This document shows, piece by piece, positions 1 through 64,000 of a DNA stretch of 64,000 bases. Position 1 is the stretch's first letter. Each line of letters opens with the position of its first letter. Location of the stretch: positions 434,001 through 498,000 of the forward strand of contig OZ017747.1 in the NCBI GenBank assembly GCA_963969365.1, given 5' to 3'. This DNA comes from Asterochloris sp. CNOR1. Taxonomy: Eukaryota; Chlorophyta; Trebouxiophyceae; Trebouxiales; Trebouxiaceae. A program made the position numbers and the translations under genes. The notes beneath the pieces were generated by a model. It made no database searches. It worked only from the letters and a program-made list of their open reading frames with translations, and was not told the origin of the DNA.

Positions 1-442
1 TGTTGAGGTGGCCGTGTTTAGCAGCTGCACTGCAGACCATTGGACCCCACTCACAGCCATTCTGGCGGGCAACTGCAGCACTGCCAGGTGGCCCCCTCCA
101 GCTGCAGCTGTGCATGTGCCTGGGCTCCAGGCACAGCCCTTCTGCCGGGCATACTGCAGCACTGCCAGGTGGCCCCCGGCGGCTGCAGCCTCGCATGTGC
201 TTGAGCGCCAGGCACAGCCGTGGTGCCGTGCCCATCTCAGTACCGCCAAGTGTCCATTGCGTGCAGCAGCTGCACAGGTGCGCCAATCCCAGTGACAGCC
301 CTGCTCCCGTGCCCACTGCAGCACTTCCAGATGCCCTCCTCTGGCTGCGCAGAGGCAGATCTCCTCAGTTGTATACCCAGCAAGATTCTGAGCCTTCGAC
401 TGCAGGAACTGCAATTCCCCAGCTTCGGCAGCTCTTGAGCAC
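1..442 (-). pseudogene. Ankyrin-repeat protein, frameshifted copy, cut by window start
   Basis: The minus strand encodes ankyrin-type repeats of the form GHLAVLQWARxxGCxW, with three full copies and part of a fourth between about 400 and 1. The exon begins at 442 after a CTTGCAG acceptor, exactly like the intact paralogue at 1135-2053. This copy has one extra repeat. Near position 71 one base is missing relative to the paralogue (GGGCAACTG here, GGGCATACTG there, plus strand), which shifts the frame inside the fourth repeat. The matching first exon near 545-600 also lacks the paralogue's start codon, because its frame meets a stop upstream. I read it as a decaying tandem duplicate. A sequencing error could explain the single-base loss but not the missing start. 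Such proteins are usually protein-binding scaffolds; no specific role can be inferred. Confidence 0.6.
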
Positions 443-1134
443 CTGCAAGAGGAGCAAGAGCACCTGCAGGAGGAGGTGTGGAATATCTGAGGCCTGGGGA
501 CTGATCTTTGAGCCCTTCAGGCGACACATGCAACTGCTTTGCCTAGCACTCACTCGTCCCACAAAGACATGCCTGTAGTCCATGGTCCAGCTCTAGGGCG
601 CAGGAAGGGAGAGAGGTATCAGATAGCATCAGCAAAAGGGCAGGGCGGGAATAGCAGCTGTGGACTCCCAACACAACAGAGAGCTTTGCTTGGAAAGGAA
701 TGCACCGATCAGCAAAGTTCTCAGTGGAAGATCCCCCTGCTCTGGACTGCCCCATGCTGCTTACTCAGCCAGACCTTTTGATTGCAGCGCGGGCACTGCT
801 AAATCCAGCTCAGAGTGCGACATGGAAGCCAGTCAGGGAGCCAGGTCCAGACCGGCCAAAACTGGACAGGGGTCAGCTGCTCCTGGTTGTTGAGGCTCAC
901 AGCTGGATGTGCACAGCAAGGGGTCCTGAGCTCAGCATTTCTGCCTAGCCCATTTAGCAAAAGGGCTTCCAGTGGCCCTCTGACAGCAGGAGCCTGCTCT
1001 CCACCTTCTGCTGGGAGCATAGGGCCACACCTTGCACTGCTTGTGCTGCAGCTCCTTCACCTGCTCCTCTGACAGCTACCTTGGAGCCTGCTGTCTACTC
1101 TTTGTGGGGAGCATGGGGCCACACCTTGCACAGC
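443..1134. other. Intergenic region between ankyrin copies, with a ~92-bp tandem duplication
   Basis: No gene is supported here beyond the decayed first exon of the left ankyrin copy. Two related segments start at 977 and 1069 with TCTGACAGC and both contain GGAGCCTGCT, a GGGAGCAT block and GGCCACACCTTGCA. They form a degenerate tandem pair with a period of about 92 bp. Confidence 0.5.
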
Positions 1135-2053
1135 TCACTGCAAAGTCCTCAACACAGCCTCAGTGCGCAGCGTGACAGCCCTCAGTGTTGCTATTGTATC
1201 TTGCTTGAACAAGCAATCAACAGACAGGCAGCAGGCTTTCTCCGGCACCACCCTGCCACAAGTAGGGGCCCCCCATGCGGGATGCATGCTCGCCAAGTTA
1301 CACAAGCATACAGGGATCCATATCATGAGGCAACAGGTGCATGGACAAGTCATGGCACTTTTGGCGGGACCACAAAGGGCAGGGAGGTTGCTGTTGACGA
1401 GCCCAACGCAAGAGTTAATGTTGTTGTTGACAGCTGCATGATAACTTGTGCGGTGATCCCACGGGCAGCCATGCTGCCGCAGCCACTTCACAATGTTGAG
1501 GTTGCCATGTCGAGCAGCTGCACTACAGACCTTTGGACTCCACTCACAGCCGTTCTGGTGGGCATACTGCAGCACAGCCAGGTGGCCTTCTCTTGCTGCA
1601 GCCACGAACGTGCTTGACCTCCAGGCACAGCCGTGGTGCCGCGCCCATCTCAGTGCCACCAAGTGTCCATTGCCTGCAGCGGCTGCACAGGTGCGTGCAC
1701 CCAAGGGGCAGCCCTGCTCCCGCACCCACTGCAGCACTCCCACATGGCCTCCGCTGGCGGCGTAGATGCTGATCTCATCAAGCCTACCCACCCTAAGATT
1801 GTGAGCCTCTGATCGCAGAAACTGCAGATCTCCAGTTCTGGCAACATTCAAGCACCTGCAAGAGCAATTATGACATATCTGAGGCTGAGTCTGATCCTTG
1901 AGCCATTCAGGCTACACATGCAACGGCCTAGCCCAGCACTTACTCGCCCCGTAAAGCCCAATACGTGGACATGCCAGAGGGAGTCCTTGAAACAGCAACA
2001 AGAAGTCGATGTTCTGCTCTCGGCATTGGAAGAAGGTAAGGAGATTCAGCCAT
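1135..2053 (-). CDS. Ankyrin-repeat protein (276 aa, two exons)
   Basis: Exons are complement(1944..2053) and complement(1135..1855). The first supplies 36 codons plus two bases, and splicing from GTAAGT to TTGCAG keeps the frame. Residues about 45-185 hold four ankyrin-type repeats of the class GHLAVLQYAxxxGCxW followed by CxAAAxxGH, common in green algae, oomycetes and large DNA viruses. The last roughly 90 residues, after the repeats, do not resemble ankyrin and may be intron read-through, so the 3' boundary is uncertain. It is a tandem paralogue of the broken copy at the window start. Proteins of this class are generally protein-interaction scaffolds; no catalytic motif is visible, and I do not assign a partner. 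Confidence 0.65.
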
Positions 2054-3379
2054 GAGCAACAAGAGTGAGGCAGGGCCTGGATCCACCAACGCAACAGAGA
2101 TAAAAATCGCTCAACAAACAATGCAACTGCAAATCAACTTGGACTTCGAGGTGTTGCCCCCCACCCGCGATGCATGGTGGTGGCATATGATGTCATGCTT
2201 GATGATGGCCTTGTCTTGCCTGTTGGCAACATTGTCATTGGCCGTAACAATAAGATCAAACGGAGCTGAGACCCACTACCTGGCTCCCGGTGACATTTGC
2301 CTGTCTGCCCGTTTGCGGACCAGTGCCCAAAAGTGGTGCACTTGTGATTCACACTGATGTGCCAAGATAGCTTTGCTCTCAAGAAGCTTGCAAAGCAGCC
2401 TGCCTGAGGCTGCTCAGGGTACGCAAATTTGTTCACCAAGCATGCTCTTTGGGCACAGCATACAAGTCAGTCTGGTGTGCCTGTGCAGGTGAATGCTCTC
2501 GTCAGTCACCCTACAGCTCCAGAGACCTCTGCAAAGTCTGGTCTCGAGCAAGCTTGTGCCCTCAATTGCAGGCGATCATCTTCACCTTGAGGAGTCTTCC
2601 TTGTCTTCAAGAGTTGCTGGGTGCTTGGGCTGCCTTCATCAAGCCAGCTTGTCTTGCTGCAAGCCTGCTGCACCTTGGTTTTCAAGCAGACATAGCATTA
2701 TGCCTACCATCCTCCCAGGACTGACCACACATCTGTACTCACCCTTCATGTTGATGGGGCATGCCTCTTCAATGACAGGCTCTCGTGTTTGCTGTGTGCT
2801 GACAAGACACTGCCAGCCTCAGCAGCAGCTCCCATGCGCAAGCAAGGCACAGTGGCAATCCCCGACTTCCAGCATGGCCATGTGAGGCGCCTGCTGAAAC
2901 AGCAAGTGGCAGCAGGTGTGTCTCTCTCAAGGGCTTGGAGCCTTTGACACAGGGGATTGCATGAGCCACACCTCTTGCTAGCTTGCAGGTGCATACATTG
3001 GTTGTTTTGTGCAATACAGCACACAACCAGTGAAAGGTAACCTTTGCGGCTGTCTGACCAAATGCCGCATAGGCCCAAGCTGGCTAAGGCAGAAGCTAGC
3101 AGGCTAGTTTGCGCACATGCAAATTTTTGTCCTTGAGTTTGTACAAGCTGAGCTATGTGACACAGCCAGAGAAAAGCTCGACTTCTGCCTGCTTATATTT
3201 TCATGGGGGGAGCGGGGTCTCAAGACGTCTGAAGACCAAGAAGGTGCTGCCTGCAGTCTGCTACAATGCTCTTTTGCTGATCACTGGTCATAGCCAGCAG
3301 CTTGAAGCTCATTTCTAAAGCGCCGATGCCCAAGAAGTCTGCAAGGACATCCACCTGCACACACAGAAGGGGAGTAGCT
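2054..3379. other. Unresolved region with fragmentary coding-like stretches
   Basis: The upstream side of the ankyrin gene carries short open stretches in different plus-strand frames, at about 2171-2265, 2263-2370 and 2700-2947. The last reads through roughly 80 codons ending in TTTGA and contains LHVDGACLFNDRLS. They do not join by obvious splice sites and match no family I know. They could be exons of an unknown gene, a decayed gene, or chance. The stretch from 2950 to 3379 shows nothing recognisable. Confidence 0.3.
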
Positions 3380-6300
3380 TCAAGCCAGCTGCAGTGCAAA
3401 CAAGAGGTACCCGTAACTCACTGCAGCATGTCCCGCTCTGATGCCATGCCACTGCGGCATGCTGCTGCTGCGTAGCAAACCTGAGTGCTGTAGCATGCTC
3501 ACCACGTTCCGCTGGCCTGGAACCTTGCAGGTGGCACCATCGCCTGCGTTCCCCTCCTTCCCTACTGCTAGCACAGGCTTGGGCCGCTGCTGCTCGCCCT
3601 GAGAAGCATGGACGCCTCTTGCACTCTGGCTGGACACATCAGCTGCTGATGCAGGCTGTGCAGTGCCACTGTTGCCACCTGCACATACAACCCAGTGCGC
3701 TGCCTGCCATGTAGAATACGATAGCACTGTGCAGCTGGGGAGGTATGAACCTTAGGGACGGCTTGATTTGCAGAAGGTTTGCATGCTCAGCGCCCTGATA
3801 GCACATGCACTGGCTGCTGGCTGACCCTCATGCTAGGGGCAACAGCTGTGAGTGTTGGCATTGATGCAATCTGACAGACTGGAACCTAAAGCGTGCCAAG
3901 TATGGACAAACATTCGAGTCAGCGACGTGTACATGGCAGGGCAGTGCAAGTCGTCATGCCACGCCGTGCGTGCTCACCTGCGCCAGCCCTGGATGCCCCA
4001 GCACTAAGCTGCTTGATGGGCTGGGGAGCGGCTGCGGCCGCCCCTGAAGCTCCGCCCACCAGCGCATCATGCCGCTGCACGCCCATCACTCCCACCCCCT
4101 GCAGTTATGGGCAGTGCATGAGGCAGATGTCTTCCATGGTGCCAGCATTGCAACCTGTGCTGTCAGTTGACCAGTCAGGCACAGCAATGTCTTCAGGCAA
4201 ACTTGCGGTAGGGGTCTGGCGACAGCCTTGCCATCGCTCCCACGCCCCTGCTGCAATGTATGCACCAGACAGAAATGCCGCCAGCAGTCTCGCCCGGAGC
4301 ACTGCAATCTGAGCAGCGATGCCAATCAGGGGCAGCTAGGTTTGCAGTGGCTGGTATGCTGGCAGGTCACATCCTGCTCCACATGCCAGGGATGCAGCGC
4401 GAGGAAGAATGCGGGATGCAGGCGATGCATGGGAGGCAGTTTCTGATTGTGCAGCAAAATGACCCCGAGAGCTGCCGTGAGTGCCCAGGGCCAGCCTCAT
4501 CTATTAGCATTACCTCAACGCCTCCACCTCTCAAGGCTGGTGGACTCAAGCTTTGGTGCACCTCGAGACACAGGCCCTGGCTGCACACCCAGTGACCCTC
4601 AGCGACTGGCCGCAATGTCGGGGACCAGCCTTGAACGCCCCACCTGGAGCGCCTCCATCTCAATGGTGATGGACTCCGACACTGCTGCGGGGGCTGCCTG
4701 GGGTGCAGGCTCTGCCTGTGCAGCCCCGTCCAGGTTGCCGAGCAGCTGCTGCAGGCCAACGTCATCATCGCCAGCATCCGCAGCAGCTGTTGGGGCAGCA
4801 CCAGCAGGCTCATCATCTGGGCTGCTGGGTGAGGCTACATGGGCATGATAGAGGCTAATCGTTGCCCGCTGGCTGATGGGTAGAGGCTGAGCAGACAGGG
4901 CATCACACAGGTTACAGGATGACGACAGGTCCTCAGCCGTGAATTGCTGGCCGAACCGCAGAGGCTACCTAAAATGGCATCAGAGAAGGCTGCGCCTGTT
5001 GTTAGCGGCACAGATGGTAGCCTGCGTGGGGGCACTGAGGTGAGCAACACCAGCTGGCTATGTGGATGCTATTGGGGCCGCTGTGGGGGAAAACGCTTGT
5101 AATCATACTTTCGAATTAGGTCAGACAGTGCCCAGCCAGCCGGGCAGCACTGCAGAGAAGGTCCCAAGGCTCTGCTGCACGCAGAGGCAGCCTAGCAATG
5201 GTGGTGAATTGCCAGACAATCAAGATCAGTTGGGCAGGCAGCTTGAACGTTCTCAAGGGTAAGAATCTGCAGAGACTACGGCTTGCTGGGAGTGCAGCAA
5301 CAGGCTCCGGCCAGCCCTGCCCTCCCCTGGCTGTGCTGCCAGTACCAGCCTGTCTGCACAAAGTTTCGAGACAGTGAGCAATAGCACTGTGATTGTTGAT
5401 AGCAGCCTGCCCAAATGTAGCAGCAACAACGAACCCCCAGACAGCCGCTGGGCTGACCTGGTGCCCCATTTTACTCCAGTAGCTTTGGGTGTTTACCTCC
5501 CTGAGCAGCATAGCCTGTTTCATAGCGAAGCCCTTCTGACCCACATATACCCACAGCAACAACGATTCACACGGCCGCCTGGCTGACCTGTGGCCCCATC
5601 CCACTCCCGGATCTCGTAGGTACCGGCCTGGGCAGCCGACATCACGATGTCCATTGCAGCTACGCTCTCAGCATTGTGCTTCAGCAGGTTCACCATGCCC
5701 CACCTGCAAAGCAAACCATCGCCTGTGAGCTGGGCAGAGATTGGCCCCGGCAGCCGTCAGGGGTAGCCTGCTGCAGAAGTGGGGTGCGAAGCAGTACTCC
5801 TCCGAGCAGCGTCTTGGCAGGCTCCCTTGAAGAGGGGCAGGAGGCATGTGACTGCTGAACCAGGCAGTGACATGCAACAGATGCCTCAGAATGGTAGCCA
5901 CACTGTGCCTCAAAAGTGGGTGAGAAAGCAGTCACATGCTCACCAGGGCTGAGACAGGCTAATGCAGCATATGGCCTGCAAAGCAACAACTTGAACAGGT
6001 AGGTGCAGGCAGCTCACAGCTCTCCCTCCTCGCCTTTCTGTCCCTGCACCCCTGCACGCAGTGGCACCTCATCATCAGCAACACTAAGCAGCAAAAGGGA
6101 TCTTTGAGGGTGCCCTCATGACAAAGTGTAGCAGATCAACATCAAGCTTTGTCGGCTGCAGTGGACTTGCAGTTCTCCATTGCTCTGCAGCAGCAGGGAC
6201 ACAACCCGCAGGGCAGCAGGCTGCGCTGGTGCACCACCAGGCTGTGAAGGGCAGGCACTGCAAGGCGCTCTGGAGCAGCGTGCCAGCTGCCTTGCGTGCC

Positions 6301-9300
6301 TTGATCTGCAGCATTGGGCCAACTGCCAGCTGTACAACATTGCCTGGCTTTGCAGCCTCCAACTGCCTGGCAGACCCAGCTGTTCAACCTCACCTGACAT
6401 CTGGATCTTGCCTGGACCCCAAATGCCAGCTGTACAGGACTGCCTGGCTCTCCAGAACCAGGCTACAATTTACCCGCTCAGGATGGACCCAGCTTTGCAG
6501 CCTCCATGACACAGGGGTCTCTATTCTCCCCTCTTAGAACAATCCTGGCCTTGTCAAGCTGTCCGTTGCAGGAGGTCAAGGTAACTCACCCTCAAAGAAT
6601 CTGAATTCATCCTGCCCCTCCACAGCCACATTGGCCTGCTGCTGTTTGTACAGCTGGCGCTGGTACACAATCTCCTCAATGGTACCTGCAAGCGGCAAGG
6701 GGGTCTCTGTGTGGGCAGGGCAGGGCAGGCGCCAATGCAGGCAGGCTGCCAGGTAATGGCAGGGGAGCTGCCTCAAAGCTCATCTCCATGACATAGCTCA
6801 AACGATGTCACCAGACCTGACACTTGAGTTAGATGAGCCCGCCAGGAGTTGGTGCTGAGCAAGCACAGATCTAGCCAACAAAAGGGTCAAGCAAGGTGAG
6901 GAGCTGGCCATGCTGAAGCAGTGCTGCACTGTAGTGAGCCCCACCTGCAGCCACCAGGCGGAAGACGTGCACATCCCGGCGCTGCCCAATGCGGAAGGCC
7001 CTGTCCTGCGCCTGCATGTCAGCCGCGGGGCTCCAGGAGGGGTCCACAATCACCACTCTGCATCACAGCGTCATCTCATCTATGGGAACCAGTCACCTGC
7101 CTGTCGGCGGCTGGGCTGCAAGAGGGGTCCATGATGACCGCTCTGCAGGGACTGGTTTCGATCCAAATTTACATGGGCAGCTTGCAAAGCGGACAGCACC
7201 CAGCAGTTCGTTATGGTGGTAAGGCGCAAAGGGCTCATTGGAGGAGTTAATTGCAGGGCTGCTCTGCAGCAGGGTGTGCCAGCTGCCACCCAGTCAGTGA
7301 TTTGCTGCTCACTGCAGGGATGCATGCAAGGCAGGTGTGGCCTGGCCAGCACTAGAGGTGTAGGGCAACATGCCCTACATCAGCTGCATCAGAAAGCAAA
7401 CAGTGCCAGCTTGCGGATTTTCTTTATGAGATTTTCAAGTTTCCCAAAGGCAAGCACTGCAGCATGACAAGCTTCGATTGTTGCTTGGTTGCAAGCCCCC
7501 AGCAGGCAACACTCACTTGTTGGCTGCTGTGAGGTAAATCCCTGCACCACTGCAGCATGCCAAGCACTGACTGTTGCTTGCAAGCCCCAGCAGGCAAACC
7601 CACTTGTTGGCTGCTGTGAGGTTGATCCCTACGCCACCAGCACCCGTGGTGATCAGAAAGATGAACACGCTGGGGGAGTTGTTGAACTCGTCGATGTGTG
7701 CCTGCCGCTTGACCTGCCTGGTGTCGCCGTCTAGCGTCCTGGCAGCACAAACACAGGCGATAAACTCATGGCTTCAGTTCAGGCACAGGCAGTGTGCCTG
7801 GGACAGCAGCCCCTTTAAAGGTGCCATCGTCCAGCCATCTGACAGCTGGTGGGACCAAGCGGCAGAACCCTGCAAAGCCACCTATGATGCTGCACAAGAA
7901 AGCGCCAACAAGAGCCTGTGAATGGCAGGAGAAAGTGAACATCCGGGGCTTTTCAGATGCATGTCTGCCAAGTTGGCCAGCCGGAGCAGCCTGCCCATGG
8001 CTTGTTAGGCCACAGCGCCATTGCCATAGGGTTCATTCCCTGCTAGAGTTGGCATCAGCCACTTTGCATGTGCAAGTGGCAGACGGCAGCCCAGCCAGTG
8101 ACACCTCCTCAAGCGGTCTGCAAAGAGTTGAGGACGGCTGGGCTGAGCCTGTGCAGGTGGATGCAGCAGCACGCTGCATGTATGACATGGGCACAAGGTA
8201 GCATGATAGCACCTGTAGTTGTAGCCTGAGGTGAAGACCATCTGCTCAAGGATCTTCAGCATCCGCTTGCTGCTGGAGAAGATCAGCACCTGACGCACAG
8301 ACAGCAAGCAATCAAGATTGCTTGCACAGGTCCAAAATATAGCGCCAGCACATCGGCTGTGAGTTAACAGCGCGGTCACAGAGACTGTTTGGCTTCGGCC
8401 AGCCACATGCTGCCAGCAGGACTGCGGGTGGGACAGCAACTTGGTCTGAGGGTGCAGCAGACGCCGCAAGCTGTTGTCACGCAATGCCAGCAGCATGCTC
8501 AGGGGGCACATGATGCGCTGCATGCAGTGGGCTGCACATACGGCAGCGTCAGGGTGGCCCTGGCAGCACTGGCAGCCTCAGTGCAAGCACATGAAGCAGT
8601 GGCTTCAGGTCTACCAGCCCAGGGGCGCTGAGCAGTCACATCCACATCCTGGAAACAACATGGCCATGCTCAGGCCTCCGGGACACCCCACGTTCCTTGA
8701 GCCGCACCTTGTTCCCCCCATTGGTGTGCCAGAGGGCCAGCAGCTTCTGCAGCGCAGCCATCTTGCCGCAGGTCTCTGTGCAGGCAAGCTGCTGGAAGTT
8801 GGCGATTGGGGCAGTGCCCCCCAGGTCGTCCAGGTCGTCCCCCAACACTAGCTCAGCCACGGCCACCTCCCGATTGTGCTTGGCCTGCTCACTGCCACTG
8901 GCACTGGCTGACACAGGGCTGGCTGCAGGCACCACAGCATCTATGTTGGCCATGCAGTTGGCCACATTGTGGCAATGGCAACAGGTTTGGCTAGGTCAGC
9001 TCTAGCAGTCTTGCCAGGCCATCTAGCTGCACAAGGTCAGCTGAAGACAACAGGGCACTACACTCGAGCACTGCCACTGCACAGTAGAGTGGTCGACTAC
9101 TCACAGCTCCTGAAAGCGCCGCGCAGAGGGCTGACCGCAGGCAGCACTGGATCCGATGCTGCTACTGCAATTGTGAGGTGTGCGCCTGCCAACTTTCAAG
9201 AAAAGCCGCCAGGCAAGCATCTAGGACATGCCAACATGTGCAAAAGCACGTACTCAGCAATCACAATAGCCAACAGCAACTGCGCCTTGAGTGCCTTGCC

Positions 9301-12300
9301 AAAAGAGTTTCACTGAATACAGTGTACAAGACTGCCACCACTCACAGACCAGCCAAAGGAGGCACAGCCTGACCAGTGCTTGTTATAATGCGCCATGAGC
9401 AGGCATGATCTGAACCCCTCACCTTTGAGTAGCTCCAGGTGGTTTGCAATTTTGCGCAGGATTTGAAGGCAGGGGTTGATGATACACACAGGGCACAGGA
9501 TGGTCTCACTGCCCTCCCTGACGCAGCCCTCCGGCTTGTGGCAGGTGCAGCCCTGCAGGCGGCACACAAAGCAGTTAGGAGAAGTCTGCTGTATTGCTGC
9601 ACTTGTTCTTGTCCTTTCCTGCTCAACCATGCCCTCCTCCCTTCTTTGCGGATGCACCGTAGCTCTACCATCTCATCCCTTGCTGCATCTACCAGGGGTT
9701 GGTATGTGGGCCCACAATGGCTGGTCAGCAGTATGCAAGCTAGTGTCTTGGTGGGGAGTCAGGAGACACAATGGGGAGGGCAGACTTGCCCTTGCTGTGA
9801 GGTAGCAAGTGGCGTCACAGTCAGAGGGGCCAGCACCATGAAAGGCACAAAAGCAGTCACAGCACAATTTTGGGTTGCCACTGGACCATGCAAACTGAGC
9901 TGCAAACCCAGCAGCACAAAGCCCGGACGAAGCTGCGGTGCATGACAGCAGTCATGCCCACCTTGGGGTTGCTGTACGGATCATACTGATCGCCACAATC
10001 GCATTGGTGCAGTAATGGCCAGATGACTCCGCCCTCCTCAGCCTCGAGAGTCTTGTGGCAGCACCGCGCACGGCTCAACTTGCTGCCGCAATCACACTTC
10101 TCAAACCACCTGACCAGCAGCTGGAAGTCTGGGCTGTTAAGAGCGCGGCTGCAGGCACAGGCAGGCAAACCTGGCAGGCGCACAGGCCATCAACAAGAGG
10201 CCAACTAGAGTAGTAGTAGCAGAAATGGTGAAGCAGACTGATGGCTGGTGAGCTAACCAGTTGCAGGCAGCTGCTTTGTACTAATGTTAGGTTCTGGTAG
10301 TCAAGCAGTTAAGACAGGGAACATGCACATGACCACAGAGAAGCCTAGGAAGGAGGAGCATTGCTGCAATGGCCTGCAGCAACCAGGCGTAAGGGCATCT
10401 GACGGCTGCTCAGCACACAAGGCAGGCCCATGAGGTGCATTGCTAGCCTGCCAAAGAGCAAGCACTCATGATGCCACACCTGTAGGCTCGTAGCTGTGCC
10501 AGCGAGAGCGGGCAGAAGACCACGTTTTCAACTTTACGCGGGAGCTGATTGGCAATCAGCGCCTTTGTCCGCCGCTTGAGATACTTCTCTACCATGCTCT
10601 GCCACTGTGGCTGCACTGCCCGTGCCTAAAGGCAGCAAGCACATCACTGTCACTGCTGATGCTGTTCGTGGGCGGCATTGAGGAGATGCCACTGTGGCTG
10701 GACTCACTGTGTGTGCAGGCAGCGTGCGCATCAAATCCTGCACGATGTGTCTACAGTGCAATGGGCAGTGTGGAGCAGTCAATGGCCTGCCATTGTAGCT
10801 ACCCTAAATACCGTCTCTGGGAAACATGCACAACTCTGTCACAATTGTTGCTGAACTGCTCATCGCTGTGCATTCTGTGCAGTAATGAGCTGCAATCTCT
10901 GGCTGCCCCGCCACTGCCTACAGGAGCACGCACACCTGTGTGACCGTTACATCCGCTCAACAGGGGGCATCCCTCACCACAGCGTCAGTCAAGTGAAGCT
11001 TTGCACAGCAAGATGACAAGGCAGCCTTCACGCTGTGCGCTTCTGCCAAAACTCTGTCTTCAGATTCTGTTTGGGCAGCATGCAAAAGCACTCCTGTATC
11101 AACCAGATGGCAGCATTGCCAGCTCATGTTGCGGGCTCATGTTGCGGAAAAATTGCTGAATATATTGTGATGCTGGGGCTGCTCAAGTCCGCTGCCACAC
11201 CTAATAAAGTTGAGAGGTTGCTCCACGTCACCTTAGCCAGCTGGTGGGGCAGCGCGTCTTTCTTCTGGCCGTACTGCAGCGGAGTTGCGATCTCTTCGGC
11301 AAACCTCTTGCTGTCGATCAGCACACCAGGCAGGCCGACTGGAATGACCACGTTGAAGAGGGAGTGCAGCTCCTTGAAGCGGTTCTGCATCGGGAAAATC
11401 CATGGCCTTAGCTTGTGGATGGCCGCATAGATGTCTGCTAGCATGATACAACATCATGCCAGCAGTGTAAGCAGTAGTCAACAGCCAGATGCCTGAGTAG
11501 CGTTTCTCTGTCCAAGAGCAGACTGACGTCGGGTTGAACTCGACAAGCATTGCTCAACAGGGCTGCAGGGAGTGGAGTAAATACATTCCACCCCCCATAG
11601 CGAACTCAAAGGGACCTGCCAGCCCAGACAGCTGAAGGACCTCACCGGCATGATGGTGCCGGACAGGCCATAGCGCAGCTTGCACTTGAGCCTGCTGCAA
11701 GCCTGGTAGGTCTTGCTCTGGGGGTTCTTGATCTGGTGGACCTCGTCAAAGACGACGACATGCCAGGGCACCTTGAAGAACTCCTCCTGATCATGCCTGC
11801 ACAGCAAAGCGTCTACCAATGTGAGTGCTCAAGCAGCTGCTGTGGAGTCTGCGGAGGGTGAAGTGCTTGGCCGCAGCCCTCAAGGCAGGCACGGCCTTTG
11901 CAGCTGACAGCCCTGAACAGGCACGCAGCCAGCAAGCCAGGTGTTGCAGCCGTCACATGTGCATGCAGATTGGATGCGTCTGTTCCCTGCACAGTGTAGC
12001 AGGCGAGCTGCAGCATCTGCTGTAGTGCATTGTCAGTGCAGGGCCCACATGAATACTGCAGCACCAGAGTGCATGCTGGTCGAGGATACCTATGGGCTTG
12101 CAGAACTGAGCCTGCACCTACACGGCCTCTGCCTCAGTCGCACCTGCATTGTAGCCCTCGGACTGGCACACAGGCTTTTTGACAATCATCAAGCACTGCT
12201 GCACGCCAGCACCCGCCTCCATCAGCAGTGTGCAAAGGACACATGGCATGCTGCACGGGTAGAGCGCTGCACGCAGAACAAGGGCTCCCGTGATCTGCCT

Positions 12301-13935
12301 TCATCCCTGGCCATGCACCAGGGACAGACAGTAGGTGTGTGGCTGCGAGCGAGACCCGCACATGCTGCAGTGCTCCAGGATAGGAGTGCACGGTGGGAGC
12401 TGTCTCTGCAAAACTCACATGAAGGTGCTATAGGTAGTGATCAGAATCTCCTTGCGCCCTTCATGTATCTCCCTCATGGCAGTCAGCTTGATGGTGTCAT
12501 GGTATTCGGTGACATGGAAGGTGCCCCTGCGCAGCAGCGCAGCCAGGCTCAGTGCTGCCATGCCCCACACAAGGCAGTGAGCGCTGCTGCTGTCAGCAGC
12601 CTAGTCCAGCACGCTGAGCAAAAGGCATGCTGAGCAAGGCAGGTCCTGTCAGTGACATGGTTCAGCATGCTGAGATCTGGGCATGCAGAGCACCGTGGGT
12701 GATGCTGCCGCAGGCGTCCCAGAAGCCCACAGGGGATACTGGCTAACCAGGCTTGCTGCTGATGGGCAGTGCAAGCAGGGGCTGCAGGTGCTGGCGCCCA
12801 CAAGCAGCGGCGTGCACCACAGCTTACCATGTGCGGAACTCACTGCGCCAGTTGTCCTTCACAATCTTGGGTCCCACGATGAGGATGGGGCACCGCCTGC
12901 AGGCATGATGTCCTGAGGCTGCGTTGCGCACACAAGCAGCCAGTGAGATCCAAGGTGCTGCCTCAGCAGCACGGTTGAACGTGGGGTCAGCAGTGCAGCG
13001 GCTCAGACCCCCATGCAGATACTCTTTTGAGAGGCATGCAGCAGCACTTGAAACACTGCCCATGCAGGAGGATGCTCTCTGATGCAGCAGGAGCTGCAGA
13101 CTGGGCCTGCTCACTCCAAGTCGGGGCGCTCGCAGGGGCGCAGGCGGTCCTGCTCAGTCCCCGTCTTGCCCAGCAGCGCGGCCAGGAAGGAGATGACCTG
13201 CACAGTCTTGCCCAGGCCCATGTCCTGCAGCAGGCAGATGAACACAATCATGCCCAGCCGCCTTCCACGCCGTAGGTTTTCAAGCCGGCCAGCATAGGTC
13301 GGGTTGGCTGCCAGGTAGCATGCTGTCAACTGTCAAGCTGGTCGGCATAGGTCAGGTTGGCTGCCAGGTAGATACATGTGAGCAGCCTCAGCTGTATGGA
13401 GTGCATGACGCTGAGCAGGTTGGGGGTTGAGCAGGGACTCACATCAGCCAGGAACCCTCCCAGGTTATTGGCGTACTGCCGCATCAGGAAGCGCACCCCG
13501 CCACGCTGGTACTGCCGCAGGTACTTGTTGATGCAGGCAGGCACTGTCAGCTCCAGCTCGGTGCCTGCAGCCAAGCGTGCCACCCTGAAACAAGCAGCAC
13601 TGTCTTGGGCTGCAAACTGCTTTGCTGCCCGTATTGAGAGCCCAGGCGCATGCTTGGTGCCCACTCATGGTCGGCAAAGACAGATACACAACCTCTTTGA
13701 ACAGTGTATACATGACTTGGCTGCTTCGGCAGACAAGCACACCACTGCCTTGCCCAACCCGCTTTGCACCATACTGACAAATTCTCCAGTCAGCAAAGGT
13801 GCCACCCAGCTCCTTCCTGACAACGTGATTGCATCTAGTGTCACACAGCATACCGTCTGGCAGCTTGTAGATGGAGTCCAGTGGCTCGTTGGGGCCTTGA
13901 ATGGGCGCATCCCCCAGATCCGGATGTACCTGCAT
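3380..13935 (-). CDS. ERCC6L2-like: ERCC6L2-like SNF2-family DNA helicase (893 aa, 20 exons)
   Basis: Exons on the complement: 13854-13935, 13443-13609, 13115-13224, 12828-12896, 12419-12526, 11646-11796, 11232-11384, 10480-10625, 9962-10148, 9423-9552, 8708-8922, 8213-8289, 7604-7738, 6945-7057, 6590-6685, 6018-6051, 5588-5703, 4644-4816, 3978-4098, 3380-3678. Every junction keeps phase. Visible motifs are the Walker A core ADDMGLGKT (residues 82-90), DEVH in place of DEAH (196-199), [11 protein letters not shown] (motif V), and [12 protein letters not shown] (592-603, motif VI). The following [10 protein letters not shown] and RFFEGVQG stretches, and a cysteine-rich insertion between the two helicase lobes, are typical of ERCC6L2 / plant CHR9-SWI2 rather than other SNF2 proteins. 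The family translocates on DNA in damage response. The start is uncertain: ATG at 13935 is in frame, but a further 5' exon is possible. Confidence 0.85.
7012..7147 (-). repeat. Echo of an exon start and its acceptor inside an ERCC6L2-like intron
   Basis: The exon beginning at 7057 (motif VI exon) and the 52 bases around its acceptor, 7012-7063, recur upstream in the intron at about 7098-7149 with roughly 41 of 52 positions matching by eye. The copy keeps the AG acceptor and a coding-like GGACCCCTC block. Confidence 0.7.
7498..7642 (-). repeat. Echo of an exon end and its donor inside an ERCC6L2-like intron
   Basis: The end of the motif V exon with its GTGGGT donor (7586-7642) has a close copy at 7498-7554, about 88 bp further into the intron. 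They share TTGTTGGCTGCTGTGAGGT exactly, and the copy has a better donor, GTGAGT. Confidence 0.75.
13279..13380 (-). repeat. ~53-bp tandem duplication in an ERCC6L2-like intron
   Basis: Two adjacent units share GCATAGGT, then GGTTGGCTGCCAGGTAG, starting near 13279 and 13332. They lie in the intron that splits the Walker A motif. Confidence 0.6.
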
Positions 13936-14630
13936 GCCCAAGCAGAGGCCACCTGCTCAGCTGGCAATCTGCATCTTTGCTGGGCTAGCATGCTGGCACT
14001 GCAGTATGTGTGCAGGCCCTGCAATGGCGCGTGATTGCCAGACACACTGTACAGCGCATCGGCAGGGGCTGTTGCGGCCTGCCTGAATGCTCTGCTGATA
14101 AGCTTGGAGCTGCTGCTGCACCTTGACATGCGTGAGCATCAGGGCCGCCACTCCTTCTCAGCAACTCTATGCAAACCCTGAACAGCGACAGCTGGGCCTC
14201 TCAGAGCACCCCTGGAGGTGCTGCCCTGGGTCCAAGGCTGATGCTGCTGCCTGTTGTGAGGCATCAGCATACGTGTTGAAAGTTCAGCACACTGGAATAC
14301 TCACAACTGCAGCTGCCTTTTGCAATACAACGCAGAAACAGGGAGTCAAAACTGTACAGATGTTTCTATGCCCTTGAAATGCTTGGAGCAATACGAGCAA
14401 AGCGTGCACAGCACTTGAAGCTGTTCTTGTACACTAAACATGTCCCGATGCAGCAGCTGTTGTCAGGCCGCCAGCAAGGCAGCAGCCCCTAGTCTCAAAG
14501 TCTTCCCAGTGGCACCTTCTGGAGGATTGGTCAAAATGCTGTTCCTGTTGGAGGAGTGGTCAGAACGCTGGTCCTTCTGGAGTTTTGCTGACATCTTATA
14601 TGGCCCAGCAGTGGCTGAGCCTCATCTTTG
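13936..14630. other. Intergenic, possible 5' region of the helicase gene
   Basis: No conserved coding is visible. A minus-strand stretch at about 14040-14151 (VQQQLQAYQQ) could be an extra 5' exon of the helicase, but its donor phase does not match the next exon. Confidence 0.35.
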
Positions 14631-16013
14631 TTAATCGACAATGCTCGAAGTGGCAGCATCCAAGCTGAGTGACAGTGCAACAGACCTGCCCATGCTAATG
14701 ACAGCTGCAGCCTGCCGTTTCAGACCCACCAGTGGCGGGGCCTCATCGGCATCGTCTGGTGCTGGGGCACCTCCAGCGGTGGCGATCCGCCTTGCCACAC
14801 TTCCTCCGCTGCCACTGCTGGTGCCGGCGTGCTTGCGACGCTTGGCTGGTGACACCTTCATGGCCAGCCCTGCATCTGTCCAGGCAGTGACCGGCGATCT
14901 CAAACGCCAAGGTCACCTCAGTAGAAGAAAGGCCATGTGCATGCTAAACCCTAGATCCTGAGCTTGGCAGGCAGGGGTTTACACAAAGTGCACAGACTGC
15001 CCGTTACACAGCGGCAGAGAAGGTCCCAAGCCAACACCAATTGCAAAGATGGCAGGCATTTTGCAATGCCTGGCACCTCTTGCTTTGCTGGTGCACTGCT
15101 ACTGGCACTGCAGTTGGCTGGCACGCACCTGTGTTGTCTGCAGCTGCAGCAGCAGCAGCAGGGCTTGCCAGCTTCTGAGAGGCTGCCTGGCTGGCCGGTG
15201 GCAGCGCCGCTGCCTGCATGTCCCTCCAGAAGCATGCCTCCTGGGCTTTTGGGTCCTCTTCGAGACTACGCACTGGCCTGCAGCAAAGGACAAGGTACAT
15301 GCCTCTCCCTCCCATTCAGGCTCCTGTCTGCACAGTGCTCGTCCAGGCGGGTGGCGCTGCTTATTGCACCCAATGCAGCCTGCACCCTGCAGAGCAGCAA
15401 GCTCCACGGCACCTCCAGGGCAAGGAATTTTGAAGCCCACATGAGGGGGGCTTGATGACGTATCTCACGTGGCAGGTAGCTTGCGCTTCCGTGATCCTGA
15501 AGGAGACCTGGGGCTGTGTGCAGTCTCCCGGGCTGTCGGGGACACCTCCTGCTGCTGGCATGGCTTTGCCTGCTTCGGCTGCATGAGCTGTTGCTTGGCC
15601 TGCTGCTCAGCAGGCTGGGCGCCCTGTGAGGACTTTGCTTGCTCCTGAGCAGCTGCCCAGACCTGTGCAACCCCTTTGAAAGCTGGGTTGAGGGGATCCC
15701 ACTCAGGCGTGAACTCACTGGCGTCCACCTGGGACAGGATGGGCTCTTTGCTGATCCTGGAGGCCAAGAGGCAAATTGATGCATGTTGGCTTGCGCTTTG
15801 GAATGCCTGATTAGCAGAAAGCAAAGGCACTCACTTCACAGCAGGCTGAGCAGGAGCCTCAAGTTGGGCAGAGGTGGTACTTGCTGGCTGTGCAACATCC
15901 GGTGGGTAAGCTACATCTGCTGCCGCAGCAGCAGCAGCTGCTGCAGCAGCCCTACGGGCCTCGGCTCTCTGGCGCACAGAAAGGCCCATGAGAACCTTGC
16001 TGTGCTTTGCCAC
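14631..16013 (-). CDS. Uncharacterised protein (286 aa, four exons)
   Basis: Exons on the complement: 15835-16013, 15469-15756, 15129-15277, 14631-14875. All three introns have GTGAGT, GTGAGA or GTGCGT donors and CAG acceptors, and phase is kept to a TAA stop. The protein starts MAKHSKVLMGLSVRQRAEAR and runs into an alanine tract (about residues 23-35). It then carries a conserved-looking core with SEFTPEWDPLNPAF (about 70-83), a glutamine/lysine-rich linker and basic nuclear-localisation-like clusters GSRKRKLP and SPAKRRKH. I do not recognise the family. It lies head-to-tail between the helicase and TFIIH p44. The basic clusters suggest a nuclear protein, by inference only. Confidence 0.6.
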
Positions 16014-16933
16014 TCTTCGATGTCAGGTAGGAGCAGTCACAGCTTTGTCTCACAACTTGATGCTGCAGAACGTGAATCGCGAGCTGCCAGGAGACATCCA
16101 CATCGCTATCCCAACCTTTGTTGTGCTTGAGCACAACCCTTCTCCAAACACAGTCCCCTCAGTCATCAAGTTGTCGGGCTTTGTGCATCCGGCAGTGTAT
16201 GGCCTGACCTACACTGGCAGATGCATATACATCACATGCAGCTGTCACCCCGATGCCTGCTGGCAGCATGGCAGGGGATTGTGAAAGAGCTGCAGCATGA
16301 CATACAGCGAGTGCTGCCCAGGGACAGCAGTCTTTGTGATCTTCACAAGCAGCTGCTCAGGTAGCCCGAACATGCTCAAGTTTGCATGGGTCGACAGCTG
16401 CCCCTGAGGTGCCTCAGCCATCAACAAGACTGCTCCTCAAGGCCTCCTGGCTACTTGCCAGTGGTGTAAAAGCAGGGCTGTCCTGTAGTTCCATCAGGAG
16501 CGGCGCTGCCACACCTTGCAGAGGCCTGTCAGCACTGAACTGGCTGCACAAGTAGGGGTGCAGAGCGACAAACAAAGAGGCAACTGTAGGGGCTGCATGG
16601 CTTTGCTTCAGTGGGCCTGCCAACAGGGTAGTCCCTGGACCTCATGGACTTGTGCTGACAGAGCCTTGGGTGGCCACCTGCCGGTGTTGCAGTGGGTACG
16701 ACAGACCTACTGCCTCTTGAACCCAGAAGCTGCAAACTTGCAGCTGCATACTGACAGTGGAAGGGGCATGCCAACGATTGTGCGCCAACAGGCCTGACTT
16801 GTAGCACCAGATGATGTGTGGTTCTCCTAAAGGCTGGATGCTAGCTGAGGTCCCTTCAAGACTGATCACTAGATTGTTGAAACTAGCAGCAGGGCAATAA
16901 CCTTGAGTCAAGTCACATGCACCTTGCTCTGGG
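16014..16933. other. Intergenic region holding an ankyrin remnant
   Basis: Upstream of the 286-aa gene and downstream of p44 there is no intact gene. A plus-strand open stretch around 16050-16284 is readable but unmatched, and an ankyrin-like fragment is annotated separately at 16588-16712. Confidence 0.4.
16588..16712 (+). pseudogene. Isolated ankyrin-repeat fragment
   Basis: The plus strand reads MALLQWACQQGSPW followed by GGHLPVLQWVRQTYC, the same repeat class as the genes at 1-2053 but on the opposite strand and with only about one and a half repeats. No start, neighbouring repeats or splice sites make it a gene. It is most likely a relic of a dispersed ankyrin copy. Confidence 0.5.
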
Positions 16934-19900
16934 TTAATCAGAATCATCAAGCAGGCTCTGCAAGTTTGTGGGCACCTCATGCACTCCTTCATTCCAAACT
17001 TCAGGCCCATTTGAGACATGAAAGGCAGGCGTCAAGTTCTGAAGCTCTTCACAGCCTGGACAATTGTGCAAAGACTTGTGAATGTATGTGTCACACTCAA
17101 AGCAGTACAGCTGCCGACACTCAGGACAGGACAGCACCACGCCGGCTGCAGCCTCTGCATCCTGAGCTCCTGTGAGGGGTTGCATACAGCCATGGCACAA
17201 CAGATCTTGGTGCAGCTCTGCGCCAGCCTGCACACATGAATGCTGTGTTGGTTTCAGAGATACTTGTGCACAGCAGCTCAGGCTGCCTTCCAAACGCATT
17301 ACAACATGGTTCAAGACACTGGTGGACCAACAAGCCCACCATGGCCGCTGCCAAGTCCTGCTGCGCAACCTCAGTGAATGGCTGGATTGGGAACAGGTGG
17401 TGGTAAGATCTGGCCAGCTGCGACGAGGATACCAGTGTGAGGCCGCAGATGTGGCAGCTGCAGGGCAGCTCGGGCACGCAGCCCTTGCAGCGGGGGCAGG
17501 TGAAGGCGCTGCTGCGCATCTTGCACTCTGCGCCCACAAACACGGCGGCGGCTGGGCCCTCCGCCATCTGCTGGGGAAAGCCCATGTGCACCTGCATCAC
17601 AGCAAAGGCACTTGCAGAGTGGTGAGTGCTGCATGGCTGCTGGCGCATCAGCAAACAAATGGGGCAGCTGCCGGTGCTTCAAATACAAGCCGTCTGCAAT
17701 GGTTTTCGTTGCACCAGGCCTCAGCTGTCATGTTTGTTTAGACAGACGCAATCTCCAAACCAGCCTGGCAAAGTGGAATCAATGTATTGAGTCCCTGAGC
17801 AAACCCTACCAGGGAGTCACCGCCGTCAGTCGCCCTATGCGGAGGAGGCGGCGCGTGCTCTCGTATCCTCTCCTCAATGTCCATGTCGCTCAAAGCTACA
17901 CTGTAGGTGCCTCCCGTCTCCTGCACAGGGAGCCAGCTGGGTCATGCTGGCTGCGAGCTTTGCACAAGGCAGTCCCGGGTGCTGTGGGGCTTAGATGGAC
18001 AGCAATGCTTCCTGCCTTGCAGGGCCGAAGAAAACAACAGACATAGCAAATGATGAAAATTGCTGTATGGAAGGCAGCAGTAGTACAGCTGACAGGCACC
18101 AGCGATGCACAACAACAGCGCCTCTCAATTTCCAGAACAAGCAACCCTGATGCTGCAGCCACACATAGACAGGCTGGATGTTGCAAGTTCTGCAGCATTC
18201 CTTAGTGAGCTCTGCTGTAGCACAAGCAGGGCTGCTGCTGTGCCGCAGCAAGTGCATGCTTTACCAGCAGCTGCAGCATACCTTGGTTATCTCTCTGCAG
18301 ATGAAGACCTCTGCTGCCAGGCCCACAACCGATACACGGCACTTCTGCTGCTTGGCCTGCTTTATGGAGTCCCATATGCCCCCAGGGTCGCAGCTGGACA
18401 AGCCAGCAAACAGAAAGAGCACCTGCAGCAGCCAGTGAGAGGCCTGTGGCAGCCCAGTGTGCAACTTAGCATGTTGCAAATCAGTGAGTGGTACTGCAGT
18501 GCAGCTTTGCGGCATCAGGCTGCACCAGCTGCCCACATGCACAGCAATGCTGCATGTCTCAGGCTGCACGCTGGCATGTGACAGTGAGCACACCTCTCTG
18601 TGGCCATAGGGTGGGACTGACTTGAGTGAGTTGACGGCCATGTCAAGAGCGTTCTGCAGAGAGGCTGGCCCCCCAAAGTCCTGCCCACCTGCCAGCTTGG
18701 CCACATGGCTCTCCTGCAATGGCAGTGTCACACAAGGCTTGAAATTGACATGTAAAGGCAGCACACAGCATGCCTTTACAGTTTGTGCACCAAAAGCAGC
18801 CTGTCATGTAATGAGAGCCACAGCCAGCAGGGATGAAGAGAGCAAAGAATGCAGTGCTGAGGGTTATAGGGATGACAAAACCTTGTATCCACCTGGGAGC
18901 CTGTGGAGTGCACCCCTTGCCCAGCAGCTCACTGTCATTCTCTGTGGGTGGAAGGGCAGGAAGGGGTCGCAGTGGACTTTGATCAGATTTGCACCCCTCG
19001 CCTAGAAGTCTCACTGCCAGGCTCCATGGGTACACGAGCAAGCAGGGACTACGCTCAGCTGGGGACCAATCGGCCCAGCCAGCAGCTGCTCACCGGGCTT
19101 CCTGACAGGCTGCTGAGCATCTCGGCACGGCCATGGCGCATGATGACCAGGCTCAGGTGGCTCAGCGGGTTCTGGTCAAAGAACTCACGGATGAACTGGC
19201 GGGTCAAGTCCAAAAGATGACGCCCACGGCTGGGACGAATGTCGTCCATGGAGGCTGCTCGGCTAAAGTCCAGCACCACCTGCAGGGCGCAGCCAGCTTT
19301 TTCCAGATGTCAGATGAGATAGCAACTTACCCACCTAGAAAGGAGGGCCTCCTGAAGTCTAGCATCACCTGTGGGGCTGACAGTGTCAACCTGTCAGCCA
19401 GATGACACCCCTGGAGGCTCAACGCCACCTGTGGACCTCAGCCGGGGATTCTCATTTTCATGAATGCGGTGATCACTCAGATGTTATCAAGGGAGAGTGC
19501 CCCTTTGCAGCTCAGCACCAGCTGAGGGCAGAGGTGGCAGTGGTCAGGCTGCAGAGTCCCCAGGCAGTGGCTTGGCAGTAAGTCAAAGCAAGGAGGGCCC
19601 CTGACAAGAGCTTCTTAAAACCTGTGAAGGCAGGGAGTGAATAGTGACCGCCAATCTCTGTGTCTAACTACCACTCGAGGCCCAAAGGCAGGTAGAGTAA
19701 TCCTGAGCGGTGACTAGAATGCAGAGGTGACAATGCAACACCATTTGCCCGGAACCTGCACACTTGGAGGCCAGCAAACCCTGCTGGCATAGGCTTGCCA
19801 ACTTGCCAAGGCTGCTGGCGGCCCCAGGAGGACAGATGTTGGAGGCTGCCCGACTGTCTTGCTGGCTGTCCTGGGGCACAGACTTCCTGAAGCAAGACGT

Positions 19901-20536
19901 GAGGCACATGCTGTGCAGACAGGTGACCTACTGTACTGGGTACTGATGTTTGCTAAGAGCCACCTGGCTGAGATGCAGTGGTTGGCTATGCCATTAAATC
20001 AGTGGGGAAGCAATCACATTGCAGCAGCCCACAGCTGTGGCACAAGCACTCTGGGTGCGGTGCTGCCCTAAGGACATCTGCCAGAGATGTCGCCGCAGCT
20101 GGGGGACACCAAGCAGCACAGCACTCACCACCAGGTAGCGAATCATGCCCCTGCGGATGCGCAGGCCGGCCTCCTCGCTGAGCAGGCGCTTGCGCTGTGC
20201 CCTCTGGGCAGCCTTGACGTCCTGCATGCCAAACAGGGCAAGGTATGCTGCTGTGCACATGTACAAATCCCCTCTTTGCGCAATGGCGGCTGCAGAGCTC
20301 TGTCGTCGCAAGAGAGACAAAACAGAGCATGTGTTGAGCTCGCCCCTCCTGCTTGATCACCAGCCATGTTACAGTCAGCGATGCAAAGCCAGCACAGTCA
20401 GGCTCAGCTGGTGCTGGCAGTGCTCACCACGGCCCTAATTCGTCCAAACTCGTCCTCCTGAATGGAGTCGAAGCCCATCTCATCGCCATACTCGCGTGCA
20501 AAGGCCTCCTCATCAGCCAGGCCCTCCTCCTCGGCT
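16934..20536 (-). CDS. GTF2H2: TFIIH core subunit p44 / SSL1 (5' end unresolved)
   Basis: Exons on the complement: 20428-20536, 20129-20221, 19094-19279, 18594-18713, 18282-18422, 17810-17920, 17340-17591, 16934-17227, all in phase, about 435 codons. The protein has an acidic N-terminus, a von Willebrand A domain (RGMIRYLV, FIREFFDQNPLSHLSLV, SVVGLAAEV, ETGGTYSVAL), then MGFPQQ, a zinc-binding CPRCK...CHICGLTLVSSSQLARS block and a C-terminal RING-like CHGC...CPEC...CFEC...CPGC. This order is diagnostic of p44/SSL1, the TFIIH subunit that stimulates XPD in nucleotide excision repair and transcription. The tail after the RING is about 45 residues longer than usual. The first coding exon, which must end two bases into a codon, was not found. 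Confidence 0.92.
19264..19530 (-). repeat. Four-copy echo of the p44 exon acceptor
   Basis: Upstream of the true acceptor at 19280/19279 the intron repeats the junction at about 19369, 19429 and 19520. Minus-strand reads are CAG|GTGGTGCTGGACTTT (real), CAG|GTGATGCTAGACTTC, CAG|GTGGCGTTGAGCCTC and CAG|CTGGTGCTGAGC. Similarity falls with distance from the exon. Confidence 0.6.
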
Positions 20537-20839
20537 CTGCACGCATGCAGGGCTGTGCAACAGGTTCCCACACACAACTGAACTTGTTTGCTTTAACCAT
20601 CATGCAGAGGTTGCAAGCTCTTGCACCACTTCCATGCCAGACTGCTCACATGTCCAAAGCCTCTGCCTCTTCCTCCCATCTGCCCTGATCCTTTTGCATG
20701 GCTTGAGAGGAAAGTAAGGAACTACCTGTGGACAGCAAATTGCAGATTGCAGCTTCATGTGCTTTTGATTCCCAGAGCCCATGCGATCAAATCTTTGACC
20801 TGCATGTACGCCCTCATATTGCACGGATGAGCGGCTTGA
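20537..20839. promoter_or_regulatory. Short divergent intergenic region, p44 / DNAJC16-like
   Basis: At most 303 bp separate the known 5' parts of the two divergent genes, and it must also hold the missing first exon of p44. No clear TATA box is seen. A shared promoter is inferred from the geometry only. Confidence 0.35.
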
Positions 20840-23800
20840 ATGTTACCTCCTGGACTGCTTGCCCTTTTTGGTCTGCTGGTCATCCTGCTTTGTACAACGA
20901 CAACGGTTGCTGGGAGTGATCCTTACAGTACCCTTGGCATCAGCAGGAGAGCCAGCACAGCTGAGATCAAGTCAGCCTACCGCCGACTTGCTGTGAAGCT
21001 GCACCCAGACCAGACGAAAGGAGGCGGAACGCATGACCAGTTCTTGGAACTGCAGGCACGAGTCTGGTCTTGCCGGCGCTTGCAAGGCGTCTGTATTGCC
21101 TTGAGACCTCAAGCTGCTGCAGGCTGCCTATGAGCTTCTCACAAATCCCAAGAAAAAGGCGCACTTTGATCGAATGGGCAGGCGTCCAGATGAGCAGGTA
21201 TACAAGCTTGGCCCCAGGCATACAGTCACGCATTCACTGCACCAGCGTCGCCTGCATGCAAGGCCTGACTAGCTGCTGCATGTCGTTGCCTCTGATAGGC
21301 ACCCTTTGAGCATTGTCTGTCATGCATCTATAGGCCGACCAATTTCATGGCCGCCAGCAGGAGCAGCACCAATGGCAACATGGTGGCTGGCAGCATGGCG
21401 GTGGCAGGCACCAATGGCCGCCACCAGACCAGATCCCGTCAGCCACCCTGAGCTTGACACGCTCGAACATTAAGGCTGAGGTTTTTGGCAGCCCACGGGC
21501 ATTTGTTGTGCAGGTAGGGCGCCTCAAAACCCTGCAGGTTCTGCAGCACCCAACCTGTGGGCGGCGCTGCAGCTCCTTATGTCACACAATGTGACCAGTC
21601 CGTGGCAACTCTTGGCTACGCTGACAATGGTTTTACAACAATTCAGCATCACTACAAAGCAGCTGCCTACAGGAGCTGGTGGTCAGCTCCGCATGTGCCG
21701 CTGCATATCCCTGACTATACCCCTGCCTCGGCTCCACCTTCAAGAGCTCAAAACCCTTGTGCTCCTATTGAAGGTCACAAACACCGTTGCTTCCTGAACC
21801 CCTGCAGGTTTACCATGAGTACAGCAGCGCCTGCCACATTGCAGCGCCCGAGTGGGAGAAGGCTGCCCGCAGTCTGAGCAAGTGGGCTGGCTTTGGGCGC
21901 ATCAACTGCTGCTCTTCCCTCCAGCAGCGCCAACTTGTGCTGGAAATGGAGCGCCTGCACGGCATCGACATCCACATGCAGCAGCTGCCGCTGGTGCTGG
22001 GGCTGCCGGAGGGGTGCATCAGCTGGAGCTGCACTGTCAGGTGGGATGGGAGGTTGTGCTGCCGGGTGGGGTGTAGTCTCTCAATGATGTGCTGCAGTTC
22101 TTGCAGCATGCCTCGCACTGCTCCCATCTGCCACATTGCACAGCTGCAGATCCTGCCCCTCTTCTGAGCAGCGCGTTGCATCAGCCAGCCAGGGGCAGGC
22201 ATGCCAGCTGGCCCACCTCTCTGGCTGTGCCTTCAGGTACACTCATGGCCCTCTCCAGGCGGCCAGCCTGCAGCAGTGGCTGGCCAGCGATGTCTTGCGC
22301 CTTCCAGGTGTGCAGCCTGTCACCCCGCGGGGCCTGGCCAGGTTCCTCAGCAGAACCCCAGCCCACAAGGTGGCAGTCCTGGCACTGTCCAAGGGGGAGG
22401 CAGAGCCCTCGCTGGCCCTGCGGCAGGCGCTGAAGTTGCACTGGGGGCGGGTGACTGTGCGCCGAGCGGTTGTAACTGCCCAGGTGGGCTGGGAGGTGTG
22501 AGCTGTGCCAAGGACAGTGCAACAGTAGTGGTGCTGGGAAGTGAGCTGCAGCAGGAGTCTTCATGCTGACGATCAATGGTATCAGCTGAGCATGAGAGCA
22601 CCTTCCTCAGCGGCTGATTCGGCAGCAGGCGGCATGAACCTGAGTGGAATGTTGCTGTCCAGCTAGAGTGGTGATGTAAGGACATTGCAGCAGCAGCCTG
22701 CATGCTCAAATGTGAAGGTGTAAACTCTATGCAGGTGAGTTGTCACAGCCGTCAGTGGTGCCAGCAGCAGCTCCATGCTATAAGCATGAAGCTGTCAGTG
22801 CCCGCCTGCCATAGGGCAACTGAAATCCTCAGTGCATGCAGGCACAGTGTCTTGCGTCGCTGCCCGCCTGGTACGTGGGGCGCAGAGGGCTGTTGCTGTC
22901 CTTTTAACAGTGATTTTTGCTTGTGTTTAGCAACTAAGGGCAAATCAAACTTAAATGCTCGGCTGGCAGCCTGTTGCAGCCAACATGACTTGCTGCTACC
23001 TGCTCAAAGGCTGCCAGCTGGCTTCTCCATGGCCTTTCTCAGTGGTGTGCCCCTTGTCATGCAGACTGAGGCTGCATGGGCGCAGCATGTGAAGGGCGCA
23101 AAAGCACCAGCGCTGGTGTTCTTTAAGGGGCCAGGCACTGAGCCCACAGTATTGTCCGGCCACAAACTGAATATTGAGGCAGCCATCCAGGAGCACCAGT
23201 GGCAGGTGTGCGCATTGCCTGGCGCAAAGTGAGGGTCAATGTTCAGCAGCTGCTCAAGGGCCCTCTGTGTGCCAATCAAGAGTGGAGGCCCCAGCCAAAG
23301 CTCAGCCGCTGCTGCCTGACTGCTGTCAGCGCTCTGCCCAGTGGTCAAGCCTGCCTCCATTGTGGCAGATGTAGGGCCACGACCCGCTGCATGTGTCTGC
23401 AGATCATACCTGCCCTCGACTCTGCAACAGCTCATGCGCTAGGCTGTGGCTGGGGCGAGCAGTCTTCAAAGTCTGACCTGGCGAAGCTCTGCGTGGTCGT
23501 GGTAAGATCCTTGGCAAGCTGCTTGTGACCACAGACATCTTCAGGCAGACTACCTCTGCCTAAGAAGTTGGAGTTGTCTGTGTCCCTTCTTGTCAGGCAT
23601 AGGGTCCCTCACACTTTCCCTCGGCTCTGCTCAGAGGTGGCCCTGGCAACCATTGATGACATTGCTTGTCGACTGGATTGACTTGTCATGTTTGTTCCAT
23701 GTGACATCAACTAGGCAGCAGGGTTGGCGAGGAGGCCTTAGAACAACCTGTCCCGAGAGAAACCAGAGCAGGGACCCTGGTCCCATATCTTTCTGCAAAA

Positions 23801-26800
23801 TCATCATCAGTTGCTCCGACTACCCAGAAGGCCTTGTGACTGGTCGTTAGCAGGAAGGGGAGGAGATGGAGAAGAGTGCATTATAACCCTTCTGCGCTGA
23901 CCAGGCACAACCATCTGGCATTGTACGTCAAAGACTGTGCCCTGCATGCTTGCAGATGGGGCGTCCAGGCAGCGTATCCCTGAATCAGGCGCGTGCCAAC
24001 CTGGCCAGCGTCGCCCACACGCTGCAGGGCAAGCAGGGGCTGCAAAGACATGCAAAGGCGTTCAAGGCCTACTTGGCTGGGCAGCTGCGCCTGACCTGGA
24101 CTCATGCAGGTGAGTCACTCCTGCTAGGCAGCTGCATCTTGTTCAGTTGTGCCTGGTCTCTAATGTGGCAGCATGCGGGGGATCTTATTTCAGGGGTGGT
24201 CATGCGGTTCAACAAGTGAATTTGCGAGCTGCATTGGGCCAGGAAGCCCTTCAGCTGAGTCTGCAGTCGCCACCTGGAGCATTGCACAAGCTGACCACAA
24301 CAGTCATCCCAGCTGCCTGCACACCCAGATGCTCTTGGGCCCCTCCTTGCACAAGCAGGCTGTGAGCCTCCTGTAGCAAGCACCTGCCAGCATTCAGTGT
24401 AATGCAGCAAACTAGGATGCTGCCCTTGTTGCACAGAGGCAACAAGGCTTCTGCAAGGCCAACCTGCGAGCGGAGCTGCCATCACTAACAGCAGCCCGAG
24501 TTGCAGACAAAGCTCCAGTCTCTGCAGTCAGGCGGCGCTGCTCCTGCTCTGTCCTGCCCTTACAGCTGTCTGCACCTCAGGTGAGGTCACTCAACCAGAT
24601 GCTACTGCAGTGAGGCAGCGGAATCAACTGCAGACACGTATGGCCTGAGAGAAGGGGGCCATCACGTATACTCTGCCAGGCCTGCCTGCAGGCTGTATGC
24701 GCTTCCCTCTTCACTGCAGAGGAGCAGCAAGGCTTCTGCAAAGCCCAGCTGGAGGTTGGGCACCTGCGCTTTCAGCACTGAATGCATGGCTGCATTCTTC
24801 AAATCATCCCTCTGCTGAGAACGTGTCCTTCTTACTGCAGGCCGGCAGCGTGACTTCTGTGAGGCCCACCTGCAGGGCATGGACGAGGCTGCCATCTGCA
24901 GCCAGCAGTGGCCCTGGTACCTGCTGCCGGGCGCAGACAACAGGGTGGCTCTCCTGGCATACAAACCAGGGGCGGGGCGCAGCAACGCCTGGTGGTGGCA
25001 GGATACTGGCCACAAGTGAGCTGCTGCATCTGGCCCCCTGTTGGTGTTCCTGTTGGTACATAGAGTGAAGAAGGGCGCTGGACTGCCTGGGAGTTGAGGA
25101 ATGCGGCTGCAGGCCAGGCCTTTTGCATGGGATGGCCTTTTCACGTGCATCCTGCTCTTCTCACTCCCTGCTCAGGGTGGGAGGAAGAGGGAGCCATACA
25201 GGAAATGAGAAAGAGAAGGAGAGTGAGGGCTGCAGGCTGGGCCCATACTGCTCAGTAGGGGAGCTGCTTGACATTCGTGCTGCCCAACTGGTGTTACATC
25301 TGATGTCAGGGGAGAGGCCAGCTGCAGCCCACAATGAAATCAGACATTGTAAGCAGACCAGGGGCTCCTGCCCAATACATTGCAGGTGCAGCACCTGCTG
25401 CCTGTAAATGGAGCAGCTCTGCTGCCGCTCATGTATGCTGACATCTCCGCTTGCAGGTATGGCATCTACACAGCCAGCCCTGCTGCTCAGGAGCCTGATG
25501 CAGCCAGCAGCATTCTGGACTGGGTGGCAGCCAGCCTGCAGTCCCTGCCTTATGAAGGCCCCGCCCCCAACGATCTCAGCAGCTTAGATGCGCTGAGCTT
25601 TGATGCACGGGCCGCCTGGACCGTGCTGGGGTGAGCGGGCGCCTGCGGCTGCTTGCGCCAGATGTGGCCTCCTGCCTGCTCGGCCACTGCCTGGCACAAG
25701 TCATCCATGTTTCAAGCATATAGGGGGCGTGCACTGCTGGATACCTGGGTCGGAGCGATGCTGCATGAGCCAGAGACGCTGAACGGCTACAGGGCGCTCA
25801 GGGGATGCTCCTGGCTGGTGCACTTGACGCAGCACCCACCAAGCTGCCCATCAGGCACCATTCCTTTGCTGGTGTCCCTGCCTGTGCTGTGCTGCCACAG
25901 CGGGCGCCTGAAATGCCTTCTCACCTGCAGCACATGGCTGGCTGCTGCGGTGGACACGCTGGGCCTCAGGAGCAGCAGCTTTGTCACCGCCTTCCAGCGA
26001 GCCTGCAGCACAGTGGCTACCTTTGTGCCCCAGCAGTTGTGGCAGATGGTCTTCTCAGCACTCCCACTGGTTGCCTTTGCACTCACCCTGCTTGGGCTAT
26101 GTCTTCTGCCATTGCCAGGTGGGTCTCTGCAGCTCCCTGCTCCTCACACAGCATGGGACAGTGTTCTGCTCCGTGGTGACATAGTGTCTGTACCGCTGCA
26201 TGTTGCCCTCTTTTCTGTAGAGTCTGACCGCTTGGCAGTTTGAGGCAGCCCAGACGTACTGCTTGAATAGCCTGCATCAGGGAGATGTCTGGAGGATCAA
26301 GCCTCTGAGCTTTCTTGCCTATGGCAGGCTGCATGGCACTCCCAGCACCTCTGATACACCAGGTTGTCTATACATCTGCAGCTCAGCAGCAGCAGCAGCA
26401 GCATACAAGTCAACCAGGGCAGCACCAGCAAGCACTCAATGAAGAAACCACTCCTGAGGAACGGCGCTCTGCGCAGCTGGACAGACACATGCGCAAGTGA
26501 GCAATTCAGCAGGAATGCAAGACCTGCAGAGTGCCATCCTGAACGCTTTGGCTGGGCGTGTGCGCAAGCATGACGTGCTTGCGCTCTGCTCCTGGTCCTT
26601 ATGCTGAGTACAGGCGCCTGAGTGTGCTGGTGGTCTAATTTGCTTCAACAGCCAACAAGGTGCCCTCCAATGCTGCTCTGCATTACTCTGCATCAAGAAG
26701 TGCGAGCAGCGGCGTGCGCTGCAGGTTCAGCGCTGCGGTATGGGCCCTGGCCCCTGATGCTCAGATTCTGGACCCAGAGCAGCAGCTGCAGGGGGTGGGG

Positions 26801-27244
26801 AAGCAGTTTCTTGTGGTACTGATGCTGGAGAGCCCTCTGTTGGAAGCAGTGGCAGCTGCCAGGCATGGCAAGGGGCGGGCAGCTGAGGACAGGGCAGCTG
26901 GCAGCGATCTGGACCGTGCCCTATTGATGACTTCCACGGACAGCTCGCTGCTGGCATTTGAGCAGGCTCGGCAGCAGTTTAGGCGAGAGCGACGGCTACA
27001 TCTGGCAGCTGCAGATGTCTGCAGCTGGGGCATGCTGCCGGGCAAAGCCGGCTTGCAGTGGCAGACCCTGTACGATGCTGCTGTCAGGCAGACAGACTTC
27101 CACTGCCCTGTCCTGGTCTGGCACCCCAAGAGGCACAAGGTGCAGGTGCTGTCATGTCTGAATGCCTGTGTCTTTGCCAGCTCCCTCGAACGGATTCTCG
27201 ATGGAGATTGCTCCTGGACTGACCAAATCTTTCCACAGCCTTAA
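20840..27244 (+). CDS. DNAJC16-like: DNAJC16-like membrane J-protein with thioredoxin-like domain (~878 aa)
   Basis: Exons: 20840-21055, 21123-21197, 21334-21513, 21808-22040, 22237-22483, 23065-23205, 23403-23501, 23956-24109, 24841-25015, 25457-25630, 25931-26118, 26382-26496, then a doubtful 26513-26559, and 26652-27244. All other junctions keep phase. A signal peptide (residues 1-25) precedes a J domain with HPD at 55-57. A thioredoxin-fold region follows in which the CxxC position reads [12 protein letters not shown], so no redox CxxC is present. One membrane segment lies at about 604-626, then a glutamine-rich stretch and a C-terminal domain ending [12 protein letters not shown], as in animal DNAJC16. 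The first intron uses a GC donor (or a GTCTGG two codons later). The family sits in the ER membrane. The exon between 26496 and 26652 is the weakest part. Confidence 0.82.
24430..24875 (+). repeat. Three-copy echo of an exon acceptor in the DNAJC16-like gene
   Basis: The true exon start at 24841 (CAG then a CGGCAGCGTGACTTC block) is preceded by two degenerate copies with their own acceptors at 24436/24437 and 24719/24720. Both read AG...CAAGGCTTCTGCAA, encoding QQGFCKA where the exon has QRDFCEA. Confidence 0.65.
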
Positions 27245-27310
27245 GCATGCCCTGGTGTACTGATTTCATTCCTATGCTGTGGTTGATGTTTGGCATATCA
27301 TTCATTCAGT

Positions 27311-29131
27311 TCATTGCTGCGTTTGCTCCTCCTTCCCCGCTAGATGGCAACATGTTGAAAGGGGCAGCTTCACCACCTCATTCCTGTAAAGCGCTTCTGG
27401 TCTGTCATTGTCACAGGTCCACACGGCGAGGTTGCCATAGTAGGCTCGCGACATGCCCACATCTGAAAGCTGCAGTGCTCCGTCGCACCTGGTGTTGACC
27501 TGCCCATTCCTCATGACACTGTGACCTACGACCATGCGCCGCACTGCAAAGGCTGTGAGCACCTGCTGCAGGCCAGGGCAGAACAGCCTCTCTGGCTGCT
27601 GCACATAGTCACGGAGCCACACCAGGCTGTCTGCGGCTGTCAACATCTGCCTTGCTGAGCTCCTGAGGTTGCACCTCAGTGACCCTGGTGTCGCACAGTC
27701 TTTGAGGGCGCCTGCACAGTGACCAGGACACTCAAGCTGTGTTCTGCCAGTCATGTTTGACACAGTTCATTGGGGCAGGTACTGGCCGGCAGGGAGAACT
27801 ACACCTGAGCAAAACTGCAGCAAACCAGCAGGCAGCCAAGGCTCACCTGAAACTGTCTGCTGCAGGGCAGCCAGCAGCTGCTCTGGGGTGGCTGCCTTGG
27901 CGTCCCCAAGGCCAGCAGCACCAGCTGCCTCCTGTAGCATGGCAGGCAGCAGGCCTGCATGGACAAACAGGGTGCGGCACTGTCCTTCTCCGGCGATCAC
28001 GGCTGCTTCGCGAGCCCTGAGCGCTGCTCCAACTGGGTTGCTCTGCAGCACAGACAAGGGGCGCTTAAAGAAGCATACAGCCATGCATGTGGAGCTGCAA
28101 GCAAAGCTGGAGGTTCCTGCTGGCAGGTGGCAGGCTTCATGGCAGGGCCATGTGGATCATGCCTTTAGAGGCCTGAAGTGGGCTGTTATCCTGCACCTTG
28201 GCAGCCTGGGAGGCAGTCAGACTGGCATGGATGAGCTGCATAGTGCCTGCCTTGAGGGCGCCAGCTTGCAGCGATACAGCACAGCTGACCTCCTGCATAT
28301 GCTGGTGCCAGGCCTGCAAGCCCTTCTGCTGCAGCGCCTGCTGCGATGCTCCTCTGCTGGCACCGCCAGCCAGGGCCAGATTCCTAAGCTCTTCCGGGCT
28401 CACGTAGTCATAGTTTCCCATGAGGTTCATCACGCAGTGGTTGCCCAGCAAAGTGTGGACCTGCCCGCCAGCGTCTGCGGCCTGAGCCTGCAGTCATGGC
28501 ACAGACTTCATGAGGCCAATTGGGACATGTTGATGCTTCATTGCAGCAATGTGAGAGCCTGATGTCGAGCGGCTGCACTTGTTCAGGGACCAAATTGACT
28601 GTGCAAAAGAGTGAGGCCTGCATGTAAGGTCGATGCCTGAGGAATGGCAGGTTGCAGGGCACACATGACAAAGATCACATCACTGTGTGCAAGGCTGTCA
28701 CCTTGAGGCCCTCAAAGAAAAGTACCAGCCCCAGGCTGTCTGGGCCGCGATCAAGCATGTCCCCGGTCTGCACCAGGGTCTGCTGTCCCCCGCACCATGC
28801 ATTGTTGCGCTTGTCAATCAGGCCTGAGTTGCTGAGAAAGTGGGTGAGGATTTTGGGACTGCACCGGGCAGTGCATCACCTGTAGGCCGCATCAGTGCTC
28901 ACCAGCTAGTGTCAGGGCAGCCAAGGCCTGATCGAGGTCTCCATGCAGGTCAGCAATGGAAACCACTCGTGTTGATGATGCCTGCTGGTGCGCAGAGACA
29001 GGGCCAGAGTGTCTGTAGGTCCTGCTGTCTGCTGTGGCAGCCTGGTCAGAGATGGCTAAGATGTTCCAGTACAGAACCAGCCAGATTGGTGTGATCACAG
29101 CTGCAGTGGCCAGGCACAGTCTGCTGAACAT
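27311..29131 (-). CDS. SLP: Shewanella-like protein phosphatase (362 aa, five exons)
   Basis: Exons on the complement: 28903-29131, 28702-28823, 28290-28487, 27847-28042, 27311-27654, all in phase, TGA stop. This is a PPP-type metallophosphatase of the Shelph/SLP group found in plants, algae and bacteria. Metal and catalytic motifs are DLHGD (61-65), GDMLDRG (97-103), GNH (132-134), FVHAGL (209-214) and VVGHS (290-294). The usual glutamate after GNH is a cysteine here (GNHC, residue 135). An N-terminal hydrophobic segment (residues 5-27) suggests a signal peptide or membrane anchor, so the enzyme probably acts in the secretory pathway or a plastid/mitochondrial compartment. It is divergent from TMEM18 and its stop lies 66 bp from that of the DNAJC16-like gene. 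Confidence 0.88.
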
Positions 29132-29210
29132 GAGTCAAAGTTTCAGGCCCTTCAGATTCCAAGCAGGCGAAGTTGCATTTTTTGGTCAAGTTTCAGTCCC
29201 GTTCTGCAGA
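29132..29210. promoter_or_regulatory. 79-bp bidirectional promoter region, SLP / TMEM18
   Basis: Only 79 bp separate the two divergent start codons. The stretch includes CAAAGTTTCAGGC and a T-run near 29177-29183. Transcription of both genes must start within or overlap this interval or the opposing first exon. Confidence 0.5.
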
Positions 29211-29964
29211 ATGCAGGCTGTGCAAGATGCAGCACAAGCTGTCCTGCAGGACATTCAGAGCAAGTTTGCTGCGAGATCGCAGCAACCAAGTGCCATGGAG
29301 TCTCTTCAGGCATTCTGTGCAGCTGTGGACTGGAAGGTACATGTGGACCTGATAGACAGGCACAGCATGCACACCCACATAAGAACGGTGCGCACCTGTG
29401 CTGTGCAGGAGCCCTGGATTCTGAGCCTCCTTGCTGTCCAGATTTTGCTATTTGTGACTGTCATATCTGCACGGAAGCAGCTTGGAGTTCTGGCAGTGTT
29501 GTTTGGGATTGCAAGTGCGCCACCTCTCTGCACCTGCAGAGCAGCACAGACTTACACCGCTGGCTCTCTGTGGAGGACAGTCTGACACCCTTTGTGCTGC
29601 TGCAGCCGCCATTGCTTTCAATGCAGAAAGCTTGAATGGTATGGCACGACGACGGTGGCGGAGTTTCTCAGGGCAGAATTACTTTGATCCCCATGGTGTC
29701 TTTTGGAGCGCACTGGTGTCAGGGCCGCTGTTGCTGGATATGTTCATCATCCTGGTAAGCTGTTCGCATTGCCAGCTGCCTCAGGCTTAGGCACATCGAG
29801 GCTACCATGTTCCACGCTATGTGTGGGGTATGCAAACCCCTGCTGCACTGCAGATCTTGTATCTCTGGAGCGTGTACCAGTCTATGGTCAAGATGAAGAG
29901 GGGAGAGCTGCGTGCTAAGGCCAGAGAGCGGGCCAGGGCGGAAAAGCTTGACAAAAGCAGCTGA
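29211..29964 (+). CDS. TMEM18: TMEM18 family membrane protein (128 aa)
   Basis: Exons: 29211-29336, 29409-29514, 29606-29754, 29854-29964. The junctions give 42 codons, 35 codons plus one base, 50 codons and 37 codons including the stop, all in phase. The family signatures are AAVDWKEPWILSLL, an internal hydrophobic pair of helices, FSGQNYFDPHGVF and SGPLLLDMFIIL, followed by a basic tail rich in lysine and arginine. TMEM18 proteins sit in the nuclear envelope of animals; the algal role is unknown. The neighbour on the other strand is the SLP phosphatase. Length matches the family (about 120-175 aa). A TGTAA element, the chlorophyte-type polyadenylation signal, lies at 30033-30037, 69 bases after the stop. 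Confidence 0.92.
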
Positions 29965-30579
29965 TGAATGTGTTGGACTGGGATGTATCAGCTGCAGCAT
30001 GCAGGATGATTGAGTGCAGCCCTGCAAATCAGTGTAACCAGATAAAGTCAAGTCTTGGCCTAAGCATCAGGCCCTAAGGGTTGTCAGCACTGGACATTTT
30101 CTGGTGGGAGATCCTGCCGTCTTCTCAGATCGCCACGGCTGCAGCAGCAGGCAGTCATCAGCTATGCACGTAGTCTGCAAGGTGCCTGCCGTTGAGATGC
30201 GGCCCCGAAGGCCATCATCGCCCGCAGTGGCTTCATTTGACCTCTAGGAAGCCTCCTGGCGCGACCAGGGGCTGACGCCATGTTGCACAACCAGCCCGCC
30301 AGCTTGCTGATCGGGATCCTCTTGCCCTGCTGTCCCGATACGCCTAGGCAAGCTGAGCATGCCTGTGCATTCAGTCCCATTGGCCTCAGGCAGCATTCAT
30401 GTTGTGTTTCCGCTCCTTGCAGTGAAGCAGGAAGATCTTTGGTGACCAGGGCTGCAGGTCCTGTGCAGAGTGCCACACAGTGTGCAACAAGTTGGCCCAA
30501 GCTGTCTGCTGGCCGGCACTTTGCTGAACAGGTGCAACATGGTCGCTGCAGATATTGAGAGAACAGCCTCCTGCACAGC
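29965..30579. other. Intergenic region, TMEM18 3' end and promoter of the U-box gene
   Basis: Contains the TGTAA at 30033-30037. No coding is supported; the open frames on both strands lack splice logic and conserved motifs. Confidence 0.45.
30033..30037 (+). terminator. TGTAA polyadenylation-type signal after TMEM18
   Basis: TGTAA is the usual polyadenylation signal in green algae. Its place 69 bases after the TMEM18 stop is as expected, but five bases alone are weak evidence. Confidence 0.35.
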
Positions 30580-33500
30580 ATGAACGGGATGCGACGATCA
30601 GACAGTGCAGACAGCAGGGGCACCGACTCCTCACAGGCCTCAGGACAGGTTGGCTGGCGAGAGAATGACCGCAACTCTGCCTCCCTGATGCGGCGCGCCC
30701 TGCAGGACGTGAAAGCCCAGCCTAAGCCCTCTGAGGACAGGCCGCCTGGCATCCCTGAGCCAGCAGATGGCAGCGCTCAGCCTCGTCAGCAGCAGCAGCA
30801 ATCAGCTGCACCTCCTGCAGGCAGCTCCGTTGCTGCTGCCCCTGCAGAGGCAGCTGCAACAGCCACTGGGGATCAAGCTCAGAAGCCGATGCCTCACAAG
30901 GCCACTCAACTCAAGGCAGACTCGCCTGCCTTTCAGCCAGGGGCCTTTGCCAAGTCCAAGGCAACCGTGGCCCCACCTCCCCCTCCCGCACAGGCACGCG
31001 TCTTTCAGCCCCAGGGAAAGGCAGCACAGGCAGCTCCCCCCTTCCAGCCTCACAGGAGCGCAGCGCCGGCAGCTGCCAGCATGGCCCCGCCAGGCTACAT
31101 TGGCAGCTACGGGCAGCCCTACCCAGGCTCACAGGGCATGATGGAGCCCTCAGTGCCGTCTGTGGGCATGGGCATGGAGTATGAACCCTCAACAATGGGT
31201 GGGGAAGGGTACCAGGGGGATTGGGGCTACAGCATGCCAGCTGTTACTCCTGCCTCAGACCAGTGGCCTGCCCACCTAGGCCCTAACACAGTGGACAGCT
31301 TCTGGCATCAGGTACGCCACCTAGCGACGGCTCCACGGCAATCTGCATGTGTTGCCGCCTGTTTGCGTGAAGGGATCTCAGCCATGGGAACGCTGCCTGA
31401 GCTCACCTACAGGACAACTGGGGCTGCGGTCTGCCAGCTGTGGCCTCTGCACCCAGAGCCCAAGGGTCTGCCCACCTGGACCCAGTGCAGCAAATTGCTT
31501 CTGGGACCAGGTTCGCCTTTCAGCCCTGGCTCAAGCAATTTGGGGTTGACCCTGCCTTTGTATGTGAAGGATTGGGACCTCGCCTGAACTCACCTACAGC
31601 TGTGCTCAAGGATCTGTCTGCATGATGTGCCTCTCAGACGACCACATGGTGTCCCGCAGGTAAACATGCAGGGTGGTTACCAGGCCTTTGATGGCACATG
31701 GGTCCCAGCTGAGCAGGCCATCAATGACAGCATGTACATGCCATACGCCTATAGCATGCCGGCAGATGAGCCCCAGTACCAGGGTGGCAAGTTCCAGCAG
31801 TGGCAGGCGCCTGGGGGCAGGCCAAGGGACACCATCAAGGCCCATGAGGGAGCCCGAGGTGAGGGATGCACCTGACACCAGGTGGCAAAGGCATGCACCC
31901 TTCTGCTGCTGCACACTGGTCTCAGGCACATGTCTGCAGCGTTCCCATTGCAGCAGCTGCGGGCCTGCCAGACGTCAGCACTATATTGCATGCACCCTTC
32001 TGCTGCTGCACACTGATCTCAGGCACATGTCTGCATTGTTCCTTTGCAGCAACTGCGGGGCTGCTATTTTACAGACGACAGCGTCCTTTTGCAATGTCTT
32101 GTGCTAGACAGCAGCCCTCTTCCCTGAAACTCTTGCTGCTTCAGCTGTGCTGCCACTGCAGGCACAATGCAGCGGCCAACCCCACCGCCCAAGGCAGTGC
32201 TGGCTGAGCGCCTGGGCGAGAAGAAGGTGTCTGCTGCTGCTGACTCATCTTCCGCCAGGATTCTAGTGGTGCAAAGACCAGCCTCCTCGCTGGGGGATGC
32301 ACCCCCAGCCGGCAAGGTAGCAGAGGGCAAGGTAGAGGCAGGCAAGCCCACACCAAGAGGGGCCAGGCCCACGAAGGGCCCCTCCGCTGCTGACAGCAAG
32401 CATTGCTCACCACGGGCGACCAGCTCAGAGTCCAGTAGCGGCGGTGATGTAGGCCCTGTGGTGCAGCGTGCCAGCTCTGACATCCCTATTGCTCCAGCTG
32501 AGGGCAACGCATCACGTCAAGCTCAGCCCCAAGCTGTCAAGCAGCGGGTGAGTCTGGCTCCACCGGCCTGCTGAGGTGCTGCTGTGCTCAGGCGGACATG
32601 TGCACTCTTGCCAACATACATTGGCTCCTCCTGCATGCTGATTGATTTGCTTACATGACCTGCTCAGGTCAAGAGTCACCTCTTGTGTGGCATGCTGCCG
32701 TGCGGCAGTTGCTTCCTCCTGCCGAACGCCAGTCAGCATCACACTATCAGATGTTCTCATGCCAGCCATCTCTTCTGTGCAGGAGGGCAGGACAGCTGCT
32801 GCCTCACATTCACCGCTCAAGCTTGACCCCCGCAAGGGCTCTGAGGCAGACTTTAGGCCTCAGGTAGGCTGTGAGTCAGGCTATCATTTCTTGGGCAGCC
32901 CTGCCATGAATAGTTGCACTGGTGCTGCCATGCATGCCTAGCCATCAAGCTGGCCTCATCTGATAGTTTCTAGTGCTTGCTGTGAAGAGCAGTGACATTG
33001 TCCTGCATGCCCCTGTTCCTTGACTTTGCTGACCCAGTGACCTGCATGCAGAGATTATGTCGCTACTTTGCCAAAGGCTTCTGCAAGCTTGGAACCTCGT
33101 GCCCCGACAAACATGTGAGCTGGCCCTGTTGCGCCGGTGGTACACAGCTGGCAGCCGACCTCTGGGATGGCTCATGCCAGCGCATAACTTTACTGCCCAG
33201 TCAGCCTGCGAGAAACGCTACCAGGGCTGGTGGACTGTGGCATGAAGAGCAGGCCCCATGCTTGCGTTTGTGTGGAAGCAACGGCGTTCATTGCTTTAAT
33301 GCCCAAAACACTCCCATAGACACACTATCTGCATGCAGGTTGCAGAAAGCGAGCAGGGATCCCGTGTGCCTGTGGTGGATCGCCTCAAACACAAAGCTGG
33401 GCCAGATGCTCAGGTGAGCCTGACCTTCATGGCTGCAATACTCACAGGAGGTCTGCCGAGCTGACACTAAAGGCATGCTGAGCAGGTGTTGAGGAAAGTT

Positions 33501-36500
33501 CCTTGCACAGCAGTCTGTCAAACATTTAAAAGCCTGTAGACACGGGTTTCATATAGTCTCTGCATCACTTTCTTCCTTGTCAGCAGATTGTTGCATGATC
33601 CTGCTTGTTGTGGCTGTGATGGGAAGTGATCCTGTGCACATCGCGCAGACACCTCAGCAAGCTGGGCAGCCAACATGAGCCTGCAAGCGGGAGACTCTGC
33701 ATCGCATTCAAGCACCAGCCGGCATTTCATCCGTAACATGTCTCCTGCCGCAGAACGAATCGCCCGTTGTGGTGCTGAAGCTCATGCCAGTGGGCACAAC
33801 CAAGACTGTGGTGCGCATGTTCTTCAAGGGGTTCAACATCGCTGAGAATGGCATCTGGTATGTCTACCTGGCCAACGGGGAGCCAGCATCCTGGGGCTAT
33901 GTCGTCTTCATTGACCAGTCCGAGGCCAGCGCAGCTATTGAGGTGAGGACCCCTGCTGTGCCTGAAAGGTGTCTCAAGGCAAGATGTCCTCAAGAGAAGT
34001 CTGTTTCGTAAGGCGGCACCTCACAAGACCTCTTTATCCTGCTGCTGCAACCTGCAGGTGGTTGACAGCCTGCCCAGAGGCCTGCTGACATGCTCACAAT
34101 GGTCACCACACAGCACCTTTGATACTGGCATCTTTTGCAGGTACCTCACCTGACGTCCCGCAAGAGATTTGCTGCAATGGCCTGCTGAAGTGCTGGGTGC
34201 AGGCAAAGCGCAGAGCGCAGCGGCCACACGTGCCCGCCTTCTGCCCCCTGGACCGCAACCCTATTTCAGAGTCTGGCAAAAGCCAGCATACCTCACCTGA
34301 CATCCTGCAAGAGCTTTGCTGCAATTGCCTGCTGGCCTGCTGTGTGCAGGCACAGCGCAGAGCGCAGTGGTCACACGTGCCTGCCTGCTGCCCCCTGGAC
34401 CGCGACTCTGTGTCAGAGTCTAGAAAAGCCAAAGTACCTCACCTGACATCATGCAGGAGCTTTGCTGCAAGTGCCTGCTGGTGTGCTGTGTGCAGGCAAA
34501 GCACAGAGCGCGGTGGCCGCACGTGCCTGCCTTCTGCCCCCTGGAACGCGTCTCTATTTCACAGTTTGAAAAAGCCAACAAGTATGACGAAGAGGTGCCA
34601 AGGAAGGATGTGGACAAGCTGGTGGGCAGCTCTGCCAGTCTCTATAAACAGCACCCCTCTACGCTTGTGGTTGGCTGCAAACATGTGCTTCTGCCGGGCT
34701 GCAAAGACAGCACCCCTCGTACTTGTGGGTTTGCCTGTAGGTGTGCCCTGCCATGCTGCACAAGGAGCACCTCTTGGCCTTGTGGGTAGGCCTGACAGTA
34801 TGCCCCTGCCATGCTGCAGAGAGAAAACCCTTTGTGCTTATGGGTGGGCCTCAAAGTACGCCCTCAAAGGCTGCACAGACACCACCTGGTGGAGGAACCA
34901 GCAAGGTTGCTCAAGCACCAGTTTTGATGCCTGCAGAAGCGCCTGGATGGCTGCCCATCAGCGTTGCAGCAGCCGCCTGGCATGCAGGTCTGGCACCATG
35001 TGAATGCAAAGCATCTCCTGCTGCAGTTGAAGTGGTCACGCAACCAGGTGGTGGACAAGCTGGAGGGTGAGAAGCTTCCCCCAGAGGTGGGCTTCAGCTG
35101 GACTGCTTTAGCGCTTGTCTTGTGGTCATGCTTGTGCAAGACTCCTCCACAAGAGGCGTATGTCTGTGCCTTGTGGGTTGCGGGCTGTCTGTGTTGCATC
35201 ACAGCTGAGCTAACCTTCCAGCCTTGCTGTTGCAGCGTGATGACCTTGTTCAGGCATGTCTGCGCTGGTCATGGATGCTTCTTCTGTCTCTGCTTGTCCC
35301 TAGAGATGATTAAGTCCCCTTCTGCATGCTACGCTCACTATCTGCTGACCCGTACAGGTCCAAGCAGGTGCAACATGACCACCGTGAAGCAGCAGAGCTG
35401 GATCAGGCTAAGGCATTGCTGCCCTGCATAAGCAGCAGGGCTGCTTGCGGTCTCTGAGACTTTACCGGCCTGCTTCAACAAGTGCTTGTGCCCTGCAGGC
35501 TGCCTCAACTCTAAGCAGCAAGTTTTGGCGCTCCCTGCATGCGCAGCACAGTCTGACATGGGTACTGCTGGTGTGCGTAGGTAGAAGCGGCCCATCCTGA
35601 GCAAGTGTGTGGCTCCCCTGCAGGCTGCGTCACCCTCCAGCGGTGTCCTGCAGCTGTCGCAGCTGCCCCTCAGTGCCACAGAGGAGGACCTGCGGCAGTT
35701 CTTTGGGTCAGAGTTCCCTGTGTTGAAGGGAGGTATTCACTGGTGTGTGACTGCTGGCAACCAGGCCACTGATACTGCTTTTGTGGAGCTCGAGAGCGAT
35801 GCTGTGGCTTTGGAGGCTGTGGTGAGTACAGATGGCCTCTGCATGGGTGTGCACACGATCTCTGATGCCGCTAAGTAAGCACTTGTGCACTGTCACACTT
35901 TGATGTCACCGATGTTCAGTCATCTTGGAAGTGAGACTCAGTGTGGCTCTGTGTACTCATGCATGCAGCAACCAGCATGAGGAGCAAAACAAGGAGATGA
36001 CCTCCTGCTGCATTCAGGGGTTGTGCAGCTCTCTGCTCGGACGTGGGACGCCCAGCTGGCCAAGTCCAGAGCCTGACTGCTGAAGTGAATTTTGTGCTGC
36101 AGAGGGTGCTGCGGCAGAAGGAGTTCACCACCTCCAAGTCTGGGCCGCACCCCTGCACTTTGCAGAAGACCCCTCGCTTCATCTTTGAGCATGCCGCCGT
36201 CAGCAAGGACAAACCCCTGGTAGAGGTGACCTTGGCTGCTTCATGCAGAGAAGGCTGCCTTCAGGCCCAGCTCAGCACCGCTGGCCTGCCCTCACATTGC
36301 CAGGCCAGGTGTCGCTTGTGGGCGTCAATCTGATCTTCACTGCATGTGCGCAGCACGCTCTGGTGGGACCGCTGCATGTGCACTGATCTTGCTGGAGCTG
36401 CCCTGCAGGGACACATCATTTCAGAAGCCAAGCAGTGCAAGAAACTCCCTGCAGATGCTGGAGACCAGCAAAAGCCTGTGGACGGAGGAGCTGGGACAGC

Positions 36501-39500
36501 TGCTGACTCGGCATACGCCTCTTCTGCAACACAGGAGGCAGTGTCTGCTGCCAAGGCATCGCCAGATGATGCCAAGGAATTGCCAGATGAGCAGCGTGCT
36601 TCAGGGGCTGACGAGCCAGATGCAGGTGATTGCTGCTGCTTGCCACTTTCAGATCTCCAGGTTGCCATCTAGCAATGCATTGAACTTTTGAGCATTTGAT
36701 GTGCCCATCTGGCCACACACCACTGCACTAGTTGTATGCATGCCTGTCAGCAAGCTGCCAAAGCACATGCAGACACTACAGAGTTGATGGGCTTGCTGCC
36801 ACGCACCAGGCCGCCATGCAGCAGGCATCTCCGGTACATGGCATCTGAGCAGCAGCAGGGAGCATTTGTGGATCTAAGCTTGCAGCCAAGCCTAACACTG
36901 CCCCACTGCAGGGCCAGCTAAAGGGTCACAGGCGTCAGGCAGCCCCAAAGGGTCAGATGGGCAGAGCCAGCAGCCAGGAGCCGCAGACCTAGCTGGACAT
37001 CAGACTACCACCAGCCAGACTGCCTTGGTTCCTGCAAGTCAGACCAGCCCTGCTGAGGGCAGCCAGGCGGCAGGCCCTGAGCTTGCTGGCAAGGCCAGTG
37101 ATGCAGTGGCAATTCCCACGCTCCTCAACCTGCTCCCGCAACCAGCCAGTCGTCCTTTTGCGGCCCCAAGCGAGGCTGACTCTGACAACCTGAGCGTTGC
37201 TGGCAAGCAGAAGCGGAGACGTGGCAAGAAGCCCCTGGGCAACTTGGGGGAGCAGCATGCTGCCGAGCGCCAGCAGTCTGGCAGCGCAGCATCTGCCGCA
37301 GACAAGCCTGCTGCCGTGCCCACCCAGGCAGAGCTGCGCGCCGCAGTACAGCAGCGGGCTGCAGCAGGCAGCGCCACAGATAGAGCCAGCTGGCTGCCCG
37401 ATGCGCAAGGTGCTCGAGAAAAGCCCAAGCCCAAAAAGAAGGCTCTGCAGCCACAGATCAACGTGGTGGAGTTGGCGGCAAGCCAGGTGGACATGTCGTG
37501 GAAGAAACAACTGGAGAGGCGCCAGCAGCCTGGGCAGGCACCTGTCATGAGCCCTCACACGCAGCCGCAGCGCCAGGCTGCAGATCAGGAAGCTGCGCAG
37601 GTGGGGCCAGGCAGGCGCTTGCAGGAGCAGTCTTCAAAGGAAGAGGTTGCCGCGCGGCAGCAGGAGCAGCCTGCACAAAGCGAGAGTTGCGCTGAGGCTC
37701 CTGCTGCGCAGCTTGAGGCAGGCGTGGATGTGAGGGCAAAGGTAATATACTGCAGGCAATGCTTTTCTGTCTCCACTGCTGCACAGCCTTTGTGCTGCTG
37801 GCTGCACTCAGCCCAGCGCTGAGATTGAAGCCTTTCAGCAATGGACACTGGGAAGAAATCAGCAGCATTGCCCCTGCACTATGAGGGTGGCCATGGAGCG
37901 GGGTGACAGGCACTGCATTTGGTGCCCGTATGTCAGCGTCAACTTGCAGGGTCACTGCCTCATGTCCGTGACTTGTGCAGCACCCCCTCAGCAGCTGTGT
38001 TGGCTACGGGCCTGGCTTGCCCAGCAGCAAAGTGGCCCTGAGCACCTCCAGCAGCTGCCGCTGAGCTGAGCAGCCTGCACATGTAGGGGCCGGCTCCTGA
38101 AGTGCACCGGCAGATGCAGTGGGAGCGGTCAAAGACACAGTGGATGGGCGCACCGGTGCAGCCGCAGCCCCCCCAGCAGCAGCAGCAACAGCAGGCCCCG
38201 CGGCTTGAGGCAGAGGCCCCTTCCCCGCAGCAGCCGCCTGCGGCTGTCGAGGCTGCGGAGGTGCCAGGGCCGCCAAGCGCGACGCAGGCTGGGGCTGGGG
38301 CAGCAGGCATCCTGCTATTTGGGGACTTCAAGCAGCAGGAGGTGGCGTGCTTTGAACCTCAGGCAAGGCCAGAGCCGAAGCAGGTGACTGTGGGCAGGGT
38401 GGAAGCACACATTGCTGACAGCTGACCACTGCAGCCGCTTTTGGGCGGCAGCCCGCAGCGTGAGCTGAGCCACTCGTGAGCTGCAGCTGGGCATTGGGGA
38501 TCCCACGTCAGTGCTGCATCTGTGATGTAGTGCCTCTGTGCTGACTTCTGGGCTACCTTGGACCTTGCCCATTGGTGGCTGAGCCTGTGTGCTGACTGCT
38601 GGGCTGCCATTCCACAGCAGGAAGGGGGTCTGCCACTCCTGTGTAAGGCTCAAGGCTGTGCATGTCCAGGGCTGACAGTTTCTGTGTGGTGAATGCTGTG
38701 CTGATATGCCATTGCAGAAGGAGTCTGCGACTCCACTGCAGAGAGAGCCTGCTGCTTCTGTATTCCACTTTGGGCTGGATCCAGCGGTGGTGGCCGGCAT
38801 CCCACGTGGTCCGGAGGCCCGGTCAGCAGAGGTGGAGCAGGCCAGGCCACAGGCCAGCGCTGTGCCCGCCAGCAGGCAGCCAGAGGATCCAGGCCCCGCC
38901 TCAGCACCTGCTGCTCCTGCTGCCCAGGCTCCTGCTGCTGCTGCCCCAATGCTACCTTACGAGGTCGAACAGAGGCCGCTGCAGCAGCTCAGGCCTGAGC
39001 CACTGCCGGTATCACCGCAGCAGCTTGGACCTAAGTCCCTGCCAGCAGCCCCGCAGCAGCAGCTGCCTGTATCCCTCGCGGCGCCTGTGGCCGTCACGCC
39101 AGCAATGCAGGCTGGCACCACTCAGCAGGGCGCTGCCGTGCCAATCGGCGGTCGTCAGGACCAGGGAGTGGCTGCTGTGCCAATTGACGGTCGTCAGGAC
39201 CAGGGAGTGGCTGCCGTGCCTATTGGCGGTCCTCAGGGCCCCGGAGTGGCTGCTAGGCAGACAGAGGACAGCAGGAGTGGGGTTGAGGTGCCTGCAGCAG
39301 CAGCCCAGGCTGCAGCTGAGAGCGGTGCCCCTGCAGCCCTGCTGCCGCGGAAGCCCCAGCCGCCCAAGAGACGAGGCCCTGGGCCTGTCCAGGCGCCGCC
39401 TGCAGCTGCCGAGTGGGAGCAGGTTGGCGCCAAGCCGCGACCCCATGGGGCGAGGCATCAGCAGCAGGTGCAGGGCGGCACTGGGCCCCAGCAACAGCCC

Positions 39501-40410
39501 AGTGCCAGGCCAGCCGCAGCGTCAAATGCCCAGAATCGCAGCGTCGAGGTGGACCCAGAGCTGAAGAGCATCCAGGCGAGGGTTTGCTGGTGTCAGTCAA
39601 TTACATGACGTTGTGTATTGAGGGATTGGGGAGGACGTGGGTATGTCAGGCTTGCAGGTCGCTGCATGACAGGCTTCAGCACAAGTGCTGCGCTGTGTGA
39701 GTTGAGGGTAAGCACTGCAGCCCTTGTGGAATCTGCACCTGCCCGCTCAGCCTGAGAGCAGCGCTGCCTGGCAGCATGTGCTGTTGTGTGTTGCTGACGT
39801 GGTGCTCTGGCTGACTGTGTTGCCCTGACAGCGCAGATGCAGGCTGCACCTGCTGAGCACTGTCGTTGGCAGCAGCATCGCACCGTGCAAAGAGCTGTTG
39901 CCTGCCTGCAGGATAAGCTGCGATCTGGCGTGGCTGCCAGCCCGCACTTGGTGGGCAAGAGCTACAAGCAGCTAGAAGATGAGCTCTGCTGCCCCATCAC
40001 ACAGGTCTGCGTCCCACATGCTTTGTTGAGCCTTCAAATGTCTCACGCTGGGCCTTGCCCACCTACCTAACCTGTGTAGCCCAGTTCCTGAACCAAGGCA
40101 ACAGTGTACCGCTGGAATGCACTGACAGCCTCTTTCGTTGCTGCAGGAAGTGATGAGGGACCCTGTCGTTTGTCGTGACGGGCACAGGTAAGCTGAGAGT
40201 CCTGCTGCCGCTTTGTGTTTGCTGATCAAAGCTGCTGCCTGTGCTGAGGCAAGGCACCTCTTTGGCTGCAGCTATGAGCGCTCAGCCATCTCTGAATGGC
40301 TGGCAAAGGCAAATACAAGCCCAATGACAAATGAGGTGCTGGTAGACAAGTCGCTGCACCCCAATGTGGCCCTGAAGTCCATAATCGCGAACCTGCTGTC
40401 CCGGCATTAG
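30580..40410 (+). CDS. CCCH finger / RRM-like / U-box protein, putative RNA-binding E3 ligase (1585 aa)
   Basis: Exons: 30580-31311, 31660-31858, 32162-32547, 32783-32863, 33052-33114, 33339-33413, 33754-33942, 34565-34621, 34988-35086, 35624-35821, 36103-36225, 36409-36625, 36912-37741, 38087-38383, 38718-39581, 39837-40004, 40147-40187, 40272-40410; every junction is in phase. Residues 1-460 are low complexity (proline, alanine, glutamine). A C-X7-C-X5-C-X3-H finger lies at 469-487. An RRM-like domain spans about 513-594 (VVLKLMPVG...MFFKGFNI...GYVVFIDQ) and a second about 628-700 (GVLQLSQLPLSATEEDLRQF...TAFVELES), both near the hnRNP F/H type. A long disordered region follows, then a U-box at about 1515-1585 (CPITQEVMRDPVVCRDGHSY...SPMTNEVL). 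The U-box implies ubiquitin transfer to RNA-bound targets, by inference. Exon 34988-35086 is the least certain. Confidence 0.8.
31267..31517 (+). repeat. Echo of the first-exon donor in the U-box gene
   Basis: The end of exon 1 and its donor (31267-31317) resembles 31468-31517 in the intron. Both read CTGCCCACCT, later GCTTCTGG, then CAG|GTNCGCC, so the echo keeps the donor. Confidence 0.5.
31892..32075 (+). repeat. ~97-bp tandem repeat in an intron of the U-box gene
   Basis: Two units, 31892-31987 and 31988-32075, share GCATGCACCCTTCTGCTGCT and TCAGGCACATGTCTGCA. Each contains a pyrimidine tract and an acceptor-like TTGCAG (31950-31965 and 32043-32048), so the array multiplies potential 3' splice sites ahead of the exon at 32162. 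Confidence 0.75.
34141..34583 (+). repeat. 147-bp tandem triplication spanning an acceptor and exon start
   Basis: Three units of about 147 bp begin near 34141, 34288 and 34436 with TACCTCACCTGAC. Each ends in a TATTTCAG- or TGTCAG-like acceptor followed by an AGTCTGGAAAAGCCA-like or TTTGAAAAAGCC block. Junctions fall at 34269, 34416 and 34564. Only the last is used in the phase-consistent model, where it opens the exon at 34565. Confidence 0.85.
34640..34870 (+). repeat. Degenerate ~55-bp tandem repeat in an intron
   Basis: About four imperfect units share ACTTGTGGGTNGGCCT and ATGCCNCTGCCATGCTGC-like blocks, just after the donor of the exon ending at 34621. Confidence 0.5.
39143..39270 (+). 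repeat. In-frame 45-bp coding repeat
   Basis: Three in-frame copies encode AAVPIGGRQDQGV-like units in the disordered region before the U-box. Confidence 0.75.
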
Positions 40411-40847
40411 CGCTGCCACCCACTAGGCTCAAACTTTGCTCTGTGTTTGGTCCCAGTGAAAAGTGAGCCTTCAGCCGTAAGGGAGGCATGGTGACGCACA
40501 GGCCAATGATACCATTCAGATGGCTCGGGAGTGCTTGGCTATTGCTGGGTGGCAGGCTGTGGATGGTCCAACCGGAAGTTTATGGCAGTGGCAGAGAGCA
40601 CATGGTTGTTGCCATCCCTTGCCAGTACCTGCTCTGCTGCGAGTGAGATGCAGACTTGACATGTTGCTGAGCTGCTGGCAGAGAGCTGCAAGGACAACAA
40701 TGTACACAAGCCATGTTTGCTTGCAGCACCTGGCACAGCAGCATTTCCTTGTGTTATCACTCTGCATCAGGCCCCTGCCCCACCTGCCCAGAAGGTAAGT
40801 GCCACAGTAAATCTTCAAGATCAAGCATCAGCCGTGCATCCCGGAAG
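40411..40847. other. Intergenic region, U-box gene 3' end / B12D promoter
   Basis: No gene is visible in this 437-bp stretch, and I see no clear TATA box or TGTAA. Confidence 0.5.
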
Positions 40848-41639
40848 ATGAGTGCTTCACGCCCTGCGTTTCGGTGGCTGAGGCCAGATGTCGGTGAGCT
40901 GTTTGTCTTGGCTGTGTCCTGCACGGGATTGGCTTTTGAGCAGCCTGTGCCCTTGGTCTGCATGAGCGTGCGCACGGCGGCTGTCATTGCGTTGCAGCGC
41001 TGCAGCTATGGGCATGGTGTGCCAGCTCGGCACTGTGCCAACTACTTTTGGAACTGAGATTCTCGTGTCACGTTGCAGTGCCTGTGCTGGTTGCCTGTGG
41101 CGCAGGAGTTACTCTGGCTACCTGGGCATCTGTGCGTAACTTCAGGTGCAGTTTTGTGCTTTGACCAAAAGAGAGGGAGGAACCAAGGATCAGCCCATTG
41201 AAGCTATTTCGGCCTGCAGGACCAACCCTGATGTGTACATCAATAGAGCAAGGCGTCACGAGGACCTTGATTCCCCCAAGCTGGTGCAGCAGGCAGAGAA
41301 CTATGGCCACTCCTTCCTCAGGAAGCTGGGCGTGGTGAGCTGCAGCATCGAGGCTGCAGCTGCACAGCATCCAATTGTCGCTTTGCGTGGTGTCTTGCAG
41401 AGCATCTGCAGCGCTCAGCACGCTGAATGGCAGCTTCATTGGGCCTGGCTGGCCCCATGCTGGGCCTGTTGCGCCGCGGCTGCAGCTGCCAAGCATCTCA
41501 TCGCACCTCATGCATGTGCCACATTTCTGGAGCTGCTTGGCAGCTGCAAGCCTGATAATGTGTTGATCCTGCCATGCAGAGCCACGGGGAGCCTCACATC
41601 TTCAACAACACCTACCCAGAGTATCAGACCCAGAAATAG
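40848..41639 (+). CDS. B12D / NDUFA4 (MLRQ)-type mitochondrial membrane protein (95 aa)
   Basis: Exons: 40848-40893, 41079-41145, 41220-41334, 41580-41639, with splice phases 1, 2 and 0 that agree. The protein begins MSASRPAFRWLRPDV, then has one hydrophobic helix (VPVLVACGAGVTLATWASV), followed by RNFRTNPDVYINR and GHSFLRKLG. This pattern (FRWLRP, helix, TNPDV, ENPLRKF-like) is that of the plant B12D family, which belongs to the NDUFA4/MLRQ subunit group associated with respiratory complexes I and IV. Size and single helix match. A TGTAA lies at 41864-41868, about 225 bases downstream. The assignment rests on short motifs, so the family is likely but the complex it joins is inferred. Confidence 0.75.
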
Positions 41640-43371
41640 GGGGCAAACGTGTCACAAATGGGGCCCCTCAAATTTTGCGACAAGAGTTTTCATTCATCAT
41701 GAATTGCACCCAGCCTGCGTGTTCTGTACTCAGTGAGCTTGACAGCGTGAGGGGATGTACTCAAAAGCAATTTTGAAGCAGTATCAGCAGGCTCTGCTGC
41801 AACGTTTTCAACAGCAGAGCCTGCATCGTGGGAGAAGAGCCCAAAGTCGTAATCAGTGCGCACTGTAAGGGGAGCAGCCTCAGAGAGTTGAGGAGGGATA
41901 GTCCAGACTGTGGCTGGATCTCAAGGCCTGAGCTCTAGGCTCTGTTAAAATGACAGGGGGTGCTATTTGATGCGCACCACAGACGCCCTCTCCAGAATTT
42001 CGGGGCTGGGCCTACTCAGACTTGCCCTGCCCAGCGGATTCTGCGCTGACGTCCTGCAGCAGATGGTCAAGCAGTCAGCAATGGCATGCCTACCAAGCAG
42101 CTGCAGGTGTGATACTGTCGCTGGCTTTGGCGCGTGATGGGATTAGGTCCTCCTGGCGTTCTTGCAGCACAGTCAGAGCGGAAGTTGTGCAGCAGCCTAC
42201 CTGGCCATGTATGCAACATGAGGCAGCTGTTCTGAATCTCCTGAGACCCTCTTCATGGGAGTTGATATTGCTTCCCTGTAGACAGAACAGCAGCGAATGG
42301 GTTGACCTGCCAGGCCTGGCTCAGGCATGCTGTCAACCCCTGAGTGCAGCAGCTTTTACATCCGACTGTCTCACCTGTCGCGCCTACGACTGCAGCAGCT
42401 CCCCATGCCGGTATATACTCAGCAACCCAGATCACTTTACTGTGTAATGGGATGTCAGTGTGGGAAATCTCCGAATGATTGCACGTGGGATTCTGGATTG
42501 CCTGGTCAGGTCATCTTTGGCCAGCAGATCCGTTGTGGAGCAGCAGGCAAGTATGAGTGAAGATTGTCACTATACAACAGGCAGACAGGCATGAACACTA
42601 AAGGGGCATCACAGCCGGAGGGCAAGGGAGTGCTGCAGCTTCATGTGCAGTAAGAAAGCTACCACTGATGCAGTTTCAAAGCGCTGCTGGCCAGTATATA
42701 TACAACAAGGGATTTCAGAGATGCAGGGGCCTTTTCAGGACCTGAGTCAGTTAATCACAGCGGCATTGTACCCACAAAACTTGCAACCCTCTAAATATTG
42801 ACTCGGCTATAGGCAAGCTGCCTTGCTACCTATACTTTATGTTGCACAAGAACTGGGCAAATCTGCATTGAGTCCCATACTGTCTTCTCCATTGGATTGG
42901 CTTGTTCAGCCAGGTCGCGCACACTGACGCTCTAGGGTCGCTGTCAAGCCGATGCAGGGTGGGGGGTTGCGTGCCAGCATAGCATCGCCGCACTGGCTGG
43001 CACAGCCTGGCGCACACTGAGGCATCAATTTCAGGGGGCTATCAGACTAGGTCAAAGATGTGGGCCCTGCCCACAATGTCACTCGGGGGAGGAGCCAGTG
43101 ATGAGGGCCATGTGCAGCGCGCACACGACGCTGTGTCCGGTCACACGGAAATACTTGATGAAGGGGAAGCATACAAAAGGGGAGATGCCTGCAGCGCAGC
43201 AGGCACGAAGTTTGCTCAAGCAGCAGGCCAACAGGTTTGCTCGGCCAGCAGACCACTGAGTGTGCTCAGGCAGCAGGCCACAGCAGCAGTTGCACAGGGC
43301 AGACTGGCACGCAACCGCTGGGACATGTGGGATACTGCAAGCCAATCACAAATGCCCCCCGCAGTAGAATG
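41640..43371. other. 1.7-kb intergenic region between convergent genes
   Basis: No supported coding. It contains TATA-rich sites at 42412-42417 and 42694-42701, and the tandem repeat at 43211-43285. The B12D and F-box genes point towards it from both sides. Confidence 0.45.
43211..43285. repeat. 25-bp repeat, three copies
   Basis: Units at 43211-43235, 43236-43260 and 43261-43285 read T-T/G-TGCTC followed by AGCAGGCCA-like sequence. It lies just past the end of the F-box gene. Confidence 0.6.
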
Positions 43372-45291
43372 CTATGGGCAATGTGCTTGGCAGGCAGACC
43401 CGTCAGATGCCCTTTGCTTGCCTGAGTCCTCAACCAGCTCGATGGTGGCCCAGTTGAACAGCTGCTGCAGGGTGAGTTCCGCCAGCTTACGCATTGCTAC
43501 CAAGCATGCCTCCAGCACTGCGGCGTCAACCTGCACAGCATGCAGGGCCCAGCTGAACAATGGCTGACTGTTGCAGGGGTGCATGCTGCACCCACTTGGG
43601 AGAGCATTACAGCCGGATCAGGCCTAGGTTGGCTGGCTCGGGACTCAGGCAAACATCTCCAGCAGCAGCAGCCAACTCCTCCAGCAGCACAGCTGATCCC
43701 TGTGCAAGCAAACCCAGCAGCTAGCAAGGCGGCTCAAACACAGTACGCGAGCCGCCCTCCTATACGCCCCCGCATGATTCTCGGGGCCGCACCTGCACCC
43801 TGTTGCTTAGGCAGCATCCCTCAGCCCAGAAAACGGCCAAGACGCAGCAGGCAACAGGGCCTTGCCCAGTGGCGCCATGTTCTGCATGGGACAAGAGTGT
43901 GGTGTGAACCATCAGTAGATCAGATGTACCCTCAGGACCCCCTGGCATGCAGGAAGCCAGGCTCCGTCACTGCAAGCCACATGCAGCAGGTGAGAAGGTC
44001 TCACTTGGGCTCTTGCGTGTGCAGCACTCCTCGGCAAAACCCAGCCAGACAGTGGTGCTAGCTTTCTTTGCCTCTTTTGCCGTTGAAAGTCCCTATGCTC
44101 CCTGTTCACATCTGGCTGCCTGAGGCTCACGGAGAAGCGCAGCTGCACCCCCTTGCTTGTGCAGCAACACCAAGCCCTATGCATGCGCAGCGTCTTTCAG
44201 CTTCACACGCAGCAGGCGAGAGGATCACAATTGGCGCCCCCGCTTGCGTCTCAGACTACCTACTGACCCATGGGCGCACCTGCACCCTCCTGGTTGCAAT
44301 GCCGGTGCTCCAGTTCAAGTGCAGGTCCACGCGCGAGAACTGCTCCAGCGCAGCCCCGCTCGGTGGGCCCTCCAGCTCCTGAGACCACAGCTGCTTGTCA
44401 GGCCAGGCTGCCAGCAGCACTGCTGCCGCCGCTTGGGGGGACGAGGCTGCTGCCCGCTCAAACAGGGGCCCCATGCTGAAGTGCAGCGACATGCCGCACA
44501 CCAGAGTCTCCAGCATGTGGGAGGGGTAAGTCCACCATCTCGTGCCGGCCTGCCTCAGCTGCAGGCGCAGGTGCTGGCTCAGCAGGGCACTCTGATGAGG
44601 CTCCACCTGCAGACACATCCTTGGCTCAGCTCCCTGCTGCAGGGAATGGCAGGTGGCGGCTGGCCCTCCAGCCACTCACTTCCTGGCACCTGCAAGCACA
44701 GGCACTGGCCAAGCGGGGCGCTGCTGTGCCCCTCCACCTGCAGTTGGGACACGACAGGTGTTGTCTGTGTCTTTCAGCGCAGGTCCCTGCCTGCAGCACA
44801 TCCTGGCGTGGGTACTGACTGACCAGGGCGGGGCAGTGCAGCTCCACCTGAATCAGGGCCCAGACTCAGCTTCAGGAGATGGCTGCTGTATGTCGTTCAG
44901 CAGGGCCCACCTGCAGGCCAAGGATGGGAAGTGCTGAGCTGTCTTTTTAGGGCGCAGGCAATGGCGGCTGCCATGTTCCCCGCAGGCGTCGCCGGCGCTC
45001 CCTGGCGGCAGCATTGGCTTCTCCAATGCAGGTAGGGGCCCACAGGCACTCAACTGACTTGGGCAGATGGCATCACTTGGCGGCAGCAGGAGAAGCTGTG
45101 AGGTAGCCGTCTGGGTCTATGCCGGGGGGGCTCATCATGCAGCTCACATGCTTCTGCAGGTTGCGGCAGACCCAGCCCAGCCGCAGTGCTCCACTTGGAC
45201 CAAGCGAGTGCATGACCGACTGCATCGCCGGCCAGGGCAGCTCCAGCAGAGACAGGGGCTGCTCCTCTGCCTGAGATGTTGCCTCCATCAT
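43372..45291 (-). CDS. F-box protein with COMM-like C-terminal domain (223 aa)
   Basis: Exons on the complement: 45148-45291, 44280-44606, 44110-44151, 43372-43530, all phase 0. Residues 12-48 form an F-box (LSLLELPWPAMQ...LRLGWVCRNLQKH). The next 109 codons begin VEPHQSALLSQ and have no assigned fold. The C-terminus, VDLHLNWSTGI, GVQLRFSVSLRQPD and VDAAVLEACLVAMRKLAEL, has the tryptophan, beta-strand and final-helix layout of a COMM domain. F-box proteins bring substrates to SCF ubiquitin ligases, and COMMD proteins themselves bind cullin ligase regulators in animals, so the pairing would make sense, but it is inferred. The start ATG at 45291 is the first in frame. A small extra exon around 44915-45030 cannot be excluded. 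Confidence 0.6.
44600..44915 (-). repeat. Four-copy echo of an exon acceptor in the F-box gene
   Basis: The acceptor used at 44607/44606 recurs upstream at 44738, 44847 and 44911. Minus-strand starts are CAG|GTGGAGCCTCATCAG (real), CAG|GTGGAGGGGCACAGC, CAG|GTGGAGCTGCACTGC and CAG|GTGGGCCCTGCTGAA. Two of the copies stay open for more than 25 codons, so they could serve as alternative exons. Confidence 0.75.
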
Positions 45292-45987
45292 GGCAGCGGC
45301 CCTGCAAAGTTGGTGGGGCAAGCCAGGTTGGGGCCGCCAGTGAGGTGCCCACCTGCATTGCATGCCTCTTTTTGGACGCCCAGCAAGGTTTGTGGACAAC
45401 AGCAGGCGGCCTATGCAGCATTGAGCAGGGTACAGGAGGCTTCTTATGACCTTGCAGACTCACATCAATGTCAACGACATGACGGCTCACCAGACTCAGG
45501 GCAATGCCCACAGAATTGGGTCTGGGCTCTTGATTGCCGCCGCACCGCTGTCCACCAGGATGCAGAGTGCCCCACAATGGTGCAAGTCCAGCTTGTCTTC
45601 TTTCTGCCTGGAGCAGCGAGATCCGGCTTGATCCTTGATCGTAAGTCCTTCAAGATTCCAGAGCTATTGAGAGCGCTCCCGGAACACACACTCACGGCTT
45701 GACCTGGTCCAGCGCCGTTCATGCAGTATACAGCTTTGGATCAGCACTTCGGCAGCCAACAGGCCAGTCAGGATGTCTACAGTCCCATGCTGCGTGCCTG
45801 TGACAGGAGGAAACACATGAGCCAAGTTCGAATCTGGCTGTCCAGCCTGTAGGAGCAAGCTGTGTGCTGCTGCCCATGCAGGATGTGATCAGCCGCAGTG
45901 AGGCTGCAAGCAGCATCACAGGCAGCAGGCTGCACTCTGTGCACCAGCAGGCTCCATAGGGAGCATCTTGAACAAGCTTACTGCTCC
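45292..45987. promoter_or_regulatory. Divergent intergenic region, F-box gene / GH5-like gene
   Basis: This 696-bp stretch lies between divergent starts. A minus-strand frame near 45450-45600 stays open with coding-like content but has no clear splice links to the F-box gene. It could be an upstream exon. No promoter element stands out. Confidence 0.35.
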
Positions 45988-48900
45988 ATGGGGCTGGCCA
46001 TGCTAAAGGCTTGCCTGACAGCACTCCTGGTGTTGCCAGCAAGTGCCCAGCTGACGAGGCTGCAGCCAGCCGACATGCTGCACACAGCCTGCCTGGTGTC
46101 TGTCATCCCTACGCCTCTCTACAGGGTCCAAACAGCAGACAGCAGCGTACGTTACCGAACTGCCCTCAACCTCACAATGGTGCTGACCCGCCACAACGGC
46201 GCCATTGAACCTCCCTGGACCCTCAGCCTGGCCGGCCCATACCTGGCAGTGGCATCGGACGTAGACCTGAATCTGGTAAATGTTTCGCTGAGCAATGGTG
46301 AGTTGTGCATGTGCTGCCCGATACTTACCTGTGAGCACCTCTTTGCATGTCAGCTGGCACCAGCCTTGGTGGGCCAGCACCTCCTTTGGGACTCCAGCGC
46401 AGGTGGATGGGGCTGGTGCCAGACCTGCACCTCGATGTGCTCACACAGGCAGCTGTGTTGTATTGTGGGCGATCGCTGTCTGAAGGGCCTCGCCATAGTG
46501 GGTACTTGCAGCAGCCATGTGTATCCTGTGATCATTGCCACAAGGAACTACCGACGGGTGGGCACTAAGAAGCCACCACTCTGTGTGACCCTTCGAAACA
46601 GGTTTGACGCTATTCTGTTGTCCGCCCACTGGCCTGCAGCCCCAAATCGCCCTTTGTCAGCAACAGCTTGGCAGGCGGCGGTGCCTGTGCTGGTGCTGAG
46701 CCTCAACTGCTTTGCCTGTGGCCCCTGCAGGTGTTCTGAGCGGCCTGGCCACCCAGCCCTTCCAGCGCCTGCTGTCGCCTGGTGGCAACGCAGTTTCCAG
46801 CCTGGGCTGGCTGGCCGACTCGGCAGTCACCGATTTTGCCCCCTACGCAGCCACTCTCAACAACCTGACATGCGGCATCTTCCTGTTTGGGCAGCCGGCC
46901 CTGCCCACTGCCAGCTCCCCTGCTGACGCAAACAACTCAGCCACCACCACCGCTGCATCCCAACAGGCTGTGGATTTCAGCACAAGCCCCGGCCCAAGCC
47001 CCAGCCAGGCAGGGCGGGGACCAGCAGGGCTTGCAGCTGTGGATGGACAGCTGGTGGTCGCTGCGACAAATGCCAGCGTGGCGCTGCAGTGCATAACCTG
47101 GCCAGGGTTCAGCTACAACTTCACGAAGCTGCAGGGCTTGGGCAGCGGGCCGAGCGCCCTAACTGCGGACTTTGGCCTGACGCTGCTGCGCATGCAGGTG
47201 GGGTGGAATGCCATTGCTGCACCCTGGGCAAAAACTGGCTATGCAGCACAGTGACCTGTCTGCATTCAGCAAGCCATGCATTGGTGGGCTATGTGCCATT
47301 GGTACCACGAGGCTCTCCGAGGCAGGCTGTGCATTGGGATGAAGCGCCCGCATCCAGCTTGCCACACTGATGGGGGCTCGCGGTCATCACTGCCGCATTG
47401 ACAGTCTCCCTGAGCTGACAGGCATGCCTTGCAGCTTGGCCTGCACCCCACGCCCCTGACATCTCCAAGATCCGCACTGAAGTGACTGGCAGTGTCTCTG
47501 CCATCCTGCCCTGCAGGCCCTGGGGTTCAACTGCGTGCGCCTGCCCTTCAGCTTTGCAGACCTCTACTCAGATCCCCCGGTCAACCAAGACAACTTCATC
47601 TATGACTGCCCACCACCCACAGTGCAGCAGGTGGCAGGCGGCCTTATTCCGCCGCTGCTGCCTGTTCAGCTTGCAAGACCTGCCAGCAGGAGCAACAGCA
47701 GTGGTGCAGCCAGTGCCCTGCAGCAGCTCCTGAGCACCACAGCCGACACAAGCACTGGGCAGCTGTTTCCCTGCAATGCAGCCTTCAACACCAGCGGGCC
47801 AGCCACAGTGGACCGCTTCGTCTACGCAGCCAGCGCCATCGCTCAGCAAGGCATGTATGTGGTCATTGCCAACGAGTTGACCATTGACCCTCTGGCTGTC
47901 ATTAATACTCCGGTGAGCGCCGCATTTGGCTGCAGGGCAACAATTAAATTGCACTACAGCGAATGCCCACGTCTTCTGCAAGACAGCCAAGGGTGCGCAC
48001 CACACAGTGCAGTGCACCACACTAGAAAGGCAGCGCTGTCTATGAACCAGCTGGCAATTGGTGATCCTCTTGAGAAAAGCCGATACAAGACACACAAATG
48101 GAAATTTTGGTTCGATCAAAGCAATTTAGCATTTCCAATGGACACAGCAAGCCTTACTACGTCAACCCTCAGGCACGAGGCAGCTCAAGAACTGGCATGC
48201 AGGTGTGGCTGGAGAGGTACACCAATCTGGTGGGCCGCATCACAGCATCCTCCCCTGCAGCTGCGGCCGCCCTGCTGGTGGACATCCTGGATGATCCTGA
48301 TGCCTATGGCCTGTGGTTTGGTACCTACAGCAGCCGCCCCGCCTACGCAGACCTGGCCATGGCAGCCATGCAGGCTCTGGCCAATGTCAGCAGCCAGGCG
48401 CTGTTCCTGGTGGAGGTGGGGCTCAGCAGTGGGGGGTGTGATGGTGCTGCTGCAGACACAGAGGAGTCTGGTTTATCCTGAGTCAGTAGCCAGGCATTAT
48501 TCTTTGTAGTGACTTCCCAGCGTGGGGGGATGTGGCGGTCACATGTTGCCGCCATGAACCAAAGTTGTCGTCCAGATGAGTGGTTAGGTGGCTTGTTGTG
48601 GCAGCCATGTTGTTCCCTTGGTGCGTGCGAGCAATGAGTGATTTGTTCTGGTGTGGCCACATCGTGGAATGTCACAGCCCAGAAAGAAGAGCCAGGCTTG
48701 AAAGGGCATGCCTGGATGTCAAGCTGCGTCTCCTAATGGCAGTGCTGACAGATGCTGTCAAGCGTTGCTGCACTGAGTTTATGTCTGTGCTGAGCTGCCG
48801 CCCAGAGGTGCATCTGGCATGTGCAGGGCACTGGGCAGTGCTGCACTTCAGATGGAACCTCTGGGCCTGGCAACTATGCACACAACTGGGCGGATGGTCT

Positions 48901-51900
48901 GGTTTCAAATGCCACAGTGCTGGCAGCAGGTGAGCCGCCCATGAGCTGGCGTTTGCTGATGACCAGCTGCTTGAGCACGGAGGAGTTGCTTGCCAAAGCG
49001 GTCCACTGCTGCCATGAGGCGGCATCCTGATGGCCCTGACTGCCTTCAGGCGGCCTGGCAGCCAACACCAGCTCTGCACGGCTCTTTGATCAGCTGCTGG
49101 ACAACCCTGGCCTTGCCAGCAAGGTGGGACAATGGGCTGCACCCTGCCTGCAGCAGTCATGCTTGTTGGGGAGGGGCACAGCAGAAGCCGACAGTGCGAT
49201 GCAAAAGCCTCAGGAACAAAGACACGGAGACAAGATGGCACCTCTGCAGCTGGTCAACAGCCTCAGACAGCACAGACCCATTCACTCCAGCCTGGCTGGT
49301 ACTTTGCTGTGACTATGTGTGGTCGCCTTTCTCGGCCAGAGCGCACCACAGAGTCTGACAACAGGTTGCTAGGGCCTGGAGCCCACTAATGCATGTGCAG
49401 TGCCTGCCTGGCTCAGGCTGATGTGCGCCTGTGTCTTGTCTGGTGGGACAAGCACAGCAGAACCCTGAAGCTGCACTGCCAGAGGCTCGTAGCTTGCGTG
49501 CACCAGCAAAGCTCAGGCCCGGCTGCACCCTGAGTATGGCTCTGTGTGGGTTGTTTCACTCAAGTTTGATTGTGGTTGGTCCATCCTCTGCTTAGTAATG
49601 ATGGCCCAATCTGATTTGGTGGGTGATTGCAATTACCAAAGGTGGTGCAGCCTGCTGTTGTCAGGCCGGCCAATTCTGCACCGCCTCTCGCACTGCCATG
49701 GCTGACGGCTCCTCAGCTATCAGCTCCCCAGCCCTTGCTGATGCTGGCTGCTCCCTGCTCCCTGCAGGTGGTCGTTGCACCGCATATCTGGGGCGATACC
49801 ATTGCTGGGGAGGGCCGCCCCATCAATGGTTCTGCGCTGGTTGCTGAGTTCACCAACTCGTTTGGATACCTTAACACTGGCAGAGGGCACTGCAGGTGGC
49901 CCTCTTGCAGTGGCCGGGAATGTGTATGACACCGCCCGCTCCAGCGCAAACCTCTGCTTTGCCACTCCTCAGCTGACCCTGCCTTGACAGCAACACGCAT
50001 GCCATGTGTTTGAGAGCTGTGCTTCGACGTGAGGCTCTCATCCTACAGTGTAAGCGCTTCTCTCAGATGGATCCCCTCATGTGCAGCCCTGACTACTGCA
50101 CGGGGCTGCCTGGGTGTCCCCAGGTTGACCTTCACCCCGTTGACCTCCTCCCCACCCAGTGGCCACAGCTTGTCATGCCCAAGGTTGCCTCGCCAGTGCT
50201 GACCCCAGAACACGCTCTGCTCGATGGCTCAACACCATGCAGCGCATGAGGTTCCCAGTCAGGCTTAACACAACTGGTGGGCACATGGGTGGCATGCTGA
50301 ATGGCACCACCTCAGATGTCTGAACCTGCCCCTGGCTGGTGCTTCAACCCAATTGTTCTTGCAGGTCCGACACCACGCAGTGCATGAGGTTCCCAGTCAT
50401 GGTGGGCAGCCTGGGCAGCCGCCTGGACAGCAACACCTCCGACATCTGGACCTACCAGCAGCTGCAGCGCTACATGGCCAACCAGGGGGACGGCGTGGAT
50501 GGGCTGCACGGGGACATCAGCTCTTTTGCCTGGTGGCAGTGGGCCAGCGATGCCAGTGACACGGGCGGCATCCTGCAGGTGGGCTGCGGCAAGCCCTCCT
50601 GCTGTGGACGCTGCGCTGCTGTATTCATTGCACAAGCTGCTGGCTGTGGCAGGCCGCCATGTCAATGTTCCGGCTGAGAGCAATGCGCAGCTTGCTGCTG
50701 CATGAGCTGCTGGCTAGTGTCAGTGAGCCAGCCGATCAGGGACTCCGCCAGCAACCTGCAGGTGGGCTGCAGCATGCTGGCCTGCTGTGGGCTGCAGCAA
50801 GATGCTGGCTGCGGCCGACAACCGTTTCAGCGTGCCATGGTGGCTTTGCACTGGCTGAGAGCATCATGCAGCTTGCTGCTGCATGCGCTGCTGCCTTGTG
50901 GCAGTGGCCCAGCACATTCAGCAAGGCTGGCGGCATGCTGCAGTCGGACAGTGCCAACTTGTCCTGCAGCTTTGCAAGGAAGGGCGCTGGCCTGCCCCCG
51001 CCACCTACTGCTCAGATGCGTGGGCACACCAGGTTCTGCTCACCAGTGAGCCTGCTGTTCGTTGGGCAAGGCAAGGCAGCCGCCTTGCGCCACCTCATTC
51101 TTACAACATACCCCACTCTTGTCTGAGTGCTGCAACATAAGTGCTGCTGCTGCGGGCTGCAGGGGGATGGGACAACTATTGACTGGAACAAAGTGTCCTA
51201 CCTGATCTCGCTGGGCCTCCAGCCCAGCTTCTGTGCCCCGAACTGCACTGCAGCCTCTGTGCCCAGCAGCCTGGCCGGCCTACGCGTCCCCATCGTGGCC
51301 GCCCCCGCGCCTGCACCTGGTGGGCAGTTGCCCAGCTCACCCAATGCACAGCTTGTGTGCCCAGCAGCCATGCCGGCTTAGGCACCCCTGTGTTGCCTGC
51401 ACTGGGTGCACAGGGGCCTGACTCACTCCTAGCACAGAGCCTCCGCGCCAGCCAGCCCGAGCGCTGGCGCATGCAGCAGCGCAGCCGCAAGCTGGCGGGC
51501 AGCCTCTTGCCGCCTGGCATGGGACCGCTGTGCATGCTCGCTCGCTGAAAAAATTTTCTGGTCATCCGCCTTCACCAGCCTGACTGTTGTGGTGGTCACA
51601 GGGGTTGCTCATGCCACATTGTTGTGACCCACACAGTACTCGGTGGTAGCAAAGTCCATGCAGCTTGCCTTCTGACCTCCCCCCCTCTGTGGAAGTGCAA
51701 AGACGGCCACGGCTTGCAGCAGGCGTTCTCACTGCCAGGCACGTGGTGGCCATTCACCTTCATCAACACACCCTGCCCACTGACATTTCCCTGTGCTTCT
51801 GCAGAGATGGCCACAGCTGCAGCAGGCGCACCTGCACCCTCTGCAGCCCTGGTACACGCGCCAGCACCGCTGCCTGCTCAGCCGCCGGCCCAGGTAGCTG

Positions 51901-53705
51901 CAGCGCCAGCACCGCTGCGTCCCCCAGTCGCTGCTGCTGCTGCACCATCTGCAGCCCTGGTACACGCGCCAGCACCGCTGCCTGCTCAGCCGCCGGCCCA
52001 GGTAGCTGTAGCGCCAGCACCGCTGCGTCCCCCAGTCGCTGCTGCTGCTGCAGCAGCACCCGCTCCAGCACCCGGGGAGGCACTCAAAGCTCCAGCACCA
52101 GCACCGCTGCCTCTCCCAAGTGCTGCAGCAGCAGCAGCACCAGCCCCAGCACCAATGCTAGCCCCTCGTGCTGTGAGGCCCATGCTAGAGGGGCCGGCAC
52201 CTGCACCAGCCCAGGGGACAGTCACGTCTGCGCCTGCCCCGGCGCCAGAGCCTGCCCTAGCGACAGTGGGCTTCACCTCTGCAGCCATGCCTGCTCCTAT
52301 GCCTGGGCCGCCTGCCATCGCTGCAGCGCCCAGCAGCAGCGCTGCAACACCTTCTCTGCCTCCCAAGACCCCGGCACCCAGCATGACCCTGGCCACGACG
52401 CCTGGACCACCTGCCTCCACAGCACTGCCCAGCAGCAGCTTGGCAGTGCCCCGACTGCCTCCTTCTTCCACCACAATTCTGTCTGCCAGCCACGCGACCT
52501 CTGCGCCGACTGCATCCACACCCCTTCCCAGAAGCAGCACCTCAGCGCCTGTGCCGCCTGTGACAATTGCAGTGCCCAGCACAAGCACGGCCCAGCCAAG
52601 GCCACCTGCAACCACCACCATCAGCACGAGGCCAGCCACGACTGCACCGCCCAGCACCGCAACAGCGACACCCAAGGCACCTGCCTCCACCGCAGCACCC
52701 AGAAGCGGCAGCACAGCCCTGCCGGCGCCAGTCCTTACAAAAGTGCTGATCAGGACCAGTACGCCGACGACGCCTGCCTCCACTGCAGCACCCGTGACTG
52801 GGGGCACAGACCTGACAGGAGCTGTGTCTGGGCCAAGCAACAGCAGTGTTCAGTCGTCGGCGCCGCTGGCGCAAGCGCTGCAGCAGCAGGTTCCGAGTGC
52901 AACCCCTGCCCAGTCGCCGCCACCCAGCACGCCCCCGCCTTCCACCGGTGTGCTTGGGTCTGCTAATGCCATGTCCTTGCCTGGCAGCACCAACCAGCTG
53001 TGTTGATGCAATGCTGGCCACTTGCTGCCATATTCAAGCTAAAGCGCTCGCCGCATTCCATGATCCTGCCAGGCTAGGCTTTGCTGTTGCACCGCAGCAA
53101 CGTGTCAGCCCTTCAATATTACAAGGTAGCACTGAACAAGCCACACTTTGAATGCAGTAGCAGCCAGGCCAGTGCCAACAAGTATCATCATGCCGCCCAC
53201 ACCAGTGCCAAGAACGACCATCTCAAGTCCCACGCCAGTGCCATCTACCACCACCGCCTCAAGTCCAACCAGCACAGCTGCACCGCTCTCAGGCTTCCTG
53301 CAGCCTGCCAGTGACGGCATCGGCACAGTAGGGTGCCTGGTGGGGGTGACCACAGGCACAGCGTGGGTGACTGCGGGGCAGGCACTCAACGCCATCAACC
53401 TTTACATCAGCAATCTTGGCAGTGCCACCATTGCCAGTGGATGGAGCATGCAGCTGCTGAACAGCAACTGGCAGAGCCTGCAGCAGTCTTGGAACCTGGC
53501 AGTGACGTCCTCAGGGGCGGGCCAGGTCACTGGGCTTGCCACACAGCCATGGGAAGCCCTGTTGCCCAACACAACCAATGTCATCAATGCCGGCCTAATT
53601 GTGGCCATGGCTGGAGCCGGCACCTTTGACCCCCAAAGCATCTCCATGACCACACAAATGGGCCAGCTCCTCACCTGCCAATTAGTCTCCCACCAGTTGC
53701 CATGA
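45988..53705 (+). CDS. Secreted GH5-like protein with two cellulose-binding-like modules, catalytic residues missing (1246 aa)
   Basis: Exons: 45988-46297, 46731-47197, 47517-47912, 48203-48428, 48852-48929, 49050-49123, 49768-49895, 50365-50578, 51163-51319, 51805-52947, 53158-53705, all in phase. A signal peptide (residues 1-21) leads into a CBM-like module (about 30-150, PPWTLSLAGP, LSGLATQPFQRLL). A GH5 barrel spans about 200-660, with ALGFNCVRLPFSFADLY, VDIL, WADG, APHIWGDTI, FAWWQWASDASDTGG and IDWNKV. A proline/alanine/serine/threonine linker covers about 684-1090, and a second CBM2-like module about 1100-1240 (SGWSMQLLNSNWQ, VTGLATQPWEALL). GH5 enzymes use two glutamates in NEP and GEFG motifs. 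Here these read DDP (421-423) and GSLG (574-577). It is probably a cell-wall-binding pseudoenzyme; this is an inference from the residues. The donor at 48428 was chosen for phase. Confidence 0.78.
50220..50400 (+). repeat. Echo of the GH5-like exon 8 start
   Basis: The exon start (CGACACCACGCAGTGCATGA, then GGTTCCCAGTCAT) is copied in the intron at 50230-50262, about 140 bp upstream, with 29 of 33 positions identical by eye. Confidence 0.8.
50540..50950 (+). repeat. ~182-bp tandem echo of the GH5-like exon 8 donor
   Basis: The exon end with CTGCAG|GTGGGC at 50578 is followed by two tandem units with matching junctions at 50761 and 50943. The units share GGCTGAGAGCA (50670 and 50848) and CAGCTTGCTGCTGCATG. 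The first copy keeps GTGGGC; the second has lost the donor. Confidence 0.8.
51840..52055 (+). repeat. Near-identical 108-bp coding tandem repeat
   Basis: Units 51840-51947 and 51948-52055 each encode 36 residues of the linker (SAALVHAPAPLPAQPP and so on). I see about one or two differences, so the duplication is recent and in frame. Confidence 0.85.
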
Positions 53706-53869
53706 ATTAGATTTGTTTGACTGCTGTCCAGCCAACATCAAATGCTCTGAATGCATCTCCATGCTGATGCCTCTTCCACTTTACGCTGTCAAGTCTGATT
53801 TGTCTTTGTCTGTGATCTTTCGTGCATTCCTTCCTTCCTCCTATGAAATTCCTGTTGAACATCACTTTA

Positions 53870-56800
53870 CTATGAAGCTGCACGCGCCAGCTCCTGGGCT
53901 CTTGACACATAATCTGCCTTTTCAAGGAAACCTCTACAGTCTATGCCCTGATGTTGCAAAAGCTGTTTGAGCTGGGAGGTGGTCATCTTGTTGTAGTCCT
54001 GCTTGGGGTCAAGCTTCACGTCTGCAGCACAGTGCAGAGCTCATACACTGGGTCATAAGTTGGGAGACTGCTCTGATGCACAAGCGCAGCTGCAGCATCT
54101 GAGCAGACATGAGAGAGCAGGCCAGCCATGCGCAGATTCGACCGACCCTTCAGACCCCACTTACTTTGCCGGCACTTCTTGCCGTCGGCAAACTGCTCCA
54201 AAAACTTTCGGATGGGGCCGGCCTTCATCTGGCCAGAGAATCGCACCACACTGTCCTCATCTCCTCCACAGAATGCCAGAAGGGAGGGGTAGCTGCAGGC
54301 AGACACAGGGGCCTCAGGCCCTGTGACACTGCAGGCCCAACTGTCAGCAGAACGCACTTCACAGAAGATGGGATGGCTGACAGGCCTAGCTGGCAGCAGG
54401 TCTTGGCCGCAGGCACTGTGTTGCTTGGTTCAAGTTAAAGACCTCAGGCGTGGCTGGGAACTGACACCCCACAAACATGTGCCGGCCCCACCAAGCGGGC
54501 CAGTGTGCTGAACATAGCCCGCTCGGCTAATTGGTAGGTGCATGGCCACCAGCCCTTGCTGCACCATGCAGCAGTGCGCAGCTTGATCAGCCTCTGTTGG
54601 CGCTGAAGTGCTCAGCCACAGGACCAGCAAACAATTCCTGCAACGACGTTGCACATGGTGGACATCACCTGCTGATATTGAACTGCTCGGCCAGCTCCTT
54701 GTTGGAGGCGCGGCTCTCCCCAAAGGTCAGCTTCCCCGCAAACTGCGAGGCCAGGCTCTTGTACAGGGGCACCGTCTCAGCTTTGGAGGTCAGCAGCAGC
54801 ACAGCTGCGCCCCAGGCTGCACTCGTCTTGTCGCCAGCTTTGGCCAGCAGCGCCTGCATCAGTGGTTCAGCAAATTGAGCTCACAGGCAGCTCATCGCAC
54901 ACACATCTCTAGCTTCTGCTTCACAACTTTCTGCCTGACCCAGATGTCACAAATGCGTGCCTGACATGTCGGTCGTGCGATATCACCGGCAGCTGTCCCT
55001 CGGGCCATTGCTCAAGGCCTGCTGGACTCAGATGGACTCACACCTGCAGGATGCACTGCAAGGCTGCAAGCAGCTGCCCACACAACAGCCGCCTCTGCTG
55101 CATGCAGTGCTGCATGCACTGCAGGCCGCCAGCAGCTCCCCACCACGCACAGGGCGCAGAGGCCCTTGGTGAGCCTTCACGCCTGAGGTGTCAGCCCCTG
55201 GGAGCCGTACTGCCGCTTCACAAGGCTGCTTCCATGCCCTCCAGGATCCTCACTGTCGCATGCAATATTTGCGGCATGCAGCACAACCCAACACATGGAG
55301 GCAGATCACCCCCGTGCAACTTCTGGCTGCAGCTCAGGCTCCAGACAGCTCTCCCAGATACCCTTGTCAGCCCCCCCTTGCGCAGCAAGTAGCCAAGGCA
55401 CACAAGGCACTTCAGGCTCTTTGCGCTGACAGATGGTAGCTGTCCCAGGCCTGAGGCCCTGTCAAACGAGATGCTTGCCTGTAGCTGGGGCTGCTTGTTG
55501 ACTGTGGCCACCTTGTTGGGAATGAGGGAGAGGGCCCATGCCTTAAGGGCGGCGGCTGAGCGCTCCCCCTGATACTGCTGGGGACTCTTGCTGCCAGGGG
55601 TAAATGCCAGGATGGTGGGGTAGCCCTTCACGCTGAAGGCAGGAGACAGTAATGTCAGATGTCAGAAGTATGGCAGGTGCAATGCGTGGCACTTGATAGT
55701 CAGACAAGGTGCAGGCTGTAGGAGGGCGCTTGCTCCCAGAGGTGGACCACAAAATGGTGCCTATGACCCTTCACGTCACAGGCACGGCACACACAAGTGT
55801 CAGCTGTCATACAGAGGTGTGCACTGTGCAAGTGTGCTCCCTTGTGAGACCTTTATGGGTCCTGACAGTGGCTGCTGCCTCAGGCTAGAACAAGGTGGAC
55901 CATGGACTGCACGAGCGGTCTATCAACAGGATGGAGCTCTGAGGCAGGTGTAAATGAGCCCAAAGAAACATTGCATTTGGCCATGGAACTGCTGAACTGC
56001 TGAAAGCAGGTGAGTTGCAGGCGACGGTGCAGATGACAGACAGGAATAGGTTCATGGCGGCCCCAAGCTGGACTCAGTCTGTTGCCCCATTGAGCACAGG
56101 TTCAGCTTGAGGTCCTAAAGGTGCTCACCTGTGCTGGGCGCAGAACTGCTTGTCCACCTCGCAGTTGACCGCCCCAACTTTGACCACGCCGGCCAGGGAG
56201 GCTGCCACCTGCTTCCACTTGGGCGCCAGCTGCTGGCAGTGGCCACACCCTGCAGGTCAGGGCCCATTGGTACTGAGTGAAGCACTGGAGATTGGCCGCA
56301 GCCTGCCCCACGCTCCAATGCCTGCACCATGCCATGAGCCTGTGGCTGGAGGGCAGCCTGCTTAGTCCCACTAGGTGCAAAATTTGGGCCCTGCCTGCAG
56401 CGCATGGGCTTGGGCTTAAGGCGATGACAGCAGACAGACCCTCAGGCCTGGGGCAGGACCTGCTGTCTGCCGTCAGCAGACTCAATGCAGGCACGACCTC
56501 CGGCCCAGTTGAGGCATTGTGCAAGCACGCAGCCACTCCCAGGCATCACACCCAGCCCTTTTGCTGCAGATGCTGTCCTGCCATCCTAGTGTTCAGGCAC
56601 TTTGGTGCCTTCCAGCAGCCAAGCAGCCCTTTCAGCTGGGTGCAACCCTTAACTGGGTTCATGCCTCCTGCATGCCCTCAACTTCACATAGTCGCCAAGC
56701 AATGCAGCAGAAGGAGCAGCAGCAGGTCAGTCACTCACAGGGAGCATAAGCCTCCACAAGGTGCACCCAGCCGTCCTTCTGCGCCTTGGGGGGGCTGCGT

Positions 56801-58460
56801 TGGCTGTAGGCCACCACGTGGGCATCTCCATCATACAGCCCGCCGCCGCCTCCACCGGTGCTCGCCCGGCCGCCCCCTTTCGTGTGGGGGCCGCTCCCGC
56901 CGTGAGCACCTGGGCGCTTTCGGCCACCACCCATGCCACCGCCAGGAGGCCCCTTCTGCGGGCCTCCCATGCCGCCCATGCCCCCCATGTCTGCAGGGAT
57001 CCAGTGTGTTTGTGACCCGCCTGAGGCTGCTGTGACCTGCTGCTGACACATCACGCCTGCGTGCGGCCAAGGATGCGCCACTCCTGCTGTACAGGCCCGC
57101 TGTTCTATTGCTGTGCATCTGCCGTGTCCTGGCATGTGGACTGCTCCAGATCTTTGCCTGCACATGCTGGTTGAGATAAGATAGCAAAACACAGTTTCAT
57201 GCTCACCGCACCACCTGCCAGCGCCATTATCATGCCCTCCAAGCCGTAACTGACGCCGCCAGTGCCGTCGGAGGGCACCGTCAATATAGCAACACAACCC
57301 TTTCACATGCCCCGCCTGGCTCTCTGGGCACCCAGTGCTCACCACCTGCAAAGGCTCCCATGATGTCCTCCAGGCCACCGCCGCCACCTCCCATGTCCAT
57401 CCTGAAGGTCTTCTGGGAGGCCCCGGGGCCGCTGCTGGCCGCGCCTCCAAAGAAGGAGTTGAACATCTCAAAGGGATCTCCACTGCCCTGCAGATGTGAA
57501 GGGGTCAAGTCGGTGTAAGCAGACCTCGCGCTGCTGCAAGCTTGCTGCACCATGTGCCAACAGCACCCATGGGCACAGGCAGCTCATGCTGCTCCTCCAG
57601 GTGATACAGGACCACGCCATAGCCTTCAAGACCGTGATGCTGTCCTCGATGACAAGGCAAAGCCTCGCAGTGGCGGAGCTGCCTGCCCATCAAACATTGA
57701 GCCAGCCGCTGAGGCAGCCCTGCTTTCTCCGCTGTCAGCTGCTCCTGCATGGCCAGCATGTGGCTCTGGTGGTGGGCATGAGGGCGGCAGGCCTGAGCTT
57801 GCCTGGAAGCTGAACGTTGCTCCGCCGGGCCCGCCAAAGTTCATACCCCCCGGCCCGCCTGGACCGCCAGGGCCCCCTCCAGCATCTGCCTGCAGCCCCT
57901 GCTCTCCATACTGCAGCGGGCAGAACCATGGAGTGAGGCTTGGCACTGCACATACTGGAGAGAGCACGGAGCCTCAGGGTGTGAGGGCACCTGCAGGGGA
58001 GGACAAGCGCAGGCGTTGTTGTTCAGCACACTGCAGCCTGCCCGCACCTGATCATACACGCTTTTCTTCTTGTCATCCGATAGCACCTCATAGGCCGCAG
58101 CAATCTGCATGCAGGCAATGGTCTCGTTTAGCAGATGCTGCACACAAGCACACAAAGCAGCAGGAGACACCAGGCGAGGTTACCACATGTAGCTGCCATG
58201 GCTGCGCGACATGCACTGTCGCTCTGTGCGACCTCTCTCCTCAAGCTCACCTCTCGGAAGCGTTTGTTGGCCTTTTCCACATTGTCTGGGTTGCGGTCAG
58301 GGTGCCACTTCATGGCCTGTTTCCTGTAGGCCTTCTTGATGACAGCCTCGCTGGCATCTGGTGCTATGCCCAGCACATCATAGAACTTGGTTTCCCTGAC
58401 TGCCACTACTGCTGATGTCAGGCAGCATGCCAGGATGAGTAGGCTGCACAATCTCTGCAT
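53870..58460 (-). CDS. ER J-domain protein with thioredoxin and SAP-like domains (502 aa)
   Basis: Exons on the complement: 58251-58460, 58048-58104, 57803-57910, 57346-57487, 56739-56990, 56129-56249, 55479-55632, 54669-54853, 54165-54292, 53870-54021, all in phase. A signal peptide (1-20) precedes a J domain with HPD at 53-55. A glycine/methionine-rich region follows (about 97-225), then a thioredoxin domain with EAYAPWCGHC (redox CGHC at 258-261, split by an intron within the tryptophan codon) and a second thioredoxin-like fold without CxxC (about 349-445). The C-terminus (about 455-502, [20 protein letters not shown]) resembles the SAP-like domain of MANF. The role is likely oxidative folding coupled to an Hsp70 in the ER. 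There is no KDEL-type tail. Two introns use GC donors (CAG|GCAAGC after 57803 and after 55479). Confidence 0.85.
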
Positions 58461-58677
58461 GAGACACAGATCTGTGGCTTAACGCTCTCTGACCACTGAC
58501 ATCGGCTCAGCTGCTTTAGTAACTTACAAACGGGGCTTGTCAGTTGAGAATTTGTGCAAACTGCAAGACCCAATCAGGTTGATCACTCGACTGCCTGGTG
58601 GTGAAGCAGTGGCGCCGGCGGTGGGCACCTGCATTGCCCAGGCGGCGCTTCGCCTTCTGCATTCGCAATAGTCCAGC
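58461..58677. promoter_or_regulatory. 217-bp divergent promoter region, J-protein / RPF2
   Basis: The two start codons face away from each other across 217 bp. No distinct motif is certain; shared regulation is inferred from the spacing. Confidence 0.4.
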
Positions 58678-61600
58678 ATGGGTAAACGGCCAGCTCAAAC
58701 AGACCTGCAGAAGACTAAGTCCAAGAGAGCCAGGCGCATCCTGCAGGCCAGGGAGCCCAAAGAGGTCAGTGCTTCATCAGTGGCTCAGCTGCCAGGCATG
58801 CTGCGAACTTGTCACCTGTTCGAGTTGGAGATGAAGGTCAGACCTTGATGCGACGCCTGCCGCCTGTTGCAGGTTGAGGATGCAAAGAAGACGCTCCTGC
58901 TGGCTGGCAACAAGACCAGCCAGGTGGTGAAGGACATCTTCTCCGACATGCAGAAGCTGAAGCCTCTGGTGAGGCTGCAATGTACACTCACAAGTGGGCC
59001 TGGGGGAAGGGGAGAGGGGCTTGATGCAGCACTCCTGACTGCGCTAGCCATGCAGCAGGGGCGCACTAGATCTGGATGTCCAGCAAGAATGTATGGTCCT
59101 CTGCTGCGTACCGGGCGTCAGCAGCTTGCTCAGCCCAGCCATCACTGCCAGCCCTGGGTCCCCCATGCCTGCTCCTGCCTCAGGCGCATGTTGACTGTTC
59201 CTGTTGCCATCCATCACATGCTGTTGCTTGCGGCTGCAGGGTGATGCCATCCGCTACACGCGAAAAAACCCAGACGCCCGCCCCTTTGAGATCGGCGGCG
59301 AAACGCCCCTGGAGCACTTTTCCCAGCGAACTGACTGCGCCCAATTTGCGCTGGGCTCCCACAGCAAGAAGCGCCCTCACAACCTGGTCCTGGGGCGCTT
59401 CTTCGATCACAGGTGACTGCAGCCTTGCCCCTCTATAACAGATCTCCAATGGTGGCGGTGTGGCACGCTGCTGTGCTGCACCGATGTATTCTGGTGCAAC
59501 CCCTCAGCGGAAGGTTTGTTTCCAACTGTCTCTGCATGGGCATTTTTGTGCGCTGCATAGCTCTGCCGCATAGACCCACCTCACAACGCCTGCTACAGGT
59601 TGTATGATGTGCTGGAGCTTGGGGTGGAGCGGTACCAGGGCATCAAGGACTTCACTCAGGCAGCCAAGCTGGTGCAGCTTGGAAACAAGGTGAGCACTTG
59701 AGAGTTGCAGGCGGCTGTGCTGGCACTCCTTGGCTGGCTCAAGCTGCACCGCTCTCTCAAGGCATCAAGGGCACGGCGGGTGCCAGGTGGTGCCCCAGGC
59801 AGCCTCTCTCCCACCAGCAGCCAGGCATTTGCAGCTGAGGTCGCTTGGGGGGCTTGCTGCCCAGAAGCACTTGCAGCATGCAGTACCTGCACCCGTCAGA
59901 GTGTGAATCGATGGTTTGCTGCTTGGTCTGTTCAGGGCTCATGTCCAGCCTGCTGCTGTTGGAGTACTTGGGCCGCAGGGAAGGCTCCAGAGAGACCTGC
60001 TGCATGCTGGTGCTCCCTTACGCCTGCATCCTGCCACACTAAGCCTTCTCACTCCCTGGCTGCAGCCCTGCTTTGCTTTTGTTGGAGAGGGTTTTGAGAG
60101 CGTCCCAGAGCTGCGCATGGCCAAGAGCCTTATCCTGGACTTCTTCCGTGGAGATGTGGTGGACACCCTCAATGTGCAGGTGCGGCCCCTCCGTGCTGGA
60201 CTGTGCTCAGCCCTTGTCGATGATAGCCTCACTAATGTACAGGCGCTTTGCATGGACAGGCCAAGCCCCTGCAGCGCCATGATTTAGCTGTTGTATTGGG
60301 CGGAACGCAGTATGGTCAGGTGTCTGGGCAGGCAGCATGTGGAAATTCGAATGGTTTAGTTGCATGCACAAGCCAACAGTTCGCCGGTCATCAGCAGCTC
60401 CCCTGTCTGCCAAAGAGCACCTGAGCAGCAGCCGCGGTTACTCGTACTCACCATTGAATAAATTTTCTGTACTCCCGACTGCTGCAGGGCGACACACATA
60501 TCATCGTGGTGGCAGCTGTTGGGCGCAAGCTGCTCTTCCGGCACTACAGTGTGGTGCAGGCCCGAGAGGGCGGAGCCGCTAAGCCCAAGCTTGCTGAGAT
60601 GGGCCCCTCCCTGGACTTGAGCCTGCGGCGCATGCGGGAGCCCCCTGCTGAGTTGGAGATGCAGGCGCTCAAGCAGCCCAAGTTAGTCAAAAAGAAGGTA
60701 AGTGGAGATTTGACAAAACACGTGGACTTTGGCAGCAGCTTGAAAGCTGCTGCTTCCAGCACATCTTTGCTGTCCGCATGCGTGTTATGCGGTGGGGGTG
60801 CCTCGCGTCTGTTCTGAGGTGCCTGCAGGGCGTGACAGGCTGGCCAGGCAACAAGGTTGGGGCCTTGATGTTGAGCCGTGGTGACAACCTGTGGGCCTGC
60901 CTCTTGTTTCTTTTGCGCCGATGTTGTGAGTGGCAGTGGGCAGTCTGTGCAAAGCCATGCAATGATGATTCAGCAAACATTCTGACACCTCTTGTATGAG
61001 GGCTTCGGCTCGTTGAACGTACTCACGCTGATTCACTCTGAGCATGGCTTGCTGGCACCTCCACATCGCCGGCAGTTGTTAATGCACGAATGGTCCCCAT
61101 GGCATAGCTCTTCCTCATAATCTGCTGTGGCACCAATCTGAAAACCAGCTGTGGGCAGCAGGCCATGATCTCTTGCAACCATCGCTAGGTAGTTTACTAT
61201 TGCAGGAGAAGAATGTTGAGTTTGACAACTTGGCTGGCAAGGTTGGTCGCATCTACATGCCCAAGCAGGACCTTAACTCCATCTCTCTCAACAAGATGAA
61301 GGTAAACTTGTAGCTGTACTGCTGCTTTCTGTGCATGTCACATGCTCAATGCCCTTCTCTTTGCCCTGTCCAGGCATCAGTCAACGTACTTTTGTAGCCT
61401 GACATGTTCTTGCTGGCTGCTCCAACCCAATACTCTGCTCAGGCATCATGCAATGCCATAACTTGCTTGTGTCAATGGGGATGTGCTGTGCGAGTTGCGG
61501 CTTTGACTTCAGCAAAGCAAGAAGCATGCAACACACAGGCTGCTCATGCCTGCAGCCTGCCCTGATCTGTCCACAGTGCATTGTGCTTCATCCCCACTAA

Positions 61601-61728
61601 TCCACTGTTCCCATGCTCTGACATCAGTGTGCACACTGCAGGGCTTGAAGAGGCAGAGACGGGACGGTGCAGCAGGCGCAGCTGTCGATGCAGCGGTTGA
61701 CACTGAGGATGCTGAAGCCATGCAATGA
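58678..61728 (+). CDS. RPF2: Ribosome production factor 2 homologue, Brix domain (317 aa)
   Basis: Exons: 58678-58764, 58873-58968, 59240-59412, 59599-59689, 60066-60179, 60488-60697, 61206-61301, 61642-61728, all in phase and totalling 318 codons. The N-terminus is basic (MGKRPAQTDLQKTKSKRARR). The Brix domain carries KTSQVVKDIFSDMQKLK, RPFEIGGETPLEHFSQRTDC, ALGSHSKKRPHNLVLGRFFD, VERYQGIKDF and FVGEGFE, then VGRKLLFRHYSV. The tail GRIYMPKQDL is characteristic of Rpf2. With Rrs1, Rpf2 loads 5S RNP onto the pre-60S ribosome in the nucleolus. Length fits the family (about 300-345). A TGTAA lies at 61834-61838. Confidence 0.95.
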
Positions 61729-62140
61729 AGTATCCTGTGTACAATCCATTCCTTGTGCACTGCAATTTCATAATCTCCTTTGACGCATGCGGACTTCTAC
61801 TTCAAGTTGAGGATGAGACTGGCGTTTGATGGCTGTAAAGCCAGTTGCATGTTTTAAACTTCACACCCTGATGCATTCCTCACAAAGTCTGACCACTTCT
61901 GCTGACATCAGGCAGCACAATGTCACCAGGAGCTGAGACCAACAATGATGTGAGCTCTAACACAAATCAGATGTGGACAGCCACGTAACCTCTTCCTCAC
62001 ACACAGTGACCATTTCATGGTGCAAGGAAATTCAGTCAAAGAAATCGAAGAGTACGCAGAGGAAGCCTTCAGCTGACACATCTGACAGCAGTGAACAATG
62101 GCGGAAACAGGGCAGATGGAGGTTGTCGAGGGTGCCAGAG
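61729..62140. other. Intergenic region between convergent RPF2 and acyl-CoA synthetase genes
   Basis: Contains TGTAA at 61834-61838, 106 bases after the RPF2 stop. No coding is supported. Confidence 0.5.
61834..61838 (+). terminator. TGTAA polyadenylation-type signal after RPF2
   Basis: Positioned 106 bases past the stop, as expected for a green-algal polyadenylation signal; short motif, weak on its own. Confidence 0.35.
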
Positions 62141-63227
62141 TCAGCGCCCATTCTGGGAGTTGAGCTTTTTGTACATGGCGTCTATCTGCCCCTGGTATGC
62201 CTTCTGCAGCTGGGGCCTCTTGAGCTGCACAGCAGGAGGCAGTGACTGTGAGAGGGACAGATACAGCCAGATAGGTACTGGGAGAGTGTGAAACTGAGCA
62301 GGATCTGAGCATCATACTGCCTGACAGCGCAGCTTGCGGCCCCAACCTTGAAGGTTGGCGTCATGAGCTCATTCTCGACTGAAAACTGTTGCGAGTCCAG
62401 GTAGATGGACTTGATCTGCTCAAAGCCCTGCACAGCAGATAGACGCACCCCTGTAATGCTTCTGGGCAGTTGTTGCCTCACAACGTCTGCACTGTGGTAC
62501 TGGAGATGTCATGTTGCGCAGGCTGCTCTCAGCATCGTGATTACTACCCACAGCACCTGCCAGCTGCCTGCCACAGCAACACTTACCAAATCAGACTCAT
62601 CAGCCAGAAGGAATGTTTGGGTACACTCCGACATAATCTGGTCCACCATTCGAGCACAGCTCAAGAGCCTGGTGGAAGCAGTCCACCTTGAGCCTGCCGG
62701 CAAAGCCGTTGCGGTAAGCTGCTCTGCAGACATCTGTTGCGGAGAACACCAAACTTGAAATACCCCACCTCTGCTGCCATGTTCAACCTATCAAAGTTGT
62801 GTGCAAACAGCCCATTCCAACTCTGACAAGGCAGCATCTCACCTTGAGCTTGCTCTCCTTGCCTAGCGCATTGAGCACTTGAATAGACTGTGTGCATGGT
62901 GCAGTTGAGCAGACTGTGTGCATGGAGTCCTCTAGAAAGCATGCTGGGGTGCAAAGCCACATGACATCTCACAAACAGCCCACCTTTGAGCTTGGCCTCC
63001 TTGTCTGTCGCAGTGAGCTGTTCCAGACACAGCGGACTCCCGCGTTCAAGGAGTCAATCTTTAGACGGACAGCCTAACCAACTGCCAGCAGCCCACCTTG
63101 AGCTTGCCCTCCTTAGCGGTTGTGTTGAGCTCATCCAGCGCCCACTGGCGGGCGCCCTCATCCCGGCACAACTCTGCATAGTCGCCGCCCTTGCCCTTCT
63201 GCTTGCCCCACGCCATCAATTTGTCCT
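62141..63227 (-). CDS. LACS: Long-chain acyl-CoA synthetase, C-terminal exons (continues beyond window)
   Basis: Three exons on the complement, 63097-63227, 62347-62427 and 62141-62224, join in phase 0. They encode DKLMAWGKQKGKG, ALDELNTTAKEGKLK, GFEQIKSIYLDSQQF, ENELMTPTFK and LKRPQLQKAYQGQIDAMY, then a stop. This is the conserved C-terminal lobe of eukaryotic long-chain acyl-CoA synthetases, which activate fatty acids to acyl-CoA with ATP. ENELMTPTFKLKRP corresponds to the family's ENGLLTPTFKLKRP signature with its catalytic lysine region. Earlier exons lie upstream and outside the window. One candidate, LVAILVP read at about 63790-63822 (family FLVALVVP), is present but its splice phase to 63227 is not resolved. 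Confidence 0.85.
62680..63140 (-). repeat. Four-copy echo of an acyl-CoA synthetase exon donor
   Basis: The true donor after 63097 reads AAGGAGGGCAAGCTCAAG|GTGGGC. Related junctions follow in the intron at about 62983 (GAGGCCAAGCTCAAAG|GTGGGC), 62842 (GAGAGCAAGCTCAAG|GTGAGA) and 62686 (GGCAGGCTCAAG|GTGGAC). Spacing is 113, 141 and 156 bp. Confidence 0.8.
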
Positions 63228-64000
63228 CTGCAGGTCACAGCAGGACATGTGCAATGCACTAGCAGTCAGGCCATGCTTCCAAAAAGCTACTTGGTTGCAT
63301 TTCCTGTGCATGGCAACAAGTGGGGCTGCTGAGTCTTTGGAACCCAATCAAGCATTCGATGCTTTGAAAAGGCCTTGCGAGGCCTTAGCATGTCACTCAC
63401 AAACCTTGAGCTGTTGATCAGGCAGGGTGGAGAGGCGTGGCCGCGTGCACCCTGTATCGGCAGCAAAGCGGGCAGCCATAGCCCAGTGAGGCAGCTGGGC
63501 AGATGCTAAGCGACTTGGGGGCCTGCAAATCCTTGCCCCCAGAGACACCAGAAGAGTTACGGGCAGCCAGCTGTGCACCCTTTCTCACACCCTGATGTGC
63601 TGCTGGCTGCTGCTGCTGCAAGCAGGCCTGGCAACTGCCTTGAACAAGACAGGACAGCAGGCCTGCGCCTCTGTAAGCTTTCAAGCCCATCGGGACAATG
63701 ACAGGCTCAGCCTCTCACTGGTGAGGCTTGGCAAACCTTGCCCACTGCACAAATTGATTCCGCCAGACGCAGCTGCACTTGGGGCTCACATTGGCACCAG
63801 GATGGCCACCAGGGTGCTTTCCATGCTGTTCTACACCAGATTTAAGTCGATAACACAGAATAGCAGGCCGGCTTGATGCAAGTCCACAGAGACTAGGATG
63901 TGCCAGCTGCGCTTGGGGGTCACCAATGGCCACCAAGATGTTCCCTGTGCTGGCCCTCTTGACTGGGTATATGACTGGGTATATATGTTGGGAGGAAGCA
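63228..64000 (-). other. Upstream part of the acyl-CoA synthetase gene, exons not resolved
   Basis: Two related segments, 63766-63829 and 63902-63953, both read on the minus strand as a LVAI-coding block next to CTGGTGGCCAT. They look like a further exon-edge duplication around the FLVALVVP-type exon. A frame at 63393-63530 (PHWAMAARFAADTG) could be another exon or a decayed copy. Confidence 0.35.

Follow-up and report, generated by a model that had tools for sequence, protein, structure and literature searches.

Short paired duplications, the 'doublets' of Thomas et al. 2004, are reportedly abundant in mammalian or human genomes, where tandem duplications are also said, after Messer and Arndt 2007, to make up the majority of recent short insertions. 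In vertebrates, one study describes repair-mediated duplications that capture nearby DNA and are short, closely linked and germline (Pace et al., 2009; PMC2671141). A second study describes an RdRp gene of potato in which the border between an intron and an exon lies inside a tandemly duplicated segment (Ma et al., 2016; PMC4974935).

We analysed a 64,000 nt stretch of the genome of the green alga Asterochloris sp. CNOR1 (contig OZ017747.1, positions 434,001 to 498,000; hereafter the window) together with other parts of the same genome. An initial annotation, made from the letters of the window alone, had proposed that introns in seven of its genes carry degenerate copies of the adjacent exon edge, here termed echoes. 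Our results make it likely that these echoes are the decaying remains of short direct duplications that arise locally all over the sampled parts of the genome and are spared where splicing removes the extra copy.

Echoes of exon edges in adjacent introns

The sampled sequence comprised 314 kb of the 56.4 Mb genome, and 50 kb of contig 9 served as the sample of a second chromosome. Exons were annotated with a self-trained gene finder, which yielded 33 gene models and 704 predicted introns; its flaws include one false micro-exon, the calling of echo copies as exons and a bias toward in-frame repeats. Restricting the analysis to edges of at least 30 bp and introns of 90-1500 bp left 516 acceptor and 501 donor edges, which were compared with their own introns. 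At p ≤ 0.001, 20 of the 516 acceptor edges and 23 of the 501 donor edges match (0.5 expected for each), which bears out the existence of echoes in adjacent introns. Introns with an echo on at least one side number 42 of the 584 tested and fall in 18 of the 33 gene models. In 46 listed cases the echo lies 14-378 bp from its edge, and the matches mostly span 20-60 bp.

Controls at the same threshold gave few matches. The reverse complement produced none (0/516 acceptor and 0/501 donor edges, 0/1017 together), exon interiors gave 3/228 and 1/219, and the intron on the other side gave 3/481 and 1/491. The 3 matches among 228 exon interiors exceed the 0.2 expected and count against the explanation favoured below. 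Edges resemble their own introns far more than the introns of other genes, the reverse of the outcome that would have counted against the proposal. On contig 9 alone the strict test is thin (1/59 acceptors and 2/59 donors, exons of at least 60 bp). A gapped version of the test, applied to the introns of the window, detected 8 of 200 edges at p ≤ 0.005 where 1.0 was expected.

The ERCC6L2-like gene (minus strand) carries three echoes. The 5′ edge of a true exon (7011..7062, acceptor side near 7062) is covered by the Asterochloris protein P0241, of which 21 residues can be read there, and is echoed 85 bp upstream at 7096..7147 (blastn 80.8% over 52 bp, E 3.7e-6). Self-comparison, gene model and protein mapping identify 7548..7642 as the 3′ edge of exon 7604-7738 with its donor and the intron start, and this segment is echoed about 90 bp downstream at 7455..7557 (82.5% over 103 bp, E 1e-19). 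P0241 lacks both echoes, and neither shows up in the edge test, since echo copies here, 7096..7147 among them, were called exons by the gene finder. At the acceptor junction of exon 10480-10625 (10600..10646; gene model, repeat cluster and protein mapping), the echo lies 87 bp upstream at 10687..10733 (edge p = 0.001; gapped p ≤ 0.005).

Four further genes, named by the labels of the initial annotation, show acceptor-side echoes. In the putative DNAJC16-like gene (plus strand), a predicted acceptor junction at 24720 (24715..24751; gene model and repeat cluster) has a candidate echo 285 bp upstream at 24430..24466 (81%, score 20), detected as a repeat cluster only. The edge test does not list this pair at p ≤ 0.03, and its two copies have a predicted exon between them. 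The U-box gene (plus strand) holds an array of three 146 bp units at 34141-34578 (3.0 copies, 85% matches); the third copy, 34434..34580, contains a predicted acceptor at 34495/34496 of an exon known from prediction only, and the two tandem echoes upstream, of 146 bp each (34141..34433), were recovered by the edge and gapped tests. In the F-box gene (minus strand), the acceptor junction of predicted exon 44280-44606 (44556..44612; gene model and repeat cluster) is echoed 131 bp upstream at 44687..44743 (72%, score 17; gapped p ≤ 0.005). In the GH5-like gene (plus strand), the 5′ edge of predicted exon 50365-50578 (50370..50399; gene model and repeat cluster) is echoed 138 bp upstream at 50232..50261 (93% over 30 bp; edge p = 0.001, and found by the gapped test too). 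Neither the F-box nor the GH5-like gene has a Pfam match.

Donor-side echoes occur in the GH5-like gene as well. The donor junction of the same exon (50554..50607; gene model and repeat cluster) is echoed 183 bp downstream at 50737..50790, and a second, weaker echo of 50527-50578 lies at 50892-50943; both appear as repeat clusters and in the gapped test. In the acyl-CoA synthetase gene (minus strand), which has an AMP-binding Pfam match, the donor edge of exon 63097-63227 (63086..63138), to which protein P0121 maps at 63243-63097, has two downstream echoes within 62832..63026, at 62832-62860 and 62986-63026 (repeat cluster; donor-edge p = 0.001). Another downstream echo, at 63793..63831 (repeat cluster, edge test and gapped test), lies 269 bp from its source donor edge, 64062-64100 in exon 64057-64176, just to the right of the window. 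P0121 places the real exon at 64186-64058, and its residues 554-567 also match the echo (E 0.069).

Thus, echoes were recovered in six of the seven genes proposed. In p44, the seventh, there is no repeat cluster of score at least 16, and its sole candidate edge has p = 0.013. No repeat cluster was found in RPF2 or in the 25-31 kb stretch containing what we take to be a TMEM18-like sequence, in agreement with the initial annotation, which had seen no echoes in these two genes.

Local direct repeats and their direction

The echoes belong to a broader excess of local direct repeats. At 20-400 bp spacing, the 314 kb contain 228 direct repeats and 7 inverted ones, and a single direct repeat at offsets of 10,020-10,400 bp. 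Five dinucleotide shuffles of a 264 kb part yielded 0-1 direct repeats 20-400 bp apart per shuffle, the kind of comparison by which the initial annotation had suggested that echoes be judged. The excess declines past a spacing of about 300 bp. Within the window, self-comparison gave 28 direct and 0 inverted repeats (blastn score of at least 40), and the contig 9 sample gave 37 direct and 0 inverted near repeats, so that the same excess is seen on a second chromosome. The repeats thus show the marks of short local (tandem) duplication: two or few copies, same orientation, proximity and abundance above chance. Introners or other dispersed repeats would occupy many unrelated places, a pattern at odds with the single repeat at 10 kb offset; segment 7000-7740, the only query searched against the whole genome (with very common words skipped), lies in one place. 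No single dispersed family is therefore seen behind the copies.

The arrangement of the copies was assessed in 110 clusters of score at least 20, with 19 multi-copy clusters set aside. From the lowest to the highest identity band, copies fill at least 80% of the period in 3/37, 5/13, 1/17, 5/11 and 7/13 cases, the last band being pairs of at least 90% identity and counting one pair twice. Some head-to-tail or near head-to-tail pairs cross a junction. The trend across bands is uneven, and some near-identical pairs are gapped (for example, 64 bp at period 117), indicating that head-to-tail duplication alone does not explain everything. Slippage, template switching or staggered-break repair could each have produced such copies.

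Repeats that span junctions are strongly directional. Acceptor-spanning repeats with the partner upstream number 37, and donor-spanning repeats with the partner downstream number 33. When the annotation was shifted circularly 300 times to obtain a null, the corresponding counts were 14.2 ± 3.7 and 14.3 ± 4.1, with a maximum of 25 for each; repeats crossing more than one predicted junction enter the counts more than once. Opposite-direction repeats (14 and 12) are at the null level. Extra copies therefore sit mainly intron-ward of junctions, on the sides that the initial annotation had assigned to them.

After 3 of 210 clusters with a period below 25 were left out, the remaining 207 fell into 94 with less than 15% exon in both copies, 89 pairing exon with non-exon sequence, and 24 pairing exon with exon. 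Among the exon-non-exon pairs, 79/89 lie no more than 25 bp from the edge on which the exon faces its echo. The periods of 23/24 exon-exon pairs are multiples of three, a count that the annotation itself favours.

Origin and fate of the echoes

Under the explanation that we favour, direct duplications, with copies mostly 30-300 bp apart, would arise across the sampled parts of the genome. When a duplicate spans a junction, the exon-adjoining copy would keep both the reading frame and an intact splice site. The extra copy could then be spliced out as part of the intron, and such a mutation would be nearly neutral. Removal on the intron side leads one to expect surviving extra copies upstream of acceptors and downstream of donors. 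Such pairs would stay recognizable because selection holds the exon copy while the echo drifts. Duplications inside exons would survive if in-frame, and those inside introns freely. On balance, introns would grow and would be supplied with decoy splice sites that gradually fade. Echo-bearing introns have a median length of 414 bp versus 253 bp, a difference to which detection bias may contribute; the proposal that echoes lengthen introns is consistent with this comparison to that extent. The exon-side partners (14 and 12) sit badly with a model that predicts few, and mislabelled edges may explain some of them.

An alternative is that exon-intron junctions are true duplication hotspots, for example through chromatin, R-loops or co-transcriptional breaks, and that this is a distinct habit of the genome. 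Right-direction junction-spanning pairs do occur at 2.3-2.6 times the circular-shift null. We compared the observations with a neutral model in which duplication occurs anywhere, selection purges coding-breaking events and the exon copy decays slowly. The simulated ratio of exon-intron to noncoding pairs is 0.52-0.65 if introns have their present length, 1.05-1.13 if they have 60% of it and 1.63-1.97 if they have 40%. The observed like-for-like ratio, 89/94 = 0.95, falls between the first two ranges and inside the model's bracket of 0.5-2.0, which is set by the assumed ancestral intron length. Pairs of at least 88% identity behave likewise (26 versus 31, or 0.84; simulated 0.50-0.62 with present introns and 1.03-1.05 at 60%). 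Junctions spanned by at least 8 bp on both sides give 70 counts versus 76 noncoding clusters, and this ratio of 0.92 is close to double what the simulation gives for introns of present-day length (0.38-0.51), as hotspots would predict. A fit of this spanning share to the neutral model requires shorter ancestral introns, which are assumed rather than measured.

Because the same repeats are just as common outside exons and also occur in-frame within them, and because the junction share lies within the neutral range, a special boundary habit is unsupported, and duplication need not target junctions. The initial interpretation is partly supported. Of the boundary duplication initially proposed, local and almost exclusively direct duplication across junctions stands, whereas a genome habit peculiar to boundaries does not. 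We consider junction hotspots quite unlikely. The fuller proposal, that junctions are preferred sites and that introns have grown in large part by being duplicated there again and again, with the conserved exon copy dating each event, is also unlikely, if slightly less so.

A second alternative, that selection maintains the echoes as functional alternative edges of exons or as decoys for splicing, is very improbable. Among 21 acceptor and 25 donor edges at p ≤ 0.003, about half of the echoes retain the splice site (AG in 11/21, GT in 11/25), but this is roughly what neighbouring identity implies (five bases on each side, site included: 67% and 70% for acceptors, 67% and 57% for donors). Mismatches by codon position are even in acceptor echoes (12.2, 13.3 and 11.9%); donor echoes show a small third-position excess (12.9, 12.0 and 20.4%; Fisher p = 0.0098; both sides pooled, p = 0.076). 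Duplicated alternative exons would show coding constraint on both copies, and there is little sign of it in the echoes. In the two genes checked, ERCC6L2-like and acyl-CoA synthetase, database protein models leave the echoes out. Functional alternative exons are thus disfavoured, the suggestion that echoes seed new exons finds no support in these observations, and the echoes look like decaying relics.

That the introns themselves were born when AGGT-containing exon sequence was duplicated in tandem, with echoes as leftovers, is more improbable still. An offset equal to the intron length was found on the upstream side in 3/664 cases at ≥55% identity (null 0.06%) and in 2/664 at ≥65% (null 0), and on the downstream side in 1/664 (≥55%); this signature is nearly absent, and the 46 listed echoes instead pair an edge with its own intron. 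Finally, although the sequence looks rich in CAG and TGCAG by eye, chance similarity, composition, a dispersed repeat or inverted repeats are almost certainly not the source, as the shuffle, orientation, offset and other-intron controls and the single genomic place of 7000-7740 rule them out.

Relation to known duplications

If echoes are relics of local duplication, they allow small intron duplications to be counted and dated, with the exon copy as a slowly changing reference. The share of local duplication in intron growth and in the origin of cryptic splice sites would become measurable in annotated genomes. Gene finders can be misled, as our trained one was, and this may recur in such genomes annotated without RNA.

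Among the open-access matches listed, none describes junction duplications genome-wide. The vertebrate duplications resemble the echoes in that they copied exons and intron splice sites, but they are inserts in interrupted transposons, and those lying 50 bp or less from their template were discarded as tandem (Pace et al., 2009; PMC2671141); the algal repeats are near-tandem, almost only direct, and scored at exon edges. The potato duplication is one case that gave a new intron and an inserted exon (Ma et al., 2016; PMC4974935), whereas the alga has dozens in which an existing intron apparently absorbed the extra copy. The AGGT model of intron gain likewise derives extra splice sites from tandem duplication but implies the offset that is so rare here. 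Direct repeats around exon-intron borders are also described in Rogers and Bendich (2025; PMC11782384), where repeats of 4-30 bp join both ends of one intron and are read as insertion scars; in the alga, one edge matches its own intron, mostly over 20-60 bp. The literature thus already holds local duplications in which splice sites were copied, and a single one that crosses a junction; what is new in the alga is the density and the one-sidedness.

Repeat density and exon-edge similarity

We analysed 264 kb surrounding the window (C2:434001-498000) together with 50 kb of contig 9, or 314 kb of a 56.4 Mb assembly (56,383,464 bases, 21 contigs). The organism is taken to be Asterochloris, a lichen photobiont, with a putative species-level assignment, and its assembly is other than the published one. 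The Asterochloris glomerata genome is described as 56 Mb in 151 scaffolds, with a mean of 9 introns per gene (PMC6652019). Gene models were built with a splice-aware hidden Markov gene finder, trained on the same sequence without prior annotation, that arrived at the splice consensus CAG/GTGAG for donors and TGCAG/G for acceptors. Its output was 35 models, several of them fusions of neighbouring genes, with 704 introns and a median intron length of 228 bp; the RPF2 model is identical to a database protein save for one 9-residue micro-exon. Pfam matches among the window models were Ssl1 (p44), SNF2/helicase, DnaJ-thioredoxin and AMP-binding, with none for the pieces that the initial annotation called GH5-like and F-box. 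DNAJC16-like, U-box and TMEM18 are also labels given by that annotation.

Scoring at each offset yielded 228 ungapped direct repeats, compared with 7 inverted repeats and a single one separated by 10 kb; each of five dinucleotide-shuffled versions of the 264-kb part gave 0-1. On both contigs the density of direct repeats at 20-300 bp was at least tens of times that at 10-20 kb. Merging produced 210 clusters (0.66-0.70 per kb), 122 of them with a period, the distance between copies, of 50-149 bp.

Exon edges were then compared with their own introns using 40 exonic bases, with the intron-side splice consensus excluded and introns from other gene models as the null. At p<=0.001, 20/516 acceptors and 23/501 donors matched, where 0.5 each was expected. 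The reverse-complement control gave 0 acceptor and 0 donor matches, exon interiors gave 3/228 and 1/219, and far-side introns gave 3/481 and 1/491; restricting the test to flanking exons of at least 60 bp left 16/355 and 13/355. The proposal that exon edges resemble their own introns withstood comparison with introns of other gene models, with reverse complements and with far-side introns. Such echoes, degenerate copies of an exon edge inside the adjoining intron, occur on at least one side in 42 of 584 introns; with so strict a threshold, 'pervasive' therefore amounts to about one in fourteen.

Echoes in individual genes

Six of the seven genes in which echoes had been proposed were borne out, the exception being p44; the echo in the DNAJC16-like gene is represented by a repeat cluster only. 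Copy numbers and direction agree with those first described, as does the absence of echoes from RPF2 and TMEM18, and periods are similar (85-293 bp among echoes listed as parts).

The ERCC6L2-like protein finds its best match in jgi/Astpho2/9978, a label we take to denote Asterochloris. Here the gene finder chose the upstream echo, at 7097-7142, over the real edge and likewise spliced in a second echo at 7517-7549. At the corresponding positions the residues run on uninterrupted in the Asterochloris protein P0241 and in five Trebouxia, Myrmecia and Coccomyxa relatives. The acyl-CoA synthetase at the right end of the window is 100% identical (rounded) to jgi/Astpho2/Aster-06780, with a single residue difference at a junction trimmed by eye. 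The database protein maps to real exons of this gene, 64186-64058 and 63243-63097; its match to the echo at 63830-63789 spans only 14 residues (E 0.069). Another echo of this gene lies to the right of the window, just upstream of a real exon, at 67438-67503 in window numbering (L012, 3438-3503); the database protein has a second match there with its residues 313-334, at 64%, and the gene finder took this echo as an exon.

Database protein models gave no sign of echo use in these two genes, leaving the suggestion that echoes seed new exons unsupported in both. Mismatches in acceptor echoes are even across codon positions. Donor echoes exhibit a third-position excess (p=0.0098; both sides pooled, p=0.076) of a kind that can arise from silent changes in the exon. 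Splice dinucleotides are kept in 11/21 (AG) and 11/25 (GT) echoes, about the expectation from the identity of neighbouring bases.

Direction, frame and shape of the copies

Junction-spanning repeats with an intron-side partner numbered 37 and 33, versus about 14 under a shifted annotation; those with an exon-side partner numbered 14 and 12, which is the null level, not zero. When only exons of 60 bp or more are considered, 79/89 exon/non-exon pairs lie within 25 bp of the echo-facing edge, and periods of exon-exon repeats are divisible by three in 23/24 cases, the latter figure possibly somewhat inflated because the gene finder prefers in-frame exons. Direction, edge position and frame are together what coding selection would produce by acting on indiscriminate duplication.

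Two coding tandem repeats, at 51832-52052 (108 bp x2.0, 98% matches) and 39132-39253 (39 bp x3.1, 87% matches), also have periods divisible by three and probably reflect the same kind of local duplication acting within exons. A long diverged direct repeat (1-566 versus 1494-1956; 76-82% identity, ~1.4 kb apart) contains an 81-bp repeat, and the region 1-1956 looks like a coding stretch of a repeat protein, possibly of the ankyrin type.

Copies fill at least 80% of the period in 7/13 pairs at >=90% identity (one pair double-counted) and in 3/37 below 75%, with an uneven trend through the intermediate bands (5/13, 1/17 and 5/11). Outside the window, some pairs that are head-to-tail or close to it span predicted junctions, for instance at 262741 of the 264-kb stretch (C2:596742; 62+62 bp, 94% identity, around a predicted acceptor at 262833) and at 44524 (52 bp, period 53, 81% identity, around a predicted donor). 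Other near-identical pairs have gaps between copies, implying later deletions or some events that copied nearby, non-adjoining DNA. Echo identity falls fast on the intronic side of the junction and, on the exonic side, within ~40 bp. Such a profile would follow if both copies lost similarity at intronic bases and the exon held steady; the 40-bp query is also partly responsible for the fall-off. At a predicted exon end in L013 (C2:508001-518000), a 28-bp direct repeat (177557-177610 of the 264-kb stretch) carries ACGGACAGGT each 14 bp, creating tandemly recurring donor-like sites.

Possible junction preference and known duplications

Local duplication was simulated as a uniform process acting on today's gene structure: coding-breaking events were removed, decay was unrestrained outside exons and ran at one quarter of that rate within them, and survivors were detected with the same scoring. 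Exon/non-exon pairs divided by non-exon pairs gave a simulated ratio of 0.52-0.65 for introns of present length, 1.05-1.13 for introns at 60% of that length and 1.63-1.97 for introns at 40%; the observed ratio is 89/94 (0.95). A stricter junction-spanning count gave 70/76 (0.92), where simulation with introns of present length gave 0.38-0.51. Comparison with this model suggests that a junction-specific process is unnecessary for the data, and a roughly two-fold junction preference would still be compatible with them. What had been called a genome-wide habit of boundary duplication is better described, across the 314 kb, as widespread duplication filtered by splicing.

The open-access matches listed include no account of the genome-wide density or one-sidedness of such duplications at exon edges. 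Related events are already published, namely local duplications that copy splice sites in vertebrates (PMC2671141) and a tandem duplication crossing a junction in potato (PMC4974935).
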